Part shown: piece after piece, positions 1 through 64,000 of the stretch
Position numbering within the stretch: the stretch's first letter is position 1
How the letters are laid out: the number at the start of each line of letters is the position of its first letter
Assembly (NCBI GenBank): GCA_958009055.1
Contig: OY253661.1
Coordinates: forward strand, 372,001-436,000
Origin: Choricystis sp. odSpoLacu1
Taxonomy: Eukaryota > Chlorophyta > Trebouxiophyceae
DNA length: 64,000 nucleotides
Reading direction: 5' to 3'
The notes under the pieces: generated by a model
Told to the model about the DNA's origin: nothing
Database searches by the model: none
What the model saw: the letters and a program-made list of their open reading frames with translations, nothing else
Program-made: the position numbers and the translations under genes

Positions 1-497
1 GATGTCCAAGGTCGAGGCCTTGGAGCCGGCCTGAGGGTGTGTGTGTGTGTGGAGGGGGGAGGTGAGCAGGCGGCAGCGGGGGGCGCATGTGCGGTCCCCA
101 ATCGCGCGCGCGCGCGATGGGTTTCTCCCTCGCCCACCCTCTCTCTCTCTCCTACCTTGGCCTTGACACTGTCCGGCGTCAACCTCAGCTCGCTGCCATC
201 CGCCACCAGCTTGGCGGACGGCAAGGCCGCTTTCAGCGAGGCCGCGTCCGTGGGGCACGGCCCCTTGAGCGCGAGTGCGAGCCGGCCCGACACTTTCAGC
301 TTGTCAGCCACCGCGATGGGGCCGCGCGGCGCGCCGGCAGCGTCACCATTGACCACGCCTCCCGCGCGGGCGGGGACGGCGTCCACGTCAAAGGGCAGCA
401 CGCACGCGTCGGAGGCCGCCTGTTCGGGCGCGTCCGGGGCGGCGGCCACGCAGGCGACCGCCACCGCCGCCAGCAGCAGGAAGTGGAGGGTGCGCAT
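1..497 (-). CDS. Secreted or ER-targeted protein of unknown family (3' part outside window)
   Basis: The start ATG is at 497. The first 20 residues (MRTLHFLLLAAVAVACVAAA) form a textbook signal peptide: basic n-region, Leu/Ala core and small residues before the cleavage site. Exon 1 (497-156) encodes 114 residues ending at a GTAGGA donor. The next exon starts at 30 after a CTCAG acceptor, stays in phase and leaves the window. After the signal peptide the protein has two cysteines (near residues 32 and 81), alternating hydrophobic beta-like stretches and a Lys-rich segment. I recognise no family. It is divergently transcribed from the exosome subunit gene at 858. The start is supported by the signal peptide; the function is unknown. 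Confidence 0.6.
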   Translation of the reverse strand, partial: MRTLHFLLLAAVAVACVAAAPDAPEQAASDACVLPFDVDAVPARAGGVVNGDAAGAPRGPIAVADKLKVSGRLALALKGPCPTDAASLKAALPSAKLVADGSELRLTPDSVKAKVGERERVGEGETHRARARLGTAHAPPAAACSPPPSTHTHTLRPAPRPRPWT

Positions 498-857
498 GTG
501 GGCCCCACGAATGGGGGTGGAGGGGGGGGGAGTGGGGGGCAGGGGGCAGGGTGGAGCGGTCCCCCCGCGCGAAAGCCTGCGGTGCTTTGGGTTTTTGCGG
601 GCGGAAGTTATGTAGTGCCCTCCTGCGCGCACGAAGGATTGCCCTCGCTCTGTCGCTTAAGTGTGTGCGCGACGAGGGGATAACGCGCACGCGGCCGGTG
701 AGGCGGGGTGCGTGGTCTGGGGGTGGAGTGTCGCTGAGCAAAAAATGAAGGAGTGAATTCAACGAGAGGCCTCGTTCGCTGTTCGCTTCACAAAAAAAAC
801 GCTTGCATCTGGACCCGGCGCCGGCTTTTTGGCAGCGCCGCCCCTCCCAAAACCACT
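498..857. promoter_or_regulatory. Divergent intergenic region (secreted protein / RRP43)
   Basis: These 360 bp separate two start codons in opposite directions. I see G-runs near 523-545, short A-tracts near 741 and 792, and no convincing coding sequence. It presumably holds both promoters; no TATA box is obvious. Confidence 0.4.
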
Positions 858-1886
858 ATGCCCGGCGCCACCGCCCCCTCCACCACGGCCGCCGCCTATG
901 CCGCCCTGTTCCCGGCAGCAGCCTACAGAGCCCACTTAGCCGCCGGCACCCGCCCCGACGGGCGCACGCCGACAGACGCCCGCCCCCTCACCGTCACCCT
1001 GCGCGCCGTCGGAGGCGCGGACGGCAGCGCCCTGGTGCGGGTGGGACGGACGACGGTGCTGGCGTGCGTGCTGCTGGAAGTGTGTGGGGTGGGAGGGAGG
1101 AAGAGGGGGGTGGCGTGTTTTTTACTAGCCGCCACCAGACCCACCCTCCTCCCACACGCTCACGCGTGCCCACACACCTACCCACAGGTCACCACACCCT
1201 CCATCTCGTCCCCCGACTCAGGCGGCGTCTTCGTGTTCGCGGCCGACGCACCCCCCCTGGCCGCCGCCGACGCGGCGCCGGGGAGGCCGCCACCGAGGCT
1301 GGATGGCATCGCAGCCTACGTGCGGGCTGTGCTGACCGCAGCGGGGGCCATTGACGCGGCTGACCTGGCGGTGGCAGCAGCATCCGGAGACGGCGACGCT
1401 TCCACCCCCCCTCCCTCCCTCGCTCTCGCTGCGCGCATCGATTTAACCATTCTCGACGCCGACGGTGGCGAACCCGGCGCCGCGCTGATCGCGGCAGCTG
1501 CCGCGCTGGCCGACACACGCGTGCCTGGAGTCACGCTGCGTGACGGCGCGTGCGTGAGGGAGGAAAAACTGGCCGACGCGGCCACCCGCCGCGCCACCGG
1601 CCTGCTGCGCTGCCTCCCCGCCGCCGCCTCCCTCGCCCTCGTCGACGACGCGGTCGTCGTCGACCCCGACGCGGCCGAAGCCGCCCTGGCGGACGCCCTG
1701 GTGAGCGTCGCGGTGGGTGGCGACGGCGCTATCGTGGCGGCCGACGCGCCCGGGGTGACCACCACCGCAGCACGCGACGGCACAGCCCCCATCCTCATCC
1801 CGCCCTCCGTCCTGCTGGCGGCGGCGGGGGCGGCGCGGGCGAGGCAGCATGAAGCGTTGGTTGCCATCCAGGCTGGAGTAAAATGA
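858..1886 (+). CDS. RRP43: Exosome complex subunit RRP43-like (RNase PH fold)
   Basis: This is a non-catalytic ring subunit of the RNA exosome, the 3'-to-5' RNA decay and processing machine. The start at 858 gives an N-terminus leading into the family signature RPDGR near residue 33, then a ADGSALVRVGRTTVLACV strand. Later come ARIDLTILDADGGEPGAAL and a predicted helix AALADTRVPGV, the order seen in RRP43/EXOSC8. One intron is inferred at 1080-1187 (donor GAA|GTGTGT, acceptor CCCACAG|GTC). It is 108 nt, a multiple of three, and contains no stop, so a simple open frame runs straight through it; conserved exosome proteins have no insert there. The mature protein is about 306 aa. RRP42 or RRP45 are the alternatives, but the ADGSAL spacing fits RRP43 best. 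Confidence 0.8.
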   Translation: MPGATAPSTTAAAYAALFPAAAYRAHLAAGTRPDGRTPTDARPLTVTLRAVGGADGSALVRVGRTTVLACVLLEVCGVGGRKRGVACFLLAATRPTLLPHAHACPHTYPQVTTPSISSPDSGGVFVFAADAPPLAAADAAPGRPPPRLDGIAAYVRAVLTAAGAIDAADLAVAAASGDGDASTPPPSLALAARIDLTILDADGGEPGAALIAAAAALADTRVPGVTLRDGACVREEKLADAATRRATGLLRCLPAAASLALVDDAVVVDPDAAEAALADALVSVAVGGDGAIVAADAPGVTTTAARDGTAPILIPPSVLLAAAGAARARQHEALVAIQAGVK

Positions 1887-1934
1887 GAGGGAAAGAGAGT
1901 GTTAACAAACTTCTTTGATTTTTTGTTGTGTGTT

Positions 1935-3503
1935 TCAGTTTCTCCGCCCCTCTTGAGCGAGCCACTTTTGCCCATCCTCACACCGAGTCCAGTCAGCCAT
2001 GGCAGCTTCAACCTGCACCTTGGGCACGCCCAGCACCTCCGCAAACATGCGCGTCGTGTCCGCACCGTAGGCTGAAGACGAAATTTCATTTTCTTTCCCT
2101 GCGGCCACAGCTGCCGCCCGCCTCCCCCCCACCACCACCAACGGCCGCACCAGCACGCTGGGGGCGGACGCCAGCGCTGCCGCATCCGCCCCCAGCTCGG
2201 CCGCCGCCCACCGCGCCCGCACGGCGAGGGCGGTGGGGTGGACGCACACAAGGGCGGGGCAGGCCGCGAGAGCGGACGCCAGCGCCGGCCCCCGCAGCCC
2301 CGCCACCCCGCTCAGCGCGGCCACGGCAGACGTGATGTGGCGCATGGGGGTGACGGTCAGCACGGGGACACGCTGGATGCAGCGGCCGATGGTGTCACGT
2401 GGAAGCCCCAGCGACGACAAATAAGACGCCAACTGCCGCACGTGAGCCCCGGGCGCTGGCTCCATGGCGGCCCGGGGCCTGACATCCAGCACGGTGGAAG
2501 GCTTGGGCACGCCCGCTTCGGTGAGGGCGCGCAGAAAATCTGAGAGTGTTTCCGCCGCGTCTGCGCGCGCCAACGCGGCCGGCTCCCTCGCCGCCAGCAC
2601 GGCCAGCGAGTGGGGCGTGCCCCCCGCCCCCATGAAAGCGGCCACCACGGACGCCAGGTGGGCCGAGGTGGGCAGGAAGGGGCGCCCCCCCGCCAGCTTG
2701 TGCCCTAGCAAAAACGCGGTGATAGCCAGGTCCACCTTGTCCGGCGGCAACGCCCCCGCCAGCACCGCCCGCGCGGCGTCGACGTCGTCTCCCACGGCGG
2801 CGGGGGCCACGGCGCGTGGGGAGCGCCTCCTGCCGCGGCGGGGAGGCGGCGGCGGCGGGCGCGCGGGGCGGGGCGTGGTGAAGCCCACACAGGGAGTGCC
2901 GTCGGTGTCCATCGCCTCCAGCGTGTCCATGGGGGCGGCATCCAGTTCACCGCCTTCAGCTGCCAGTGCCACTGCTCTCGCGGCGCGGGCCGCTTTCGAT
3001 TTGGCCAGGCGCGCTGCGGTCGCTGCGTCGCGCTCCTTGCGCGGGCGCGGCTTCACCCCCCTGTCTGGAGGGGGTGGCAACTGCGTGCTCACCGCCACGA
3101 TGGCCGCCATGGCATGCGTGCGGGCCAGTGACCACGGCGGCAGGACTGGCGGCCACGGGCGGGACGGCGGCGGCGGGGACGCCGGCTTGCGCGGTGGTTG
3201 AGGTTCGCGTGTGCGGGGGCGCCCCTGCTTCCGTTTCTCACCGCCTGGCAATGGACTCTTTGCCCGTGCCCTCTGCTTTTTGAAGGGCTTGGGCTTGGCC
3301 TCCCGCCACTTCCTGGGTTCAGGAGGGTCGGCTCGCGCTGGTGCGGTCAGAGCACGCAGCGACGCGGGGCCCTGTCCCCGCGTCCCGCCCGCGACCGCGG
3401 CCGGCGTTGCCTCGACACTGATCCAGTGTGGCGTTAGTGGGGGGCGCGACGCGCCCAGGCGGAGGGCTGCGGCGGCGGCCAGCCGCGCGGCGCGGGCCAG
3501 CAT
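1935..3503 (-). CDS. mTERF-family organelle gene-expression protein
   Basis: mTERF proteins are helical-repeat nucleic-acid binders that act in mitochondria or plastids on transcription, splicing or ribosome assembly. The N-terminus (MLARAARLAAAAALRLGASR) is Arg/Ala-rich and lacks acids, as expected for an organelle transit peptide, so I prefer the start at 3503 over the upstream in-frame ATG at 3524. A low-complexity Pro/Arg-rich linker occupies roughly residues 40-240. The C-terminal half carries repeated helix motifs such as YLSSLGLPRDTIGRCIQRVP and LASALAACPALVCVHPTAL, matching the LGL..+I......P..L pattern of mTERF motifs. It ends 49 nt from the convergent RRP43 stop. It lies downstream of MIS18 on the same strand. 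Organelle target and exact role cannot be read from the sequence. Confidence 0.72.
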   Translation of the reverse strand: MLARAARLAAAAALRLGASRPPLTPHWISVEATPAAVAGGTRGQGPASLRALTAPARADPPEPRKWREAKPKPFKKQRARAKSPLPGGEKRKQGRPRTREPQPPRKPASPPPPSRPWPPVLPPWSLARTHAMAAIVAVSTQLPPPPDRGVKPRPRKERDAATAARLAKSKAARAARAVALAAEGGELDAAPMDTLEAMDTDGTPCVGFTTPRPARPPPPPPRRGRRRSPRAVAPAAVGDDVDAARAVLAGALPPDKVDLAITAFLLGHKLAGGRPFLPTSAHLASVVAAFMGAGGTPHSLAVLAAREPAALARADAAETLSDFLRALTEAGVPKPSTVLDVRPRAAMEPAPGAHVRQLASYLSSLGLPRDTIGRCIQRVPVLTVTPMRHITSAVAALSGVAGLRGPALASALAACPALVCVHPTALAVRARWAAAELGADAAALASAPSVLVRPLVVVGGRRAAAVAAGKENEISSSAYGADTTRMFAEVLGVPKVQVEAAMADWTRCEDGQKWLAQEGRRN

Positions 3504-3679
3504 TGTGGTGGAATGGGTGAGCAAACAGACGGCCGCACCCCCGCTTCTTCAGCGCTGACGAGTGAGAGGACGGCTCTGCATCGTGCGTGCGCGTGTGCGT
3601 ATGCGCGACGTTTTTTTCCTGAAAGGAAACGACAAGTTCTGGCCAACAATTTCGCACACAAACAAAACCCACTCTCTGT

Positions 3680-4461
3680 TCACGCTCCGACACCCCCATC
3701 CTCCAGCCTCTCCAGCCTCTCGTTCTGGGCCAGCACCACGCCCTGCACCCGCACCAGCTCATCCTCCAGCGCGGCCAGGCGGGCGGCCAGCGTGGCTGTG
3801 TCGTCAGCTGGAGGAGTGGTGGTGGTGGTGGGGGCGCCTGCGGCCGCTCCCGTGCGCCCACCTGCCGCTTTGGGCCGCGCCAACAGGTCCACCGACCCCA
3901 GCTCGTGGCTGGCCAGGGCGTCCACCTCCAGACAAAACAGGCCCGCCACCCGGGCCAGGCGGGGGGGAACGTCCCCCCCGTAGCGCCGGCCGAGGGGGGC
4001 GCCGCACCCGGAGCAGGCGAGGGACACGCAGCCTGCCGCCTCGCCGCCGCCGCCCCCGCCGTCAGAGGGGGGGGGCAGCGTGGCGGCGTGGGGGGCGGTG
4101 TCCACAGTGATTCCGCAGACGGCTGGAGGGGGGGGGTGAGGTGGTCGGCGTTTTTTTTTGAAAAACGCCGACGCGAAAAAAATGAGTGATGACGCCCGCG
4201 CCCCCCGCCTCCCGCCTGCTTTTCCACACACCACACACGCCACACGCACACACACACCCTGGACCTCGCGCCAGCCACCACTCCACACTCACCCGTCAAC
4301 GCCACCGCGCGCAGCGACCGTACGCTGCAGTCCACCCCCGTCGAGTCGCCCACGATGGCGCGGCAGGCGCGGCACTGGAAGACGAGGGGGGGGAGGGGGG
4401 CATCGCACACGTCGGGGCGGGAGGGGGGAGGGGGCTGGCGGGCGGGGGAGGGGAGCGACAT
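3680..4461 (-). CDS. MIS18: MIS18-like centromere protein (Mis18/Yippee zinc fold)
   Basis: Mis18 proteins license deposition of the centromeric histone CENP-A/CENH3. Exon 1 (4461-4293) contains PLVFQCRACRAIVGDS near residues 25-40, the diagnostic VFQC+.C..++GDS start of the Mis18 domain and the first CxxC. After an intron (4292-4123) exon 2 carries ACSGC, the second CxxC, then GDVPPRLARVAGLFCLEVDALASHELG, which fits the family's C-terminal strands. The tail (about residues 165-203) is a Leu-rich heptad pattern predicted to form a coiled coil, also typical of MIS18. Total length is 203 aa. Phases agree across the splice (GCC is split 1/2). It starts 185 bp from the divergent kinase-like gene. 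MIS18 homologues in algae are poorly described. Confidence 0.72.
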
Positions 4462-4646
4462 CGCTTTTGTTTCGAGTGTCATTTTGTTTCACAGCGCGCA
4501 TTTTTTCTCTCTGTTTTGCTGCGGCCGCCCGGTGCGCACACCCACAACAGAGCGGCCGAGCCCGACAACACACTCCACCCCTCGGACGCGCACGCGGGCG
4601 GAGGCAAAAGTGGGAAACCCCGCGTGCATTCGGAGCCCCTCTTCCA

Positions 4647-7600
4647 ATGGACATCTCCGCCCACGCCGCCCCACCCCCCTCCGACCCTGCTCCCCTCATC
4701 ATCCTGGAGTGGGCAGGCTTTGGGGGCGGCGGGCGCCCCGGCTCGGCGGCCGACGACGCCCCCCCCAGCAGCGGCGCGAGCGTAGTGTCGGTCACGTCGA
4801 CTGCGGCCCCGCTGCCGTCCCGCCTGACGGCGCGGGTGGTGGGCGTGACGGAGGCGGGGGACGCGTTGAGGGTGAGCGTGGGGTGGAATGGAGGTGTGGG
4901 TGAAAGCGTTTTTTGGACGGCGTTTTTTTCTGACCAGCCCTCCACCCCACCACAGGACGGCCGCCTCCCCGGCGGCCGCCCCGCCCTCTGCTTTGACCCG
5001 CACACGCACCCACCCTCCCTGTTTGTGGCGGCATTGCTGGCGGGCGCTCCCGTCGTTACCACTCTCGACACGCCTTCTCTCCGCCTGACTCCTGCCGCCG
5101 CGCACGCCGGCTGGCGCGACGTCCGCCGCGCCGCCCGGGCAGCCCGCACCCTGGTCCCCACTCTGACCGCCCTGGCCCGCGAGCTGGACGCGCTGGCGGC
5201 GCGGTCGGCGGGCGCCGCGCGCGCGGGCGCGGGCGCGGGGGCGCCGCCTTTAGTGGCAGCCCTCGCCGGCGGCGTCACCCCCTCCCCCTCCCCCCGCGGC
5301 GATGGCGTGCTGCTGAACCTGAAGAAGGGGGGAGCCCGCGTGCTCGTCACGCCGTGCGGCGACGGCCGCCTGCGCGCGGCCCCCGCCGACCTCGGCGGCG
5401 CGCCGCGTGGGCGGGCGCGCGCCGTGGCGCGGCTGGATGACGCGCTCCTTATGTTGGCGGCTGGGAAGGCGGGGGAGGGCGGGTGGGGCGTGGTTGGGGC
5501 GGTGGCTGCGAAACCAGGCGACAAGGCCGCCCCGCGGCGCCGCCTGTCGCTGCGCGCGGAGGCGGCCCCCGCCACCGCGCCGCCCCCCGCCCTGCCGACC
5601 GTGGGCGGCGCAGACGGCGGGCGGGCAGCGTTGGATGGGGCTGCGGCGGCGGCGACGGCCGCTGCGGCCGCCCTGAGGCAAGCAACAGGGGAGGCGTTGG
5701 TTGTGTCGCTCACGCCACGCGTCCCTCCCACCACGCCCCGCGCCCCGGTGCGCCCCCGCCCTACGGGCACGCCGTCATCCCACCACCTGCATGCCGACCT
5801 GTTGCTGTCGCCCACCGGCGGTGGCGGCGGTGGAGGCGCGGTGGGTGGTGGCGTGGGGTCGATGCGGCGCCTGTCGCGCCGTGCGGGGGGTGCCGCCGGC
5901 GTGGCCACCGTCCTGTTTCCAGATGCTGAAGACAACGTCCCCAGAGGCGCCCCCGAACCCTCGCCCCCGCCCCCCGACGGCGGCGCGGCGGCCGCCGTCG
6001 GCCGCGCGCTGGGCGAGCGCGCGGTCGCGGCAGACCTGCGCGCCGTCGTGGCGGCCCGCCGGGCGCGCGCTCAGAGGGAGGCGGTGGAGGCTGATGCTGG
6101 TGACGACGATGACTCACCCGGCGAGGCGGGCGCCCGCCCCGCAACCGCCGCGCGCCCTGCGTCGGTCGCCCGTGCGGCGCTCGCGTCGCACCCGGTCGAT
6201 CCCGCAGACAGCGACGCCGACGATAATGAAGACGCCAACACACCCACCACAGCTGCTGCTGCTGCCCGGCTGGCGCCTTACGTGGGCAAGGAGGGCGGCC
6301 CGCCGCTCGCGTGGGCGTGTGGCGGTGGTGGCGACGACGGTGCGACGGCCGCGCTGACGGCCGCTGTTGCTGCGCTCCCCGCCGGCCCAGCGTCGTCGCG
6401 CACCGCCAGAACGTCTCTGACGGTTGCCGCCTCCGCGGCTGCCGACTGGGTCGTCGCCGCCGTGGAAGCTGCAGCCGCCGACCGGGGCTGCCTGCCGCGC
6501 GCCGCGCTGGCCGCGGCCGCCGCGCTCGCCGACGCTGCAGCCGCCACCTCCCCCGACACGCCGCACGCGCTCACAGACGCGCTGGCAGGCCGGGCCGCGG
6601 CCGTGGTCACCGCCTCCCCCGCCGTCGCGGCCGCCATGCTGCGCACAGCGGCCGCCCTCGCGGCGCGCGCGCCGTCGCCTGCCCCTGCCACCACGCTCGC
6701 GCGCCACCCCGGCCTCACCGCCGCCCTGGCCGAGCTGGGGGTCGGCCCACCCGCCGCCTGGTGCGCCGAGCGGCGGGCGTTGGCGGCGGGCGTGTTGGCG
6801 GCGGCGACAGTGGCGCTGGACCGGGCGCCGGCGGTGCCGCGTGCCGCGCTTGCGGCCGCTTTAACCCCCCTCCACGGCGCGTCTGCCGCCGCCCCCGCCG
6901 CCCTGGCCACCGCTGCCCTGGGCGCGTCGCCTGGTGCCTTGCTCTACCTGGCGCCCGACGTGCTGGCAGTGTATGGTGCTCTGGCGCGTGCGTTGGCGGA
7001 GCTGCCCGAGTCGGAGGGGGGTGGCGTGCTCCCTGCCGTGTCGTCGTCCCCTCCTCTCCCCGCGCCCGCCGCCCTGGCCCGCCTCGGCCCCCTGCTGGAC
7101 CCGCCCAACGGCCTGGCTGTCCAAGCCGCCCTGCACGCCCGCGCCCCGGGCGCAGGGGCGGGGGATGTGGCGGCAGCCATCGCGGCAGCAGACGCGGTGG
7201 CGTCCGCGCTCCGCGTCCCAGGCCCCACCCCGCTCCGCTCCGCGGCTGCCTCCCTGGTGGCGGCTCACTATGTCGAGTTTGTGGCCGAGTATTGTGGGCC
7301 TGCTGCGAGCGATGGCGGTGGCGCCCGACCGCCGCGCCCACGCCCGCGCGTCGCGGCCGCCCACGCGCGCGTCCTGCTGGCCGCCGCCCGCCACGGGGGG
7401 GGCGCCGCGCGCGCCCGTCTCGCCTCTCTGCGCGTGCTGGACCTGCTGGCCGCGGAGGCGGGGGCCGAGGCCGCGGTCGCAGCCGCGGGGGCCAGCCCGC
7501 GCGGCCGGTCGCCGCCGCCGCGGGTCAGCAGGCGGCCGCCACTGCCCCCGCCGCGGCCGCCAACGGCTGCAGCCTCGTCGGTGACGTCGCCCACACTGGA

Positions 7601-9780
7601 AAAGACGCCATCTCGCAGGCGGCGGGCGCTGCCGTCCATGCCAGCGTTGGACCTAGGGGAGGTTTGCGACTCCGCCGCGACCCCTGCGCGCCCCGCCTCG
7701 GCGCCTCCATCCCGCCAGGGCAGCGCCCCCACCCGCCGCACCATGGCGGGCATGACGCTGTCGGGCGACCTGGATGACGATGTGGCGGCCCTGGAGGCGG
7801 CGGAAGGGGGGGGGGGGGGGCGCGACGCCGCCTGCAGTCGTCCGTCCCCCGCCCGCCTCGCCCCGGCTGCCTCCGTTTGTGGGTGCTGTGGCAGACGCTC
7901 TGGGCCACGCGCTGGCAACAATGCTGGGCGGCGACCGCGCCCGAGGCGACGGCGGCGCCCCCGACGCGTGCGCCCTCTCGCGCTCGCCGCGCCGCACCCC
8001 CCCAAGCGTCGAGCTGGCGGCCGAACGCGGCGCCCGCACCCTGTACGCGGATGCAGCCATGCACGCTGCCTGCCTGGAGCTGGCGGTCGAGCTGGCTGCT
8101 GCTGATGCGGCGGCCCCGATGCCCGTCGCGGCTCCTGGTGCGCCGCCACGGTCGGCACGCGCGCTCGCGTCGCTCGTCGCGCACGCGTCCCACCCCGCCA
8201 ACGCGGCCGTGGTGGCGGCCGTGGCGGCGGCCGTTGCGTCCCGCCCGGCCTCCCGCCGCCTGCTGGCCCTGGTGTCGGCGCCGTTGTGGTCGGTTGCGCC
8301 CTACACCCCCTCCCGCCGCCTCGCCCACGGCGCGCACGGTGAAGTGGTGGCCGCGTCCCTGCCGTGGGACGGCACGCCCGCCATCGTCAAGATGGTGGGG
8401 GGGCCGGGCGGGGCGGGCCTGGCGCGCGCGGCGCGGGAGGCGGCCGCGCTGGCGGCTGCTGCCGCGCGCGGCGCGACTGTCGCCCCCTCTGCCTGCCCCA
8501 CCCTCGTCGCCGCGGGGGCTGCGCCCCTCACTCTCGCGTCGGGAGACGTGGGGGGCGCCCTCGTGCTGACGCCCCGGGCGGCGGCCAGCCTGGCGGCGTG
8601 GCGGAGGGGGCTGCCGGCGGGAGGCGCGGCCTCTGGGCAGCTCGTGCTGCACCTGCGCGCCTTTGCTGCAGTCGCGGACGCCGTGGCCCGCATGCACGCC
8701 GCCGGCGTCGCCCACGGCGACGTCACGTGCGACAATGTGCTGCTGGTGCCCCACCCGGCTGCCTGCTTGGTGGCGGGCGGAGAGGAGCGCGGCGGCGGCG
8801 ACGCGTGCGTCCCGCCCCCCGGCACCCCCTTCTGGCGCCCCCCCGCCCCCCACCCCCCGTTCGACGTGCTCATGGCCGACTTTGGGTGTGCCACCGTGTT
8901 TGACACCAGTGGGGGTGGGGAGAGGCCCCCTGGGCGGGTGGCGGCTGAAGCCTCGGACGTCGCGTGCCTGGGGGCCCTCCTGGTCCACCTGGTCACGGGC
9001 GCCCCCCTGGACGACGGCGCGGGGGCGCCCCACCCCACCACGACGGCGGCGGTGCCAGCATCTGTCCCCGCCAGCCGGGGGGGCAGGCGGCGCGCTGGTG
9101 GAGGGGCGGCGCCCGCGCCCCCTCCTCCCGACCCGCTGCCGCCGCGCCTGGCGGCCGCGGTGGCCGGCCGCGTCGGGGTCGCCCCCCTGCTGCGCGCCGC
9201 CCTCGCCCCCGACCCCGCCGCCCGCCCATCGGCAGCCGCCCTGGCGTCGGCAGCCCGGTCCGCGGCTGCTGCCGCGGAGAGGGGGGGGTGGGCGTACACG
9301 CTGCCGCCCCGAGTGAGCGGCGGCGGGGGTGGCGGGGGCGGCAGCAGTGCCACTGCCTCCCGCCCCTCCACCCGCCCGCCACCCCTGCCCCCCGCCCTGG
9401 CGGCCGCCCTGACGGCCCGTGTCGCGCCCATCACCCCCACCCTGGCCCTGGCCACCGCGCACGCGGCGACCGCGCCGCGCGCGCTCGCGTGTGCCGACTC
9501 TGTCGTTCTCATCGGCGCCGCCCCCGCCAACGCGGCGGCCGCCGCCGTGGCGGCAGCCGCCTCCGCGGCTGGCGCCACCATTGTGGCTGCCCCGTCCGCC
9601 GTCGATGGCGCGACCGCTGCCGCGTGCGGCGCGCGCGGCCGCGTCGTCGTCGTCGCGGCGCCCGGGGCGGAGCGTGTGGCGGCGGCGACTGCGGCAGCCC
9701 TGCTGACGAATGGGGGCATGTCTCCGCACGCTGCCTTGGCTGCGGTGGCGGCGGCAGCGCCGGGGATGCCGTTGTGGTGA
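4647..9780 (+). CDS. Giant Ala-rich protein with C-terminal protein-kinase-like domain (frame broken at G15)
   Basis: The start at 4647 (CCAATGG) opens a 75-codon exon, an 84-nt intron (4872-4955), then about 950 codons to a G15 run at 7806-7820. Past the run the protein continues one frame over to 9780; removing one G joins them into about 1,682 aa. The first 1,100 residues are Ala-rich and probably helical; I recognise no repeat family. The C-terminus is a kinase fold: Gly-rich AHGAHGEV near 1196, candidate Lys in AIVKM, catalytic-loop HGDVTCDN near 1329, MADFGCA near 1381, and SDVACLGALLVHLVTG as the helix-F region. The usual HRD Arg is Gly and the loop Lys is missing, so activity is uncertain. 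A Gly-rich linker and about 130 Ala-rich residues follow. No substrate can be inferred. Confidence 0.6.
7806..7820 (+). repeat. G15 homopolymer at a reading-frame break
   Basis: Fifteen consecutive G inside the kinase-like gene. The upstream frame encodes LDDDVAALEAAE and dies about 280 nt past the run; the frame one base over encodes the kinase-like domain. Fourteen G would give an uninterrupted protein. Confidence 0.85.
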
Positions 9781-10362
9781 GAGAGAGATAAGTTTTGATT
9801 TTGAAGTTTTTGATTCTAATTTTAAGTTTTGATTGCCTGCCTGTTGTGTTGCCCTGCCTGACGTTTCCGATCCCCTTTTTTTTTGTGCGCCACCACACAC
9901 ACACACGCACCAGAGTGAGGCGCGAACGCTTTGTTACACACTGTGGGAATAGACGCGGTGAAAAAAAGAAGCAACGGGGGAAGGAGGGGAGGGGGGACTG
10001 TCAACGTGGGGGTGGGGGTGGGTAAAGGACAATAAGGGGGAGCGGGGGGGGGAATCACACGGGCGTCAGTGCCTTGTTTTTCTCAACTCTCCAGTCTCTC
10101 TCTCTCTGTGGTGTGTGTGTGGCTTGGGCGGGGGGTGGGGGGAAAAGGTTGGGACACGCTCAAAAAGGGAGGGGGGGACCAAAATGAAGAAAAGGGGGGT
10201 GGACACGTACAGACACAGCAGGCGTGTGATGCCTCAAAATCGCTCGTGTGCCCGTGTGTGTGCGTGTCCGCCCGAAAAAAGTCGTTAAGGAAAAAAGGGA
10301 GACAGAGGGGTGGTGGTGGTGGTGGTGGTAAACAGACACAAGGGGAAGCAAACATCCATACT
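9781..10362. other. Convergent intergenic region without recognisable gene
   Basis: These 582 bp lie between the stop codons of the kinase-like gene and the CCT gene. They are less GC-rich than the genes, with T-rich patches near 9795-9835, A-runs near 9960 and 10275 and a GGT trinucleotide repeat at 10311-10329. They probably hold both 3' UTRs. I see no TGTAA signal and no RNA gene. Confidence 0.5.
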
Positions 10363-11780
10363 TCAATCCACCTTCATTGCCGCCGCCGCCGACACAAACC
10401 GGCCCTTGACCCGCGGCCGGCACGCAGCCTGCGCCTTGCGGGCGGCGTACGTGGGGGGCGCGCGCGCGGTGCCCGCGCGCGCGCGCGCGCGCGCTTGTCC
10501 CGCCAGCGCGCCAGCGCGGCGGCGCGCGAGGACGCGGGGCGGGCCAGGCCGGGAAGGCGCATCAACGGGAACTGGGATCCATCGCTGCCGCCGTCGGCCA
10601 GGGATGGCGTGGGCGGCGCCAGCGGCGCGCGCGGTGGCGCGGCCACGCGCGCGGCCGCTGCGCGCGCCACCGCCGCCGCCGCCATGACCGCCGCCGCCCG
10701 GGTGGCCAGCATGGAGGCAATTTCAGGTGGCACGGATGATACGGGCGCGGGATGGGACACGGCCGCGGCGGCGTGGGGGGCGGAGCCCGAGCCCGAGCCC
10801 GAGCCCGACGCGGGGCGGGGCGGCCGCTCGCGCCGCGCGTGGGGGGTGTCTGGCATCCCGCCCCCACTGCCGCCCGACCCCGATCCGCCGCCCCCCGTCG
10901 TGCCTCCACGCTCAGACGAGGACGCGGGCGGGCGGAACCCCGGGGACGCGCCGGAGCGGCCGCTGGAGAGGGAGCGCCCGCGCGGCGTGGTCCGTGCCGG
11001 CGCGCCGGCGTCCACGCCGCCGCACACGGAGCCGCCGTCGGGGTCGACAGGCCAGACAAAGCCAGTGAGGCCAGGCCAAATGAACGCGGGGCCGGCTGGG
11101 GGCGGGAGGCCGCCACCCACGCTGTTGCCGCCGCCCCCGCCGCCGCCGCCGCTGATGCCGCTGCCGCCGCCGCCCATGCCCCAGCGCAGGCCTTCAAGAC
11201 CCGACCCTGCAGACCAGGACGGCATGATGAGGGAGCAGTCGTCCTCGAACGGGAGGGCGGCCGCGGCGGCGGCGGGCGGCGGCGGGGTGGGGGCAGTGAC
11301 CAATGCTGGGGACGCGCCCCCGTGCCCCCCGCCCGCCTCCTTGGCCACGGGCCCGCTCCACGCGCCGTCGCGCGGGCGGCGGGGGGCTCGGCGGCCGCGG
11401 TCGTCGGACGAGAGGGAGGGAGGGGGGGGGGGGGAGGGGCGCGCGCGCCGCGCGGGCGCTGCCGCCGCCGCGCGCGGTCGTCGTTGGCCCTTTTCGCGCC
11501 CGGGAGGTGGGCGTCCGCCCGCCGCCAAGGGGCAGGGGGGCGCCCGACGGCGTGGCGGGCAGCAGGGAGGAGCCGTTGGAGGTGGCGCTGGAGTGTGAGG
11601 GTGGGTTGGTGAGGGTTGGGAGCCAAGCGAGAGAGAGCGCGTGGGCTGGCAAAAAGCAGGCCATGAGCCGGCGCGGGGGGGTGCCGCCCCGCACGCCGCG
11701 TGCGCTGAGCCTGCCACCCTTCCACCCCTCCCACATCACGCAGACCATTCTCGCGCGCCGCACCTGGGGTCGTCGATCAT
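10363..11780 (-). CDS. CCT-domain (CONSTANS/TOC1-type) regulatory protein, frame broken at two simple repeats
   Basis: The CCT motif marks plant regulators of light, clock and flowering responses. Near the C-terminus the frame reads SSRAAALARWRDKR, matching the first CCT helix (REAAL.R+R.KR). Downstream in another frame is TYAARKAQAACRPRVKGRFV, the highly conserved CCT end, followed by 8 residues and a stop at 10363. A (GC)10 repeat (10475-10494) lies between; nine units would join them with a longer Ala/Arg linker than usual. The N-terminus probably starts at 11780 (MIDDPRCGARE), with an intron 11745-11588. That exon is in the frame ATSNGSSLLP and needs a C13 run (11422-11434) shortened by one to continue into LSSDDRGRR and FEDDCSLIMPSWSAGSG. 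The middle is Gly/Pro/Ser low complexity. About 418 aa after both corrections. No B-box or response-regulator domain is visible. Confidence 0.6.
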
Positions 11781-12121
11781 GGTAGTGGGCGGGAGGGCGG
11801 GGGGACGGGGCGAAAAGGCGGGCCGTCGGTGAGATGGGGATGGGGAAGGGTCGGGCGGTCGGAGTCGCCGTCCCGCTGCAAAAAACAAGCGGCAAGGAGC
11901 CTGGATTTATGGGCGAAAATCACGCACACGTCACCGCATGCGCGCTGGTGGGGGCGGTGGGGCGGGCGGGCGGTGTGTGGGGCCCGGCTGGGGGCCCTCA
12001 CCGTTGTTTTGTTCGCGCAGACTGAGCGAAAAAGGCGACCCGCCCTTGAAACTCCTCTCTCGCAGCACTCCTCTCTCGCAGGCTCGCGCGTGTTTGTTTT
12101 TCCCGCTCTCCCTCCAAAAAC
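11781..12121. promoter_or_regulatory. Divergent promoter region (CCT protein / LysA)
   Basis: These 341 bp separate two head-to-head starts. They contain A-tracts near 11880 and 12115, a direct TCTCTCGCAG duplication at 12055-12080, and no coding evidence. Confidence 0.45.
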
Positions 12122-13754
<1,633 letters not shown>

Positions 13755-13856
13755 CGTGAGAGGAGGGAGAGTGATGCAAACGTGGTGATTGTGACTTCAT
13801 TTTCATGAAAAAACGGCGGATACAACAAAAACAACCAGCTTGTTTCCCCTTCCAAC

Positions 13857-15464
13857 TCAAGCGACCTCGTCAGGCGACAGCCGCACCCGCCCCAGGGCCG
13901 CCACGGCGGCCTGCAGCCCGCCCCTCCCACCCCGCCCCCGCCCAAACAGGGCGGCGCGCAGGTGGGAGGGCAGCCCCTCCGCCACAGAGGGGAGTGCGTC
14001 CCTCAGCCGCCCCCCATCCGTGGCAGCCACCGCCACCGGCCACGTGACGCCGTCATAGGGCGCGGAGGCGGGGGAGGCGACCTCGGACGTGGGGGGTGCG
14101 GGAACGTGCGCGTCCACCCAGAGCGGTGCGCGCAGTGTCGACAACACGGCGCGCTGCAGGCCGCTCCACCCGGCAGCCGCGCCGCCACCGCCCGCCACGA
14201 AGGTGACGGATTCCAGGCGAGCCCCCAGCTCGGCGCCCGCGGCCTCCACCTCTGCTGGCGGCAGCGGGGCGCCGCTGGCGTCCACAGCGCACAGTGCGGC
14301 CGCGCCAATCGACACCTCCAGCGCCCGCAGCGCGGGCCACCCGACAGCCGGCCAGACAAGATCGATGGTGGCGCCCTCCCGGTTGGCCCGCCGCCGGGGC
14401 ACATGCAGCGTGAGGGAGGTCAATGAGGCCGCCAGGGAGGGAGGGGCAGCACTGACGGCGCCCATGTCAACCAGCGTCAGCGCCACCAGGCGCCGCGCGG
14501 CCGCCAGCGGGTCCAGGACGGCGGTGGGGGGGCCAGTGGAGGACGCCCAGTGCGTCACCGTCAACGAGGTCAGGCAGTCGGCCAGCCAGACGGGGTGCAG
14601 GGAGGCGGCGAGCGGGAGCGCGGTCGCGGGCTGCAGCATCGAGAGGGCCACATCCACGCGCCGGCGCGGGGGCGGCCCCAGCACGCCCCCGCCAACCTGG
14701 CCAACGCTCACGTCCAGGGACGCCAGGTCCGGCAGGTCGGCCAGCAACGCGGCCACGAGGGCCCTGCGCGTCGGCGCTGACGCGTCGTCGCGCGAGCGCA
14801 CGCGCGTCAGTGTGGCCGGCAGCGGGGGCCGGGCGCCGCCGCCGTCCACCGTCAGCCCCCCCCGTATGTCCAGCGCGCGCAGGGCGGGGGTGAGGGTCGG
14901 CAACGCCAGCGCCGCGACGTCCGCGGGGTGGAGGCGCGGCGTCGTCAACGGCGACGCGTGGCACGCGTCCAGCGCCAGGGACGTGACCCCCGTCAAACTC
15001 ACGCCCGTCGCATCCGGGCGCCCGCCATGCACCCCCAGGTGGCGCAGGGCGGGGGGGGAGGGGGGCAGCCAGGCCGCGAGCGCGAGGGACGGCAACGGCG
15101 CGCCACTCGACGCGGACGGCAGGCAGACGTCCAGGCGCGCCAAGCGTGGGGCGGCGCCGCTGGCCAGCAGGGCCGCAATGATGGACGCCCCGCCGTCGCT
15201 GACACCAGCCGACCGCGGACGCCTGGACCATGGCACGTCCACCCACAGCTGCGTCAGCGCGGCCGCTCGGTCACCCGTCGCGAGCCACGCGGCCGCCCCC
15301 GGCGTCGCCCGCAGTCGCACGCTGGATGGAGCCAGCGCCCGCACCGTGTCCGCCAGCGACCTGCACGTCAACGCCAGGCAGGCGGCGTCGGTGGGGGTGA
15401 GGCCACCGACGTCGACGACGCACTGCAGCGCATCGAGGTGAAGGTCTGGCAGGGAGGCCGGCAT
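13857..15464 (-). CDS. Leucine-rich-repeat protein with F-box-like N-terminus
   Basis: A single exon of 535 codons beginning MPASLPDLHLDALQCVVD at 15464. The first 45 residues (LPDLHLDALQCVVDVGGLTPTDAACLALTCRSLADTVR) follow the F-box layout, LP.....+.......D...L..TCR.+...v, so it may be a substrate adaptor of an SCF ubiquitin ligase. The rest has irregular leucine-rich units such as LARLDVCLP, LRHLGVHGG, VTSLALDACH, LRALDIRGG and LASLDVSVG, spaced 25-35 residues apart. The frame is open further upstream, but without plausible coding character, so I chose the ATG that starts the F-box. It converges on LysA (103 bp between stops) and diverges from ceramide synthase. No substrate is predictable. 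Confidence 0.62.
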   Translation of the reverse strand: MPASLPDLHLDALQCVVDVGGLTPTDAACLALTCRSLADTVRALAPSSVRLRATPGAAAWLATGDRAAALTQLWVDVPWSRRPRSAGVSDGGASIIAALLASGAAPRLARLDVCLPSASSGAPLPSLALAAWLPPSPPALRHLGVHGGRPDATGVSLTGVTSLALDACHASPLTTPRLHPADVAALALPTLTPALRALDIRGGLTVDGGGARPPLPATLTRVRSRDDASAPTRRALVAALLADLPDLASLDVSVGQVGGGVLGPPPRRRVDVALSMLQPATALPLAASLHPVWLADCLTSLTVTHWASSTGPPTAVLDPLAAARRLVALTLVDMGAVSAAPPSLAASLTSLTLHVPRRRANREGATIDLVWPAVGWPALRALEVSIGAAALCAVDASGAPLPPAEVEAAGAELGARLESVTFVAGGGGAAAGWSGLQRAVLSTLRAPLWVDAHVPAPPTSEVASPASAPYDGVTWPVAVAATDGGRLRDALPSVAEGLPSHLRAALFGRGRGGRGGLQAAVAALGRVRLSPDEVA

Positions 15465-15666
15465 CGCGGCCTGGCCAACCTGCTGGCTTATATGCGCGCT
15501 CTGTGTGTGTTCTGGACGCTGGAAAGGGTGCGCCGCCCCGCGCCAAACGCTGCGGGGTTTGTTCAATGCCTCGCCAAAAAATGGTGGTTGCTGTTTTTTT
15601 TTTTGTCGTCTGCATTCACTTTTCTTGTTTTGCGCTCGCCAAAAAAACTCCTCCCCCAAAAAGACC

Positions 15667-16998
15667 ATGGCCGCCGGCCTTGCCGCACTGTGGCCCCGCG
15701 CCTGGGCCCGCCCTCGCGGGCCGCCCTCTCCCCCTCGCCTGAACGCGCGGTCGCTGGCGCGCGACGGGGCAGTCTTGGCTGGTGCGTGTCTGAAGGAGCG
15801 AGCAACCCTCTCTACCTGACCGGAACTGTAGACTGTGTCGGCGACGCTGCGAGATGGGGCGCGTGCGAGGCCGGGCGGGAGCGCGCCGGCCCCACTAACC
15901 GACACAATGCCAATCCCTCCTCCCATCACAGCCCTCGTGGCCCTCGTGCCCGCCCTGCGCTACGTGCTGCACGTGCTGGTGTATGAGGTGAGATAGTGCG
16001 ATGGTGTTGGACAGGTGCTGGGGCGGAGGACTCGTCGCGCTCCTCTCACCTTCCCCTTTCCTCTCAGCCCGTCGCGCGCGCTGTGCTGGCCACGCCCGCC
16101 CCCAAGGGCGGCCGCCCCCGCCCCTGCACCCCCGCCGACGCGAGGGAGAGGCGGGTGCAAAAGTTTTGCGAGTCGGCGTGGAAGGTGAGAAAGGAAGGGT
16201 GTTGGAAAAGGCAGGCGTGTTTTTGCGTTCTGCGTTTCCACCACCCCACAAATCACCCCTCTCCCCACTCCCCACCCCCCACAGCTGACCATCTACATCG
16301 CCCTGCTGGCCACCGGTGTCGCTGCCCTGGCCACCGAGCCCTGGATCACCTCCCCGGCCGACCTCTGGCGCGGCTGGCCCCACACAAGGGCGCTGCCCCC
16401 GCGCCTCGCTGTGTACTACCTCGCCGAAGCCGCCTTCTACGGCGCCTCCACCTTCATGCTGCTGTGGTGGGAGGTGCGACGCGCCGACTTCCGCGCCATG
16501 CTAACCCACCACCTGGTCACGTGCGCGTTGATCGCGGGGTCGCACGTGGGGCGGTACCACCGCGCCGGCGCGATCGTCATGCTGCTGCACGACCCGTCCG
16601 ACGTGCTGCTGGAGGCCGCCAAGCTGGCGTCCTACGCCGGGTGGCACGGCCTGGCCGGCTGCCTGTTCTGCGGGCTGGCGGCGTCGTGGGCGGTGCTGCG
16701 GCTGGCGGCCCTGCCCCGCGTCGTGCGCTCCGCGGTGGTCGACGCGCCGCTCATCCTCGGCGGCCCCCCCGCCGGCTCCCGCCCGCTGGCTGCCGCCCTG
16801 TGCCTGCTGGTGGGGCTGCACGCCTACTGGTTTGGCCTGATTGTCAGGGTGGGGGTGCACAGCGTGGCGGGGCGTGGGTTGAGGGACGCGCGCGAGGCGG
16901 ACGAAAATGAGGCGCACGATGCGACGGCGGCTGTGGCGGCTGCGGCTGCTGCCAAGGCGCCGGCGCGGCGGTCGATCCGGGCGCGCAAGGCGCGGTGA
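15667..16998 (+). CDS. LAG1: Ceramide synthase (TLC / LAG1 family)
   Basis: ER membrane enzyme that N-acylates sphingoid bases with acyl-CoA. Three later exons are clear: 15932-15987, 16068-16184 and 16285-16998. The preferred first exon is 15667-15781 (AGACCATGG context, 38 codons and one base), joined in phase to RYVLHVLVYE. A shorter start at 15907, reading through the first acceptor in the same frame, is the alternative. Family motifs: KFCESAWK before the TLC domain, FRAMLTHHLVT (Lag1p HH motif) and HDPSDVLLEAAKLASY. Five or six hydrophobic segments are visible. The tail is Ala-rich and basic (ARRSIRARKAR), probably cytosolic. About 333 aa. Intron 1 holds a CCAAT element at 15910. Confidence 0.85.
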
Positions 16999-17224
16999 GA
17001 CACAGCACCATTTCTTCTTGCGTGCGTGTGTGTGTTTTAGTTTCTTTTTGGTCGCGTTCCCCTCTCCCAACGTTTCCCCTCCCTTTCCGGGGTGTATCCC
17101 TCCTCCCTCTCTCCTCATCCCACCACACACACACGCACACACTTTCGTTTTCTTTTATCTTTCCACCGTGAAACACCAATGAAGAGAGACGTCACACACA
17201 CAATCACACCGTCTCTCCTCTTTT

Positions 17225-18560
<1,336 letters not shown>

Positions 18561-18663
18561 TCACGATCGGGGGGCGCGAGGGAGGCGGGAGAGGGCGGGG
18601 AAGAGTGAGAAACGAGAGACCGACATCGCCGACACTCTTTCGCGCATCGAACAAAAGAAGGCC

Positions 18664-19343
18664 ATGGACCTACCGCCCCTGCCGCCGCACCTCACCCTGC
18701 GCACACTGGAAGCAGCCGACTTTGATAAAGGTGTGGTGGTGGAAGTGTGGGGGGACGCGTGAGAAGGGCGTGTGGTCGTGTGCACATCGCACGATGCGTC
18801 GGCCTCTCTCACCTCTGCGCCCCTTCCCTCTCCCACACACAGGCTTCCTGCAGCTGCTGGCCCAGTTGACCGTGGTGGGCGACGTGTCCCGCTCTGCGTT
18901 TGAGGGTGCGTGTGTTGGCTGGAAACGACGAGAAAAAACGAAGACGAGAAAAAAATGCGCCCCTGTGAACCACCCCCACCCCCACACCCCGCCCTGCAAA
19001 CCACACAGCCCGCCTGGCCGAGATCAACGCCAACCCCAACCACACCGTGTTTGTCGTGGAGGACGCGTCCAAGACTCCCGCCGCGATTGTCGGCGCTTCC
19101 ACTCTCCTCATCGAACGCAAGTTCATTCGGGCCGCGTCGTCCGCCGCCCACATCGAGGACGTTGTGGTCGACGCCACCGTGCGGGGGCAGAAGCTGGGGG
19201 CGAGGCTGGTGGGGGCGTGCGCGGAGGCGGCGCGCGGGGCGGGGTGCTACAAAGTGATTCTTGATTGCTCCGAGGCCAACGTCCCGTTCTACGAAAAGTG
19301 TGGCCTGGTCAGGAAGGAGGTGCAGATGGTCCAGTACTTGTGA
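18664..19343 (+). CDS. GNA1: Glucosamine 6-phosphate N-acetyltransferase (GNAT)
   Basis: Acetylates glucosamine-6-phosphate with acetyl-CoA in the UDP-GlcNAc pathway that feeds N-glycans and GPI anchors. Three exons (18664-18730, 18843-18905, 19009-19343) give 154 aa, the normal size. Exon 1 has LPPHLTLRTLEAADFDKG and exon 2 FLQLLAQLTVVGDVS, the family N-terminus. Exon 3 has HIEDVVVDATVRGQKLGARL, with the acetyl-CoA pyrophosphate loop (R/Q-G-x-x-x-G), then YKVILDCSEANVPFYEKCGL, the GNA1 catalytic Tyr region. The start at 18664 is the only one that gives the full N-terminus. Splice phases agree (phase 1 at both junctions). Confidence 0.92.
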
Positions 19344-19625
19344 AAGGGAGAAGGGTGGTTTGTTATGTGTGTAGATCGAGTTTGGAGAGGAAAAGATAGA
19401 GGCTTCAAAGAGAGAGAGGCAGAATGAAGCCGGCAGTCCGAGTCGAGTTTTCTCTTCTTTCCGCGCGCAGCGTCCTGCCCCCACGCGCGCTTCCCACACA
19501 CTCTCCGCGCTCCACGCGCACCAGCCTTCGTCCCTTTTCCTACCGCCGAGGGCGCACGTGCGGGCGCCGCCGTCCAAACCCTGCTCGCCCGCGCGCGTAT
19601 CGCACTTTCCTCCCGTCGCGAAGAA

Positions 19626-20644
19626 ATGAACATCTTCCGCCTCGCCGGCGACGGCACGCACCTGCTGTCCTTTGTGGTGCTGCTGCTCAAGATCCTGGCG
19701 ACGCGGTCATGTCGAGGTGAGAGGGAGGGAAGGGGGGGAGGGAGGGGGAGAAAAAAAAAAAAACACAGCCGCGATTGGCGTCAAAGCAATCTTTTTCGCG
19801 CTCGCGATGCGCTCTTGCCCCGCCACGCGAAGCGTGGCAACACGGCGTGTGCATCCCTGGCCTCTGCTGTGTGCAGCGAATGAGGGCTGGCGGGGGCGAG
19901 AGCAGGCAATCGACACCCGATCCCCAACCTTTTATTTTCCCTCCTTCCCTCCTTCCAGGCATCTCCCTCAAGACGCAGGAGCTCTACACCCTCGTCTTTG
20001 TGTGCCGCTACCTGGACCTGTTCACACGGTGAGAGAGAGAGTGTGTGTGTGTGTGGAAGTTGTTTTGTGTTTGGGTTGCTTTTCACCTTTCCTCCTGCGC
20101 TCGACTCGCGCTCACTCTTCCCCCTCCCCCACCCCAACCCCACCCCACCTACTCCAGCTACGTCTCCTTCTACAATTCAGCCATGAAGCTCATCTTCCTG
20201 GGGTGCTCCTTTGCCATTCTGTACCAGATGCGCGGCGCACGTGGCGTCAAACAAACGTACGACGCGGCGCACGACACCTTCCGCGTCTCCTTCCTCATCG
20301 GGCCGTGCGCCCTGCTGGCTCTGGCCACCACGGCGGACCGGTCGCCCATGGAGCTGTTGTGGACGTTTAGCATTTGGTTGGAGGCGGTGGCCATTCTGCC
20401 CCAACTCGTCCTCCTCCAGCGCACAGGCAACGTGGACAACCTGACGGGGCACTACGTCGCCCTGCTGGGCTCCTACCGCGCCCTCTACCTGCTCAACTGG
20501 GTGTGGCGGTTTGCAACGGAGCCTGGGTACAGGGCGCCCACCGCGTGGATCGCGGGCGCGCTGCAGACGGGGCTGTACGTCGACTTTTTCTACTACTACG
20601 CCCGCGCGTGGCGCAACAATGAGAAGCTGCACTTGCCAGCGTGA
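19626..20644 (+). CDS. ERD2: ER lumen protein-retaining (KDEL/HDEL) receptor
   Basis: Seven-helix Golgi receptor that returns K/HDEL proteins to the ER. Exons 19626-19716, 19959-20028 and 20158-20644 give exactly 215 aa, as in plant ERD2. MNIFRLAGDGTHLLSFVVLLLKI opens the first helix; GISLKTQELY and FVCRYLDL in exon 2 are ligand-pocket signatures; later TFSIWLEAVAILPQLVLLQRTG and GHYVALLGSYRALYLLNW are near-invariant. The C-terminus YYYARAWRNNEKLHLPA keeps the Lys/Leu COPI-sorting region. Intron 1 contains an A13 tract at 19751-19763 and an inverted CCAAT at 19774. It is tandem to GNA1 and CYP51. Confidence 0.96.
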
Positions 20645-20960
20645 GTGAGGGTGGGTTGGTGGGTTGGAACTGAGGGGAAACACACACAGGGGGAAACGGT
20701 TTGTAGAGGCAGCGGCGATCGTTCGTCAACACGCAGCTTTTTTTCTTTTTTATGAATGTTTTTTTTTCCCTTGCCTTTGGGGAAGAGGAACAACGCACTT
20801 GCAAACCAAACGAAATCAATCACGTGGGGAGGAATCGACGGCGGAGAAGAGGGCGAAAGGTCTGTTTCTTCTTTGTTCGCGTCCACACTCCTCGACGGCT
20901 GCTCGCGCTCGTGTGTGTGCCAGCGCCCGCTCCCGCTCCTCCACCCCTCCTCCCTCCGAG
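20645..20960. other. Tandem intergenic region ERD2 / CYP51
   Basis: These 316 bp hold the ERD2 3' UTR and the CYP51 promoter. T-rich blocks occur at 20738-20770. No gene or RNA is recognised. Confidence 0.45.
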
Positions 20961-21110
20961 ATGGACCCCCTCTCCATTCTGCTGCTGGTGGCGGTCGCGT
21001 TGGCTGCCGCCGTCGTGGCCCGCCTGGCGTCGCAGACGGTGCTGCGCGGCGCCAAGCCGCCCGTCTTCGAGGGGGTGCCCTTTGTGGGCGGCCTGCTGGC
21101 GTTTGCCAGG

Positions 21111-21158
<48 letters not shown>

Positions 21159-23197
21159 AGCAGCAGGGGAGGGTGTGTGAAGGGAGAGACCGCGGCCCCC
21201 ACCCCCGCATTGCGGAGCGTCGACGGTCGACGGTCGGGCAGCGGTCTCGGCTCTCCTCCGCCCCCGCCCCGCCTCCCAGCCTCCTGGCTGGCACGCTCTG
21301 CCTGCTGAGTGAAAGCTGGGCTCACGCAGCACGTATGGCCGGGCTCACGGTGCCCAAGATCGGGCGGACCAAGCACACCGCGCGGCAGCGCTCCGCGCGT
21401 CGGGCGCCGGTCGCGCGACGGCGCGGTTTTTGTTCCCACCCCTCCCTCCATTTCCCCCCCCGCCCCCAATCCCCACCAGGGCCCCATGAACCTCATGCAC
21501 GACGCCTACACCACCAAGGGCGAAGTCTTCACCGTGCCCGTCCTGCACAAGCGCATCACCTTCCTGATCGGCCCCCACGTGTCGCCCCACTTCTTCAAGG
21601 CCTCCGACGACGACATGTCCCAGAAAGAGGTGTACGAGTTCAACGTGCCCACCTTTGGTCCGGGCGTCGTCTTCGACGTCGACCACAAGACGCGCGCGGA
21701 GCAGTTTCGTTTCTTCGGCGACGCGCTCAAAACCGCGCGCCTCGAAAAATACGTCCCCCAGTTTGTCGCCGAGGCGCGCGCCTACTTTGCGCAGTGGGGG
21801 GAGGAAGGCGTCGTCGACCTGAAGGACGCCCTGGCCGAGCTGACCGTCATGACGGCGGCGAGAACGCTGCTGGGTGAGTGCTTGAGAGAGGGGTGAAGGT
21901 GAGGGTGGGTGTGCGAAAAAAAAAGGTGTTTTCGTTCGCTGTTGCCTCCCTCCCCCGCAACACACACACACACATCCGCGCGCCCCTGTTAATCCCGCGC
22001 GTCCGGCTGTCTTTTACCCAAGCCACGCGCGTTTCAGATGAGGGCGCACAGTGAATCCGCGGGGGTATTTTCGCTGACGGACACGCCCTTTTTTTCAATC
22101 CTCGCGTGATCTTCTGATAGTGACCTGACCGCACATTTCTTGTTCTTTGCCCCCTCTCCACACACAGGCCGCGAAGTGCGGGAACGCATGTTCACCCGCG
22201 TCACCGCCCTCTTCCACGACCTGGACGCGGGGATGCTCCCCATCTCCGTCCTCTTCCCCTACGCCCCGATCGCCGCCCACCGCCGCCGCGACGCCGCCCG
22301 CGCCGAACTCGCACAAGTCTTCGCCGCCGTCATCGCGGCCAGGCGTGCGTCCGGCGCGGCGGAGGACGACATTCTGCAGTCCTTCATCGATGCTCACTAC
22401 ACGCCCAACACGCACGGCGGGCGCGCGCTGACGGATGACGAGATTACAGGCATGCTGATCGCCACCCTGTTTGCGGGGCAGCACACGTCGTCCATCACGT
22501 CGGCGTGGACAGGGTACCTGATGCTGGCGCACAAGGACAGTGCTTTGACGCCCGCCGTCGATGAACAGCGCGCGGCCCTCGCTAAACACGGCGACACGCT
22601 CGACGCCTCCGTCCTCAACTCGCTGGACAAGCTGCACCTCAACATCCAGGAAGCCATCCGCATGCACCCTCCCCTGATCATGCTGCTGCGCCTGGCCAAG
22701 AAACCGTTCACCGTGACCACATCGAAAGGGGAGTCTTATACTGTCCCTGCCGGCGACACCGTGTTCGCGTCCCCCGCCTTCTCCCACCGCCTGCCCCACG
22801 TGTTTGACAAGCCCGACACCTACGACCCGTCCCGCTTTGCGGCGCCGAGGGAGGAGGACAAGGCGCGCCCTTTCTCCTACATCGGTTTCGGTGGCGGCCG
22901 CCACGGGTGCATGGGCACCAACTTTGCGTTCCTGCAGATCAAGGCCATCTGGTCGGTGCTGCTGCGCGAGTTTGAGATGGAGCTGGTGGACCCGCTGCCC
23001 GAGGTGAGGAAGGAGTTTGGAAGAAAGGGGGGCGTGGGTGTGTGCTGCGTCTGCTCTTTGTTTCGTTCACGCGCCTCTCACACACAAACCACCCGCCTCC
23101 CTTCCCACAGCCCGACTTTGACTCCCTGGTCGTCGGCCCCAAGTCGTGCCGCGTGCGCTACCGCCGGCGCAAGCTGGCGCCGGCGGGCAAGGCTTGA
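20961..23197 (+). CDS. CYP51: Sterol 14-alpha-demethylase (CYP51, obtusifoliol type)
   Basis: ER cytochrome P450 removing the sterol 14-alpha-methyl group. Exons 20961-21110, 21480-21873, 22168-23003 and 23111-23197 give 488 aa. Residues 1-25 are a hydrophobic anchor. CYP51 features in order: GPMNLMHDAYTTKGEVFTVP, GPGVVFDVD with the B-C loop, I-helix LFAGQHTSSITSAW (acidic/alcohol pair replaced by His-Thr as is normal for CYP51), ExxR in EAIRMHPPL, PERF-like DPSRFAAPREED, and heme loop FGGGRHGCMG with the ligand Cys. In the heme loop HGC replaces the common HRC. Intron 1 has a (GT)20 microsatellite right after the donor. Splice phases agree throughout. Confidence 0.96.
21115..21155 (+). repeat. 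(GT)n microsatellite in CYP51 intron 1
   Basis: About twenty uninterrupted GT units directly follow the intron donor. It supplies many alternative GT dinucleotides but only the first fits the exon phase. Confidence 0.9.
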
Positions 23198-23344
23198 AAG
23201 AGATGAGAGATGAGAGACACGCAAAACGAGAGACCCCCCACGACCCCCCACATACCTTTTTCCAACTATGCAAAAACGAAAGAATGGCGTTGGATTTTTT
23301 GCACAATCCGTGAGATTGTCTTTTACACACCACTTTTTTTCTGA

Positions 23345-25381
23345 TCAGGCGAAGTTTTGTCCCCTCTCGTGCAACGGCGACAGCGCCAGCGGTGGCGGCG
23401 ACACCGGCCCGCCCCCACACGGCCTCCGTGTAGCACCATGCAGCGTCAGCACTGCTTGGCGCAGCTTGGCCGCGCCCTCGCGCGCGGCGCCGACGCGGCC
23501 GCGCCACGCGCCGCGCGCGGCGCCCGCCGCGCGCGCGAGCTCCAGGGCGCACGCCTCCCCCTCGGCCGCGGTCAGGGCGGCATCCAGGGCGGAGGCGGCG
23601 GCGGCCCGGGCGTCGGCGGCGTCGCCCGCGGCCGCGGTCAGCTGGTGGCGCAGCGCGGTGACGGCGGCCGGGGTGGAGGCAGCGGGCGGGGGGGAGGGCG
23701 GGGGGGGGGGGCGTGGCTGCCGGCTCGCGCACAGCAAGGGGCGGAGGCTGCGACAAAGTCACGGCCGCAGCCGTGGTCGCGGCGGCCAGCAGGGCGGTCA
23801 ACTGCGCGGCGCGCGCGTCGGCGGCGGCCGCCCGCGCGGTCGCGGCGGCCTGGGAGGCGGGGTGGGGAAGGAGAGGGGGTCGTGAGCACACCCCCAGCAC
23901 ACACTCTTTCTCTCTCGCTCTCCAACCACACGCACACACAGCAACTCACCACTGCCACCCTGCCGCCCTCCACTTCTTGCGCCAGTGCAACCGCGTCTGC
24001 GCGCGCGGCGGCTGCCGCGCCCGCGCGCGCTTCCGCCAACGCCGCCTCAGCGGCAGCCCGTTCGCTGGCGAGCGCCGCACGCCGGGAGCTGGCATCCAGG
24101 GCGCGCCGGGCGGCCGCCAGCCTAGCGTCGGCGGCCGCGCGCGCATCCCTGTCGACTGCTGCTGCCGCGCGCGCGGCCCCCGCTTCACGCCGCGCCGCCT
24201 CCGCGTCCCGCCGGGCGGCAGCCGCAGCAGCATTCGCTTCCCGCGTGTCCCTGGCTCGGCGGGCAGCCAGGTCGGCCGCGTCGGCGGCAGCCGCCTCGGC
24301 GGCCGCGGCTGCGCTCTCTGCGTCGCGCGCGCGCTCTGCCGCGGCCGCCAGCGCGGTGGCCAGGGCGGCCGCCTCGTCCCGGGCAGCGGACGCAGCTGCG
24401 TCAGCAAACTGCACGCGGGCAACCGCCACCGCGGCCGCCGCGACGTCGGCGGCGGCCGACGCGCCCGCTCGCGCACGCGCAGCGTCGCGAGCCGCGGCCA
24501 GCTCTCCCGCCGCCATCGTCAGAGACGCCACGACGTCGGCAGCGGTTGCCAGCGAGGCTCGAGCATCGGCTGCCCCCGCTCCAGCGGCAGCGGCAGCTGT
24601 GGCGGCCGCCTCTGCTTCCTCGCGCGCCGTCTGCGCGTCAACGCGTGCCGCCTCTGCCTCCGCGTCGGCGGCAGCCGCGGCACGCCGTGCGGCGTCAGCG
24701 CGTGTGGACGCGGTCGCCCGCTCCCGCTCAGCGGCCTGCAGGCGGGCGGCCAGGCGGGCGTTGTCAGAGCGCAGAGCGCGCACACGGGCGAGTGCGCGCG
24801 ACGCGACGGCGGCAGCGTCGGTGTCCACCGTGCGACGAGCGGTGCGGCTGGCTTCCTGCGCCTCCTCCTCACTCAGTCCCGCAAGTACGTCGGCAAAGTC
24901 GGCGGTGTCAAAGGACGGACCGTGCAGCAGCACGCGGCAGCGGGGGGGGATGACGACGGGGCGGCGAGACAGCACGGAGCGGGCTGCCAGCGGGGAGACG
25001 GAGGCAGACTGTGTGGTTGTGGGGTGGGTGGTGGGTGGGAAACGAGGGTGGTGTCAGAGGCGGGCGAAAGGGGACGCCGCATGCGCGGCGCGCCATTCGC
25101 AACGCTGCCCCCCGCCCCACGCCCTCCACGCCCCCATCCCCCCCGCATTCTCTCTCGTTCACACTCACAATACTGGCTGCCACCGCGGCCGCGTCTTCCC
25201 CGAAGCCACTGTCATAAGACGAGGCGGGAGACGGCGGCGCGTCGGCGCGCGCGCGCGCCGCTCCGCCGCGCGCGGCGGGGGACGCGGGCGACGCGCCCGC
25301 CCAGGGGGGAGGAGGCGGGCAGGACGCGTCCGCCGAGTCGTCGCGGGAGAGGGGGGCGGTGAAGAGGTCGGCCAGCTTCAT
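23345..25381 (-). CDS. Long Ala-rich coiled-coil protein, frame broken at C12
   Basis: I do not recognise a family. Start 25381 (MKLADLFTAPLSRDDSAD). Exons are 25381-25169, 25008-23950 and 23849-23345. Exon 2 is a continuous Ala/Arg/Glu helix with heptads (ARLQAAERERATASTRADAA and similar) for about 300 residues, typical of a rod-like coiled coil. Exon 3 begins AAATARAAAADARAAQLTALL and reaches a run of twelve G on the plus strand (23700-23711). One base fewer joins it to the frame ALRHQLTAAAGDAADAR, which stays helical and ends at 23345. About 591 aa after correction. The N-terminal 90 residues are acidic/Ser-rich and could be a regulatory head. Structural role (cytoskeleton, golgin-like) is only a guess. 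Confidence 0.5.
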
Positions 25382-25668
25382 TCTGGGGCAGGAGGGTGTG
25401 GGGGGCGCCCGGGTTTCCACGCCACACGCGGTGGCGTGGCTCGAGCGTGCCTTTTTGCAAGCGGAGCACAAGTGACACGCGAGCAGGCACCCTGTCGCCT
25501 GCTTTTTGTGGTGGTCTGGGAGGTGAGAGGCGTGAAGTAGAGAGTGGGGGTCGAAAAGAAAAAAACAGCACTCGACTCGCCTCTGCGAAACGGTCATTCT
25601 CTTTCTTCCCTCTCTCTCTCCCGTTGCGCTCTGTATCCAACAAGCACACGCGCAAAGTACGACCAGCC

Positions 25669-27515
25669 ATGAAGGTAAACAGTGGCCACCAAGCGCAGCG
25701 AGGGCGAGGGGGAGTCGCGCTGGTTGGTCACCCATCGCGCCCGCACTGATGCGCGCAGTGTGCGGGGGGCGACGCGGGCACACGCCGAGACCAGCTGCCT
25801 GCATGCCACCCGCACACACGCTACCGTATGGGCACCGTCCCCGCCCGCGGCGGGGGACGGGGCACAGGGCGTGCGTGGGGGGGAGAAGAGGCACCCCGTG
25901 ATTGGCGACGGGCGCACCCCCCTTCGCTGTCCCCTCCTCACCCACCCCACCCACCCACACACTCGCACACCCTTCTAGGTCTCCGTCAAGTGGCAGAAAG
26001 AGTCGTACGACCTCGACCTCGACCCGTCCGCCCCCCCCTCCGTCTTCAAAGCCCAGTTGTTTGCCCTCACAGGCGTCCCCCCCGACCGCCAAAAGATCCC
26101 AGTCAAGGGCGGCCTCCTGCGCGACGACGGCGACTGGGGCGCCGCCGGCGTGACCGACGGCAAGAAACTGATGATGATGGGCACAGCGGACGCGGTGCCG
26201 ACGGCGCCGGAGGGGGGGGTCACGTTCATCGAAGACGCGCGCCGCGGCGGCGACCCGATGGACGAAGACGACGACGGGCCGGTCGGCCCCCCGCCCCACG
26301 GCGTGGGGCTTGTCAACCTGGGCAACACGTGCTACCTGGCGTCCACGCTGCAGTGTTTGTACAGGGGCGCGCCCGAGCTGCGCACCGCGCTGGCCTCCTA
26401 CGCCCCCCCCCCCGCCCTGGCCGACCCGGCCGCCCGCCTGGCTGCCTCCACTCGCTCCCTGTTTGCCACGCTGGGCGGGGCGGAGGAACCCGTGCGCCCG
26501 GACGGCGTGCTCGCGTCCCTCAGGGCGGCCCACCCCCAGTTTGCTCAAGCAGGCCCCGGCGGCATCCCCGCCCAACAGGATGCAGAGGAGTGCTGGTCCC
26601 AGCTGCTGTCGTCTTTGAAGGCGGCGTTGGGTGGCGGTGGCGGCGGCAGCGGTGGCCCCATCGACTCGTTGTTTGGCGTGGGCACGTCCGCCACCCTCAC
26701 CTGCGCCGAAACCCAGGAGACGCGCGTCGTCGACAACGCGTCCCTGGCCCTGCGCTGCGTCATCACGGGGGCGGTCAACCACGTGGGGGAGGGCATCGAA
26801 CTCGGGCTCAAGGAGGACCGTGAGATCTCTTCAGAGTCCCTCGGCCGCCCTGCCCTCTTCGAGGGCGCCTCCACCATCACCCACGCCCCGCCCTACCTCA
26901 CCGTGCAGCTGGTGCGCTTCTTTTACAAAGCGTCGTCCCAGCAAAAAGCCAAGATTCTGAGGAAGGTGGCCTTTCCGTTGACGCTGGATGTTTATGATTG
27001 GTGCTCCCCCACCCTCAAAGCCCAGCTGGACGGCCCCCGGGCTGCCGCGGCGGAGGCGGCTGCTGCTGCTGCGACGGCGGGGAGGGGGGGCACGGTCAAG
27101 GAGGGGGAGCAGGAGAAGGACAAGGAGGGTGGCGAGGAAGGCAAGGAAGCGGAGGCGCCCGCGCCCAACCCCGCCCCCACGCCCGCTGGCCCGTCCCAGC
27201 ACGCCGACCAACCCACGGGACGCTACACCCTGACCGCGGTGCTGACCCACAAGGGCCGGTCCGCGGATTCGGGCCACTACGTGGCCTGGGCCGCGGCCGA
27301 CGCGCCCCCCCCCCGCCGTCGACGGCACCACCGCCCCTGCCACCGCCCCTGCTGGTAAGCCCGTCAAGCTGCCCCCCCCCGGCAAAGCCCCCTGGATCCA
27401 GTACGACGACGACGACGCCGTCGAGCGCACGGCAGAGGATGTGCTGGCTCTCTCGGGGGGAGGCGACTGGCACATGGCCTACCTCCTCCTCTACCGCGCC
27501 GAGGTGGCCTCCTGA
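25669..27515 (+). CDS. UBP6: Ubiquitin-specific protease UBP6/USP14 (proteasome-associated), frame broken at C10
   Basis: Deubiquitinase bound to the 26S proteasome through an N-terminal ubiquitin-like domain. Exon 1 is only ATGAAG (25669-25674); after a 304-nt intron, exon 2 begins at 25979 with VSVKWQKESYDLDLD. The UBL (VFKAQLFALTGVPPDRQKI, KLMMMGTAD) is followed by the Cys box GLVNLGNTCYLASTLQCL near residue 118 and the Asp/Glu-rich QQDAEECW. The His box is SADSGHYVAWA. A C10 run at 27305-27314 then breaks the frame; with nine C it reads VDGTTAPATAPAG and ends with DVLALSGGGDWHMAYLLLYR, the expected catalytic-domain end, stopping at 27515. About 513 aa. Intron 1 carries an inverted CCAAT at 25901. 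Confidence 0.9.
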
Positions 27516-27748
27516 GAAGCATGGGAGAATGTGTTTGGGTGTGGGAACAAGAGAGAGACAGAGGGTGGAGAAACGTGCGCGTGCGTGTGTGAAAAGCGCT
27601 GGTCTCCAGACTTTTGTGTATGATTTTGCACCCCCCCGCAGTCGCGCCCACACACCCAAAGGAAGAAAGAAGCACCGCCACACCACACCGAAGCAGCAAA
27701 CGCACACACGCTCTCACGTCGCCCCCCCCAAAAAACGCCCTCACTCAC
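27516..27748. other. Convergent 3' region UBP6 / CLMP1-like
   Basis: These 233 bp between two stop codons contain short C-runs and A-runs only; probably overlapping 3' UTRs. Confidence 0.4.
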
Positions 27749-30060
27749 TCATGCCTCCGCCGTCTTCTTCTTCTTCGAGTCGAGCGACGGCAACCCCTTG
27801 GCCTCCGTCTTCTTCTCCTCCTTCTCCTTCACCTCCTCCTCGGCCGGCAGGTCCAGGGCGGCCGCCTTCACGTGCGCCCGCAGCGCGGTGATGACGTCGG
27901 CTTCCGGGCACCCCGCGTCCCGGAACTTGGCGGTGGCAGCATCCAGCGGCCCGCGCCACTCCTCCTCTTTCGCGCCCGTCGCCGCCCGCATCTGGCTCTG
28001 TTCATACAGCGCGTTGCCCCACATGACGATGATGTTGGCCCAGGGGCCCGCATCCTCGGGGGCGCCCCCGTCAGCGGGCGGGGGGGGCTGCTTCTTGCCG
28101 CGGTCGGCGGCCGGGACGGCCGCCTCTGCCTTTTCAAACGTCGACCACGCCTTCTTGAAGTACCCCTCCGCCGCTTTCACATCCGCCGGCGTCAGCGCCG
28201 CCATGGCGGCGTGCAGGGTCGCGTTGGCGGCGGCCGCGGCCGCCGCGTCGCGGGCAGGGCCGTCGGCGGGGGCGTCACCGCCAAGCGGTGTGGCAGGCGG
28301 CACCGCCAGCCCCGCCGCCGCCTTGCCCCGCTCAAACTCCAGGTTGGCGCGCGCCGCCAGCACGTCGTGGTGACCCGGGGTCAGGCGGTCGGCGTCACCG
28401 TATTTGGCGTCGGCGCGGGAGAAGGCTTTGTCGACTGCGCTCTTGACGCTCTTGTCCTTGGCGCCCGCCGCCCATTTCTCCCCCGCCACCGCCCGCGACA
28501 GCGTGCGCACGCCCAGCTGCACCAGCGCGTTGCCCGCCTGGACGAGGGAAGCGGCGGCGCCTTCAGTGAACTTGTCGGCGGCCGCGTCGAAAAGAGGGGC
28601 TGCCTCGCCGCACGTCGTGGCGGCGTCCAGCGCGGCCTGCACCTTGTCCCACGCCACCCCCTGCACGTCCAGGGGGCGGTCGGCGTCGACGCCCAGCTTG
28701 TCGCGGAACAGGGCGGCGAAGTCGAGCATCCAGGCGTCGAGGTCGGCGGCAGAGGCGGTGGCGGCGGGGGCGGCCGTCCCGTTGGCCGCGTCGTTGGCTG
28801 CCAGCACCTCCCTCAGCTTGTCCAGCTGGGCCGCGCGCGCCGCCATGGCGGCCTGCAGGGCGGCCGCCTCGTCGGCGGGGGGGGGGGGGCACGTCGGCCT
28901 CGGACGCGACGGAGACGGCGGCGAGGCGCAGGCCGCCGCCGCGCGCGCGGGCGAGCGCGGAGGCGACATCACCCCGCGACCCCAGCGCCACACCCGCCCC
29001 CGCCTCCAGCTTGAACGGCCAGGCGGCGGGGGCGCGCGCCTTGACGGCGGCCAGCAGCTCAGCGTAGGTGGCGCCCGGGTGGAGGGCGAGGGGTTCGAGG
29101 GCGGAGCCGTCGGGGAGGGTGACCGTCGTTGTCACCGCGCGCTGCTGCTGCTGCTGCTGCTGCTGTGCCGCGGCGGGAGCGACCGCGCCGTTGGCACCAC
29201 CAGCCCCGGGTCTGCGCCCCACCATGTCTTTGAGGCGGCGCTCCGCTTCAGCGAGTTCGGCGGATGATGGATCCGCGCGCGCCGCGCGCGCCGCGTCCGC
29301 GGCCGCCGCCTTCAGCTGGCCCAGCCCCTCCTTGGCGCGCGCCCGTCTGAACAGGGCGACCGCGTGGTTGGGCACGGCCTCCAGGGCGGCGTCGCACTCG
29401 TTGGCGGCTTCGCGGTGGCGGCCGGTGAGCAGGAAGGCGCCCGCGCGCGCGGCGCGCAGGGCGGCGACCGCGGACGGCGCGTCCGCGGTTTTGAGGGCGG
29501 CTTCGTAGGCGGTTAGGGCTTTGGAGAACTGCGGAGGGAGGGGGAGGGAGGTGTGAGGGTGAGGGGGCAGAGCCTGACTTGGCGCGAGGAGGGAGCCGCC
29601 GTCGACGTGGTGTCTTCGCTCGAGTGGCGTCGCAAGAGCGGCAGCGTCCCCTCTCTCTGACGGCTCTCCCCTCCTCGCTCCCTCCCATAACGCGCATTCA
29701 AAGCTTCGGCACACGCTGGTGCAGCGAGAGCGGTCAGCGCGGCCCAGGGGGTGGCAGGAAAGCTCGCGCATTCTCTCGCACCCGCTGTTCGAGGTCCCCT
29801 CCCTCCCCCTTCTCACCTCCTTCTTGGCAAAGTGGGCGTCGCCCTCGGCCTTCATCTTCTCGGCGTCAGTGACCTGTGGGGGTGGAGAGAGGGGGTGGGA
29901 GTGAGTGGAGGGAGGCAGCGTTCGCGCCCGTCGGCCAACGAGCTGGCCACCGCCATCCCGTGCGGTGCACAGACCCCCGACACACGACACTCACCGGCGC
30001 CGCCACCGTCGGAGATGCCAGGGGCGGACGAGCCGGCTTGCGAGCTTTCTTGGTGGACAT
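27749..30060 (-). CDS. TPR-PB1 co-chaperone-like protein of the CLMP1/Phox family, frame broken at C13
   Basis: Plant Phox/CLMP1 proteins pair three TPRs with a PB1 domain; CLMP1 is needed for chloroplast separation. Exons are 30060-29995, 29873-29817 and 29528-27749. The TPR block starts with DAEKMKAEGDAHFAKKE in exon 2 and continues [33 protein letters not shown] and NHAVALFRRARAKEGLG. Then come Q8, a PB1-like VTLPDGSALEPLALHPGATYAELL and a C13 run (28877-28889). Shortening that by one joins ASEADVPPPP to ADEAAALQAAM and the family C-terminus DLDAWMLDFAALFRDKLGVD and AAPLFDAAADKFTEGAAASL. The tail is a charged Lys/Glu stretch. About 633 aa after correction. The family match is strong in layout; plastid function is inferred. 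Confidence 0.75.
29141..29164 (-). repeat. (CAG)8 coding for Q8 between TPR and PB1 regions
   Basis: Eight glutamine codons in the reading frame of the TPR-PB1 gene; trinucleotide repeat, likely length-variable. Confidence 0.85.
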
Positions 30061-30349
30061 TGGGGGCGGGGTTGTGGGAGGGCGAGGAAACGGGCGGGGA
30101 GAGCGAAAGAGAAAAACGCGTGTCGTGTCGACGAGTGAGAGCGAGAGATGCATCCTCGCTCACAACCCATCGAGAAAAGAAAAAAGCACGCGCCCACACA
30201 GCCCACGCGCGCGTCTCTGTCCTGCGTGCACACGCCAGCTGACGCCCCTGTCCCCCCACTCTCAATCGCCCGATCCCTGCGGCGGCGTGTCGTTTTTTTG
30301 TTTTTTTGTTTTTTTTGTTTTTTCCGCCCGTCGCATCACCACCCTCCCA

Positions 30350-31017
30350 ATGGACGCCGGCCGCGTCCTCGCCCTCTTCATCACCACCCGCACCGGGGCC
30401 GTGCTGGCGGAACGCTTCCACGCCCGCCTGTCTGAGGGCGAGCGAGGGGACGTGCGGGCCGCGGTGGCTGCCACGGGCGCGCGCGCGGCGGCCGCGGCGC
30501 GCGACGGGGCGGAGGCGGTGGGCAGGCACAAGTAAGAGCAGAAGGGAGTGTTTTGGATGGAGATCTTCAAGCGGTGTGTTGGATCAGGGGAAGAGAAGCA
30601 GAGGCAAGCGCAGATCAACCAACCACATTTTCCTTCTCCTCCCAGAGCCGCCGCCGTCGTCTCCCGCGCGGAGGGCGACCTGCTGCTGCACGCGGTGGGC
30701 ACTGGCGACCAGGATGAACTGTCGCGTGAGTGCTTTGTTGTTGTTTTGGCAGGGGCGGGAGAAAGAGGGGAAAGGAAGCAAGGGACGCTCACACACTCAC
30801 ACACCCACACCCAGTCGCCCGCGCCCTGCGCGCCGTGGGCGCCACCCTGCGCGACACCGTGGCCAGGGGGCGCCCCCTGACGGAGGCGGCAGCTCTGGAG
30901 GGGTACGGCGCGATTGTGACGACACTGGACGCGGCCGCGTGGGAGGGCGTGCTGGACGCGGGCGCGCCGGCGGGGGCGGGGGGGAGGGCGGCGCGGGTGA
31001 GGGGGGACGGACCGTGA
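30350..31017 (+). CDS. TSPOON/LOLITA-like small subunit of the TSET (TPLATE) adaptor complex
   Basis: Longin-fold sigma-like subunit of the ancient TSET endocytic adaptor. Exons 30350-30531, 30646-30725 and 30815-31017 give 154 aa, close to the plant protein. Residues RVLALFITTRTGAVLAERF form the first longin strands. HKAAAVVSRAEGDLLLHAVG continues the sheet. The C-terminal half, GDQDELSLARALRAVGATLRD followed by GRPLTEAAALEGYGAIVTTLD and AAWEGVLDAG, follows the plant pattern DEL..., G.P.TE, YG.I...LDE..W.G.L from memory of that family. AP-complex sigma subunits and SRX-type longins are alternatives, but they lack this C-terminal pattern. The T-rich block at 30295-30325 just upstream probably belongs to its promoter. 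Divergent from the TPR-PB1 gene. Confidence 0.6.
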
Positions 31018-31196
31018 TTGAGCACGTGTTGGTGTGTTAGATGTCATTTCTCAGCAAACAGTCGTTCTCTGCGTGTGCGAGAGGGTGACTCAGAAGGAAA
31101 GAGAGAGGGCTGTGGGTCGTCGCCGCCAGACCGCCCCACGGTTGCTTTTTCGCGCACTCGCGCCCCGCGCCCCCCTTCCCCCCCTCTCCTCTCTTC

Positions 31197-32591
31197 ATGG
31201 CTCTGCGCTCCGTCCTCACACGCGGCCTGCCGGCACGGCCAGCGGCCGCCCGCGTGGCGCGGTGCGTGTGTGTGGAGAGTGGGGTGTGACAATTCGGTGC
31301 CTCGTCGGCATTGCCCTCGCTCACCTCTGCTCCCCCTCCCCCCAGCCCTCGCCGAGCCCCGGCAGCGCCCCCATCCCGGCGCCTGGACACGTGGTAAGCA
31401 TGCCCCTGAGACCAGGGGGTTGGTGGTGGGCGCAGGCGGCGCGAGCGGGAGGGCGAGGCAAGCGCCGGGAATGCCCCCCCCCCCCCCCCCGCAGCCGCGG
31501 CGCCTCTGCGTCTCGCCGCGTCACGGGTGTGGGGTGTGTGTGGGCCCGCTCCGGCCCCCCCTTTTCTGTGCACGCGCCGCCCCTAATACCACTGCGCCCG
31601 TTCCTGCTCCCCCTGCCAGCGGCGGGGGCGGGCAGGTGGAGAGAGGGAGGTGTGAGCCTCCGCGGAAATCAGGGCGCACCTCGCACGGTGAAGGAGTGAG
31701 CCAAATTGGCCCCGCGCACGCGCGTGCCCGCCCAATGGGCGGGTGCAGCGCATGTGCGCAGTCTTCACCCTGCCTCTGAGGCGGCCGGGTCGCGTAGTCC
31801 TGGTCGCGGGCCGTGGCGGATTTTCCGCGCCAATTTCTACACCCTAACATCACGCACCCCCCTTTCCAACCTCCAGCCTCTCCGCCACCGCGCCCGCCAC
31901 GTCTCCCTCGTCCGCCGTCCCCACCCCCGTCGTCGCCATCGACAACACGTCCGACCCGTTTGCCACGGTGGTCACGATTTCGTTTGGCGACAGGCTGGGT
32001 GAGTTGTTGGACACGACCGCCGCCCTGCGCAACCTGGGCCTCAACATCCGGCGCGCCAAGCTGGCCGCCACGCCGGGCGCCCCCAACAAGTTCTTCATCA
32101 CGGATGCGGCCACGTCTGAAAAGATTGTCAAGTCCAGCCGGTTGGAAGAGATTCGGATGACCATTCTGTCGAATCTCCTCAAGTTCCACCCGGAAGCCAC
32201 GGGGGAGCTGGCCTTTGGGGATGGTTCGGGAGCGGGCGCCCCGATCGAACTGTCGTTTGACGCGCTGCACCCGTTGGCGGGCGGGGGCAAAGTGGCACGT
32301 GCCACTCGCACGCGGGTGACGGTCGAGGAAGACCCGACGGGCTCCCACTCCATTCTGCGCGTGGAAACCACCGACCGCCCGGGGCTCCTCACCTCCATCG
32401 TGTCCGTCCTCAAAGACGTGTCCGTCAACGTGGTGTCGGCCGAGGTGGACACGGAAGGCAGGATCGCGCGGGATGAATTTTACGTGACGTACCACGGCGA
32501 TCCCCTGAACGCGTCCATGACCACGCTTGTCGTCAACGCGCTGCAGTACTACCTGAGCCAGGCGGAGAGCGCCATTGATGAGAGCTATTGA
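31197..32591 (+). CDS. Plastid ACT-domain protein (ACR11/ACR12 type)
   Basis: ACT domains bind amino acids; ACR11 in plants regulates plastid glutamine synthetase. Exon 1 (31197-31261) and exon 2 (31346-31393) encode an Arg/Ala/Pro transit peptide. Exon 3 starts at 31877 (phase 2 at both junctions) and runs to 32591. The mature part has two ACT repeats: FATVVTISFGDRLGELLDTTAALRNLGLN and the second ILRVETTDRPGLLTSIVSVLKDVSVNVVSAEVDT, each with the G-L ligand-loop pattern. Between them is a helix IVKSSRLEEIRMTILSNLLKFHPE typical of the ACR11/12 pair. Total 275 aa. The 483-nt intron 2 contains CCAAT elements at 31705 (inverted) and 31732. Start choice depends on the transit peptide and consistent phase. 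Confidence 0.82.
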
Positions 32592-32979
32592 TGTGTGTTG
32601 TGTGGGGTGAGGGAGCGTGGGTGGGCTTCTAAGGTGTCTCTTTCTTTTTTGTCATTCCCTTTTTTTACCCCACTCTCGCTTAGGGCGTTTCCCCCTTTTT
32701 TATGCTTCTCTATCCCACCCCAACTGCAAGAAGATAGAGATTGTGGCGTGTGTGCGCGCCGGAGCACAACAGGTTTTGGGTTGGAAACGTTTTCTCTTTC
32801 TCTCGCCGTGTTTCTACCGAAAACACTCTCTCGCATTCAACTTCCTCTACGTCTGCGCAGGCAGCGCACGACGCTGCCCACCGCGTCCAGCCACCACGCC
32901 ACACTAAGCTCGCCCGAAATGCGTGGCTGGTAGCCGGCCGGAGCCGGGACGCTTCAGGACTGAAAAACAAGGCGCCCAA
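32592..32979. other. Tandem intergenic region ACT protein / DnaJ-like protein
   Basis: These 388 bp are T-rich in the first half. I searched all frames for a missing J-domain (an HPD motif) and saw none. An acceptor-like pyrimidine tract ending CTGCGCAG at 32855-32862 might belong to an untranslated or unrecognised first exon. Confidence 0.4.
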
Positions 32980-33978
32980 ATGCACGCCGGCCCCCGCGGC
33001 TGGCACACTTTAGCGCGCCGACCGCCCCTCGGCCGCACACCCACCACCTGTGCCGCCAGGCCACCGCGGCCTCCACCCTCACCCACACCGCCTGGTGGGC
33101 ATGCCACCCCCGAACCACCGCCCTCGCGCGACGTGACGGCCGCGCTGTGGTTGTCGTTCGAAGAGGCAGCTGTCGGCTGCACAAAACGCGTCACCCTCAC
33201 CGCCGACGCATCCTGCACCGCCTGTGGTGGCGATGGAGGCGGCGGCGCAGACACGCTGCACGCGTGCCCCGTTTGCGCGGGCAGCGGGGCGGTGGGGGTG
33301 ACGCGCACGGGGGTGACTGTTAGCGATGCCCCCCCCGACCGCCTGCCCCCCGCCACGCCCTGCCCTTCCTGCGGTGGCGCCGGCACCCGCGTCGTGCGCG
33401 TGTGTGGGCCGTGCCGCGGCACTGGAGTGGCAGCCGTCACGGCGCCAGTCGATGTGGCGGTCCCCCCTGGTGCCACAGCCGCCACCGCGCTGCGCCTGCG
33501 TGGCCGCGGCCACGCGCGGACCGTCGCCGACCCGCCCGGCCCCCCGGGCGACGCCTACATCCTGTTGAGCGTGCAGTCTACTGCTGATGGGGGGGCTTCG
33601 ACGCGGGGTGGGGGGGATGGTTTAGACGTGGTGACGACGCTGCGCGTCTCCCCCACCGAAGCTGTGCTGGGAGCCACCCGCTCCGTGCGCACCCTGCGCG
33701 GGGGCGCCCCCTTCGTCATGGACGTGCCCCCGGGGAGCCAGCATGGGGACGTGGTGGCAGTGCTGCGGGGCGCGGGGGCGGGCGTGGAGACGGAGGGCGG
33801 AGGGAAAGCAGGCAAAGGCAAGAAAGGCCGCACCGTGGGAGACCACGTGTTCATCCTGCAACTGGCAGTGCCCGCCAACTCGGAGTTGACGGACGCGCAA
33901 CTGGCCACGCTGCTGGCGTTGAGGGGGCTGGCGGAGAGGCGGGAGGTGAGGCAGAGAAGGGAGAGCGGGAAGGCGTGA
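32980..33978 (+). CDS. DnaJ-like protein with zinc-finger and substrate domains but no J-domain
   Basis: The region after the start MHAGPRGWHTLARRPPLGR is Arg/Pro-rich, like a transit peptide. From about residue 50 it follows bacterial-type DnaJ: VTAALWLSFEEAAVGCTKRV (CTD I start), then four Cys-pair modules CTACGGDG, CPVCAGSG, CPSCGGAG and CGPCRGTG, the zinc-finger region. Next come VAVPPGATAATALRLRGRGH, and CTD II with DVVTTLRVSPTEAVLGATRSV and a final VGDHVFILQLAVP. Only the J-domain and Gly/Phe linker are absent, so it cannot stimulate Hsp70 in the standard way. 332 aa, single exon. It could be a client-binding chaperone, or its J-domain exon may be missing from my model. It sits between the ACT and FHA genes on the same strand. 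Confidence 0.72.
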   Translation: MHAGPRGWHTLARRPPLGRTPTTCAARPPRPPPSPTPPGGHATPEPPPSRDVTAALWLSFEEAAVGCTKRVTLTADASCTACGGDGGGGADTLHACPVCAGSGAVGVTRTGVTVSDAPPDRLPPATPCPSCGGAGTRVVRVCGPCRGTGVAAVTAPVDVAVPPGATAATALRLRGRGHARTVADPPGPPGDAYILLSVQSTADGGASTRGGGDGLDVVTTLRVSPTEAVLGATRSVRTLRGGAPFVMDVPPGSQHGDVVAVLRGAGAGVETEGGGKAGKGKKGRTVGDHVFILQLAVPANSELTDAQLATLLALRGLAERREVRQRRESGKA

Positions 33979-34066
33979 GCGTGTGTGTTTTTTTCATCAC
34001 ACCTCGCTCGGCCGGCGCAAATTTCGTCCGGCCCGCGTGTCCCTCCCCCGCGCCCACGCTGCCCAC

Positions 34067-34993
34067 ATGCCGTTTGACGCCCCCATGCTGGACCCGCCCG
34101 ACTCCCCGCCCCGCGCCTCGGACTCTGCGGACGAGGCAGCAATGCCCGCACCCCCGCCGCCTCCCGACGCTGACGCGCTGGCTGCAGACGACGCTGCCGT
34201 CGCCCCCTTCTTCGGAGACGGCCCCGCCCCTGCGGCAGCCTCTGACGCTGCCGACGACGACGGCGGCGGCGACGTCAGCGACGGCGGCGGCGGCGACCTG
34301 TCGCGCCGGGCGGTCGCAGCGCGCAGGCTGGCCGCGGTGCGGCGCCTGCATGCAGCGTACGCGCGCCAGGCGCGCGTGCTCAAGGCGGCTGTGAAGGCGG
34401 CGGAGAAAGAGGAGAAGGCGGGTGGTGTGGCCAGGGGGGAGGGGTGCCCGCGCGAGGTGCACCCGGGCCCTCTCGCGTCCGACGGGACAACCCCCGCCAA
34501 CAACGGCGCCCCCTCCCCACCTTCCCTCACCGCCGCCCCAGCCGGCTGGTGCGCTGCCCTGGCCGCGGCCGCCCCCCGCCTCGCCCGCCTGGAGGCGGCA
34601 GCCGCGCGCGCGGCGGCCGCAGACTTAGACAGGTGCGGCGGCCTGGCCATGCTCCTGGGCCGGTCCACCACAGCCACCCTGCGCTCTCCCGCCACCTCCC
34701 TGGGCCGTGGGGACAGCGTGGACGTGGATTGGGGCGTGCTGGATGGCGCATCCGCCGCGCGCGGCGTGTCGCGGCGCCAGGCGTGCCTGGAGCTGACCGC
34801 GCGGGGCGCGTTTGTGCTGACCAACACGGGGCGGCGCACGCTGACGGTCAATGGCGCCCCCCTGGCCCCGGGGGAGGCGACGGAGTTGGGAGCGTTGGCC
34901 CTGGTGGAGGGTGGCGGCGCGAGGGCACTGTTTGTGCCGAGCGCGCGCGCGGTCGGGCGCGCGACGGCGCGGTCGGCGGCGCTGGCGCTGTGA
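34067..34993 (+). CDS. FHA-domain protein resembling MCRS1 (INO80-associated)
   Basis: FHA domains bind phosphothreonine. Single exon, 308 aa. Residues 1-75 are acidic and Pro/Ala-rich, 80-120 basic and helical (RAVAARRLAAVRRLHAAYAR), and 140-185 Ala-rich. The C-terminal FHA domain begins AMLLGRSTTATLRSP and continues SVDVDWGVLDG, ARGVSRRQACLELTARGAFVLTNTG and TLTVNGAPLAPGE: the conserved GR, SRRQ (SxxH position) and N-G residues are present. The SRRQA version and the DVDWG strand resemble the FHA of MCRS1, a subunit of INO80/NSL chromatin complexes, rather than kinase-type FHAs. It begins 88 bp after the preceding stop, an unusually short gap. Confidence 0.68.
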   Translation: MPFDAPMLDPPDSPPRASDSADEAAMPAPPPPPDADALAADDAAVAPFFGDGPAPAAASDAADDDGGGDVSDGGGGDLSRRAVAARRLAAVRRLHAAYARQARVLKAAVKAAEKEEKAGGVARGEGCPREVHPGPLASDGTTPANNGAPSPPSLTAAPAGWCAALAAAAPRLARLEAAAARAAAADLDRCGGLAMLLGRSTTATLRSPATSLGRGDSVDVDWGVLDGASAARGVSRRQACLELTARGAFVLTNTGRRTLTVNGAPLAPGEATELGALALVEGGGARALFVPSARAVGRATARSAALAL

Positions 34994-35197
34994 ATGTTGG
35001 ACAGGGTGTGGAAGAGAGATTCACCTTTGGTTTTTAGTGTAGCTTTTTTTGGCGAGTGTTTTGGTTTTGAAGAGGAACAAAAAGAGGTCAGCTTTGACAA
35101 AACCGCACAACCGCGAATTGGAAGCAAGAGCCCTCGCTCTCTCGCACACGCGCCCACACTCACGTGTGTGTGCCCTCACCACCACTCTTCTCCTTGC

Positions 35198-36873
35198 ATG
35201 CGCGCCCCCACCGCGTTCCAGGCGCGCCCCCACCCCCCGCGCGCCGGTCTGCACCCGCCCACGCGCAGGCACCCGGCGCCCCCTGCCGCCTCCTCCTCCT
35301 CCCCCCACGACGCGCCTCAGCCGCGCGTGACACCCATGCCACCATCTGCGGGTGATGGCGGCACGCCGATGACGCTGACCGCGTTGATGAGTGCCGCGTC
35401 CCTGCCGCCGCTCGCGCGGCCATCCACCGCGACGGGCCCCGCGGTCGTCGTGTTCTCGGGGGGCACCGCGTTCAACACGGTGGCAGGTGAGAGAAGATGG
35501 GAGAGAGAGAGAGGTTGGTGTTGTGGGGAGTCGCGTATCGACAAACAAAAAACCATCATTCCTCTCCCCCCACCCTCTCTCTCTCCCCACCAGGCCGCCT
35601 CTCCCGCTTCACCACCAACGTGACCCACGTCCTCCCCGTCTCCGATGACGGCGGCTCCACCGCCGAGATTGTGCGCGTGCTGGGCGGCCCCGCCATAGGC
35701 GACATCCGGTCGCGTTGCCTGCGCCTGGCGGACACCACCGACCCTGAAGCCGCCGCCGTGGCCGCCCTACTGGGGCACAGGTTGCCTGGGACGGGAGCGG
35801 CCGCTGCCAGAGCAGAGTGGGATGCTGTGCTGGATGGAACACACAGTTTGTGGGGGGGCGTCTCCGACCCCTACAAACACGTCATCCGCGCCTTCCTCGT
35901 CCACTTCCACGCCCAGGTGCTGCTGGCGGGTGGTGACGCGTCCCCCAGTGGCGACGGCAGTGGCCTCCCCGACCCCGCCCGCGCGAGGTTTAATTTCGCG
36001 GGCGGCTCTGTCGGCAATTTTTTCTTTGCCGGCGCGCGCACCTTCTTCCGCTCCCTGGAAGCCGCCGCCTTCCTCTTCTGCCGCGTGGCTCGCGCTCCGG
36101 AGGGTGCCGCCGTCCTGCCCGCCGTGGCGACGGAGGGGCGGCTGACCCTGGGCGCGTTGCTGGAGGATGGGTCCGTGGTGGTCGGCCAAAACGAAATCTC
36201 GCACCCCCCCCCCGCCGCCTCCCCCGATCGGGCCGCCGTCGACAAAGCGGCGGCTGGGTCGGTCAACGCGCCCCTGCCGTCTGCTGTGGCCCGCGTGTTT
36301 TATGCGCCCGCTGACGCTGCTGTCGGCGCGCACGGCGCGACACTAGCTGAAGCCGCCCCCGCCGCCAACCCGCGCGTCCTCACCGCCCTGGCCCGCGCTG
36401 ACGCAGTCGTGTACGGCATGGGGTCGCTGTACACGAGTGTGGTGCCGTCGCTGATCCTGCCGGGGGTGGGGGAGGCGGTGGCCAAAGTGCGCGGCGCCAA
36501 GATTCTTCTCCTCAACGGCGGCCCCGACCGCGAGACGGCACGCGCGCCGACGGGAGGCAAGAGTGGGGACGACTCTTCACCCCGCCCCATGACCGCGTCC
36601 GACGTTGTCGCCGCCGTCGTGGCCGCCCTGCGGCGCGAGCCCGCGCGCGGCGCCGCCGCCACGTGCGACGCCTCCAACTACGTCACCGCCGTCCTGGCGC
36701 CCGCGGGCGGGGGCGTGGAGCTTGACACCGACGCGCTGGCGGCCATGGGCATCCACCGGGCGGCCGTCGTGGCCAGTCGGAGTGGGGGAGGGGGAGGAGG
36801 AGTCGTTTATGATGCTGACGCCCTGGTCGACGCGGTGGCCGCCGAAGTGGCGGCAGCAGCGGTGGGCGCGTGA
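35198..36873 (+). CDS. CofD/YvcK-family protein
   Basis: The family includes 2-phospho-lactate transferase CofD and the UDP-sugar-binding regulator YvcK; the plant/algal members have no settled function. Exon 1 (35198-35486) encodes a Pro/Arg-rich transit-like leader and the first strand AVVVFSGGTAFNTVAG, the phosphate-binding GGT loop. Exon 2 (35594-36873) has VTHVLPVSDDGGSTAEIVRVLGG and IGDIRSRCLRLAD, which form the family's catalytic/nucleotide pocket. It then has FNFAGGSVGNFFFAGAR and GMGSLYTSVVPSLILPGVGEAV. 522 aa. Phase 1 at the single intron. A C10 run at 36204-36213 is in frame, a useful control for the broken runs elsewhere. The C-terminal 60 residues are Ala/Gly-rich. Confidence 0.82.
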
Positions 36874-37002
36874 CACAGTGATGAGCAGAAAGAGAGAGTC
36901 GCGAGAGTTGTGTAGAGATTTTCTGCAACCGAACATTGTTTTTAAAAATCGCTTGGACCTCCGTTTTGTTCTTTTTTCACCAGAAAACCCTTCCATCTTA
37001 TT
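36874..37002. other. Convergent 3' region CofD-like / adenosine kinase
   Basis: Short AT-richer spacer between two stop codons with AAAAATCG and TTTTTTC tracts; probably 3' UTRs only. Confidence 0.4.
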
Positions 37003-38547
<1,545 letters not shown>

Positions 38548-38673
38548 CGACGTGTGTGTGGTGTGTGGGAGAGGGGAAGGGAGTGGGAACGAAAAAACGA
38601 GAGTGTGAGAACGGGGGACCGCCCGATTTGCCACTTTTACCCCGACGTTTTCTCTCCTCCCCGCTCTCTCGCT
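38548..38673. promoter_or_regulatory. Very short bidirectional promoter (ADK / LRR gene)
   Basis: Only 126 bp separate the two start codons. It holds a CGAAAAAACGAG tract near 38590 and a TTTT-rich patch near 38650. No coding sequence fits. Confidence 0.5.
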
Positions 38674-40437
38674 ATGCGCCGCACGCGCGCCCGGTCACAG
38701 GGGGCGGGTGTGCCAGACCCACCGCCCCCGCCCCAGGCCGAGGGGGCCGCGCCCCCGCCCCCACCCCCCCCCGCCGACTCACCCGCCGTGCTGGCCCCAC
38801 ACGCCGACCGCCCCGCCGACCGCAGCGACCGGCGCCAAGCCCAGCGCGACGTCGCCCTCCGCATTGCCGCCCGCCACGCCGTCTACCAGGAGGGCGGCGG
38901 CGGTGGCGGCGGCCTGGGCGCCGCGCCGCCCGGCGCCAACGTTCGCGACCTGGGCGCCTGGAACTCGGCGGTCGCGATGCTGGACGCGCGGGAGGAGGCG
39001 GCGACGGCTCGGCTGGAGGAGCAGGTGGGAGTGGGTGGGTGGGTGGGTGGGTGGGTGCGGGAGCAGGCGAGGGACGGGCCCACGCCTTCACCCCCCCCCA
39101 CCCCACACCCACCCCAGGCCGGCCGCGCCCTCAAAAAAGCCAGGCGCGCCGCCGCCCCGCCCGCCTGGCGCCCGTCCCGCCTTGCAGACGCGGGCCCCCG
39201 CCCCTGCCCGTCTGGCCGCGTCCCCCCCCTGGCTGAACTGACAGCTGTCGCCGTGGCGCACCACATGGACGCCGTCGCCTCCCTCGTCGGCCTGCCCGAC
39301 GCCGCCCTGGCCAGGCTGGCGGGCGCGGCCGCCGCCCGCCGCTCCCTGGACGCGCGGGCGGCGGCCGTGCTGACGGCGGGGCGGCCGGCCGACGTGGACT
39401 TGCCTGATGCCAGTGGCCTGGACGCGGCCGCGATGGCGTCCCTCCTCGTCTCCGTCGGCTCCGGGGGCGGCCTGGAACGCCTCTCCCTCGGCTTCTGTGG
39501 GCGGGGGCTGGGCGACGCGGCCGCGAGGTCGCTGGCGAGGTGTGGACCGCACGCGCGGTTGGCGCGGGTGTCCCTCTCCGGCGCGTTTCGCCTCACAGAC
39601 GACGGCCTGGCCGCCCTCCTGGCCTCCACGCCCGCGCTGACGCTCCTCGCCCTGCCGTCCGCCTGCGCTCTGGGAGGGGGCGCCATTGCCCGGCTGCCGG
39701 CTTTGACCCCCGGGCTGACGTCACTGGATGTCACCCACTGCCGCGGCGTCGACGCCGACGCCCTGGTCTCTGCCCTTGCCCCCCCCGACGCCGCCTCCCC
39801 CGGCCTGCCCCGCCTCGCCCGCCTGGCGCTGGACGGCCTGCCGGCTGTGACGGACGACCTGCTGACGACGCTGGCCCCCCGCCTGTGTTCGCTGGCTCAC
39901 CTGTCGGTGCGCGCGTGCGGGGGTGTGGGCGACGACGGCCTGGTCGCGCTCGCGTCCGCGCGCGGCCCCTCCCTCACCTTCCTCGCCGCAGACGGCGCCG
40001 CCCTGACAGACACAGGCCTGGCCTCCATCGTGGACGCGGCGCGCGGCCTGCGCCACCTGTCGCTGGCGACGTGTGGCGGCCTCACAGACACGGGCGTCGC
40101 GGCCGCCGCCGCCCGCCTGGGCGGCGGCCTCACCTCCCTCTCCGTCGCCCGCGTGCCCGCGGTGGCGGGGCGCACGCTGGCGGCCCTTACCCGGTCCTGC
40201 ACGTCCCTGGCCGACCTCGACATGTCGTGGTGTCGCCGCGTGCCGGGGGCGAGTGTCGGCACGCTGGCGGACAGCGTGCGCTCCCTCACCCGCGTCGCGG
40301 CCTACGGCTGCTCCCAGATCGGGGCTGACGTCGTCAACGGTCACACCAATGATGGGCTGGCGTTTGTGGGGGCGGTGGCTGAAGTGGAGGGCGTGCTGGA
40401 CAGAGCGGTGGCCAAGATCGTGGTGCCGCAGTGGTGA
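38674..40437 (+). CDS. AMN1/RAD7-like leucine-rich-repeat protein
   Basis: Start 38674 (MRRTRARSQG). Intron 39025-39117 is 93 nt, a multiple of three with no stop, containing a GGGT tandem repeat; it is inferred from GCAG|GTGGGA and CCCCAG|GCCGG. The N-terminus is basic and Pro-rich, nuclear-localisation-like. The middle (AELTAVAVAHHMDAVASLVGLP, LARLAGAAAARRSLD) resembles the helical block preceding the repeats in RAD7-type proteins. It is followed by at least nine cysteine-containing LRRs, for example LERLSLGFCGRGLGDAAARSL, LTSLDVTHCRGVDADAL, LAHLSVRACGGVGDDGL, LRHLSLATCGGLTDTGV and LADLDMSWCRRVPGASV. 556 aa. A DNA-repair ubiquitin-ligase role (RAD7) is possible but not proven; an F-box is not visible. 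Confidence 0.68.
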   Translation: MRRTRARSQGAGVPDPPPPPQAEGAAPPPPPPPADSPAVLAPHADRPADRSDRRQAQRDVALRIAARHAVYQEGGGGGGGLGAAPPGANVRDLGAWNSAVAMLDAREEAATARLEEQVGVGGWVGGWVREQARDGPTPSPPPTPHPPQAGRALKKARRAAAPPAWRPSRLADAGPRPCPSGRVPPLAELTAVAVAHHMDAVASLVGLPDAALARLAGAAAARRSLDARAAAVLTAGRPADVDLPDASGLDAAAMASLLVSVGSGGGLERLSLGFCGRGLGDAAARSLARCGPHARLARVSLSGAFRLTDDGLAALLASTPALTLLALPSACALGGGAIARLPALTPGLTSLDVTHCRGVDADALVSALAPPDAASPGLPRLARLALDGLPAVTDDLLTTLAPRLCSLAHLSVRACGGVGDDGLVALASARGPSLTFLAADGAALTDTGLASIVDAARGLRHLSLATCGGLTDTGVAAAAARLGGGLTSLSVARVPAVAGRTLAALTRSCTSLADLDMSWCRRVPGASVGTLADSVRSLTRVAAYGCSQIGADVVNGHTNDGLAFVGAVAEVEGVLDRAVAKIVVPQW

Positions 40438-40475
40438 GGCGTGTTTCGTGCGCGGTGGTGAGGCGTGTTTCGTGC
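40432..40475 (+). repeat. 24-bp tandem duplication spanning a stop codon
   Basis: The 20-mer TGGTGAGGCGTGTTTCGTGC occurs at 40432 and again at 40456 (period 24). The first copy contains the final Trp codon and TGA stop of the LRR gene. Confidence 0.9.
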
Positions 40476-40577
40476 CTTTCTTTTCTGTCGCTGTGCCTGC
40501 TTTGTCGCCCCTGCTTTGTCTGTGCCATGCCACGTGTTTTTGTTCAGTCAATCTCTCACGCTCCACAGGCTTTTCGC

Positions 40578-42102
40578 TCACTCTCCCCCCCCCCGCGCTC
40601 GCCACCAGGCAGCCGCTGCATCCGCTGCGTCAGCCGTCACGTTCAACAACGGATGCACACTCACCACCCGGTTCCCCCCCCCCCCCCACCACGCTGCCAC
40701 CCGCCGCCTGGGCCACTGACAGCCCGGACAAGCAGTAGCAGGTGTGGTACAGGTCGGGCGGTTTGCCGGGCTTGTCGCGCAGGCCGCCCGCGGGGGCCTG
40801 GCAGCAGGCCAGGATCCAGTGCTGCAGGGCGGCCGGGTCGAAACTGGCGGTCAGGGGGGTGGCGTCAACGCCGGGAGGGCAGCCCAGCAACGCTTCTCCC
40901 ACGGACGCCACGTCAGCCGCGAGGGCCGCCTCCTCGGCGGCCGGCGTCGCGTCGGCGTCGCTCGCCGCGCGCGCGGCCGCATCGTCAGCCGCCACCAGCG
41001 CTCGCTCCAGAGGTCCGGGCACACCCCCCGCAGGCAGAGGCGGTGGCAGGGGCAACGGCGGCGCGGCGCCGGGGGGCAGGGAGCGTGGGGCAAGGCCGGC
41101 CGCTGCGCCGGGGGGAGGCAGCGCGCCCGTCGGCGCGAGCACTCCCCACAGGCCCCCCACCCAGAACGAGTAGCAGCCGTCCACCAGCTTGGACGTGCGC
41201 CCCGCAAACCCGCCCACGGAAGGGGACTGCAGCTGGCCCGCCCAGAGGGCCACGCGGCGCGCGTCCAGAGGGGGAGGGGAGGTGGTGCCGTCGTCTCCTC
41301 CTCCCAACAACCCACACAGCGCGGCCGCGGCGGCGCCGCAGAACGCGTACCCGCCGTGCGATTCATTGTGGGGGGCACCGCCTAACCCGCCTTCTGGGGC
41401 GACCGCTGCCGCCAGGGCGGGCGCGAGGCGGCCGCGCGTGGCAAGCGCAGACACGTCCCCGCCAAGCAGAGTGACGACGGCAGCCGCCGTGTAGCACCCC
41501 CGCACGTCAGCCTCCCCACCCTTGCACACGCGGAAGCCGCCGGCGGGGGCGTCGGGGGCGTCGGGAGGGACGGCGCAGCGAGTGATGAAGGCGAGGGTGG
41601 CGGGTGCATCGATCGAGGCGAGCGCGTCGTCGCCCCCCAGCGTGGTCAACGCCGCCACCGCCGCATACGTGGGGGCCAGGTGGGGGGGGGCGCCCGGGGA
41701 GCCGCCGTAGCCGCCGGTGGGGTGGGCGCAGGAGGCGAGGTAGGCGATGCAGTCGGTGCGCAGGGCTGTGGTGTGGGGGGGGTGGGGAGGAGGTGAGAAG
41801 AAAAAAGGCGAACGAAAGCGACGTTGTCTCCTCAACCTCTCTCACTAACCTGCTGCCGTGTCCGCATCCTCATGCAGCGGCTCCCCCAACACCGCCAGCG
41901 AGTGCAGGCCCCAGTACAGGAGCCAGGGGGTGGAGGCGGCGAGAGGGGCGTAGGCGGGGGAAAAGGAGGAGAGCGCGCGCCGCGCAAAGGCGGCGTGCGC
42001 GTGGCGCGCCAGAGGTGGAGGAGGCGAGGGATCAACGGGTGGCTCCCCTAAGTGCCTCAGGAGGCGGGCGTCCAGGTCGGCCTGGGCCGCGGCGGTGGAC
42101 AT
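40578..42102 (-). CDS. FTB: Protein farnesyltransferase beta subunit, C-terminus shifted at C14
   Basis: Catalytic subunit that attaches farnesyl to CaaX proteins. Exon 1 (42102-41850) has STPWLLYWGLHSLAVLGEPL; exon 2 starts at 41765 with ALRTDCIAYLASCAHPTGGYGG. The zinc ligands are visible: Asp and Cys in SKLVDGCYSFWVGG and His in DLYHTCYCLSGLSVAQ; GGFAGRTSK and GGLRDKPGK line the pocket. As written, the frame passes a C14 run (40674-40687) and stops at 40630 with an unrelated tail. With one base fewer it continues NRVVSVHPLLNVTADAADAAAAWW, matching the HPL.NV end of plant FTB. The exact stop after that is uncertain (40578 if the next C10 run, 40585-40594, is also one too long; 40556 if not). 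Divergent from CURT1. Confidence 0.88.
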
Positions 42103-42215
42103 TGCGCCCGGGTTATAGCGGCGTTCTTCCGTCGTGAAAAAAAGCCGTTTTTTTTTTTTTCGTTCCCACAAGAAACGTCCCCCGCCCCCTCCCCTCTCTT
42201 CCCGCCCTCTCCGCA
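42103..42215. promoter_or_regulatory. 113-bp bidirectional promoter (FTB / CURT1)
   Basis: The shortest start-to-start gap in the window. Most of it is a poly(dA:dT) module: GAAAAAAAG followed by T13 at 42150-42162 and CGTTC. Confidence 0.5.
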
Positions 42216-43350
42216 ATGTTCGCCCTCCGCGCTTCCTCCTCCCTGGTTCGCCCCGCCACGTCCGCGCGCCGCGCGGGCGTCGCCCCGGCGGCCGCGCGCC
42301 CGGCCAAGGTGGGCTTTTTTGGAGGGAGGCGTTTGCAGAGGCACCCGTTCCGGTGCACACACGCCGTGGCACAGTGTGCCGCCCTCCCCACTTTGGAGGA
42401 GAGGGTGTGTGTTGCCTGCTGACGGGGGCGGACTGCAGCGGTGCGGCCGCGTTTGGCCGGGGCGCGGGTCGCAAAAAATGGAATGGCGAAACAAAGGCGC
42501 GGATCCTCCGTGCAACCACCCGCCCCCCTGGCCCCCGTCCCCGCCTCGGACGCGGCGCCAGCGCCCACGAGCGTGGCTCAGGCTTATCTTGACGCCCGCG
42601 CAGGGACTGGCCGCCAATTGGGGCGCCGCAGCCACGCGTTCGACACATTGCTCGAAGCGCGCGCGCCAAGCGCTGCCCACCGTTGAGCGCGCGTGCGCGG
42701 CGTCCCGCCCGCCCACCGTCCCTGCGCCCCCACCGCCCCCTGCAACGCAGCAGCCAGCCACCATCTCGCGCCCAGGGGGCAGCACGCACCCACACACGCC
42801 GCGACCGCGTGCACCCACGCGCCCGCATGCCGACGTTTTTTCCCTCTCTCCCCACTCACAGGCCGTCGTGCGCGCCCCCGTCGCCGTGCGCGCCGCTGGC
42901 GACAACGAGGTGGACGTGGACGCCATCGTCAAGGACATCCAGACCAAGGTGTGGCGGGGAGTGATTGGGTGGCCAGCGAAAGCGGGGGGGCGGGAGAGGG
43001 TGGCGCTGCCCCCCCACCCCTCTCCGCGAGGCCACGCCGCCCCCACTGTCTTCGTTCCCACACTCACCCCCCCCCACTCCCTCCTCCCACACCCCACCCT
43101 CCACCAACAGTGGGACGCCGTGGAGGACAAGCCGTCCGCCATCCTGTACGCCGGCGGCGCCGTCGTCCTGCTGTGGCTCGCGTCGACTGTCGTGGGCGCG
43201 GTCAACGCGATCCCGCTCCTCCCCAAACTCCTCGAGCTCGTCGGCCTTGGCTACACCGCCTGGTTTGTGTACCGCTACCTGCTGTTCAAGTCGTCGCGCG
43301 AGGAGCTGCTGGCCGACATCGAGGAGCTGAAGAAGAAGATCACGTCGTGA
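42216..43350 (+). CDS. CURT1: CURT1-type thylakoid membrane curvature protein (CAAD domain)
   Basis: Small thylakoid protein that bends membranes at grana margins. Exons 42216-42308, 42862-42948 and 43111-43350 give 139 aa, all phase 0. Exon 1 is a plastid transit peptide (MFALRASSSLVRPATSARR). The mature part has an amphipathic helix DVDAIVKDIQTKWDAVEDKPSA, two transmembrane helices (LYAGGAVVLLWLASTVVGAVNAIPLLPKLLELVGLGYTAWFVYRY is spread over residues 71-115), and a basic/acidic C-terminal helix FKSSREELLADIEELKKKI, the exact CURT1 plan. Intron 1 is 553 nt, long for this window, with a CCAATTGG palindrome at 42614-42621. It shares a 113-bp upstream gap with farnesyltransferase beta. Confidence 0.93.
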
Positions 43351-43687
43351 GGGGTGGTGGAAAGCCTTTTTTTATCACTTTTCTTCGATCAAGAGAGAAA
43401 GAGAAAAAACAAAACAACAGTCACCCCCCCCCCCCTTTTTTACGCAAGCGTGACAACCATGAGTGAGCAAGGAGGCGAACGAGCGATTTGCTGTGTTCGC
43501 TGGCCTGTGGGTGAGATGTGTGAAAGTGAAAAACCGTCGAACACTCGTCGTTTCGCGCCCCCAAACCATCAAAAAACAATCAACGTGTTTGTCTCTCTGA
43601 GTCTACAGCGCGCAACAATGAAAAAAGTACAATGGACCCCACAGCGTGGCGCACGAAAAAATACGGTTTTTTTTTTTCTTTTCCTCT
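43351..43687. other. Convergent intergenic region CURT1 / IPMK
   Basis: These 337 bp between two stops are AT-richer, with T7 at 43364, C10 at 43426, A-runs, and T11 near 43667. No coding or RNA gene is seen; likely 3' UTRs. Confidence 0.45.
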
Positions 43688-45147
43688 TCACCCCAGTGCG
43701 TCGGCGACCGCGTCGGCCGCCGCGACGCCATCCAGCACGCTCACCAGGGACGCCAACCCCGCCTCAAAATTGGTGTCGCGGGCTCCCGTCCCCGCAAACG
43801 TGTGCGCAAAGTCGCACAGGTAGACGCAGGGGCAGGGGTCGGAGGCGGAGGGTGGCGTGGACGCGGATGCGTGCCCTCCACCCGCTGCCGCCTCCCCCAC
43901 GCCCGCGCCGCCGTCGTACACGATCAACACGCTGGCCGAGTAGAACGCAAACTCGGTCTGGCGTGCAAACCATGCGCCCAGCTCGCGCAGCTGGGCCGCC
44001 GCGCCGGCGGGGCCGCCAAACACAGAGGCGGGCGTCGCGGCGCCCCCGTTGCGCGCCCAGGCGGCCAGGGCGGCGGGCACGCTGGCCCGGGTCAGGGCTT
44101 TGGAGGCGGCTTTGTCCAGGCGGCGGCAGCCGGGGCCGAGGGTGGGGTTGTAGGACTGAGGGAGAGAGGAAGGGAGGGAGGGTGAGAGCGAGTGAAACCA
44201 AACCAAAAAACGCTGCGCCGCGCACCCCTCTCCCTCCTCTCTCCCTTCTCACCTGCGCCCCGCACACCCGAAACCCCAGCTCTGCCTGCGTCGTGGCTGC
44301 ATCCTTGGCCGCGCACTTGGCCACGTGGTCGGCCGGGGCGCCTGCATACCACGTGCGCGCGCCGATCTTGATGTCGATCACAGCGGGGCTCCTTCCACAC
44401 CTAGCCGCGACGTCGTCCAACGCCAGCAGGCGGCGCCCCCCAGTGGATGGGGACGCGGGTAACACGCTGAGAAACACGGGGAGGGCGGCCAGCAGGGGCG
44501 CGTTGGTGGCCGCCCAGGAGGTGGGAGGAGGCAGCACGGCCGACGCGCCGCCGTCTGCCCGCCCACGCCGCGCGGCCGCTGCCGCGGACCGCCAGGTCAG
44601 GCCGTCTGTCGCCAGGGCGTCAGCGATGCGGGTGTAGAAGGCCAGCTCGCGGTCGCCGCGGGGGCCGAGCTGTGTGGTGGTGTGGGGGGGAGGTTTTTTT
44701 TTTTCCGTCGGGTATCCAAGACCTGAAGACGTGCCGCCCCATGCGCGCGTTGTGCCCTCTGTTGCGCCCCTTGCTCTCTGCCCTGCATCTGCCTCTCTCT
44801 CACACCTGCAACGGTTTGTAGAACCTGCCCTCGCCGTCCACCAGGGAGCCGGCTTTGCCGTCTGAGGGAGGGAGGGAGGAGGGGAGGGTCGTGCTTCGTT
44901 CGTGCCTTGACCCTGGCCAAAAACGGAACCACCCTCTCCAGCGCGTGTGTTGCCCGGCGGTTGGCGCCGCTGCCACCCACACGGCCACACCAGCACACTC
45001 ACTCTCGAACAAATGGCCCGCCACCTGGTGCTGGCACGCGCGCAGGGTGCGCCCGGCCACCACGACGGTCAGCGCGTCGGTCGCGGGGGGGGAGGCGGGG
45101 ACCGACGGCGTGTCCACGACGGCGGGCGTGTCCACGACGGCGGTCAT
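43688..45147 (-). CDS. IPK2: Inositol polyphosphate multikinase (IPK2/IPMK)
   Basis: Phosphorylates IP3/IP4 toward IP5 in phosphate and transcription signalling. Exons 45147-45003, 44861-44806, 44669-44253 and 44155-43688 give 361 aa. Exon 1 ends CQHQVAGHLFE and exon 2 continues NGKAGSLVDGEGRFYKPLQ, the N-terminal ATP-lobe signature. Exon 3 has ELAFYTRI, LLALDDVAAR and the inositol-binding VIDIKIGARTWY (PxxxDxKxG class, with SPAVIDIKIG here). Exon 4 has FYSASVLIVYDGG, then LCDFAHTF (metal-binding Asp) and DTNFEAGLASLV. An Ala-rich insert separates strands in exon 3. Start 45147 is supported by the HQVAGH block. Confidence 0.9.
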
Positions 45148-45270
45148 GGTTGGTGGTGGAGGGGAGAGAGAGGTGGGGGGAGGTCTCTCGAATGGGCGTG
45201 GCAAGAGAAGCTGCCCCCCCGGTTTTTTTCGTTTTTCGGTAGTGACATCTATTTTGTTTCAACCTCCCCG

Positions 45271-46209
45271 TCACCGAATCTCCACCAGCCTCTCGTACGC
45301 GTCCCTCAGGCTGGGCGGCCGCCGCGTGCCGTCCACCGCGCCCTTGCCCCCCCACCCAGCATCGATGGACGAGGCGGCCGCGAGTTGGGCTTCCGCGGCG
45401 CCGACGTCGCCCGACGCCCACGCGACGGCGGCCAGGGCGGCTCTTGCTTCTGCATAGGTGGGGGCACGCCGCACGACGCCTCGCAGCTCGCGGGCGGCTG
45501 CGTCTGGTTTACCGTTCTGAAACTGTAGGTGAGCGTGCCTGGAGCGATACCCGATGAGGCCCACCGCTTGATCAGCTGCGGCGCCGTACGCGGCCTCCGC
45601 GTCGCCAAACCTCTCCATGCGCTGCAGGATGTTGCCCCTGTCGAAGAGCGCCGTGAAATCTGTTTTGTCCACCGCCAGCGCGGCGTCCGTGCCGGCGAGC
45701 GCGTCAGCAAGGTGGGAGCGAGCGCCCGCTTGATCTCCTTTCGCTGCTGCTTCGAGTGCCAGGGCTTCGTGGGCCAGCGCGCGCACGACGCGCACCGCGG
45801 GCGCGTCGGGGGCCAGGGCGACAGCGGCATCCGCATCCGCCAAAGCAGCCGCCGCTTTGCCTTGCTGCAGGCGCACAGAGGCCAGGTTGGACAGGACGGA
45901 AGGAGAGGGACCATTTTTGGCGAGCACGGTGCGAAACGCGGCCTCCGCGACGGTCCACGCGCCGTCGTTGGCGGCCACCAGGCCGGCGCGCAGGGTGGCG
46001 TCGTCCACATCCTCCACGCGCACGTTCTCAGCGTGGGCAGGGGGTGTGAGTGTGACAAAGGACGGGGCCGAAGCGGCCACCAGGGCGGCGGCCACGGCGG
46101 CCGCGACGCGGGCCAGGGGGAGGCGGGGCGGGGCGTGGGACGACGACGACGACGGCGACGGCGCGACCACGGGCGCGGGCGGCCGCGGCGTGGGCGTGGA
46201 GAACGGCAT
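45271..46209 (-). CDS. TPR protein with plastid/thylakoid-lumen-type targeting
   Basis: Single exon, 312 aa. The N-terminus has a Ser/Pro-rich transit region (residues 1-35), then LARVAAAVAAALVAASAPSF and a PPAHAEN site, an AxA-type cleavage as in Sec-dependent lumenal proteins. The mature part has at least four TPR-like helix pairs: WTVAEAAFRTVLAKNGPSPSVLSNLASVRLQQG, KTDFTALFDRGNILQRMERFGDAEAAYGAA and others (described by key residues). Its order resembles plastid TPR proteins of unknown function. It ends 124 bp from the start of IPMK, same strand, and starts 155 bp from the divergent xanthine dehydrogenase. The lumen assignment is inferred from the bipartite leader. Confidence 0.7.
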   Translation of the reverse strand: MPFSTPTPRPPAPVVAPSPSSSSSHAPPRLPLARVAAAVAAALVAASAPSFVTLTPPAHAENVRVEDVDDATLRAGLVAANDGAWTVAEAAFRTVLAKNGPSPSVLSNLASVRLQQGKAAAALADADAAVALAPDAPAVRVVRALAHEALALEAAAKGDQAGARSHLADALAGTDAALAVDKTDFTALFDRGNILQRMERFGDAEAAYGAAADQAVGLIGYRSRHAHLQFQNGKPDAAARELRGVVRRAPTYAEARAALAAVAWASGDVGAAEAQLAAASSIDAGWGGKGAVDGTRRPPSLRDAYERLVEIR

Positions 46210-46364
46210 TGGTGGGAGGTCTAGTGCGAAAGAGCGTTGTGGTCGCGCGGCAGGCGAGGTTTCACCGCATTGCGCGTTCCTCTTTTTCGTTTCGTGCCCT
46301 CGGGCCACGCGCGCTCCCCACTCTCTTCGAAGCACACACACACACACACACACGCCTCCTCTCC
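46210..46364. promoter_or_regulatory. 155-bp bidirectional promoter with (CA)n (TPR protein / XDH)
   Basis: Contains CTCTTTTTCGTTTCGTG near 46280 and a CA microsatellite at about 46332-46352, immediately before the XDH start. Confidence 0.5.
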
Positions 46365-49300
46365 ATGTCGACTCCCTCCACCCACCCTCTCTGCTACGTC
46401 AACGGCGTGCGCCGCCCCCTCCCCCCCGACCGCCCGACCGCCACCCTGCTCGACTGGCTGCGGTCCGACCTGGGCCTCACCGGCACCAAGCTGGTGTGCG
46501 GGGAGGGTGGCTGTGGCGCCTGCACCGTGCTGGTCAGCCGGCCGGGGGAGGAGGGGGAGGGGCCGACGCCCGTCAACGCGTGCCTGTGCCCTCTCTACTC
46601 GGTCGACGGGTGCGCCGTCACCACAGTCGAAGGCCTGGGCGGCGGCCCTGGCGCGCCGTTGCACCCTCTGCAAGCCGCCCTGGCGTCCGCCCACGGGTCG
46701 CAGTGCGGGTTTTGTTCGCCCGGGTTTGTGGTCGCAGCGGCGGGCGCCCTCGCCCGTGCAGCCGCTGCCAACGCCCCCCCTCCCCCCGCCACCGACATCG
46801 AGGACGTGCTGGCCGGCAACCTGTGCCGGTGCACCGGGTACAGGCCGATTGTTGACGCGTTCCGCCCGTTTTTTGGGGCGGGGGGCGACGCAGCTGCGAG
46901 TGAAGGCGGCACCCACGCCCCGCCCACGCGCCAGCCGGGCGCCCCGTTGCCTCCCTGCGCCTCCAGCGTGCCCTCTCTGCCCTCGTTGCCGGCCGAGCTG
47001 CGGGCTAGGGGGCGGCCGCCACTGTGTTTGCACGGAGAGACTGCAACGTGGCACCGCGTGACGACTCTCCCTGACCTGCTGCGCCTCGCCGCCGCCCACC
47101 CGGGCGCCCGCCTGATTGGCGGCAACACGGAGGTGGGCATTGAGGCTCGTCAGAGGGGGGTGGCGACGCCCGTGCTGGTGGACGTGACTGCTATCCACGA
47201 GCTGGCCGAAATTAAACAAACAGACACCGGCGTCTCCCTGGGCGCCGCCGTCACCCTGGCCCGCCTGCACGACGCGGCGGCCGACCTGGCCACATCCACT
47301 GGCCCCCGGGGGCGCGCCCTGGCCGCTCTCTCCCGCCAGCTGGCCCTGTTCGCGGGGGGTGCAGTCCGCGGTGCCGCCCTCCTAGGCGGCAACCTGGCCA
47401 CCGCCTCCCCCATCGGCGACCTGGCCCCAATTTTCATGGCGTGTGGCGCCACCATGGTGGCCCAGCGGGAGGGGGAGGCACCCCGCCGCATTCCAGCGAG
47501 TGAGTTTTTCACGGGGTATCGCCGCACCGCGCTCGCCGCTGGAGACGTGCTTTTGTCCGTCGACCTGCCCTGGACACGCCCCGGCGAACACGTGCTCGAG
47601 TTCAAAGCCGCCCGCCGCCGGGATGACGACATCGCCATCGTCAACGCGTGCGGGCGGGTGGCGTTTGGTGTGGGGGGGGAGGGGACGGATGACGCCTCCA
47701 CCTCCTCCCCGCCCACCACCCCGCTCTCCGTCTCCATCGCGTACGGCGGCGTCGCCGACCGCACCACCCTCGCCCCCACCGTGTCCTCCGCCCTGGCCAC
47801 CGCGGGAGGATGGGGGCGGGCCGCCCTGGAGGCGGGGCTGTCCGCTCTCCCCTCTGACGTCTGCCTCCCTCCAGACGCGCCGGGAGGCATGGCTGCCTAC
47901 CGGACCACGCTGGCCGCCTCCTTTCTGGCGCGCTTCATAGCGGCCACGCATGCAGCGGCGGACGCGGACGCGGTGGCGGTGGGCGGGGCGAGGCCGCCGC
48001 CACTGGATTCCGCTCTGGCCGACGCTGCCGCCGGCCTGCCCCCCCGCCCGCCACCCTCCGGCCTGCAGTACTACGACGCTTCCACACACGATGGCGCCAT
48101 CATTGGGGCCGCCATTCCGCACCGCGCGGCGGCCGCCCAGGCGAGTGGGCGGGCTGTGTACCTGGCCGACATCCCGCTGCCCTCCACCACCCTGCACGCC
48201 GCCCTCGTCCTGTCCACCCGCCCCCACGCCCACGTGGTGTCCATCGACACAGAAACAGCCGCTGCCACCGTGCCCGGCTACGTCGCCTTCTATGGCGCAG
48301 CCGATGTGCCAGGGTCGGGAGCTGTTGGCCCCTTCGGAGGGGACCCGCTCTTTGCTGCCCCGCTCGCCCTCTGCGTCGGCCACCCGGTCGGCATCGTGCT
48401 CGCCACCACGGAAGCCGGGGCTCGAGCCGCGGCAGCAGCCGTCATCGTGCGCTATGGAGACGACCTGCCGGCCGTGCTGTCGATCGATGATGCAATTGCA
48501 TCCTCCTCGTTCTTCGATTTCCCGGGGCTCACCATCACCACCGGCGACGTGGACGCCGCCCTGGCGACGTCCGACATCCTCGTCTCCGGCGAGCTGCGCA
48601 TCGGGGGGCAGGAACACTTTTATTTGGAGCCCCAGTGCGCGCTGGCCCTCCCGGGCGAGGGCGACGAAATCACGGTCTGGTCCTCCACCCAGGCCCCCTC
48701 CTCCGTCCAGAAAGACGTCGCCTCCGCCCTGGGCGTCGCCACCTCGTCCGTCGACGTCAAAGTCAAGCGGCTGGGCGGCGGGTTTGGCGGCAAGGAGACG
48801 CGGGCCCAGATTGTGGCGGCAGCCGCGGCCGTCGCGGCTGTGAAATCGTGCGCCCCCGTCCGCCTCGTCCTCGACCGCCACGTCGACATGGTCGTCTCCG
48901 GGTGCCGCCACCCCTTCCTCGTCCGCTGGAAGGTGGGAGCGGACGCAGACGGCACGCTGACGGGGGCTGATTTCCAGTTCTACTCAAACGGGGGGTGCTC
49001 GCCCGACCTGTCTGCGCCCGTGATGCAGCGCGCTTTGCTCCACGCTGCCAACGCCTACTCAATCCCCTCCCTCCGTGCCGTCGGCACCGTGTGCCGCACC
49101 AACCTGCCCTCCAACACCGCGTTCCGGGGGTTCGGCGCGCCCCAAGCCATGCTGGCCATGGAGAGGGCCATGGACGCGGTGGCGGCCGAGGTGGAGAAGA
49201 GGAGAGATGGTGCGTCGGCCGACACTTCTTCCCTCGACGCGCGCTTCTCCGTGCGGGCCCGCAACCTCATCACCACCGGCGCCGTCACCCACTACGGCAC

Positions 49301-50438
49301 CCCCGTCACCGAGTGCCACGCGACCGCCTGCTGGGACGGCGCCCTGGCGTCGGCCGACGTGGGGGCCGCCCTCGCGTCGGCCGCCGCGTTTAATCACGCC
49401 CACCGCTGGCGCAAGCGCGGCGTCGCAGCGGTGCCCACCATGTTTGGCGCCTCCTTCACACTCAAGCACTACAACCAGGCGGGCGCCCTGGTGCATGTAT
49501 CCTCCGCGGACGGCAGCGTGCGTGTGGCGCACGGCGGCGTGGAGATGGGGCAGGGCCTGCACACCAAGGTGGCGGCCGTCGCGGCGGCGGTGTTGAATGT
49601 TCCTCTTGCGTCCATCCACATCCACGACACCTCCACCGACGCCGTCGCCAACGCCTCCCCCACCGCCGCCTCCGTGTCGTCCGACCTGTACGGCGCCGCC
49701 GTGGCGGACGCGTGTGGGCAGTTGGTGCAGAGGTTGGCCCCGTTTCGGGGGGAGGGTTTGCCCTTTGCGGCAGCTGCCGCCACTGCACACGCCGCCCGCG
49801 TCGACCTCACAGCCTACGGCTTCTACGCCACCCCCGGCATTGAAGGCTACGGCACGACGTCCCCCTTCCACTACGCCTGCTACGGCGCGGCTGTCGCGGT
49901 GGTGGAGCTGGACGTGTTGACGGGGGCGCACACCATTCACCGCGCGGACGTCGTCATAGACGTCGGCGCCCCCCTCAACCCCGCCCTCGATGTGGGGCAG
50001 GTGGAGGGCGCCTTTGTCCAGGGGGCCGGGTGGGTGACGCTGGAGGATGTGGTGCGTGGCGATGGTGGGCAGGGGAGGGCGTGGCTGCCGCGCGGCGCCA
50101 CCCACACGCGCGGCCCCGGCACCTACAAACTGCCCGCCGCCGGGGACGCGCCCGCCGACTTCAGGGTGACTCTGTTGCGCGGCGTGCGCTGTGGCGCCAC
50201 CCCCCTGACCCACGCGTCCAAGGCGGTGGGGGAGCCCCCCTTCTTTTTGGGGGCGGCGGTTTGGTTTGCGTTGCGGCACGCGGTGGGCGCAGCGCGTGCC
50301 GAACTCGGCCTGACCGGCGACTTCACCCTGCACTCCCCCGCTACCTCGGAAGCGTTGAGGCTGGCGTGTGGTGGTGACGAGTGTGCCGCCGCGGCGGGCG
50401 TGCCGGTCGGCGGCGGCGTGGCGGCGGTGTCGTGTTGA
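46365..50438 (+). CDS. XDH: Xanthine dehydrogenase, molybdenum-FAD-iron-sulfur enzyme
   Basis: Oxidises hypoxanthine and xanthine to urate in purine breakdown. One uninterrupted exon of 1,357 aa, the standard length. Iron-sulfur domain: CGEGGCGACTVL near residue 45, QCGFCSPGFV near 113 and LCRCTGYRP near 155. FAD domain: ARLIGGNTEVG near 250 and LLGGNLATASPIGDLAP near 345. Molybdopterin domains: RLGGGFGGKETR near 803, TAFRGFGAPQAM near 920 (substrate Arg), GGVEMGQGLHTK near 1060 and VGEPPFFLGAAVWFALRHA near 1285 with the catalytic Glu. The substrate-site Glu lies in GQEHFYLEPQ. Aldehyde oxidase is unlikely because the purine Arg/Glu pair is present. No intron, unlike most neighbours. Confidence 0.97.
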   Translation: MSTPSTHPLCYVNGVRRPLPPDRPTATLLDWLRSDLGLTGTKLVCGEGGCGACTVLVSRPGEEGEGPTPVNACLCPLYSVDGCAVTTVEGLGGGPGAPLHPLQAALASAHGSQCGFCSPGFVVAAAGALARAAAANAPPPPATDIEDVLAGNLCRCTGYRPIVDAFRPFFGAGGDAAASEGGTHAPPTRQPGAPLPPCASSVPSLPSLPAELRARGRPPLCLHGETATWHRVTTLPDLLRLAAAHPGARLIGGNTEVGIEARQRGVATPVLVDVTAIHELAEIKQTDTGVSLGAAVTLARLHDAAADLATSTGPRGRALAALSRQLALFAGGAVRGAALLGGNLATASPIGDLAPIFMACGATMVAQREGEAPRRIPASEFFTGYRRTALAAGDVLLSVDLPWTRPGEHVLEFKAARRRDDDIAIVNACGRVAFGVGGEGTDDASTSSPPTTPLSVSIAYGGVADRTTLAPTVSSALATAGGWGRAALEAGLSALPSDVCLPPDAPGGMAAYRTTLAASFLARFIAATHAAADADAVAVGGARPPPLDSALADAAAGLPPRPPPSGLQYYDASTHDGAIIGAAIPHRAAAAQASGRAVYLADIPLPSTTLHAALVLSTRPHAHVVSIDTETAAATVPGYVAFYGAADVPGSGAVGPFGGDPLFAAPLALCVGHPVGIVLATTEAGARAAAAAVIVRYGDDLPAVLSIDDAIASSSFFDFPGLTITTGDVDAALATSDILVSGELRIGGQEHFYLEPQCALALPGEGDEITVWSSTQAPSSVQKDVASALGVATSSVDVKVKRLGGGFGGKETRAQIVAAAAAVAAVKSCAPVRLVLDRHVDMVVSGCRHPFLVRWKVGADADGTLTGADFQFYSNGGCSPDLSAPVMQRALLHAANAYSIPSLRAVGTVCRTNLPSNTAFRGFGAPQAMLAMERAMDAVAAEVEKRRDGASADTSSLDARFSVRARNLITTGAVTHYGTPVTECHATACWDGALASADVGAALASAAAFNHAHRWRKRGVAAVPTMFGASFTLKHYNQAGALVHVSSADGSVRVAHGGVEMGQGLHTKVAAVAAAVLNVPLASIHIHDTSTDAVANASPTAASVSSDLYGAAVADACGQLVQRLAPFRGEGLPFAAAAATAHAARVDLTAYGFYATPGIEGYGTTSPFHYACYGAAVAVVELDVLTGAHTIHRADVVIDVGAPLNPALDVGQVEGAFVQGAGWVTLEDVVRGDGGQGRAWLPRGATHTRGPGTYKLPAAGDAPADFRVTLLRGVRCGATPLTHASKAVGEPPFFLGAAVWFALRHAVGAARAELGLTGDFTLHSPATSEALRLACGGDECAAAAGVPVGGGVAAVSC

Positions 50439-50490
50439 GAACGAGGGGTGGAAAAAAAAACATGCAACACCAAAAATCGTGCATCAATTT

Positions 50491-50957
50491 TCACCCCTCT
50501 TCCTGCCCACACTCGGCCCTCAACGCCTCCGCCAGGGCGGCCGCCGAGTCCAGAATCTTGGCGTATGCGTCCTCCGCCTGGGCCAGGGCGGCGTCGCACT
50601 CGGCGCGCGCGGACGCGGCAGCGGAGCACGCGTCGGTGGCAGCTGCGAGGCGGGACACAACGTCCTTACTGGCCGCGGTCAAAGTGGCTTTGTCTGCGTC
50701 TGCAGCGCGCAGGGCGGCGGCGGCTGCGTCGAGGCGGTGGCGCAGGGAGTCGATGGCTGGTGGGTGGAGGTGGGGAGGGGGAGGGGGGTGGGGTAGGAGG
50801 TGGGGAGGAGGGGGTGGGGTTTTTTCTCAAGTTTAGAAAAACACGCAGACTCACCACCATACCACCACCCCCAACCAAAGCACGCACCCGCCAGCAGATC
50901 GTCATTATAATGGCCCAGCGCCTGGCCTCGCAGGGAGAGGGCGTCGGGGGGGGGCAT
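50491..50957 (-). CDS. DIP13: SSNA1/DIP13-like microtubule-nucleating coiled-coil protein
   Basis: SSNA1 (DIP13 in Chlamydomonas) is a 13-kDa filament-forming protein at basal bodies and cilia that branches or remodels microtubules. Exons 50957-50888 and 50756-50491 (phase 1) give 111 aa, close to the family's 110-120. Key matches: N-terminal QALGHYNDDLLAAIDSLRHR (family pattern ..LQ.YNNEL...IE.L), then a continuous coiled coil, and the C-terminal block RAECDAALAQAEDAYAKILDSA, equivalent to N.YD.TI.ETE.AY.KILESS. An ordinary coiled-coil fragment is the alternative, but the order of both end motifs fits well. It is easily missed because the exons are short. Confidence 0.72.
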
Positions 50958-51251
50958 GTGTGGGAAGGTGGAAAGAGAAAGGGAGTGTGGCAGTGTCGCT
51001 ATTTTTGTTCGCCGGCTTTTTTGTTTGTTTTTTTGTTGTTGGAAAATTGTGTGTTTTTTTTGTAACAGAAAAGGAATTGCTAGGGATGCGGCGGCACGCC
51101 AGCAGGCTGTGTGCAGGGCACAGTGTGATGCCCTGTGCCCCGGAGACCGGCTGGCGCCGCTGCGAAAATGAAAGAAAAAAACGCTAGATCTGGATTGATT
51201 TTTGTTCTCTCGGCGTGATCCCATCACCACCACCACACACACACCACATAT
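50958..51251. other. Tandem intergenic region SUFU-like / SSNA1
   Basis: T-rich on the plus strand (TTTTTGTTTGTTTTTTTGTTG near 51019-51040), presumably the A-rich promoter of the minus-strand SSNA1 gene. No coding sequence is seen. Confidence 0.4.
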
Positions 51252-52619
51252 TCACACCATGCTCCCCCGCGCCAGCGACGACACCAGCCTGTCCCGCCCA
51301 GCAAACGAGGCGTCCAGCGCGGCGCGCCCCTCCGCGCCGCGCGCCGTGATGGTGGCCAACTCGTCCAGGGTCAACAGTTTGACGTTGACGAGGAGGACGT
51401 CGGTCAGGGGCATGCCCTCGATGCGGTCGGGGGTGGCTGAGGTTTAAGGGGAGGGATTGGTTTTTGTGGGCGTGAGCGTTTTTGCTTTCAGTTTCCTCCC
51501 TCTTCCCTCCTCCCTCTCCCAACCCACGCACAACACGCTCTCACCATCCGCATCCCCCGGCCTCGACCTCAACCCCAGCAACGCCCCCACCCGCCCCGCC
51601 GCGTTGACGTGGGCGGCGGCGGCAGACGGTGGGAGTGCCGAGGCCACGCCTTCAGCCTCCGTGGACAGCAGCCTCATTTCATCCATGATGGCCCGGATGC
51701 CGCCATGCCCGGCCGCCAGCTGGGACACGGTGTAGAGCAGCTGAAACTGCCACGACGCTTTGGCGTCGTGGACGGAGGGCGCGAGTTCCGAAGGAGGGGC
51801 CTCAATGTAGAATTCGAGGCCGTAGCCGTTGACGTTGCCGTCGCCTGGGAGGACAGATGAAGAAGGGAAGGAAAACAGGGTGGTTGGGGTGTGGGAGACG
51901 ACGGGGAGGAGGTGAGGGTGCGTGTATCGTTTTTTTTTTTTTTTTTTTTTTCGTTTTCCCTCTCTTCTTTCACTCACCCAGCGTCAAGTCGTCGAACGGG
52001 TCGCTCAAGCCGTCGGACGCCAGGATGATGTTGCCGTTGGGGCGGCGCACCATGCGGAAGGCACAGCGGCCGGCGGGCCACTGAGAGGAGGAAGGTGGGT
52101 GGGTGGTGAGAGAGGGCCGCGAAAAACGACCAGCGGTGCTCATCGCTGCGCGCGTGCGTGTGCTTGCCTCCCACCCACCCACCCACCCCGTCCTTCCCTC
52201 GCCGCCGCGGGCGCCGACTCCTCTGTCATCAGCACACACAAGCGCGCTCGTTCGCCCCGCCAGAAGGGAGCCCAGGCGGAAACCAAACAAAACAACAGCA
52301 CCAAGCGCGCATCAAAAGCCAATCCCCCCCTCCCCTTCTCACTCACCTTGGGCCCGCCCGCCACCGCCCCCACCAGGTGACTCAACGCCAGCGGCTCAAG
52401 CGTGCCCAGGCGCCGCCACAGAGCTTCCCGGGCGGCGGCGGAAGCGTCGAGCACTTCCTCCAGGGAGGGAGGCGCGCGGCGCGGGCCGCCGCGGCCGCCG
52501 TCCGACGCGGCGCCACCGGCGCGCATGGTCAAAGGTTGCAGGTAGGCATCCGCCGACGCGTACGGGTTGGAGGAGAAGCAGCAGGGCAGCAGGGTGGAGA
52601 GGAGGCGGGAGGAGGACAT
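51252..52619 (-). CDS. Protein with a possible Suppressor-of-fused (SUFU)-like domain
   Basis: Four exons (52619-52347, 52080-51978, 51844-51545, 51436-51252) join in phase to 286 aa. The N-terminus MSSSRLLSTLLPCCFSS could be a membrane or organelle signal. After 90 residues comes CAFRMVRRPNGNIILASDGLSDPFDD, then NVNGYGLEFYIEAP and SWQFQLLYTVSQLAA. The pattern 'I..S.GLS...... NGYG.E......... W....L....' resembles the SUFU domain of bacterial and animal proteins (..GFGFEL....W...LL..LA), but I cannot confirm it. The C-terminus DRIEGMPLTDVLLVNVKLLTLDEL may complete the fold. Intron 2 of this gene holds a T22 tract on the plus strand. Treat function as unknown. Confidence 0.45.
51930..51951 (+). 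repeat. T22 homopolymer (A22 in sense of the SUFU-like gene intron)
   Basis: Twenty-two consecutive T inside the intron 51845-51977. In the gene's sense it is poly(A), so it is not the polypyrimidine tract. Confidence 0.9.
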
Positions 52620-52906
52620 TGTGCGATGGGTTTTTCCTCCGCCCTTACAAGGGGGCAGCGGCCGCGCACAAACGAGGGTGGGAGAGAGGCGTGGGCACAC
52701 GATGAGTGTGTGGGCCTGACCCGGCGACGCACACTCGCAAAAACGAGGCAGACAGTGTGAAAGTGCAGCGAGGTGGAAAAACGACCGCGCTTCGCGTCAC
52801 ACTCTGTTCAGTGGGACGGAGTGTGTTGTGTAGGGTTGAGCATCGCGCTACCGCCCCCCACACCCCCACGCCCACGCGCACACGCTGGTCTCAGAGAGTC
52901 TGCAAC
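52620..52906. promoter_or_regulatory. Divergent promoter region (SUFU-like / RRM protein)
   Basis: 287 bp between start codons with GTTTTTCC and GAAAAACG tracts near 52628 and 52775; no coding signal. Confidence 0.4.
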
Positions 52907-55174
52907 ATGGACGCGGTCGCGCCGGAGCCGCGCCTCTTCGTTGGGCAGGTGCGTTTGCTCAATGCGCAGGGTCGCTCTCAACCGCCTGGCTTCCCCCCCA
53001 AAAAAAAAAAACGCCCCACGCCCCCCACGCCCCCGGCCCGGAATAGGCGCCTCGCAATGCGGCCCCTGGAGCGTGGAGGCGGGCGCCGGTGGCGCCAGGA
53101 GGGGGGGCAAAACGGAGGGCGCGCGCGCTCTGAAACACCATGCTCGCGCTCCCCCGCCTGTGCCCGCCCCTGCCGCCCGCCCCGCCGCCCGGCGTCAGCC
53201 CAGTGGGGGTGACTGGATTGAAGCCGCATCTATGGCGGCGAAGGCGGGGTTTGGGGAGGCGTGCCAGTGGGCCGGCGCCCAGGAGGATCGGGCGCGCCGC
53301 GCGCGCTGGCGGGAGCCCGCGCGGCTCCAACTGGGGGCCGCGCACCCTGCTGTTGGCGCCCCTGCTTTGCAGCGCTGGCTTGATGCAGAGGCGACGGTGG
53401 GGGACTGGGGGCGGGGGCGCACAGGGAGCCAACCGTTTTCGATGGGGGCAGGCAGCCCCCCACACACAGTCGCCCAGCGCGGCCGCGAGCGAGAGACAGA
53501 GGCCTCCCTCACCCACACACACACACACCTCCACACCACAGGTCCCCGCCGACGTCTCGGAAGCCGACCTGCTGCCCCTGTTCTCTGCCTACGGCCCCGT
53601 GCGCTCGCTTTACCTGTTGAAGGGGGTGGACGGCAAGCCCAGAGGTGAGAGAGAGAGAAAGAAGGGCTCTGAAGGAGAGGCCACCTCCCCTGTCGCCCGC
53701 CCCCATACCCACACACCTCTCCTCCTTCCCTTTCCTCCCAGGCTGCGCCATGGTTCTCTACTCCCGCTGGGCCCACGCCGAAGCCGCCTGCACCGCCCTG
53801 GACGGCGCGGACGCCCTGGCCCGCGGCCGCGCGCTCGTGTGTCACTTTGCGAACCCGCGCCGCGGGGGCGGCCCGGGCGCCCCCCCGGAACCGGGAATCG
53901 CGCCCCGCAAACTGTTTGTGGGGCAGGTGCCCCGCGACGCTGACGAGGGCGCCCTGCGCCCCCTGTTTGAGCCGTTTGGGCCGATCGAATCCATTTCGAT
54001 TCTGCGCACGCACCGCGGCGCGAGCGCGGGGTGCGCGTTCGTTCAGTACGCGTCCTGGGCGAGCGCGGAGGCCGCCATCGAGGCGCACGCGGGGAGGACG
54101 CGGCTCCCCGGGGCGGATGCGCCCCTGGTGGTCAAGTTTGCTGATGCGCGGCGGCGCGAGGTGGCGGCACGCGCGGCGGTGGTTGCGGCCGCCGCGGCAG
54201 CCGCCGCGGCATCCGCTGCCGCCACCGTGCCCGGCCTCGGCGGCGCCCCCACCACCACGGGCCCCCTGTTTGGTGGCGGGCCGGGCGGAGACGCCTGGAG
54301 CTATGGCGGGACGACGTTTTATGGAGACACCTCGGCTGCTGCCTCCGCGGCGTGGCCCTCCGCCGCCGCCCCTGTGCCCGTCCCCCCCCGCCGCTCCTCC
54401 CCCGACGGCGCGGGCGGCTATGGGTCCGCCTACTCCTCCCCCTACGACCCATCCGCGGGCGGCTACGGTGGAGAACTGGGCGGCGCCGACGCGCTCGCGT
54501 CTGCGGCCGCCGCTGCCTCCCGCCTCGACGGCCTCGCCCTGCCCGACGACCTGCCGGGCGTCACCCCCGACTCCGGGGACGACGTGGCCGCCGTCGTGGC
54601 GCGCTCCGCGTCGTCGGCGTCGCTGGGGTCGTCGCTCGGAGGCGGCCACGCGGCCACCGCGCCCTTTGCGCCGCCGCCGCCGCCTCTCTACCCGCCATCC
54701 ACCGCTCCTGCCAGCCTGGACGCCTTGCTGGCGTCCTCCGCCGGCCTGGGCCTGCCCCCTACCCCCCCCACGTGGGGGCAGCGGTTTGGGCCGTCAGACC
54801 CACCCTCTGCCTGGCGCCTCTTTGTCGGCCAAGTCCCTGTCGATGCGTCCGAAGCCGACCTGCACCGCGTGTTTGCGCCCATTGGGGACGTGGCGGAGCT
54901 GTACGTGCTGCGGTCGGGTGGCGGCAAGAGCAGAGGGTGTGCTTTTGTCACCTATTCGACTCGTGGTGCTGCAGCCGCCGCCATCGCGGCGTTGGATGGC
55001 GCCCCCCTGGAGCGGGCGCCCGCGGCCGGGGGGCCGCCCCCCCGGCGGCTGGTGGTGCGGTTTGCGGACAGAACGGGGCGCGGCGCGGCCGGCGTGGCAG
55101 GCGCTGGCGCCGCGCACGCGCACGCGGCGGCCGCGCTGGCGGCGGCCGTGCCAGCGTCCGGGTACTACTTTTGA
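52907..55174 (+). CDS. Three-RRM RNA-binding protein (CELF/Bruno-like layout)
   Basis: Exons 52907-52948, 53542-53644 and 53742-55174 give 525 aa. RRM1: RLFVGQVPADVSEADLLPLFSAYG with the RNP1 region RGCAMVLYSRWAHAEAA. RRM2: KLFVGQVPRDADEGALRPLFEPFG and GCAFVQYASWASAEAA. RRM3: RLFVGQVPVDASEADLHRVFAPIG and SRGCAFVTYSTRGAAAAAI. Two adjacent RRMs, a long Gly/Ala/Ser/Pro linker (about residues 230-415), and a final RRM match CELF/Bruno and FCA-type regulators of splicing and translation. Exon 1 is only 42 nt and is followed by a 593-nt intron, the longest here. No WW domain is visible, which argues against FCA proper. Confidence 0.78.
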
Positions 55175-55964
55175 AACGAAGCCGTGAAAGCAGCAACGGT
55201 GTGTGTGTGTGGCGTGCGCCTGTTTCATTCGGTGTTTTTTTTTTTTTTTCATTCGACTGCGCCATTTTTTTTTTGCCCTTCCCCTCCGCCGCCCACCACC
55301 GACCAACAACAACTCCATTTTTTGCCGTGCCTGCTCAGGCTCGGCCGTCCCCCCCCCCCCCCCCCCCCCCCCTCGCACTCCCGACCATTCACCGGGGACT
55401 GGTGCGCTTTTGAGGTTTGGCGACCAGAAACACGGTCGCACACACACACAAAAACGCTCGCACACTAAGACGCCGTTGAACAATTGCTGCTCCACACAGA
55501 CATACTCGCTATTGTCCCTTTCTGCGACACAACAACAAACGCCTTGCCACGCGCGAGCTAAATGACACGCGTTTTTCCTTTTTTTCATTTTCCGACCAAG
55601 ACTTGCCCAGGCTCCAGCTGCGCACCCCCTTTTACCTCGTTTCGGATGATCTATCTACACACCGTTTGCCTCAAGACTTTTGCCCCCTTTTTTTATCGCG
55701 ACAACACCACATGCCCCCCCTGGTCACTTCCAACCTCTTTTTCGGTCCCGAGAACCATTTATTTTTCATGCTCCCCCCTTTTCCTACCTGCCCCGACAAC
55801 GCTTGCAACCTCCACAAAGAACCCCTCAATCTGCAGCATTCCAACAAATCGTGATCAGGGGGAAAAAAAGAGCGGTGGTGAGAGAAGCACGGCGAAAAAC
55901 AATACACAACGCGGCGGCGCGTGCTTGGCGTCTTCAATCCTGTTCCTCCCCCCAAAACTCCACG
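55175..55964. other. Tandem intergenic region with T- and C-tracts (RRM protein / desaturase)
   Basis: These 790 bp are the longest gene-free stretch and clearly less GC-rich than the flanks. They contain T13 near 55237, T9 near 55266, a C24 run, and pyrimidine-rich sequence up to the desaturase start. An open frame at 55562-56041 has no family resemblance or coding bias, and overlaps the desaturase start in another frame. It is probably 3' UTR plus promoter/5' UTR. Confidence 0.5.
55349..55372 (+). repeat. C24 homopolymer
   Basis: Twenty-four consecutive C, the longest single-base run in the window, in noncoding DNA. Length is unreliable with most sequencing methods. Confidence 0.9.
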
Positions 55965-57804
55965 ATGTGCAAGGCCACCGTCCCCCCCCCCCGGACCGGC
56001 CTGCTGGCAACCCTGCTCGACTTGGCGGCCGAATGGAATAACGTGGCTGCCGACACGGTGACGACACAGAAAAAGCGCGCGACCGCGCCACCACCGCCGC
56101 CGCGCGCGGACGGCAAGCTGACGCTGGCCCACGTGGCGCAGCACCACACGGAAGGGGATGCCTGGGTGGCGGTCAAGGGCAAGGCGAGTGTGCGGGAGAG
56201 TGGGCGAGGGGGCGGGGAGGGGCGCCAATGTGAGTGGACGCAGAACGCGCGCGCGGCGCGTGGACGCGCCACGCGCCAGCCCACACTGTGGGCCACCCCC
56301 GGGACACCAGTCGAGCACTGGCCATGGAGTGGGGGCGGTGGTGGGCGCGATGGCGAGGCCAGCCGCCGGGGCACTGGGAGGCAAGGAGGAAGACGAAAAA
56401 AACGACGCCGTCGTCGGCGTCGCCGCAACCCCGCCCAAAAAGCACACACTCACCCCCCCACACACACACCCACACACGCACACAACCCTTCAGGTCTACG
56501 ACGTCTCCACCTTCATCGACGCCCACCCGGGCGGCCGCGTCCTGCTGGCGTACGCGGGCAAGGACGCGACCGACGCGTTCTCCGCGTTTCATGCGCCCGC
56601 CACGTGGTCCTTCCTCAAACGCTTCGCTGTCGGCGACCTCGTCGAGTCCGACGCCGCCCCACCCGCCGGCACCCTGATGGCCGACTACCGCGCGCTGCGG
56701 GCGCGCCTGCTGGCGAGGGGGGCGTTCAAGTCGTCCCTCCCTTACTACGCCTTCAAACTCGCGTCCACTGCAGCCCTCGCCGCCACCTCGCTCGCCGTCC
56801 TGCGCGCTGCGAGCGCAGTGGGGTCCACCGCCGCCACCCTCGCCCTCGCCTTTGCGTCCGCCGCCGTCATGGGCCTGTTTTGGCAGCAGAGCGGGTGGCT
56901 TGCCCACGACTTTTGCCACCAGCAAGTGTTTGCCAACCGCAAGGTCAACCGGGGGGTGGCCCTGATGGTGGGCAACGTGTGGCAAGGGTTCAGCGGTGAG
57001 TTGGTGTGGTTGGGAGGGAGGAGAGGGTGGTGGGTGTCGACCCTCGCAAAAAAAAAAAAAACTCACTCACACCACCCCACACCACCCCTCCCAGTCGCCT
57101 GGTGGAAGCACAAGCACGACCAACACCACGCATGCCCCAACGAACTCGACGGTGACACCGCCACCCCCCTCGACCCCGACATCGACACCCTGCCCCTCCT
57201 CGCCTGGTCCCCCGCCCAGCTGGCCGCCTCCCGCGGCCCTCGGTCCCTCCTCCGGTCGCAGCACCACTACTTTGTGCCGTTGCTGCTGGCGGCCCGCCTG
57301 GCGTGGGCGCAGCAGTCGGTGGCGGTGGCGGTCGATTTGCTGCGGTCGCCCACAACGCGCGTCTGTGGCGTGATCGAAACGGGAGGCCTCGCCCTCCACT
57401 ACGCGTGGACGGTGGGCGCCCCCATTGCCGCCCTCGGCCTCGCCGGCGGCCTGGCCCACGCTCTGACCGCTCAACTGGTGGCAGGGCTGTACCTGGCGCT
57501 TGTCTTTGTCCAGTCGCACAACGGCATGGAGGTCTACTCCTCCGTCCTCGACTGGATGACCGCCCAAGCCGTGTCCACTCGCGACGTCGTCTCCACCCCC
57601 TGGACCGACTGGTTCACGGGGGGCTTGAACTACCAGCTGGAGCACCACGCGTTCCCCGGACTGCCGCGCCACGCTCTGGGCAGCATCGCGGACGACGTCA
57701 AGCAGCTGTGCGAAAAGCATGGCCTCGCCTATGAATCGGTGACGATGCCGGTGGCCACCAGCCGGGTGCTGCAGCACCTGGCGGACGTGGCGGCGCTGGC
57801 GTGA
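55965..57804 (+). CDS. Front-end fatty-acid (or sphingolipid) desaturase with N-terminal cytochrome b5
   Basis: ER desaturase that inserts a double bond between an existing one and the carboxyl end. Exons 55965-56183, 56494-56995 and 57095-57804 give 476 aa. The cytochrome b5 domain spans the first junction: KLTLAHVAQHHTEGDAWVAVKGK then VYDVSTFIDAHPGGRVLLAYAG with heme-binding HPGG. Three His boxes: HDFCHQQ, HKHDQHH (HxxHH-type) and QLEHHAFP; Gln in the last box is diagnostic for front-end enzymes. Four hydrophobic segments are present. The first intron uses a GC donor (AAG|GCGAGT). A C11 run at 55982 is in frame. Delta-5, 6, 8 or sphingolipid delta-8 specificity cannot be read from sequence. 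Intron 1 has a CCAAT at 56225. Confidence 0.9.
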
Positions 57805-58072
57805 GAGAGAGTGTGTGTGGTGGTGTGTCTTTTTTGTTTCGTGCCCTCTCTTTTTTTTTTGCCCTCGTGTGATTCTCCACGACCCAACGTATTCTTTTTT
57901 TCTTTATCGGCGTGTTGTGTGTGTGTGTGTAACCCCCTTCCCTCTGAGCCCTTGGTGTTGCACAGGAACCAAAATGTCCCCCTCTCTCTTGTCTTGTTTT
58001 TTTTGTCTTTCCCTCTCACCAACGCCAACGTTTCCCGCCCACACACACAAACCTCTCCATCTCTCCACCTCT
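57805..58072. other. Convergent 3' region desaturase / SEC24
   Basis: 268 bp of T-rich and GT-rich sequence between two stop codons; no gene seen. Confidence 0.4.
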
Positions 58073-61000
58073 CTACGCCTTGGCCAGCACCGTCTTCTGC
58101 AGCGCCGCCGCAAATTCGGCGTAGCTGGGGCCGGCCGAGGACCGGTCCTCCACAAAGAAGGGCGCCACGTGCGCTTCAGCCGGCGTCCCCGCCTGCACCA
58201 CAAACAACGGCGGCCGGTTGGCCCGCCCCCGCCGCAGCGCCTCCAGCACGGCGCACACGCGGGCGGATGCGTCCGACCCCGGGCGCACGGGTTCGGGGGT
58301 GAGGGCCATCACATCAGCAGGCGGCCTGGCAGCATCCACCCCAAACACGCCGGCCATGAAGTCGGGCCGCACCGCCCGCCCCAGCCACAGCACCAGGACG
58401 CGACCCGCGTCGATGAGGTAGGCGCCCGCCGAGTCGAGGGCGGCGGCGGCTAAGGGCGCCGGAGCGGGCAGCAGGACTGCACCATCGCCACGGGGGCGCC
58501 CCCAGTCGCCTGCCGGGTCGTGCAACGGCAGGGCGGTGGGATACAGCATGCGCAGCAGGCCGGGCACGGAGGCCGCCATGGCGTCGTGGGCCACGGCGGC
58601 GCGCTCGTCGGGGGCCACGTCGCGCGCGCCTCCGCGCAGGGCGGCCAGCTTGGTGGCGCCCAGCGCCCAGAGCGGCAGGCAGCGCAGGTTGGTGGGGACG
58701 AGGAGGGCGGTGTGTGGGGGGGCGCCCCTGCCTCCCGCGGCGAGGGCGAGGCGGTATTCGCGCAGGGCGAGGCCGACCTTGTGCGCGAGCGCGGCGCGCG
58801 TTTCGTCGAGGCGGGCCCCATATGCTTTTTCGACAGCGAGTTTGGCGAGCAAGGCGGCGGTGGCCCCTCCATCCACCGCGCGGTACAGGTCGGCCAGGTC
58901 GGGGACGACAGGGACGGCCAGGGTGTGGACGCGGATGCGGCGCTCGCCACAGGACGCGGTGTAGAGCAGGGCGCACTGCATGTAAGCGGTGGGGCCGGGG
59001 ACGACGCCCTCCTCGTGCGCGATCTGCACGGCGAAGGCTTTGTCGGGGTCGACCTGAGAGGGAGGGGAGGGGAGGAAGAGGTGTGTGAGCAACGCAGCGC
59101 GGACGAAAAACGGCACCGGATTTTTGTTTAACCCACCCTCCCAAACACGCACCTGGGGCAGCGCCAACAAATCGGTCGACCGCACAAAAAAGTGGCCGTG
59201 AAACGCGGAGATGCGCAGGCCCTTGGAGCAGCGAATCCGCATCACTGCCTCCCACCCCGTGGGCCGTGAGATGTTGTGCTCAATCTCGGCCGCCAACCGC
59301 GCGCCGTCCCGCGCCGCCGCAAACCCGGGGTAGTAGTACAGCTGGCCGCACGTGTACTTGGGCAGGGCGCCGAGCGAGGCGAGGTCGATGGGGCCGGCGG
59401 GGCAGGCGAATACGTCCACAGCGACCTGGGCGCGCGACGCTTCGGCCGCGTACTTTTTCCAAAACGGGTCGTCCGGGGCGCGCGTCTTGGCTTCCGCGTC
59501 GGTGCCCCACCCGGCCGCCGGGTCGCGGGGGGCGCCCGCTTTCAGCTTGCCCGCGCCCCGGGTGGGGGGGGAGGCGGCAAAGAGGAGGAGCTTGCCGCCG
59601 GTGGGCGCGAGAATCATGTAGGCCGCCTGCAGGGCAGCGCCCGGGGCCGCGTCCGGGGGGGCGGCACCCCCACCTCCCGCCGCGGCCACGGCGGCGGCGG
59701 CAGTCGACGGCAGGGCGTCCAGCGCGGCGTCCAGCAGGTGACGCGCGTCGGCCGCCGTCGCCAACAGATCGTCGGGCAGCGGGACAAACGGGTCGTCCAC
59801 GTCGGGGACGACGACCATGGAGGGGGAGGAGGCGGCGGGTTTCAGAGGGTAAAAGTGGAGGGTGGCGTCGTAGGTGAGGAGGCCGACCTGGGCGCGCCCG
59901 TCGCCGGGGAGCGTGTCGAGCGCGCGGCGAACCGCGGCCGCCGCTGTGGCCACCATGCCCGACGCGACGGCGGGGGGGGACACGTCGATAACGAAGAAGT
60001 AGGCGGGGGGCATGGGGGGGCGCACCATGTATTCAGCGGGCGCGACCTGTAGGTTGGTGAGTGGAGGAGGGAGGTTGGAAAAAAACGGCGACCGAAACGA
60101 AAAAACCCAACAAAAAACATTTTCTCTCCCCAAAACTACTCACATACTCCACGCTGCCCCCCGCCAGCTCCGGCCTCTCCGCCACGTCCAACCGCTTGCC
60201 CGCGCCATCCAGGCCGCAGTAGTATTCCACGGGCACATCGTTCAAACAGGCGCACACATTGCACGCAAACCGCCGCCCCCCATCCGCCCACGTGACAAAC
60301 GGGTTGATGTAGGTGCGGCACCGCCTGCACCGCACGATGCCGGCCTGGGTGAGGGGGACGACGGGGACGTCGTCCTGGGGGTCGGCCATTGGGTGCACGA
60401 TCGCGCCCACGGGAAGTTGAAACCGCGCCCGTGTCGCCTGCTGCGCTGGAATCGCGTTCACCGTCAACCGCATGAAGCGTGGGTCGCACGACCCCGGGAC
60501 AGGGGGAGTCGGCATGGCGCCCGCGGTGGCAGCCGCGTCGCCCGCGGGGCGGGGAAAGGTGGAGGGGTCACCCCCCGGTGCGCCCGGGCCCGCGGGGGCC
60601 AGGGAGATGGCGTCTGGGGCGTCGAGGACACCAGCGCCACCGGCGTACGCTCCCGGCGCGCCGTAGGGAGGGGGCGGCCCGCCGGGCGGGGGTGGGGGGC
60701 CGCCGTAGACGGGCGGCCCGGGTGGCGCGCCAAACGAGGGGGGGGGGCGGCGCGGGGGCGCCGTAGGACGGTGGGGCGGGGGCGCCGGGCGGCGGCGCGC
60801 CATAGCCGGGCGGCGGCGGGGGCGGGCCGCCAAAGGAGGGGGGGGGCGGCGGGGCGCGGCGCGCTCAACCCGCCGGGCGTGGCCGGCGGCGGCGGCGCGC
60901 CGTACCCAGGCGGTCCCGGCGGCGGCGGCGCGCCGTACCCAGGCGGTCCCGGCGGCGGCGGCGTGCCATAGGCGGGCGGCGCCTGCTGTACCCCCATGGG

Positions 61001-62047
61001 CGGGGGCGGGGGGCGCGCCCCGCGAAACGCGGGCGGCGGCGCGGCGAAGCCGCCAGAGGGTGGTGGTGGTTGCAGCGGCGGCTGCGGCGCGCCGCCATAC
61101 CCCGGCTGCTGCGCCGGCGGCCGCGGCCCTCCGTACGGCGGCCGAGCCGCACCATGCTGAGGCGGTTGCTGCGGCTGCTGCTGCGGCGGCAGCGGCGCGG
61201 CAGAGGCGCCGTAGGGCGGCGGCGGCGGCGCGCCCCCGTTGGCGGCGGGCGGGGGGCCGGCCGGCCTCCATCCAGGAGGCGGCGCCCCCCCCGGCGGCGC
61301 AGGCGGCTGCTGAGGCGCAGCAGCGCCAGGCGGCGGCGGGAAGGAGGGGCGCTGCGGCGGCGCAGCAAACTGTTGCTGCGGCTGCGGCGCGGCGGGCGGC
61401 GGGGGCGCCTGCTGCGGCGCCCCGTAGCCACCAGGCGCACCGTATCCGCCAGGCGCCACGGGAGGGGGCGCCCCGTACGCGGGCGGCGGCGCGGGCGGGG
61501 GCGGGGCGGCGCCCGGGGGTGGGGGCGGGGCGAAGCCACCTGAGACAGGGAGAGAAGGGCGGGGAGGGGAGTGTGAGCAACGGTGCCCGCGGGGACCCCT
61601 CTCTCCCGCACACACAGGTGCCCACACTGTGTGTATGTGCACCGCTGCCGGCGCGGCGTGTCGTAGGGCGCGGCGCGCGGGCCCAGTGCGCGCGCGCACA
61701 GACGAGGAACGCAATGCGCGCGCTTTGGTGCGAAAAAAACGCGACCCGCGGCCTCCACACGGGGCGCCCCACAGCTGGGCGCGCCCGAGTCAATGCAAGT
61801 TTCACTGAGGCCGCGTTTCGGGCGCAGGCAGGAAGAGCACGAGGGCGGGGAGGCCTCGGCCCAGCGGCGCGCGGTGATTGGCAATCGGAAAACGTCGCGC
61901 GGCGTGTCGGCCCGCCCGCGCCAACTGGAGCCGCTTCCACGCCATGTCTTTCCCAGACTCAATGACACACTGTCCACCCCTACCTTGTGGCGGGGGCGCG
62001 CCATACTGGGGCGCGACGCCCGGGGGCGGGGGCGGGGGCCACGACAT
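58073..62047 (-). CDS. SEC24: COPII coat protein SEC24, frame broken twice in the Pro-rich N-terminus
   Basis: Cargo-binding COPII subunit at ER exit sites. Exons 62047-61984, 61539-60144, 60046-59153 and 59053-58073 give about 1,110 aa. Residues 1-340 are a Pro/Gly/Tyr/Gln-rich disordered region with GYGAP-like repeats. Then come the SEC24 core start RLTVNAIPAQQATRARFQLPVG, zinc finger CRRCRTYINPF with CNVCACLNDVP, trunk PPAYFFVIDVS, and YMILAPTGGKLLLFAASPP. GCGER-type SCGERRIRVHTLAVP and a gelsolin-like end LVLWLGRAV complete the protein. The frame shifts at a G9 run (60838-60846) and a G10 run (60738-60747); one base fewer at each restores PSFGGPPPP...PSFGAPPGP. Intron 1 has an inverted CCAAT at 61876. 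SEC23 is excluded by the N-terminus. Confidence 0.93.
60884..60975 (-). repeat. 33-bp tandem repeat in SEC24 N-terminus
   Basis: The 10-mer CGCCGTACCC recurs at 60898 and 60931, period 33, with a third degenerate unit. It encodes an 11-residue GPPGYGAPPPP unit. Confidence 0.8.
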
Positions 62048-62319
62048 TGGGGGATGGGTCGCGACGCGGTGGAGAGCCCGCGGTCGGGAGAGGGCGCGTG
62101 GGGGAAGGAGGTGTGAGCGAAAGAGGCGGTTTGTGGTTGTCGAGGGGTCAGTGTCGGGCGGTGCTGACAACCAAGCCCCAAGCCTTTGTCTCTCTCGACG
62201 TTCGTGGCGCAACGCTTCTTCGTTCCTGATCGATAAATCTTTTCTTTTCACCTTGTCCGCTCCCTCCCTCCCCCCCCGTCCCCTCTGCCCGCTCCAACCT
62301 CGATCCACACATCACTACT
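62048..62319. promoter_or_regulatory. Divergent promoter region (SEC24 / starch synthase)
   Basis: 272 bp between starts with an AT-rich patch GATCGATAAATCTTTTCTTTTC near 62228-62249 (only key bases given) and pyrimidine runs before 62320; no coding sequence. Confidence 0.45.
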
Positions 62320-64000
62320 ATGCTCACCAGCCGCGTTGTGACCGCCAACCGGGCGGCAGGCCGCGCCCCCGCGCGCACGCCGGCGCGCGCACACCGCGCC
62401 TCGCCCCCCACTCGCGTCAGCGCTGCTGCCGGCCCGCCCCGCGCCGCGCCGCCAACCACCCCCTCCGACACGCCCTCCACCGAGGCCACCACCCCGCCCG
62501 CCCGCCCCTCCGTCGCGGGCCCCATGCCCATCGTCTGGATCTCCACCGAGGTCGCAGGCTGGGCGTCCACGGGCGGCCTCGGCCAAGTGTCGGCCGAACT
62601 GCCGCGCGAGCTCGCGCGCCGCGGCCACCGCGTCATGACGATCGCGCCCCGCTGGGACCAGTACGCGGACGCGTGGGACACGGCCGTGAGTGTTGATGTT
62701 GGCGGCGAAACTGTTCGCTTTTTCCACACGAAGCGCAGTGGCGTGGATCACGTGTGGGTTGACAGCCCCATCTTCCTGGAGCGCGTGTGGGGCAAGACGG
62801 GGAGCAAGCTGTACGGTCCCACGTCGGGGACGGACTACCCGGACAGCCACGCGGCGTTTGCCCTGTTCTGCCGCGCCGCGCTCGCCGCCATCAACTCCCT
62901 CCCCTTCTCCCCCGCGTCGGGCGCCCCTGGCGCGCGCCAACCCTTCGCCATCGTGGCCAACGACTGGCACGCGGCCCTGGTGCCCGTGCTGATCAAGGAC
63001 GAGGAAGTGCCGGCGGGAAGGTTCACCAACGCGCGCACCGTGCTGGTCGCCCACAACGCGTCCTTCCAAGGCCGCGCCCCCGCCCCCTACTTCTCCGCCA
63101 CCGGCCTGCCCCAGTCCTCGTTTGACCGGTTCGCGTTCGAGGACGGCGACCCGCGCGCCCCCGGGGGTCCCGACCCGGGCCCCACCCCCCCCCGGCGCGC
63201 GCTTCGCCAAGGTCAACTGGCTGAAAGCGGGCGCGAGCGCGGCCGATCGCGTGGTCACGGTGTCGCCCGCGTACGCTGCCGAACTCACGTCCGGCCCCAA
63301 GGGCGGTGTCGAACTGGACGGCGCGTTCCTGGCGGCGGGCGTGGAGGGGATCGCGAACGGTCTCGACACGGCGGTGTGGTCGCCGTCGACATCCCCCCAC
63401 ATCGCGCTACGACGCGTCGAGCGTGACGTCCGGCAAGGCCGCCGCCAAGGCCGCGCTCCAAGCCGAACTCGGGCTGGCCGTCGACCCGGCCGCCCCCCTG
63501 GTCGGCGTCGTGTCCCGCCTGGAGGAGCAGAAAGGGATCGACCTCCTGCTGGCCGCCGCCCCCGCCCTCGCGGCGGCGGGCGTGCAGCTCGCCATCCTGG
63601 GCACGGGGAAACCCGTCCTGGAGGCGGGGCTGGAAGCCCTGACCGCCGCCCACCCTGGCGCCGCCGCGGGCATCGTCCGGTTCGATACCCCCCTCGCCCA
63701 CCGCATCTTTGCGGGGGCTGATATCGTGGCCGTCCCGTCCCGCTTCGAACCATGCGGCATCGTCCAGATGCAGGCGCTCTCGTTTGGCGCAGTGCCCGTG
63801 GTCGCGTCGGTTGGTGGCCTCATCGACACCGTGAAAGAGGGAGTCACGGGCTTCCATGTGGGCAAGTTTGAATCAGATGAAGAAGCGTCGCCCGCGGACG
63901 TGGAGGCGCTGACGTCGACCCTGCTGCGCGCGGCGGCTGCCGTCGGCACGCCCGCGCACGACGCGCTGCGTGCCAAAGCGATCGCGACTGAAGTGTCGTG
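62320..64000 (+). CDS. GBSS1: Granule-bound-type starch synthase (GT5), frame broken twice, C-terminus outside window
   Basis: Transfers glucose from ADP-glucose to amylose in plastid starch granules. A transit region (residues 1-65, Arg/Ala/Pro) precedes [20 protein letters not shown] near 70-90. The usual KTGGL lysine is Ser. GBSS-type stretches follow: [50 protein letters not shown], and [12 protein letters not shown]9 run (63185-63193) and a C6 run (63393-63398) break the frame; removing one base from each joins [22 protein letters not shown] to [21 protein letters not shown] and on to [10 protein letters not shown]. The catalytic [15 protein letters not shown] and GGLIDTV motifs are intact. 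About 560 codons are inside the window. GBSS is favoured over soluble SS by the KTGSKLYGP region. Confidence 0.88.
63185..63193 (+). repeat. C9 run at first frame break of starch synthase
   Basis: Nine C after PGPT; the next frame continues [11 protein letters not shown], a conserved GT5 strand. Eight C restores it. Confidence 0.8.

What the first reader, a model, noticed from the sequence alone, without database searches (positions are those of the whole stretch)
7806..63398. At least ten frame breaks sit on C/G homopolymers and all need exactly one base fewer
Sites: G15 7806-7820, G13 11422-11434 (C13 in sense), G12 23700-23711, C10 27305-27314, G13 28877-28889, C14 40674-40687, G10 60738-60747, G9 60838-60846, C9 63185-63193 and C6 63393-63398. 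In each case the upstream and downstream frames encode halves of the same protein, and deleting one base joins them. Random mutation would give both signs. A uniform +1 suggests homopolymer over-calling in the consensus. In-frame controls of similar length exist (C10 at 36204-36213, C11 at 55982-55992), so the error is frequent but not universal.
Basis: partly seen in the sequence, partly recalled or inferred. Interest (0 to 1): 0.85.

Follow-up and report, generated by a model that had tools for sequence, protein, structure and literature searches.

The report
Sequencing overcounts of C/G repeats
In a genome that matches the published assembly of a sponge-dwelling green alga, some genes switch reading frame at long runs of C, G or CG as if one repeat unit too many had been written, most likely because the sequencing consensus over-counts these runs, so many genes in this reference would look broken when they are not.

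Summary
All ten runs are in the sequence. Four breaks are shown by homology (27305, 28877, 63185, 63393), four by codon statistics (7806, 23700, 60738, 60838), one is probable (40674) and one weak (11422); each comes out net +1. A codon-model decoder blind to homopolymers, run on 264 kb of the same genome, found 14 of 14 breaks near C/G runs of 8 or more to be +1, and break rate climbs with run length (2/49 at 8, 4/21 at 9, 8/13 at 10 or more). A spiked-indel control gave no wrong-sign call. Contig sizes match ucChoSpea1.1, the Choricystis cobiont of Spongilla lacustris: 16x PacBio HiFi, hifiasm, no short-read polishing described. Best explanation: systematic one-unit over-calling of C/G tandem runs. 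Recoding, introns and true mutation fit poorly. A few breaks do not sit on long runs. Mapping the specimen's own Illumina Hi-C and RNA-seq reads would settle it.

The parts
7806..7820 (+). G15 run; net +1 frame break in an unnamed plus-strand gene (decoder places it at 7876)
   Evidence: codon model: phase 0 before (26.7), phase 1 after (16.4)
10474..10494 (-).
   Evidence: kept when the emission tables leave the window out and at one of four settings, lost at the other three
11422..11434 (-). G13 (C13 in sense); break weakly supported
   Evidence: no or marginal coding signal upstream
23700..23711 (-). G12 (C12 in sense); net +1 break in a protein without relatives found
   Evidence: codon model, phases 2 to 1; homology search empty
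25979..27512 (+). USP14/Ubp6-type ubiquitin hydrolase gene
   Evidence: Pfam UCH and ubiquitin, relatives, decoder extent
27305..27314 (+). C10 run; net +1 break inside the UCH domain
   Evidence: 8 of 8 relatives tested split here; codon model
27753..29534 (-). CLMP1-like (TPR/PB1) gene
   Evidence: relatives P0122-P0135, tblastn, decoder extent
28877..28889 (-). G13 (C13 in sense); net +1 break
   Evidence: P0123 (90% identical over the matched half, other assembly) and P0124 keep one frame; P0123 has 4 codons (12 nt) where the window has 13 C
40674..40687 (-). C14 (G14 in sense) near the 3' end of a farnesyltransferase beta gene (40633-41841 reading frame); probable net +1 break
   Evidence: negative
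60738..60747 (-). G10 (C10 in sense); net +1 break in the low-complexity N-terminal part of Sec24
   Evidence: codon model, phases 0 to 2
60838..60846 (-). G9 (C9 in sense); net +1 break in the same Sec24 gene
   Evidence: codon model, phases 1 to 0
62274..64000 (+). granule-bound-type starch synthase gene (runs off the window)
   Evidence: Pfam GT5/GT1 pieces, PDB starch synthases
63185..63193 (+). C9 run; net +1 break
   Evidence: GT5 domain continues from phase 1 to phase 2
63393..63398 (+). C6 run; net +1 break at or near it
   Evidence: 3vue chain matched to residue 298 in phase 2 and from residue 296 in phase 0
36204..36213 (+). C10 run in frame (control)
   Evidence: no phase change
26403..26413 (+). 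C11 run in frame inside the USP14-type gene (control)
   Evidence: matches of relatives cross it in one frame

Best explanation
The frame breaks are most likely consensus errors: this apparently HiFi-based assembly likely writes one repeat unit too many at many long C/G mononucleotide runs (+1 nt) and CG dinucleotide runs (+2 nt). Shown here: the net shifts, their dependence on run length and unit, and intact frames in relatives of two of the genes. Inferred: that circular-consensus reads of this 70% GC genome over-count such runs often enough that the read majority at about 16x is wrong, that hifiasm copies the read sequence into the contig, and that nothing corrects it because the methods read describe no short-read polishing and the quality value (51.1) apparently rests on the same reads. 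In the cell the genes are predicted to be intact.
For: Blind decoder: 14 of 14 breaks near C/G runs of 8+ are +1; over eight cost settings, five give 14 or 15, all +1, the strictest gives 12 +1 and 1 -1 (two +1 breaks of Sec24 merged), and two give 1 and 0 because the path leaves coding instead of shifting. Rate against length in decoded coding sequence: 2/259 at 6, 3/90 at 7, 2/49 at 8, 4/21 at 9, 3/5 at 10, 1/2 at 11, 4/6 at 12+. CG runs of 12+ nt: 7 of 19 break, all net +2; runs of 8-11: 4 of 215. Spiked control without sign error. Homology only, other loci: four C9/C10 runs with short-gap splits, 4 of 4 net +1; two plain CG runs net +2; one mixed stretch net +2. Broken genes include tRNA synthetases, TCP1-family chaperonins and Sec24, which a haploid cell could hardly lack (established knowledge). 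Relatives intact at 27305 and 28877. HiFi reads are known to miscount homopolymers and, systematically and often in several reads at once, microsatellite units (PMC7545148 passages); [quoted passage not shown]
Against: No raw reads could be examined. No paper found gives the direction of HiFi errors at C/G runs (searches, a partial library), so the uniform sign is observed, not explained; it is also odd that runs of 12-15 show +1 only and never +2. Some breaks are not on long runs: the C6 at 63393; a kinase on C16 (+1, GC-rich but no run of 6 or more); an HSP70 on C1 (-1, apparently one C missing); and 7 of 30 decoder events lie in neither class, all +1, with one or two further -1 events of that kind at other settings. 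At CG runs of 8-11 nt three rows (two events) are net +1, which would be a lost unit.
Confidence: 0.92

Rival explanations
1. The extra units are real and the cell recodes: ribosomes slip +1 on CCC-C or GGG-G (or RNA polymerase drops one repeat unit) and restore the frame.
For: Uniform +1 is what natural +1 frameshifting shows (recalled); C and G runs are slippery; essential genes are affected.
Against: CG runs need +2, not +1, so one ribosomal mechanism does not serve both; many runs of the same length are in frame; relatives of two genes lack the shift; sense C and sense G runs break alike within small numbers (11/56 and 3/27, Fisher p = 0.53).
Confidence: 0.04
2. Real mutations: slippage has broken these genes in the alga.
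For: Slippage rates rise with run length (established knowledge).
Against: Both signs would be expected; 16 breaks at mono- or dinucleotide runs in the 200 kb outside the window, with housekeeping genes hit elsewhere, would hardly be survived by a haploid.
Confidence: 0.02
3. Strain mixture or unresolved haplotypes in the sponge sample, with the assembly taking one length at random.
For: An alternate-haplotype assembly was deposited.
Against: Sign would be mixed and functional alleles would dominate (inference).
Confidence: 0.02
4. Short introns mistaken for frame breaks.
For: The genome has intron-like gaps of about 70-125 nt between domain pieces.
Against: At 27305 the gap between the matched stretches of one relative is 22 nt, and for a TCP1-family gene on C12 it is 11 nt; the shift tracks the repeat unit.
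Confidence: 0.01

Closest known systems
PacBio HiFi homopolymer-length error
   Same: Miscounted homopolymers are the main residual error (PMC7545148 passages; 92% of CCS errors as stated in PMC12007338 passages)
   Different: Here the C/G cases near runs of 8+ are all over-counts by one; direction not found in print in six searches
HiFi microsatellite unit-count error
   Same: The HiCanu authors report systematic wrong unit counts often backed by several reads
   Different: Here seen for CG units, as one unit extra, in coding sequence
Gene-fragmenting errors of long-read assemblies (Kastor and similar)
   Same: Indels split genes of otherwise good assemblies
   Different: The main P. syringae case there has about twice as many deletions as insertions (passage); here insertions at runs
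+1 ribosomal frameshifting (recalled)
   Same: Uniform +1
   Different: Companion +2 at CG runs; not shared by relatives of two genes

Membership tests
HiFi consensus repeat-count error | Error rate rises with run length | tested here: met
   2/49, 4/21, 8/13 for runs of 8, 9, 10+
HiFi consensus repeat-count error | Also affects short tandem repeats by whole units | tested here: met
   CG runs of 12+: 7 of 19, all net +2; homology cases L024, L025
HiFi consensus repeat-count error | Assembly made from HiFi reads without short-read polishing | tested here: met
HiFi consensus repeat-count error | Independent reads show a different run length | not testable with these tools
   no reads held; a 90% identical relative has 12 nt where the window has 13
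Programmed or tolerated +1 frameshifting | One constant shift (+1) at all sites | tested here: not met
   CG runs give +2
Programmed or tolerated +1 frameshifting | Conserved shift site in relatives | tested here: not met
   relatives in one frame at 27305 and 28877; other sites not tested
Spliceosomal introns | Room for an intron between the two pieces | tested here: not met
   gaps of 11-22 nt

The most novel reading that the evidence does not exclude
The alga really carries one surplus repeat unit in hundreds of C/G and CG tracts and removes one unit at the RNA or ribosome level, a genome-wide unit-wise recoding of low-complexity tracts.
Probability: 0.03. Interest if true: 0.95.

Novelty: not a real feature. 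Interest (0 to 1): 0.27.

Why it matters
If right, this reference carries very roughly a thousand false frame breaks (8 at C/G runs of 8+ and 8 at CG runs in the 200 kb outside the window, scaled to 14.6 Mb; my inference from small counts), about 80 per Mb, which would put it near QV 41 rather than the stated 51. A quality value taken from the same reads cannot see a shared error. Gene models, pseudogene counts and completeness scores of GC-rich HiFi-only genomes would need checking at C/G and CG runs. The sign and unit rule gives a simple screen that needs no extra reads.

Tried and rejected
Medakamo hakoo was considered as the source and rejected (15.8 Mb, RS II reads). Homology for the 23700 gene found nothing. 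The C-terminal piece of the farnesyltransferase gene found nothing alone. Rfam on the window: nothing. An outside high-GC control (a Streptomyces plasmid) was not in the collection and was not replaced; the spiked control covers sign bias only, at runs of 5-7 deep inside decoded genes. Literature searches for the direction of HiFi errors at C/G runs gave nothing usable; (alga, GC, homopolymer) listed nothing. Decoder costs: with the first entry cost (7), frameshift costs of 14 and 17 make nearly all or all breaks vanish because the path steps out to noncoding instead (3 events left and 0); with higher entry costs they return. The training without the window still used labels that the joint model had given the other stretches. 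Homology splits: I took same-strand, differing-frame pieces less than 50 nt apart from seven family searches, read by eye from the tables: nine splits; one further pair on C6 near 877080 was dropped because one piece held two stop codons and overlapped its neighbour in the profile, and two close pairs on C8 share one frame and are no breaks. Those searches score only the best candidates (122 of 156 kinase and 20 of 95 AAA candidates). Table: 1353 runs of 5+ not fully inside decoded coding sequence and 27 at edges were left out; the G15 at 7806 counts there as 'no change' because the decoder sets the break 56 nt further on. Table: 59 runs outside coding, 7 at edges and 9 within 30 nt of a C/G run of 8+ were left out.
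Full report
What was checked. All ten runs are present at the coordinates given. The window is bases 372001-436000 of contig 13 of a 14.59 Mb genome in 19 contigs, about 70% GC. Gene content is eukaryotic and green-algal: a USP14-type hydrolase whose best named hits are from Elliptochloris, Auxenochlorella and Coccomyxa, behind unnamed metagenome proteins, farnesyltransferase beta, Sec24, starch synthase, xanthine dehydrogenase-type domains.

Source. The lengths of the nine contigs I saw (C1 1515297, C2 1428307, C3 1265114, C5 1219714, C6 996781, C12 684245, C13 675008, C15 450352, C16 432618) agree, rounded as printed in Mb, with the chromosomes of ucChoSpea1.1, the Choricystis sp. cobiont of the sponge Spongilla lacustris, as does GC (68.5-70%). 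That assembly used Sequel II HiFi reads at 16x, hifiasm 0.16.1 and Hi-C scaffolding; the methods describe no short-read polishing; QV 51.1, BUSCO complete 88.4% and missing 10.0% (PMC12141999, sections 6 and 9). The BUSCO figure is weak evidence, since another ultrasmall trebouxiophyte, Medakamo hakoo, scored 89.5% (passages).

Site by site. For each run the codon-model score of all three frames was taken on both flanks. 27305: phase 2 (27.1) to 0 (37.7). 63185: 1 (28.0) to 2 (31.1). 63393: 2 (24.7) to 0 (32.7). 7806: 0 (26.7) to 1 (16.4). 23700: 2 (22.5) to 1 (32.7). 28877: 2 (31.3) to 1 (37.5). 60838: 1 (31.0) to 0 (18.0). 60738: 0 (18.0) to 2 (24.7). 40674: 0 (29.0) to 2 (-0.5). 11422: 0 (4.5) to 2 (13.0), weak. 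All are net +1. Homology agrees where it can be had. In the USP14-type gene, 8 of 8 relatives tested switch frame between 27304 and 27321 at the closest. In the CLMP1-like gene, P0124 and P0123 (90% identical over the matched half), from other assemblies, are continuous proteins across the site that match in one frame down to base 28890 and in the other from 28819 or 28822 on; P0123 reads four codons where the window has 13 C. In the starch synthase the GT5 domain runs through phase 1 (profile 2-193) into phase 2 (199-236), and the GT1 domain follows in phase 0; the same nine PDB starch and glycogen synthases are matched by the first two pieces and are the nine best matches of the third.

A blind test on more of the genome. 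A coding/noncoding hidden Markov model with free frameshift moves, trained on the window plus twenty 10 kb stretches taken at round coordinates on three other chromosomes, knows nothing of homopolymers. It reported 30 frame breaks: 21 net +1 and 9 net -1. Near C/G runs of 8 or more: 14, all +1. With emission tables that leave the window out it returns the same nine breaks in the window, to within 10 nt. In decoded coding sequence the share of C/G runs with a break is 14/854 at length 5 (10 +1, 4 -1), 2/259 at 6, 3/90 at 7 (2 +1, 1 -1), 2/49 at 8, 4/21 at 9, 3/5 at 10, 1/2 at 11, 4/6 at 12 or more; A/T runs of 5-7: 1 of 78. Without the window, runs of 9 or more break 6 of 23 times. A control in which single bases were added to or removed from runs of 5-7 recovered 231 of 244 insertions and 260 of 267 deletions and never gave the wrong sign, so the lack of -1 breaks is not a blind spot.

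The wider rule. Eight of the nine net -1 breaks sit beside CG or GC dinucleotide runs of 12-20 nt; with runs sought slightly further out all nine do. In coding sequence CG runs of 12 or more nt break 7 of 19 times, always net +2 (equivalently -1), while runs of 8-11 nt break 4 of 215 times: three rows net +1, two of them neighbours that share one event, and one net +2 row that belongs to the event of a longer run beside it. A surplus of one CG unit explains +2, just as a surplus C explains +1. Six of the nine decoder events of this class remain at three of the four settings; the one in the window, at 10511, is among those lost there.

Homology without the codon model. Seven Pfam families were sought in the whole genome. 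Nine same-strand splits with a changed frame and less than 50 nt between pieces were read: C10 in a kinase, C9 in a tRNA synthetase, C10 in a TCP1-family chaperonin and C9 in an SNF2 protein, all +1; CG runs in a second synthetase and a second TCP1-family gene, both +2; a mixed C8/CG/C8 stretch in the SNF2 protein, +2. Two do not fit: a kinase on C16 (+1, GC-rich but no long run) and an HSP70 on C1 (-1, apparently one C missing).

Reading. A shift that depends on the repeat unit, grows with run length, adds rather than removes, strikes essential genes, and is absent in the relatives of the two genes tested is what over-counting of repeats in the consensus predicts. Ascertainment alone cannot make the sign: symmetric errors would leave about equal numbers of -1 breaks at shorter observed runs, and there is one net -1 among 398 C/G runs of 6-8, itself beside a CG run. 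[quoted passage not shown] The direction of the bias in C/G runs I did not find in print; that over-counting happens in the reads rather than in the assembler is inferred.

Scale. 6086 C/G runs of 9 or more lie in the genome; the sample of 264 kb holds 101 against 110 expected. Sixteen breaks at mono- or dinucleotide runs in the 200 kb outside the window (8 and 8) scale to about 1200 per genome; this rests on small counts and on decoded coding sequence only.

Noticed in passing
   Followed up: yes
L027 (C1:1348330-1348550): HSP70 gene with a net -1 break that makes a TGA, apparently one C missing and not at a long run; the one clear deletion seen.
   Followed up: partly
L021 (C16:421380-421620): Kinase gene with a net +1 break in a GC-rich stretch without a long run.
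   Followed up: partly
P0123, residues 276-329 (window 28005-28166): The 90% identical relative from another assembly has its own frame break, apparently +1 and not on a long run, where the window is in frame.
   Followed up: partly
window 60057-60142: Sec24 changes frame between its zinc finger and trunk domains over an 86 nt gap that looks like an intron, not a run error; several domain splits elsewhere have gaps of 70-125 nt.
   Followed up: partly
window 21309-23210: A cytochrome P450 split into at least two pieces about 200 nt apart, likely by an intron.
   Followed up: no
window 55349-55372 and 51930-51951: C24 and T22 runs in probably noncoding sequence, where an over-count could not be seen by frame.
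   Followed up: no
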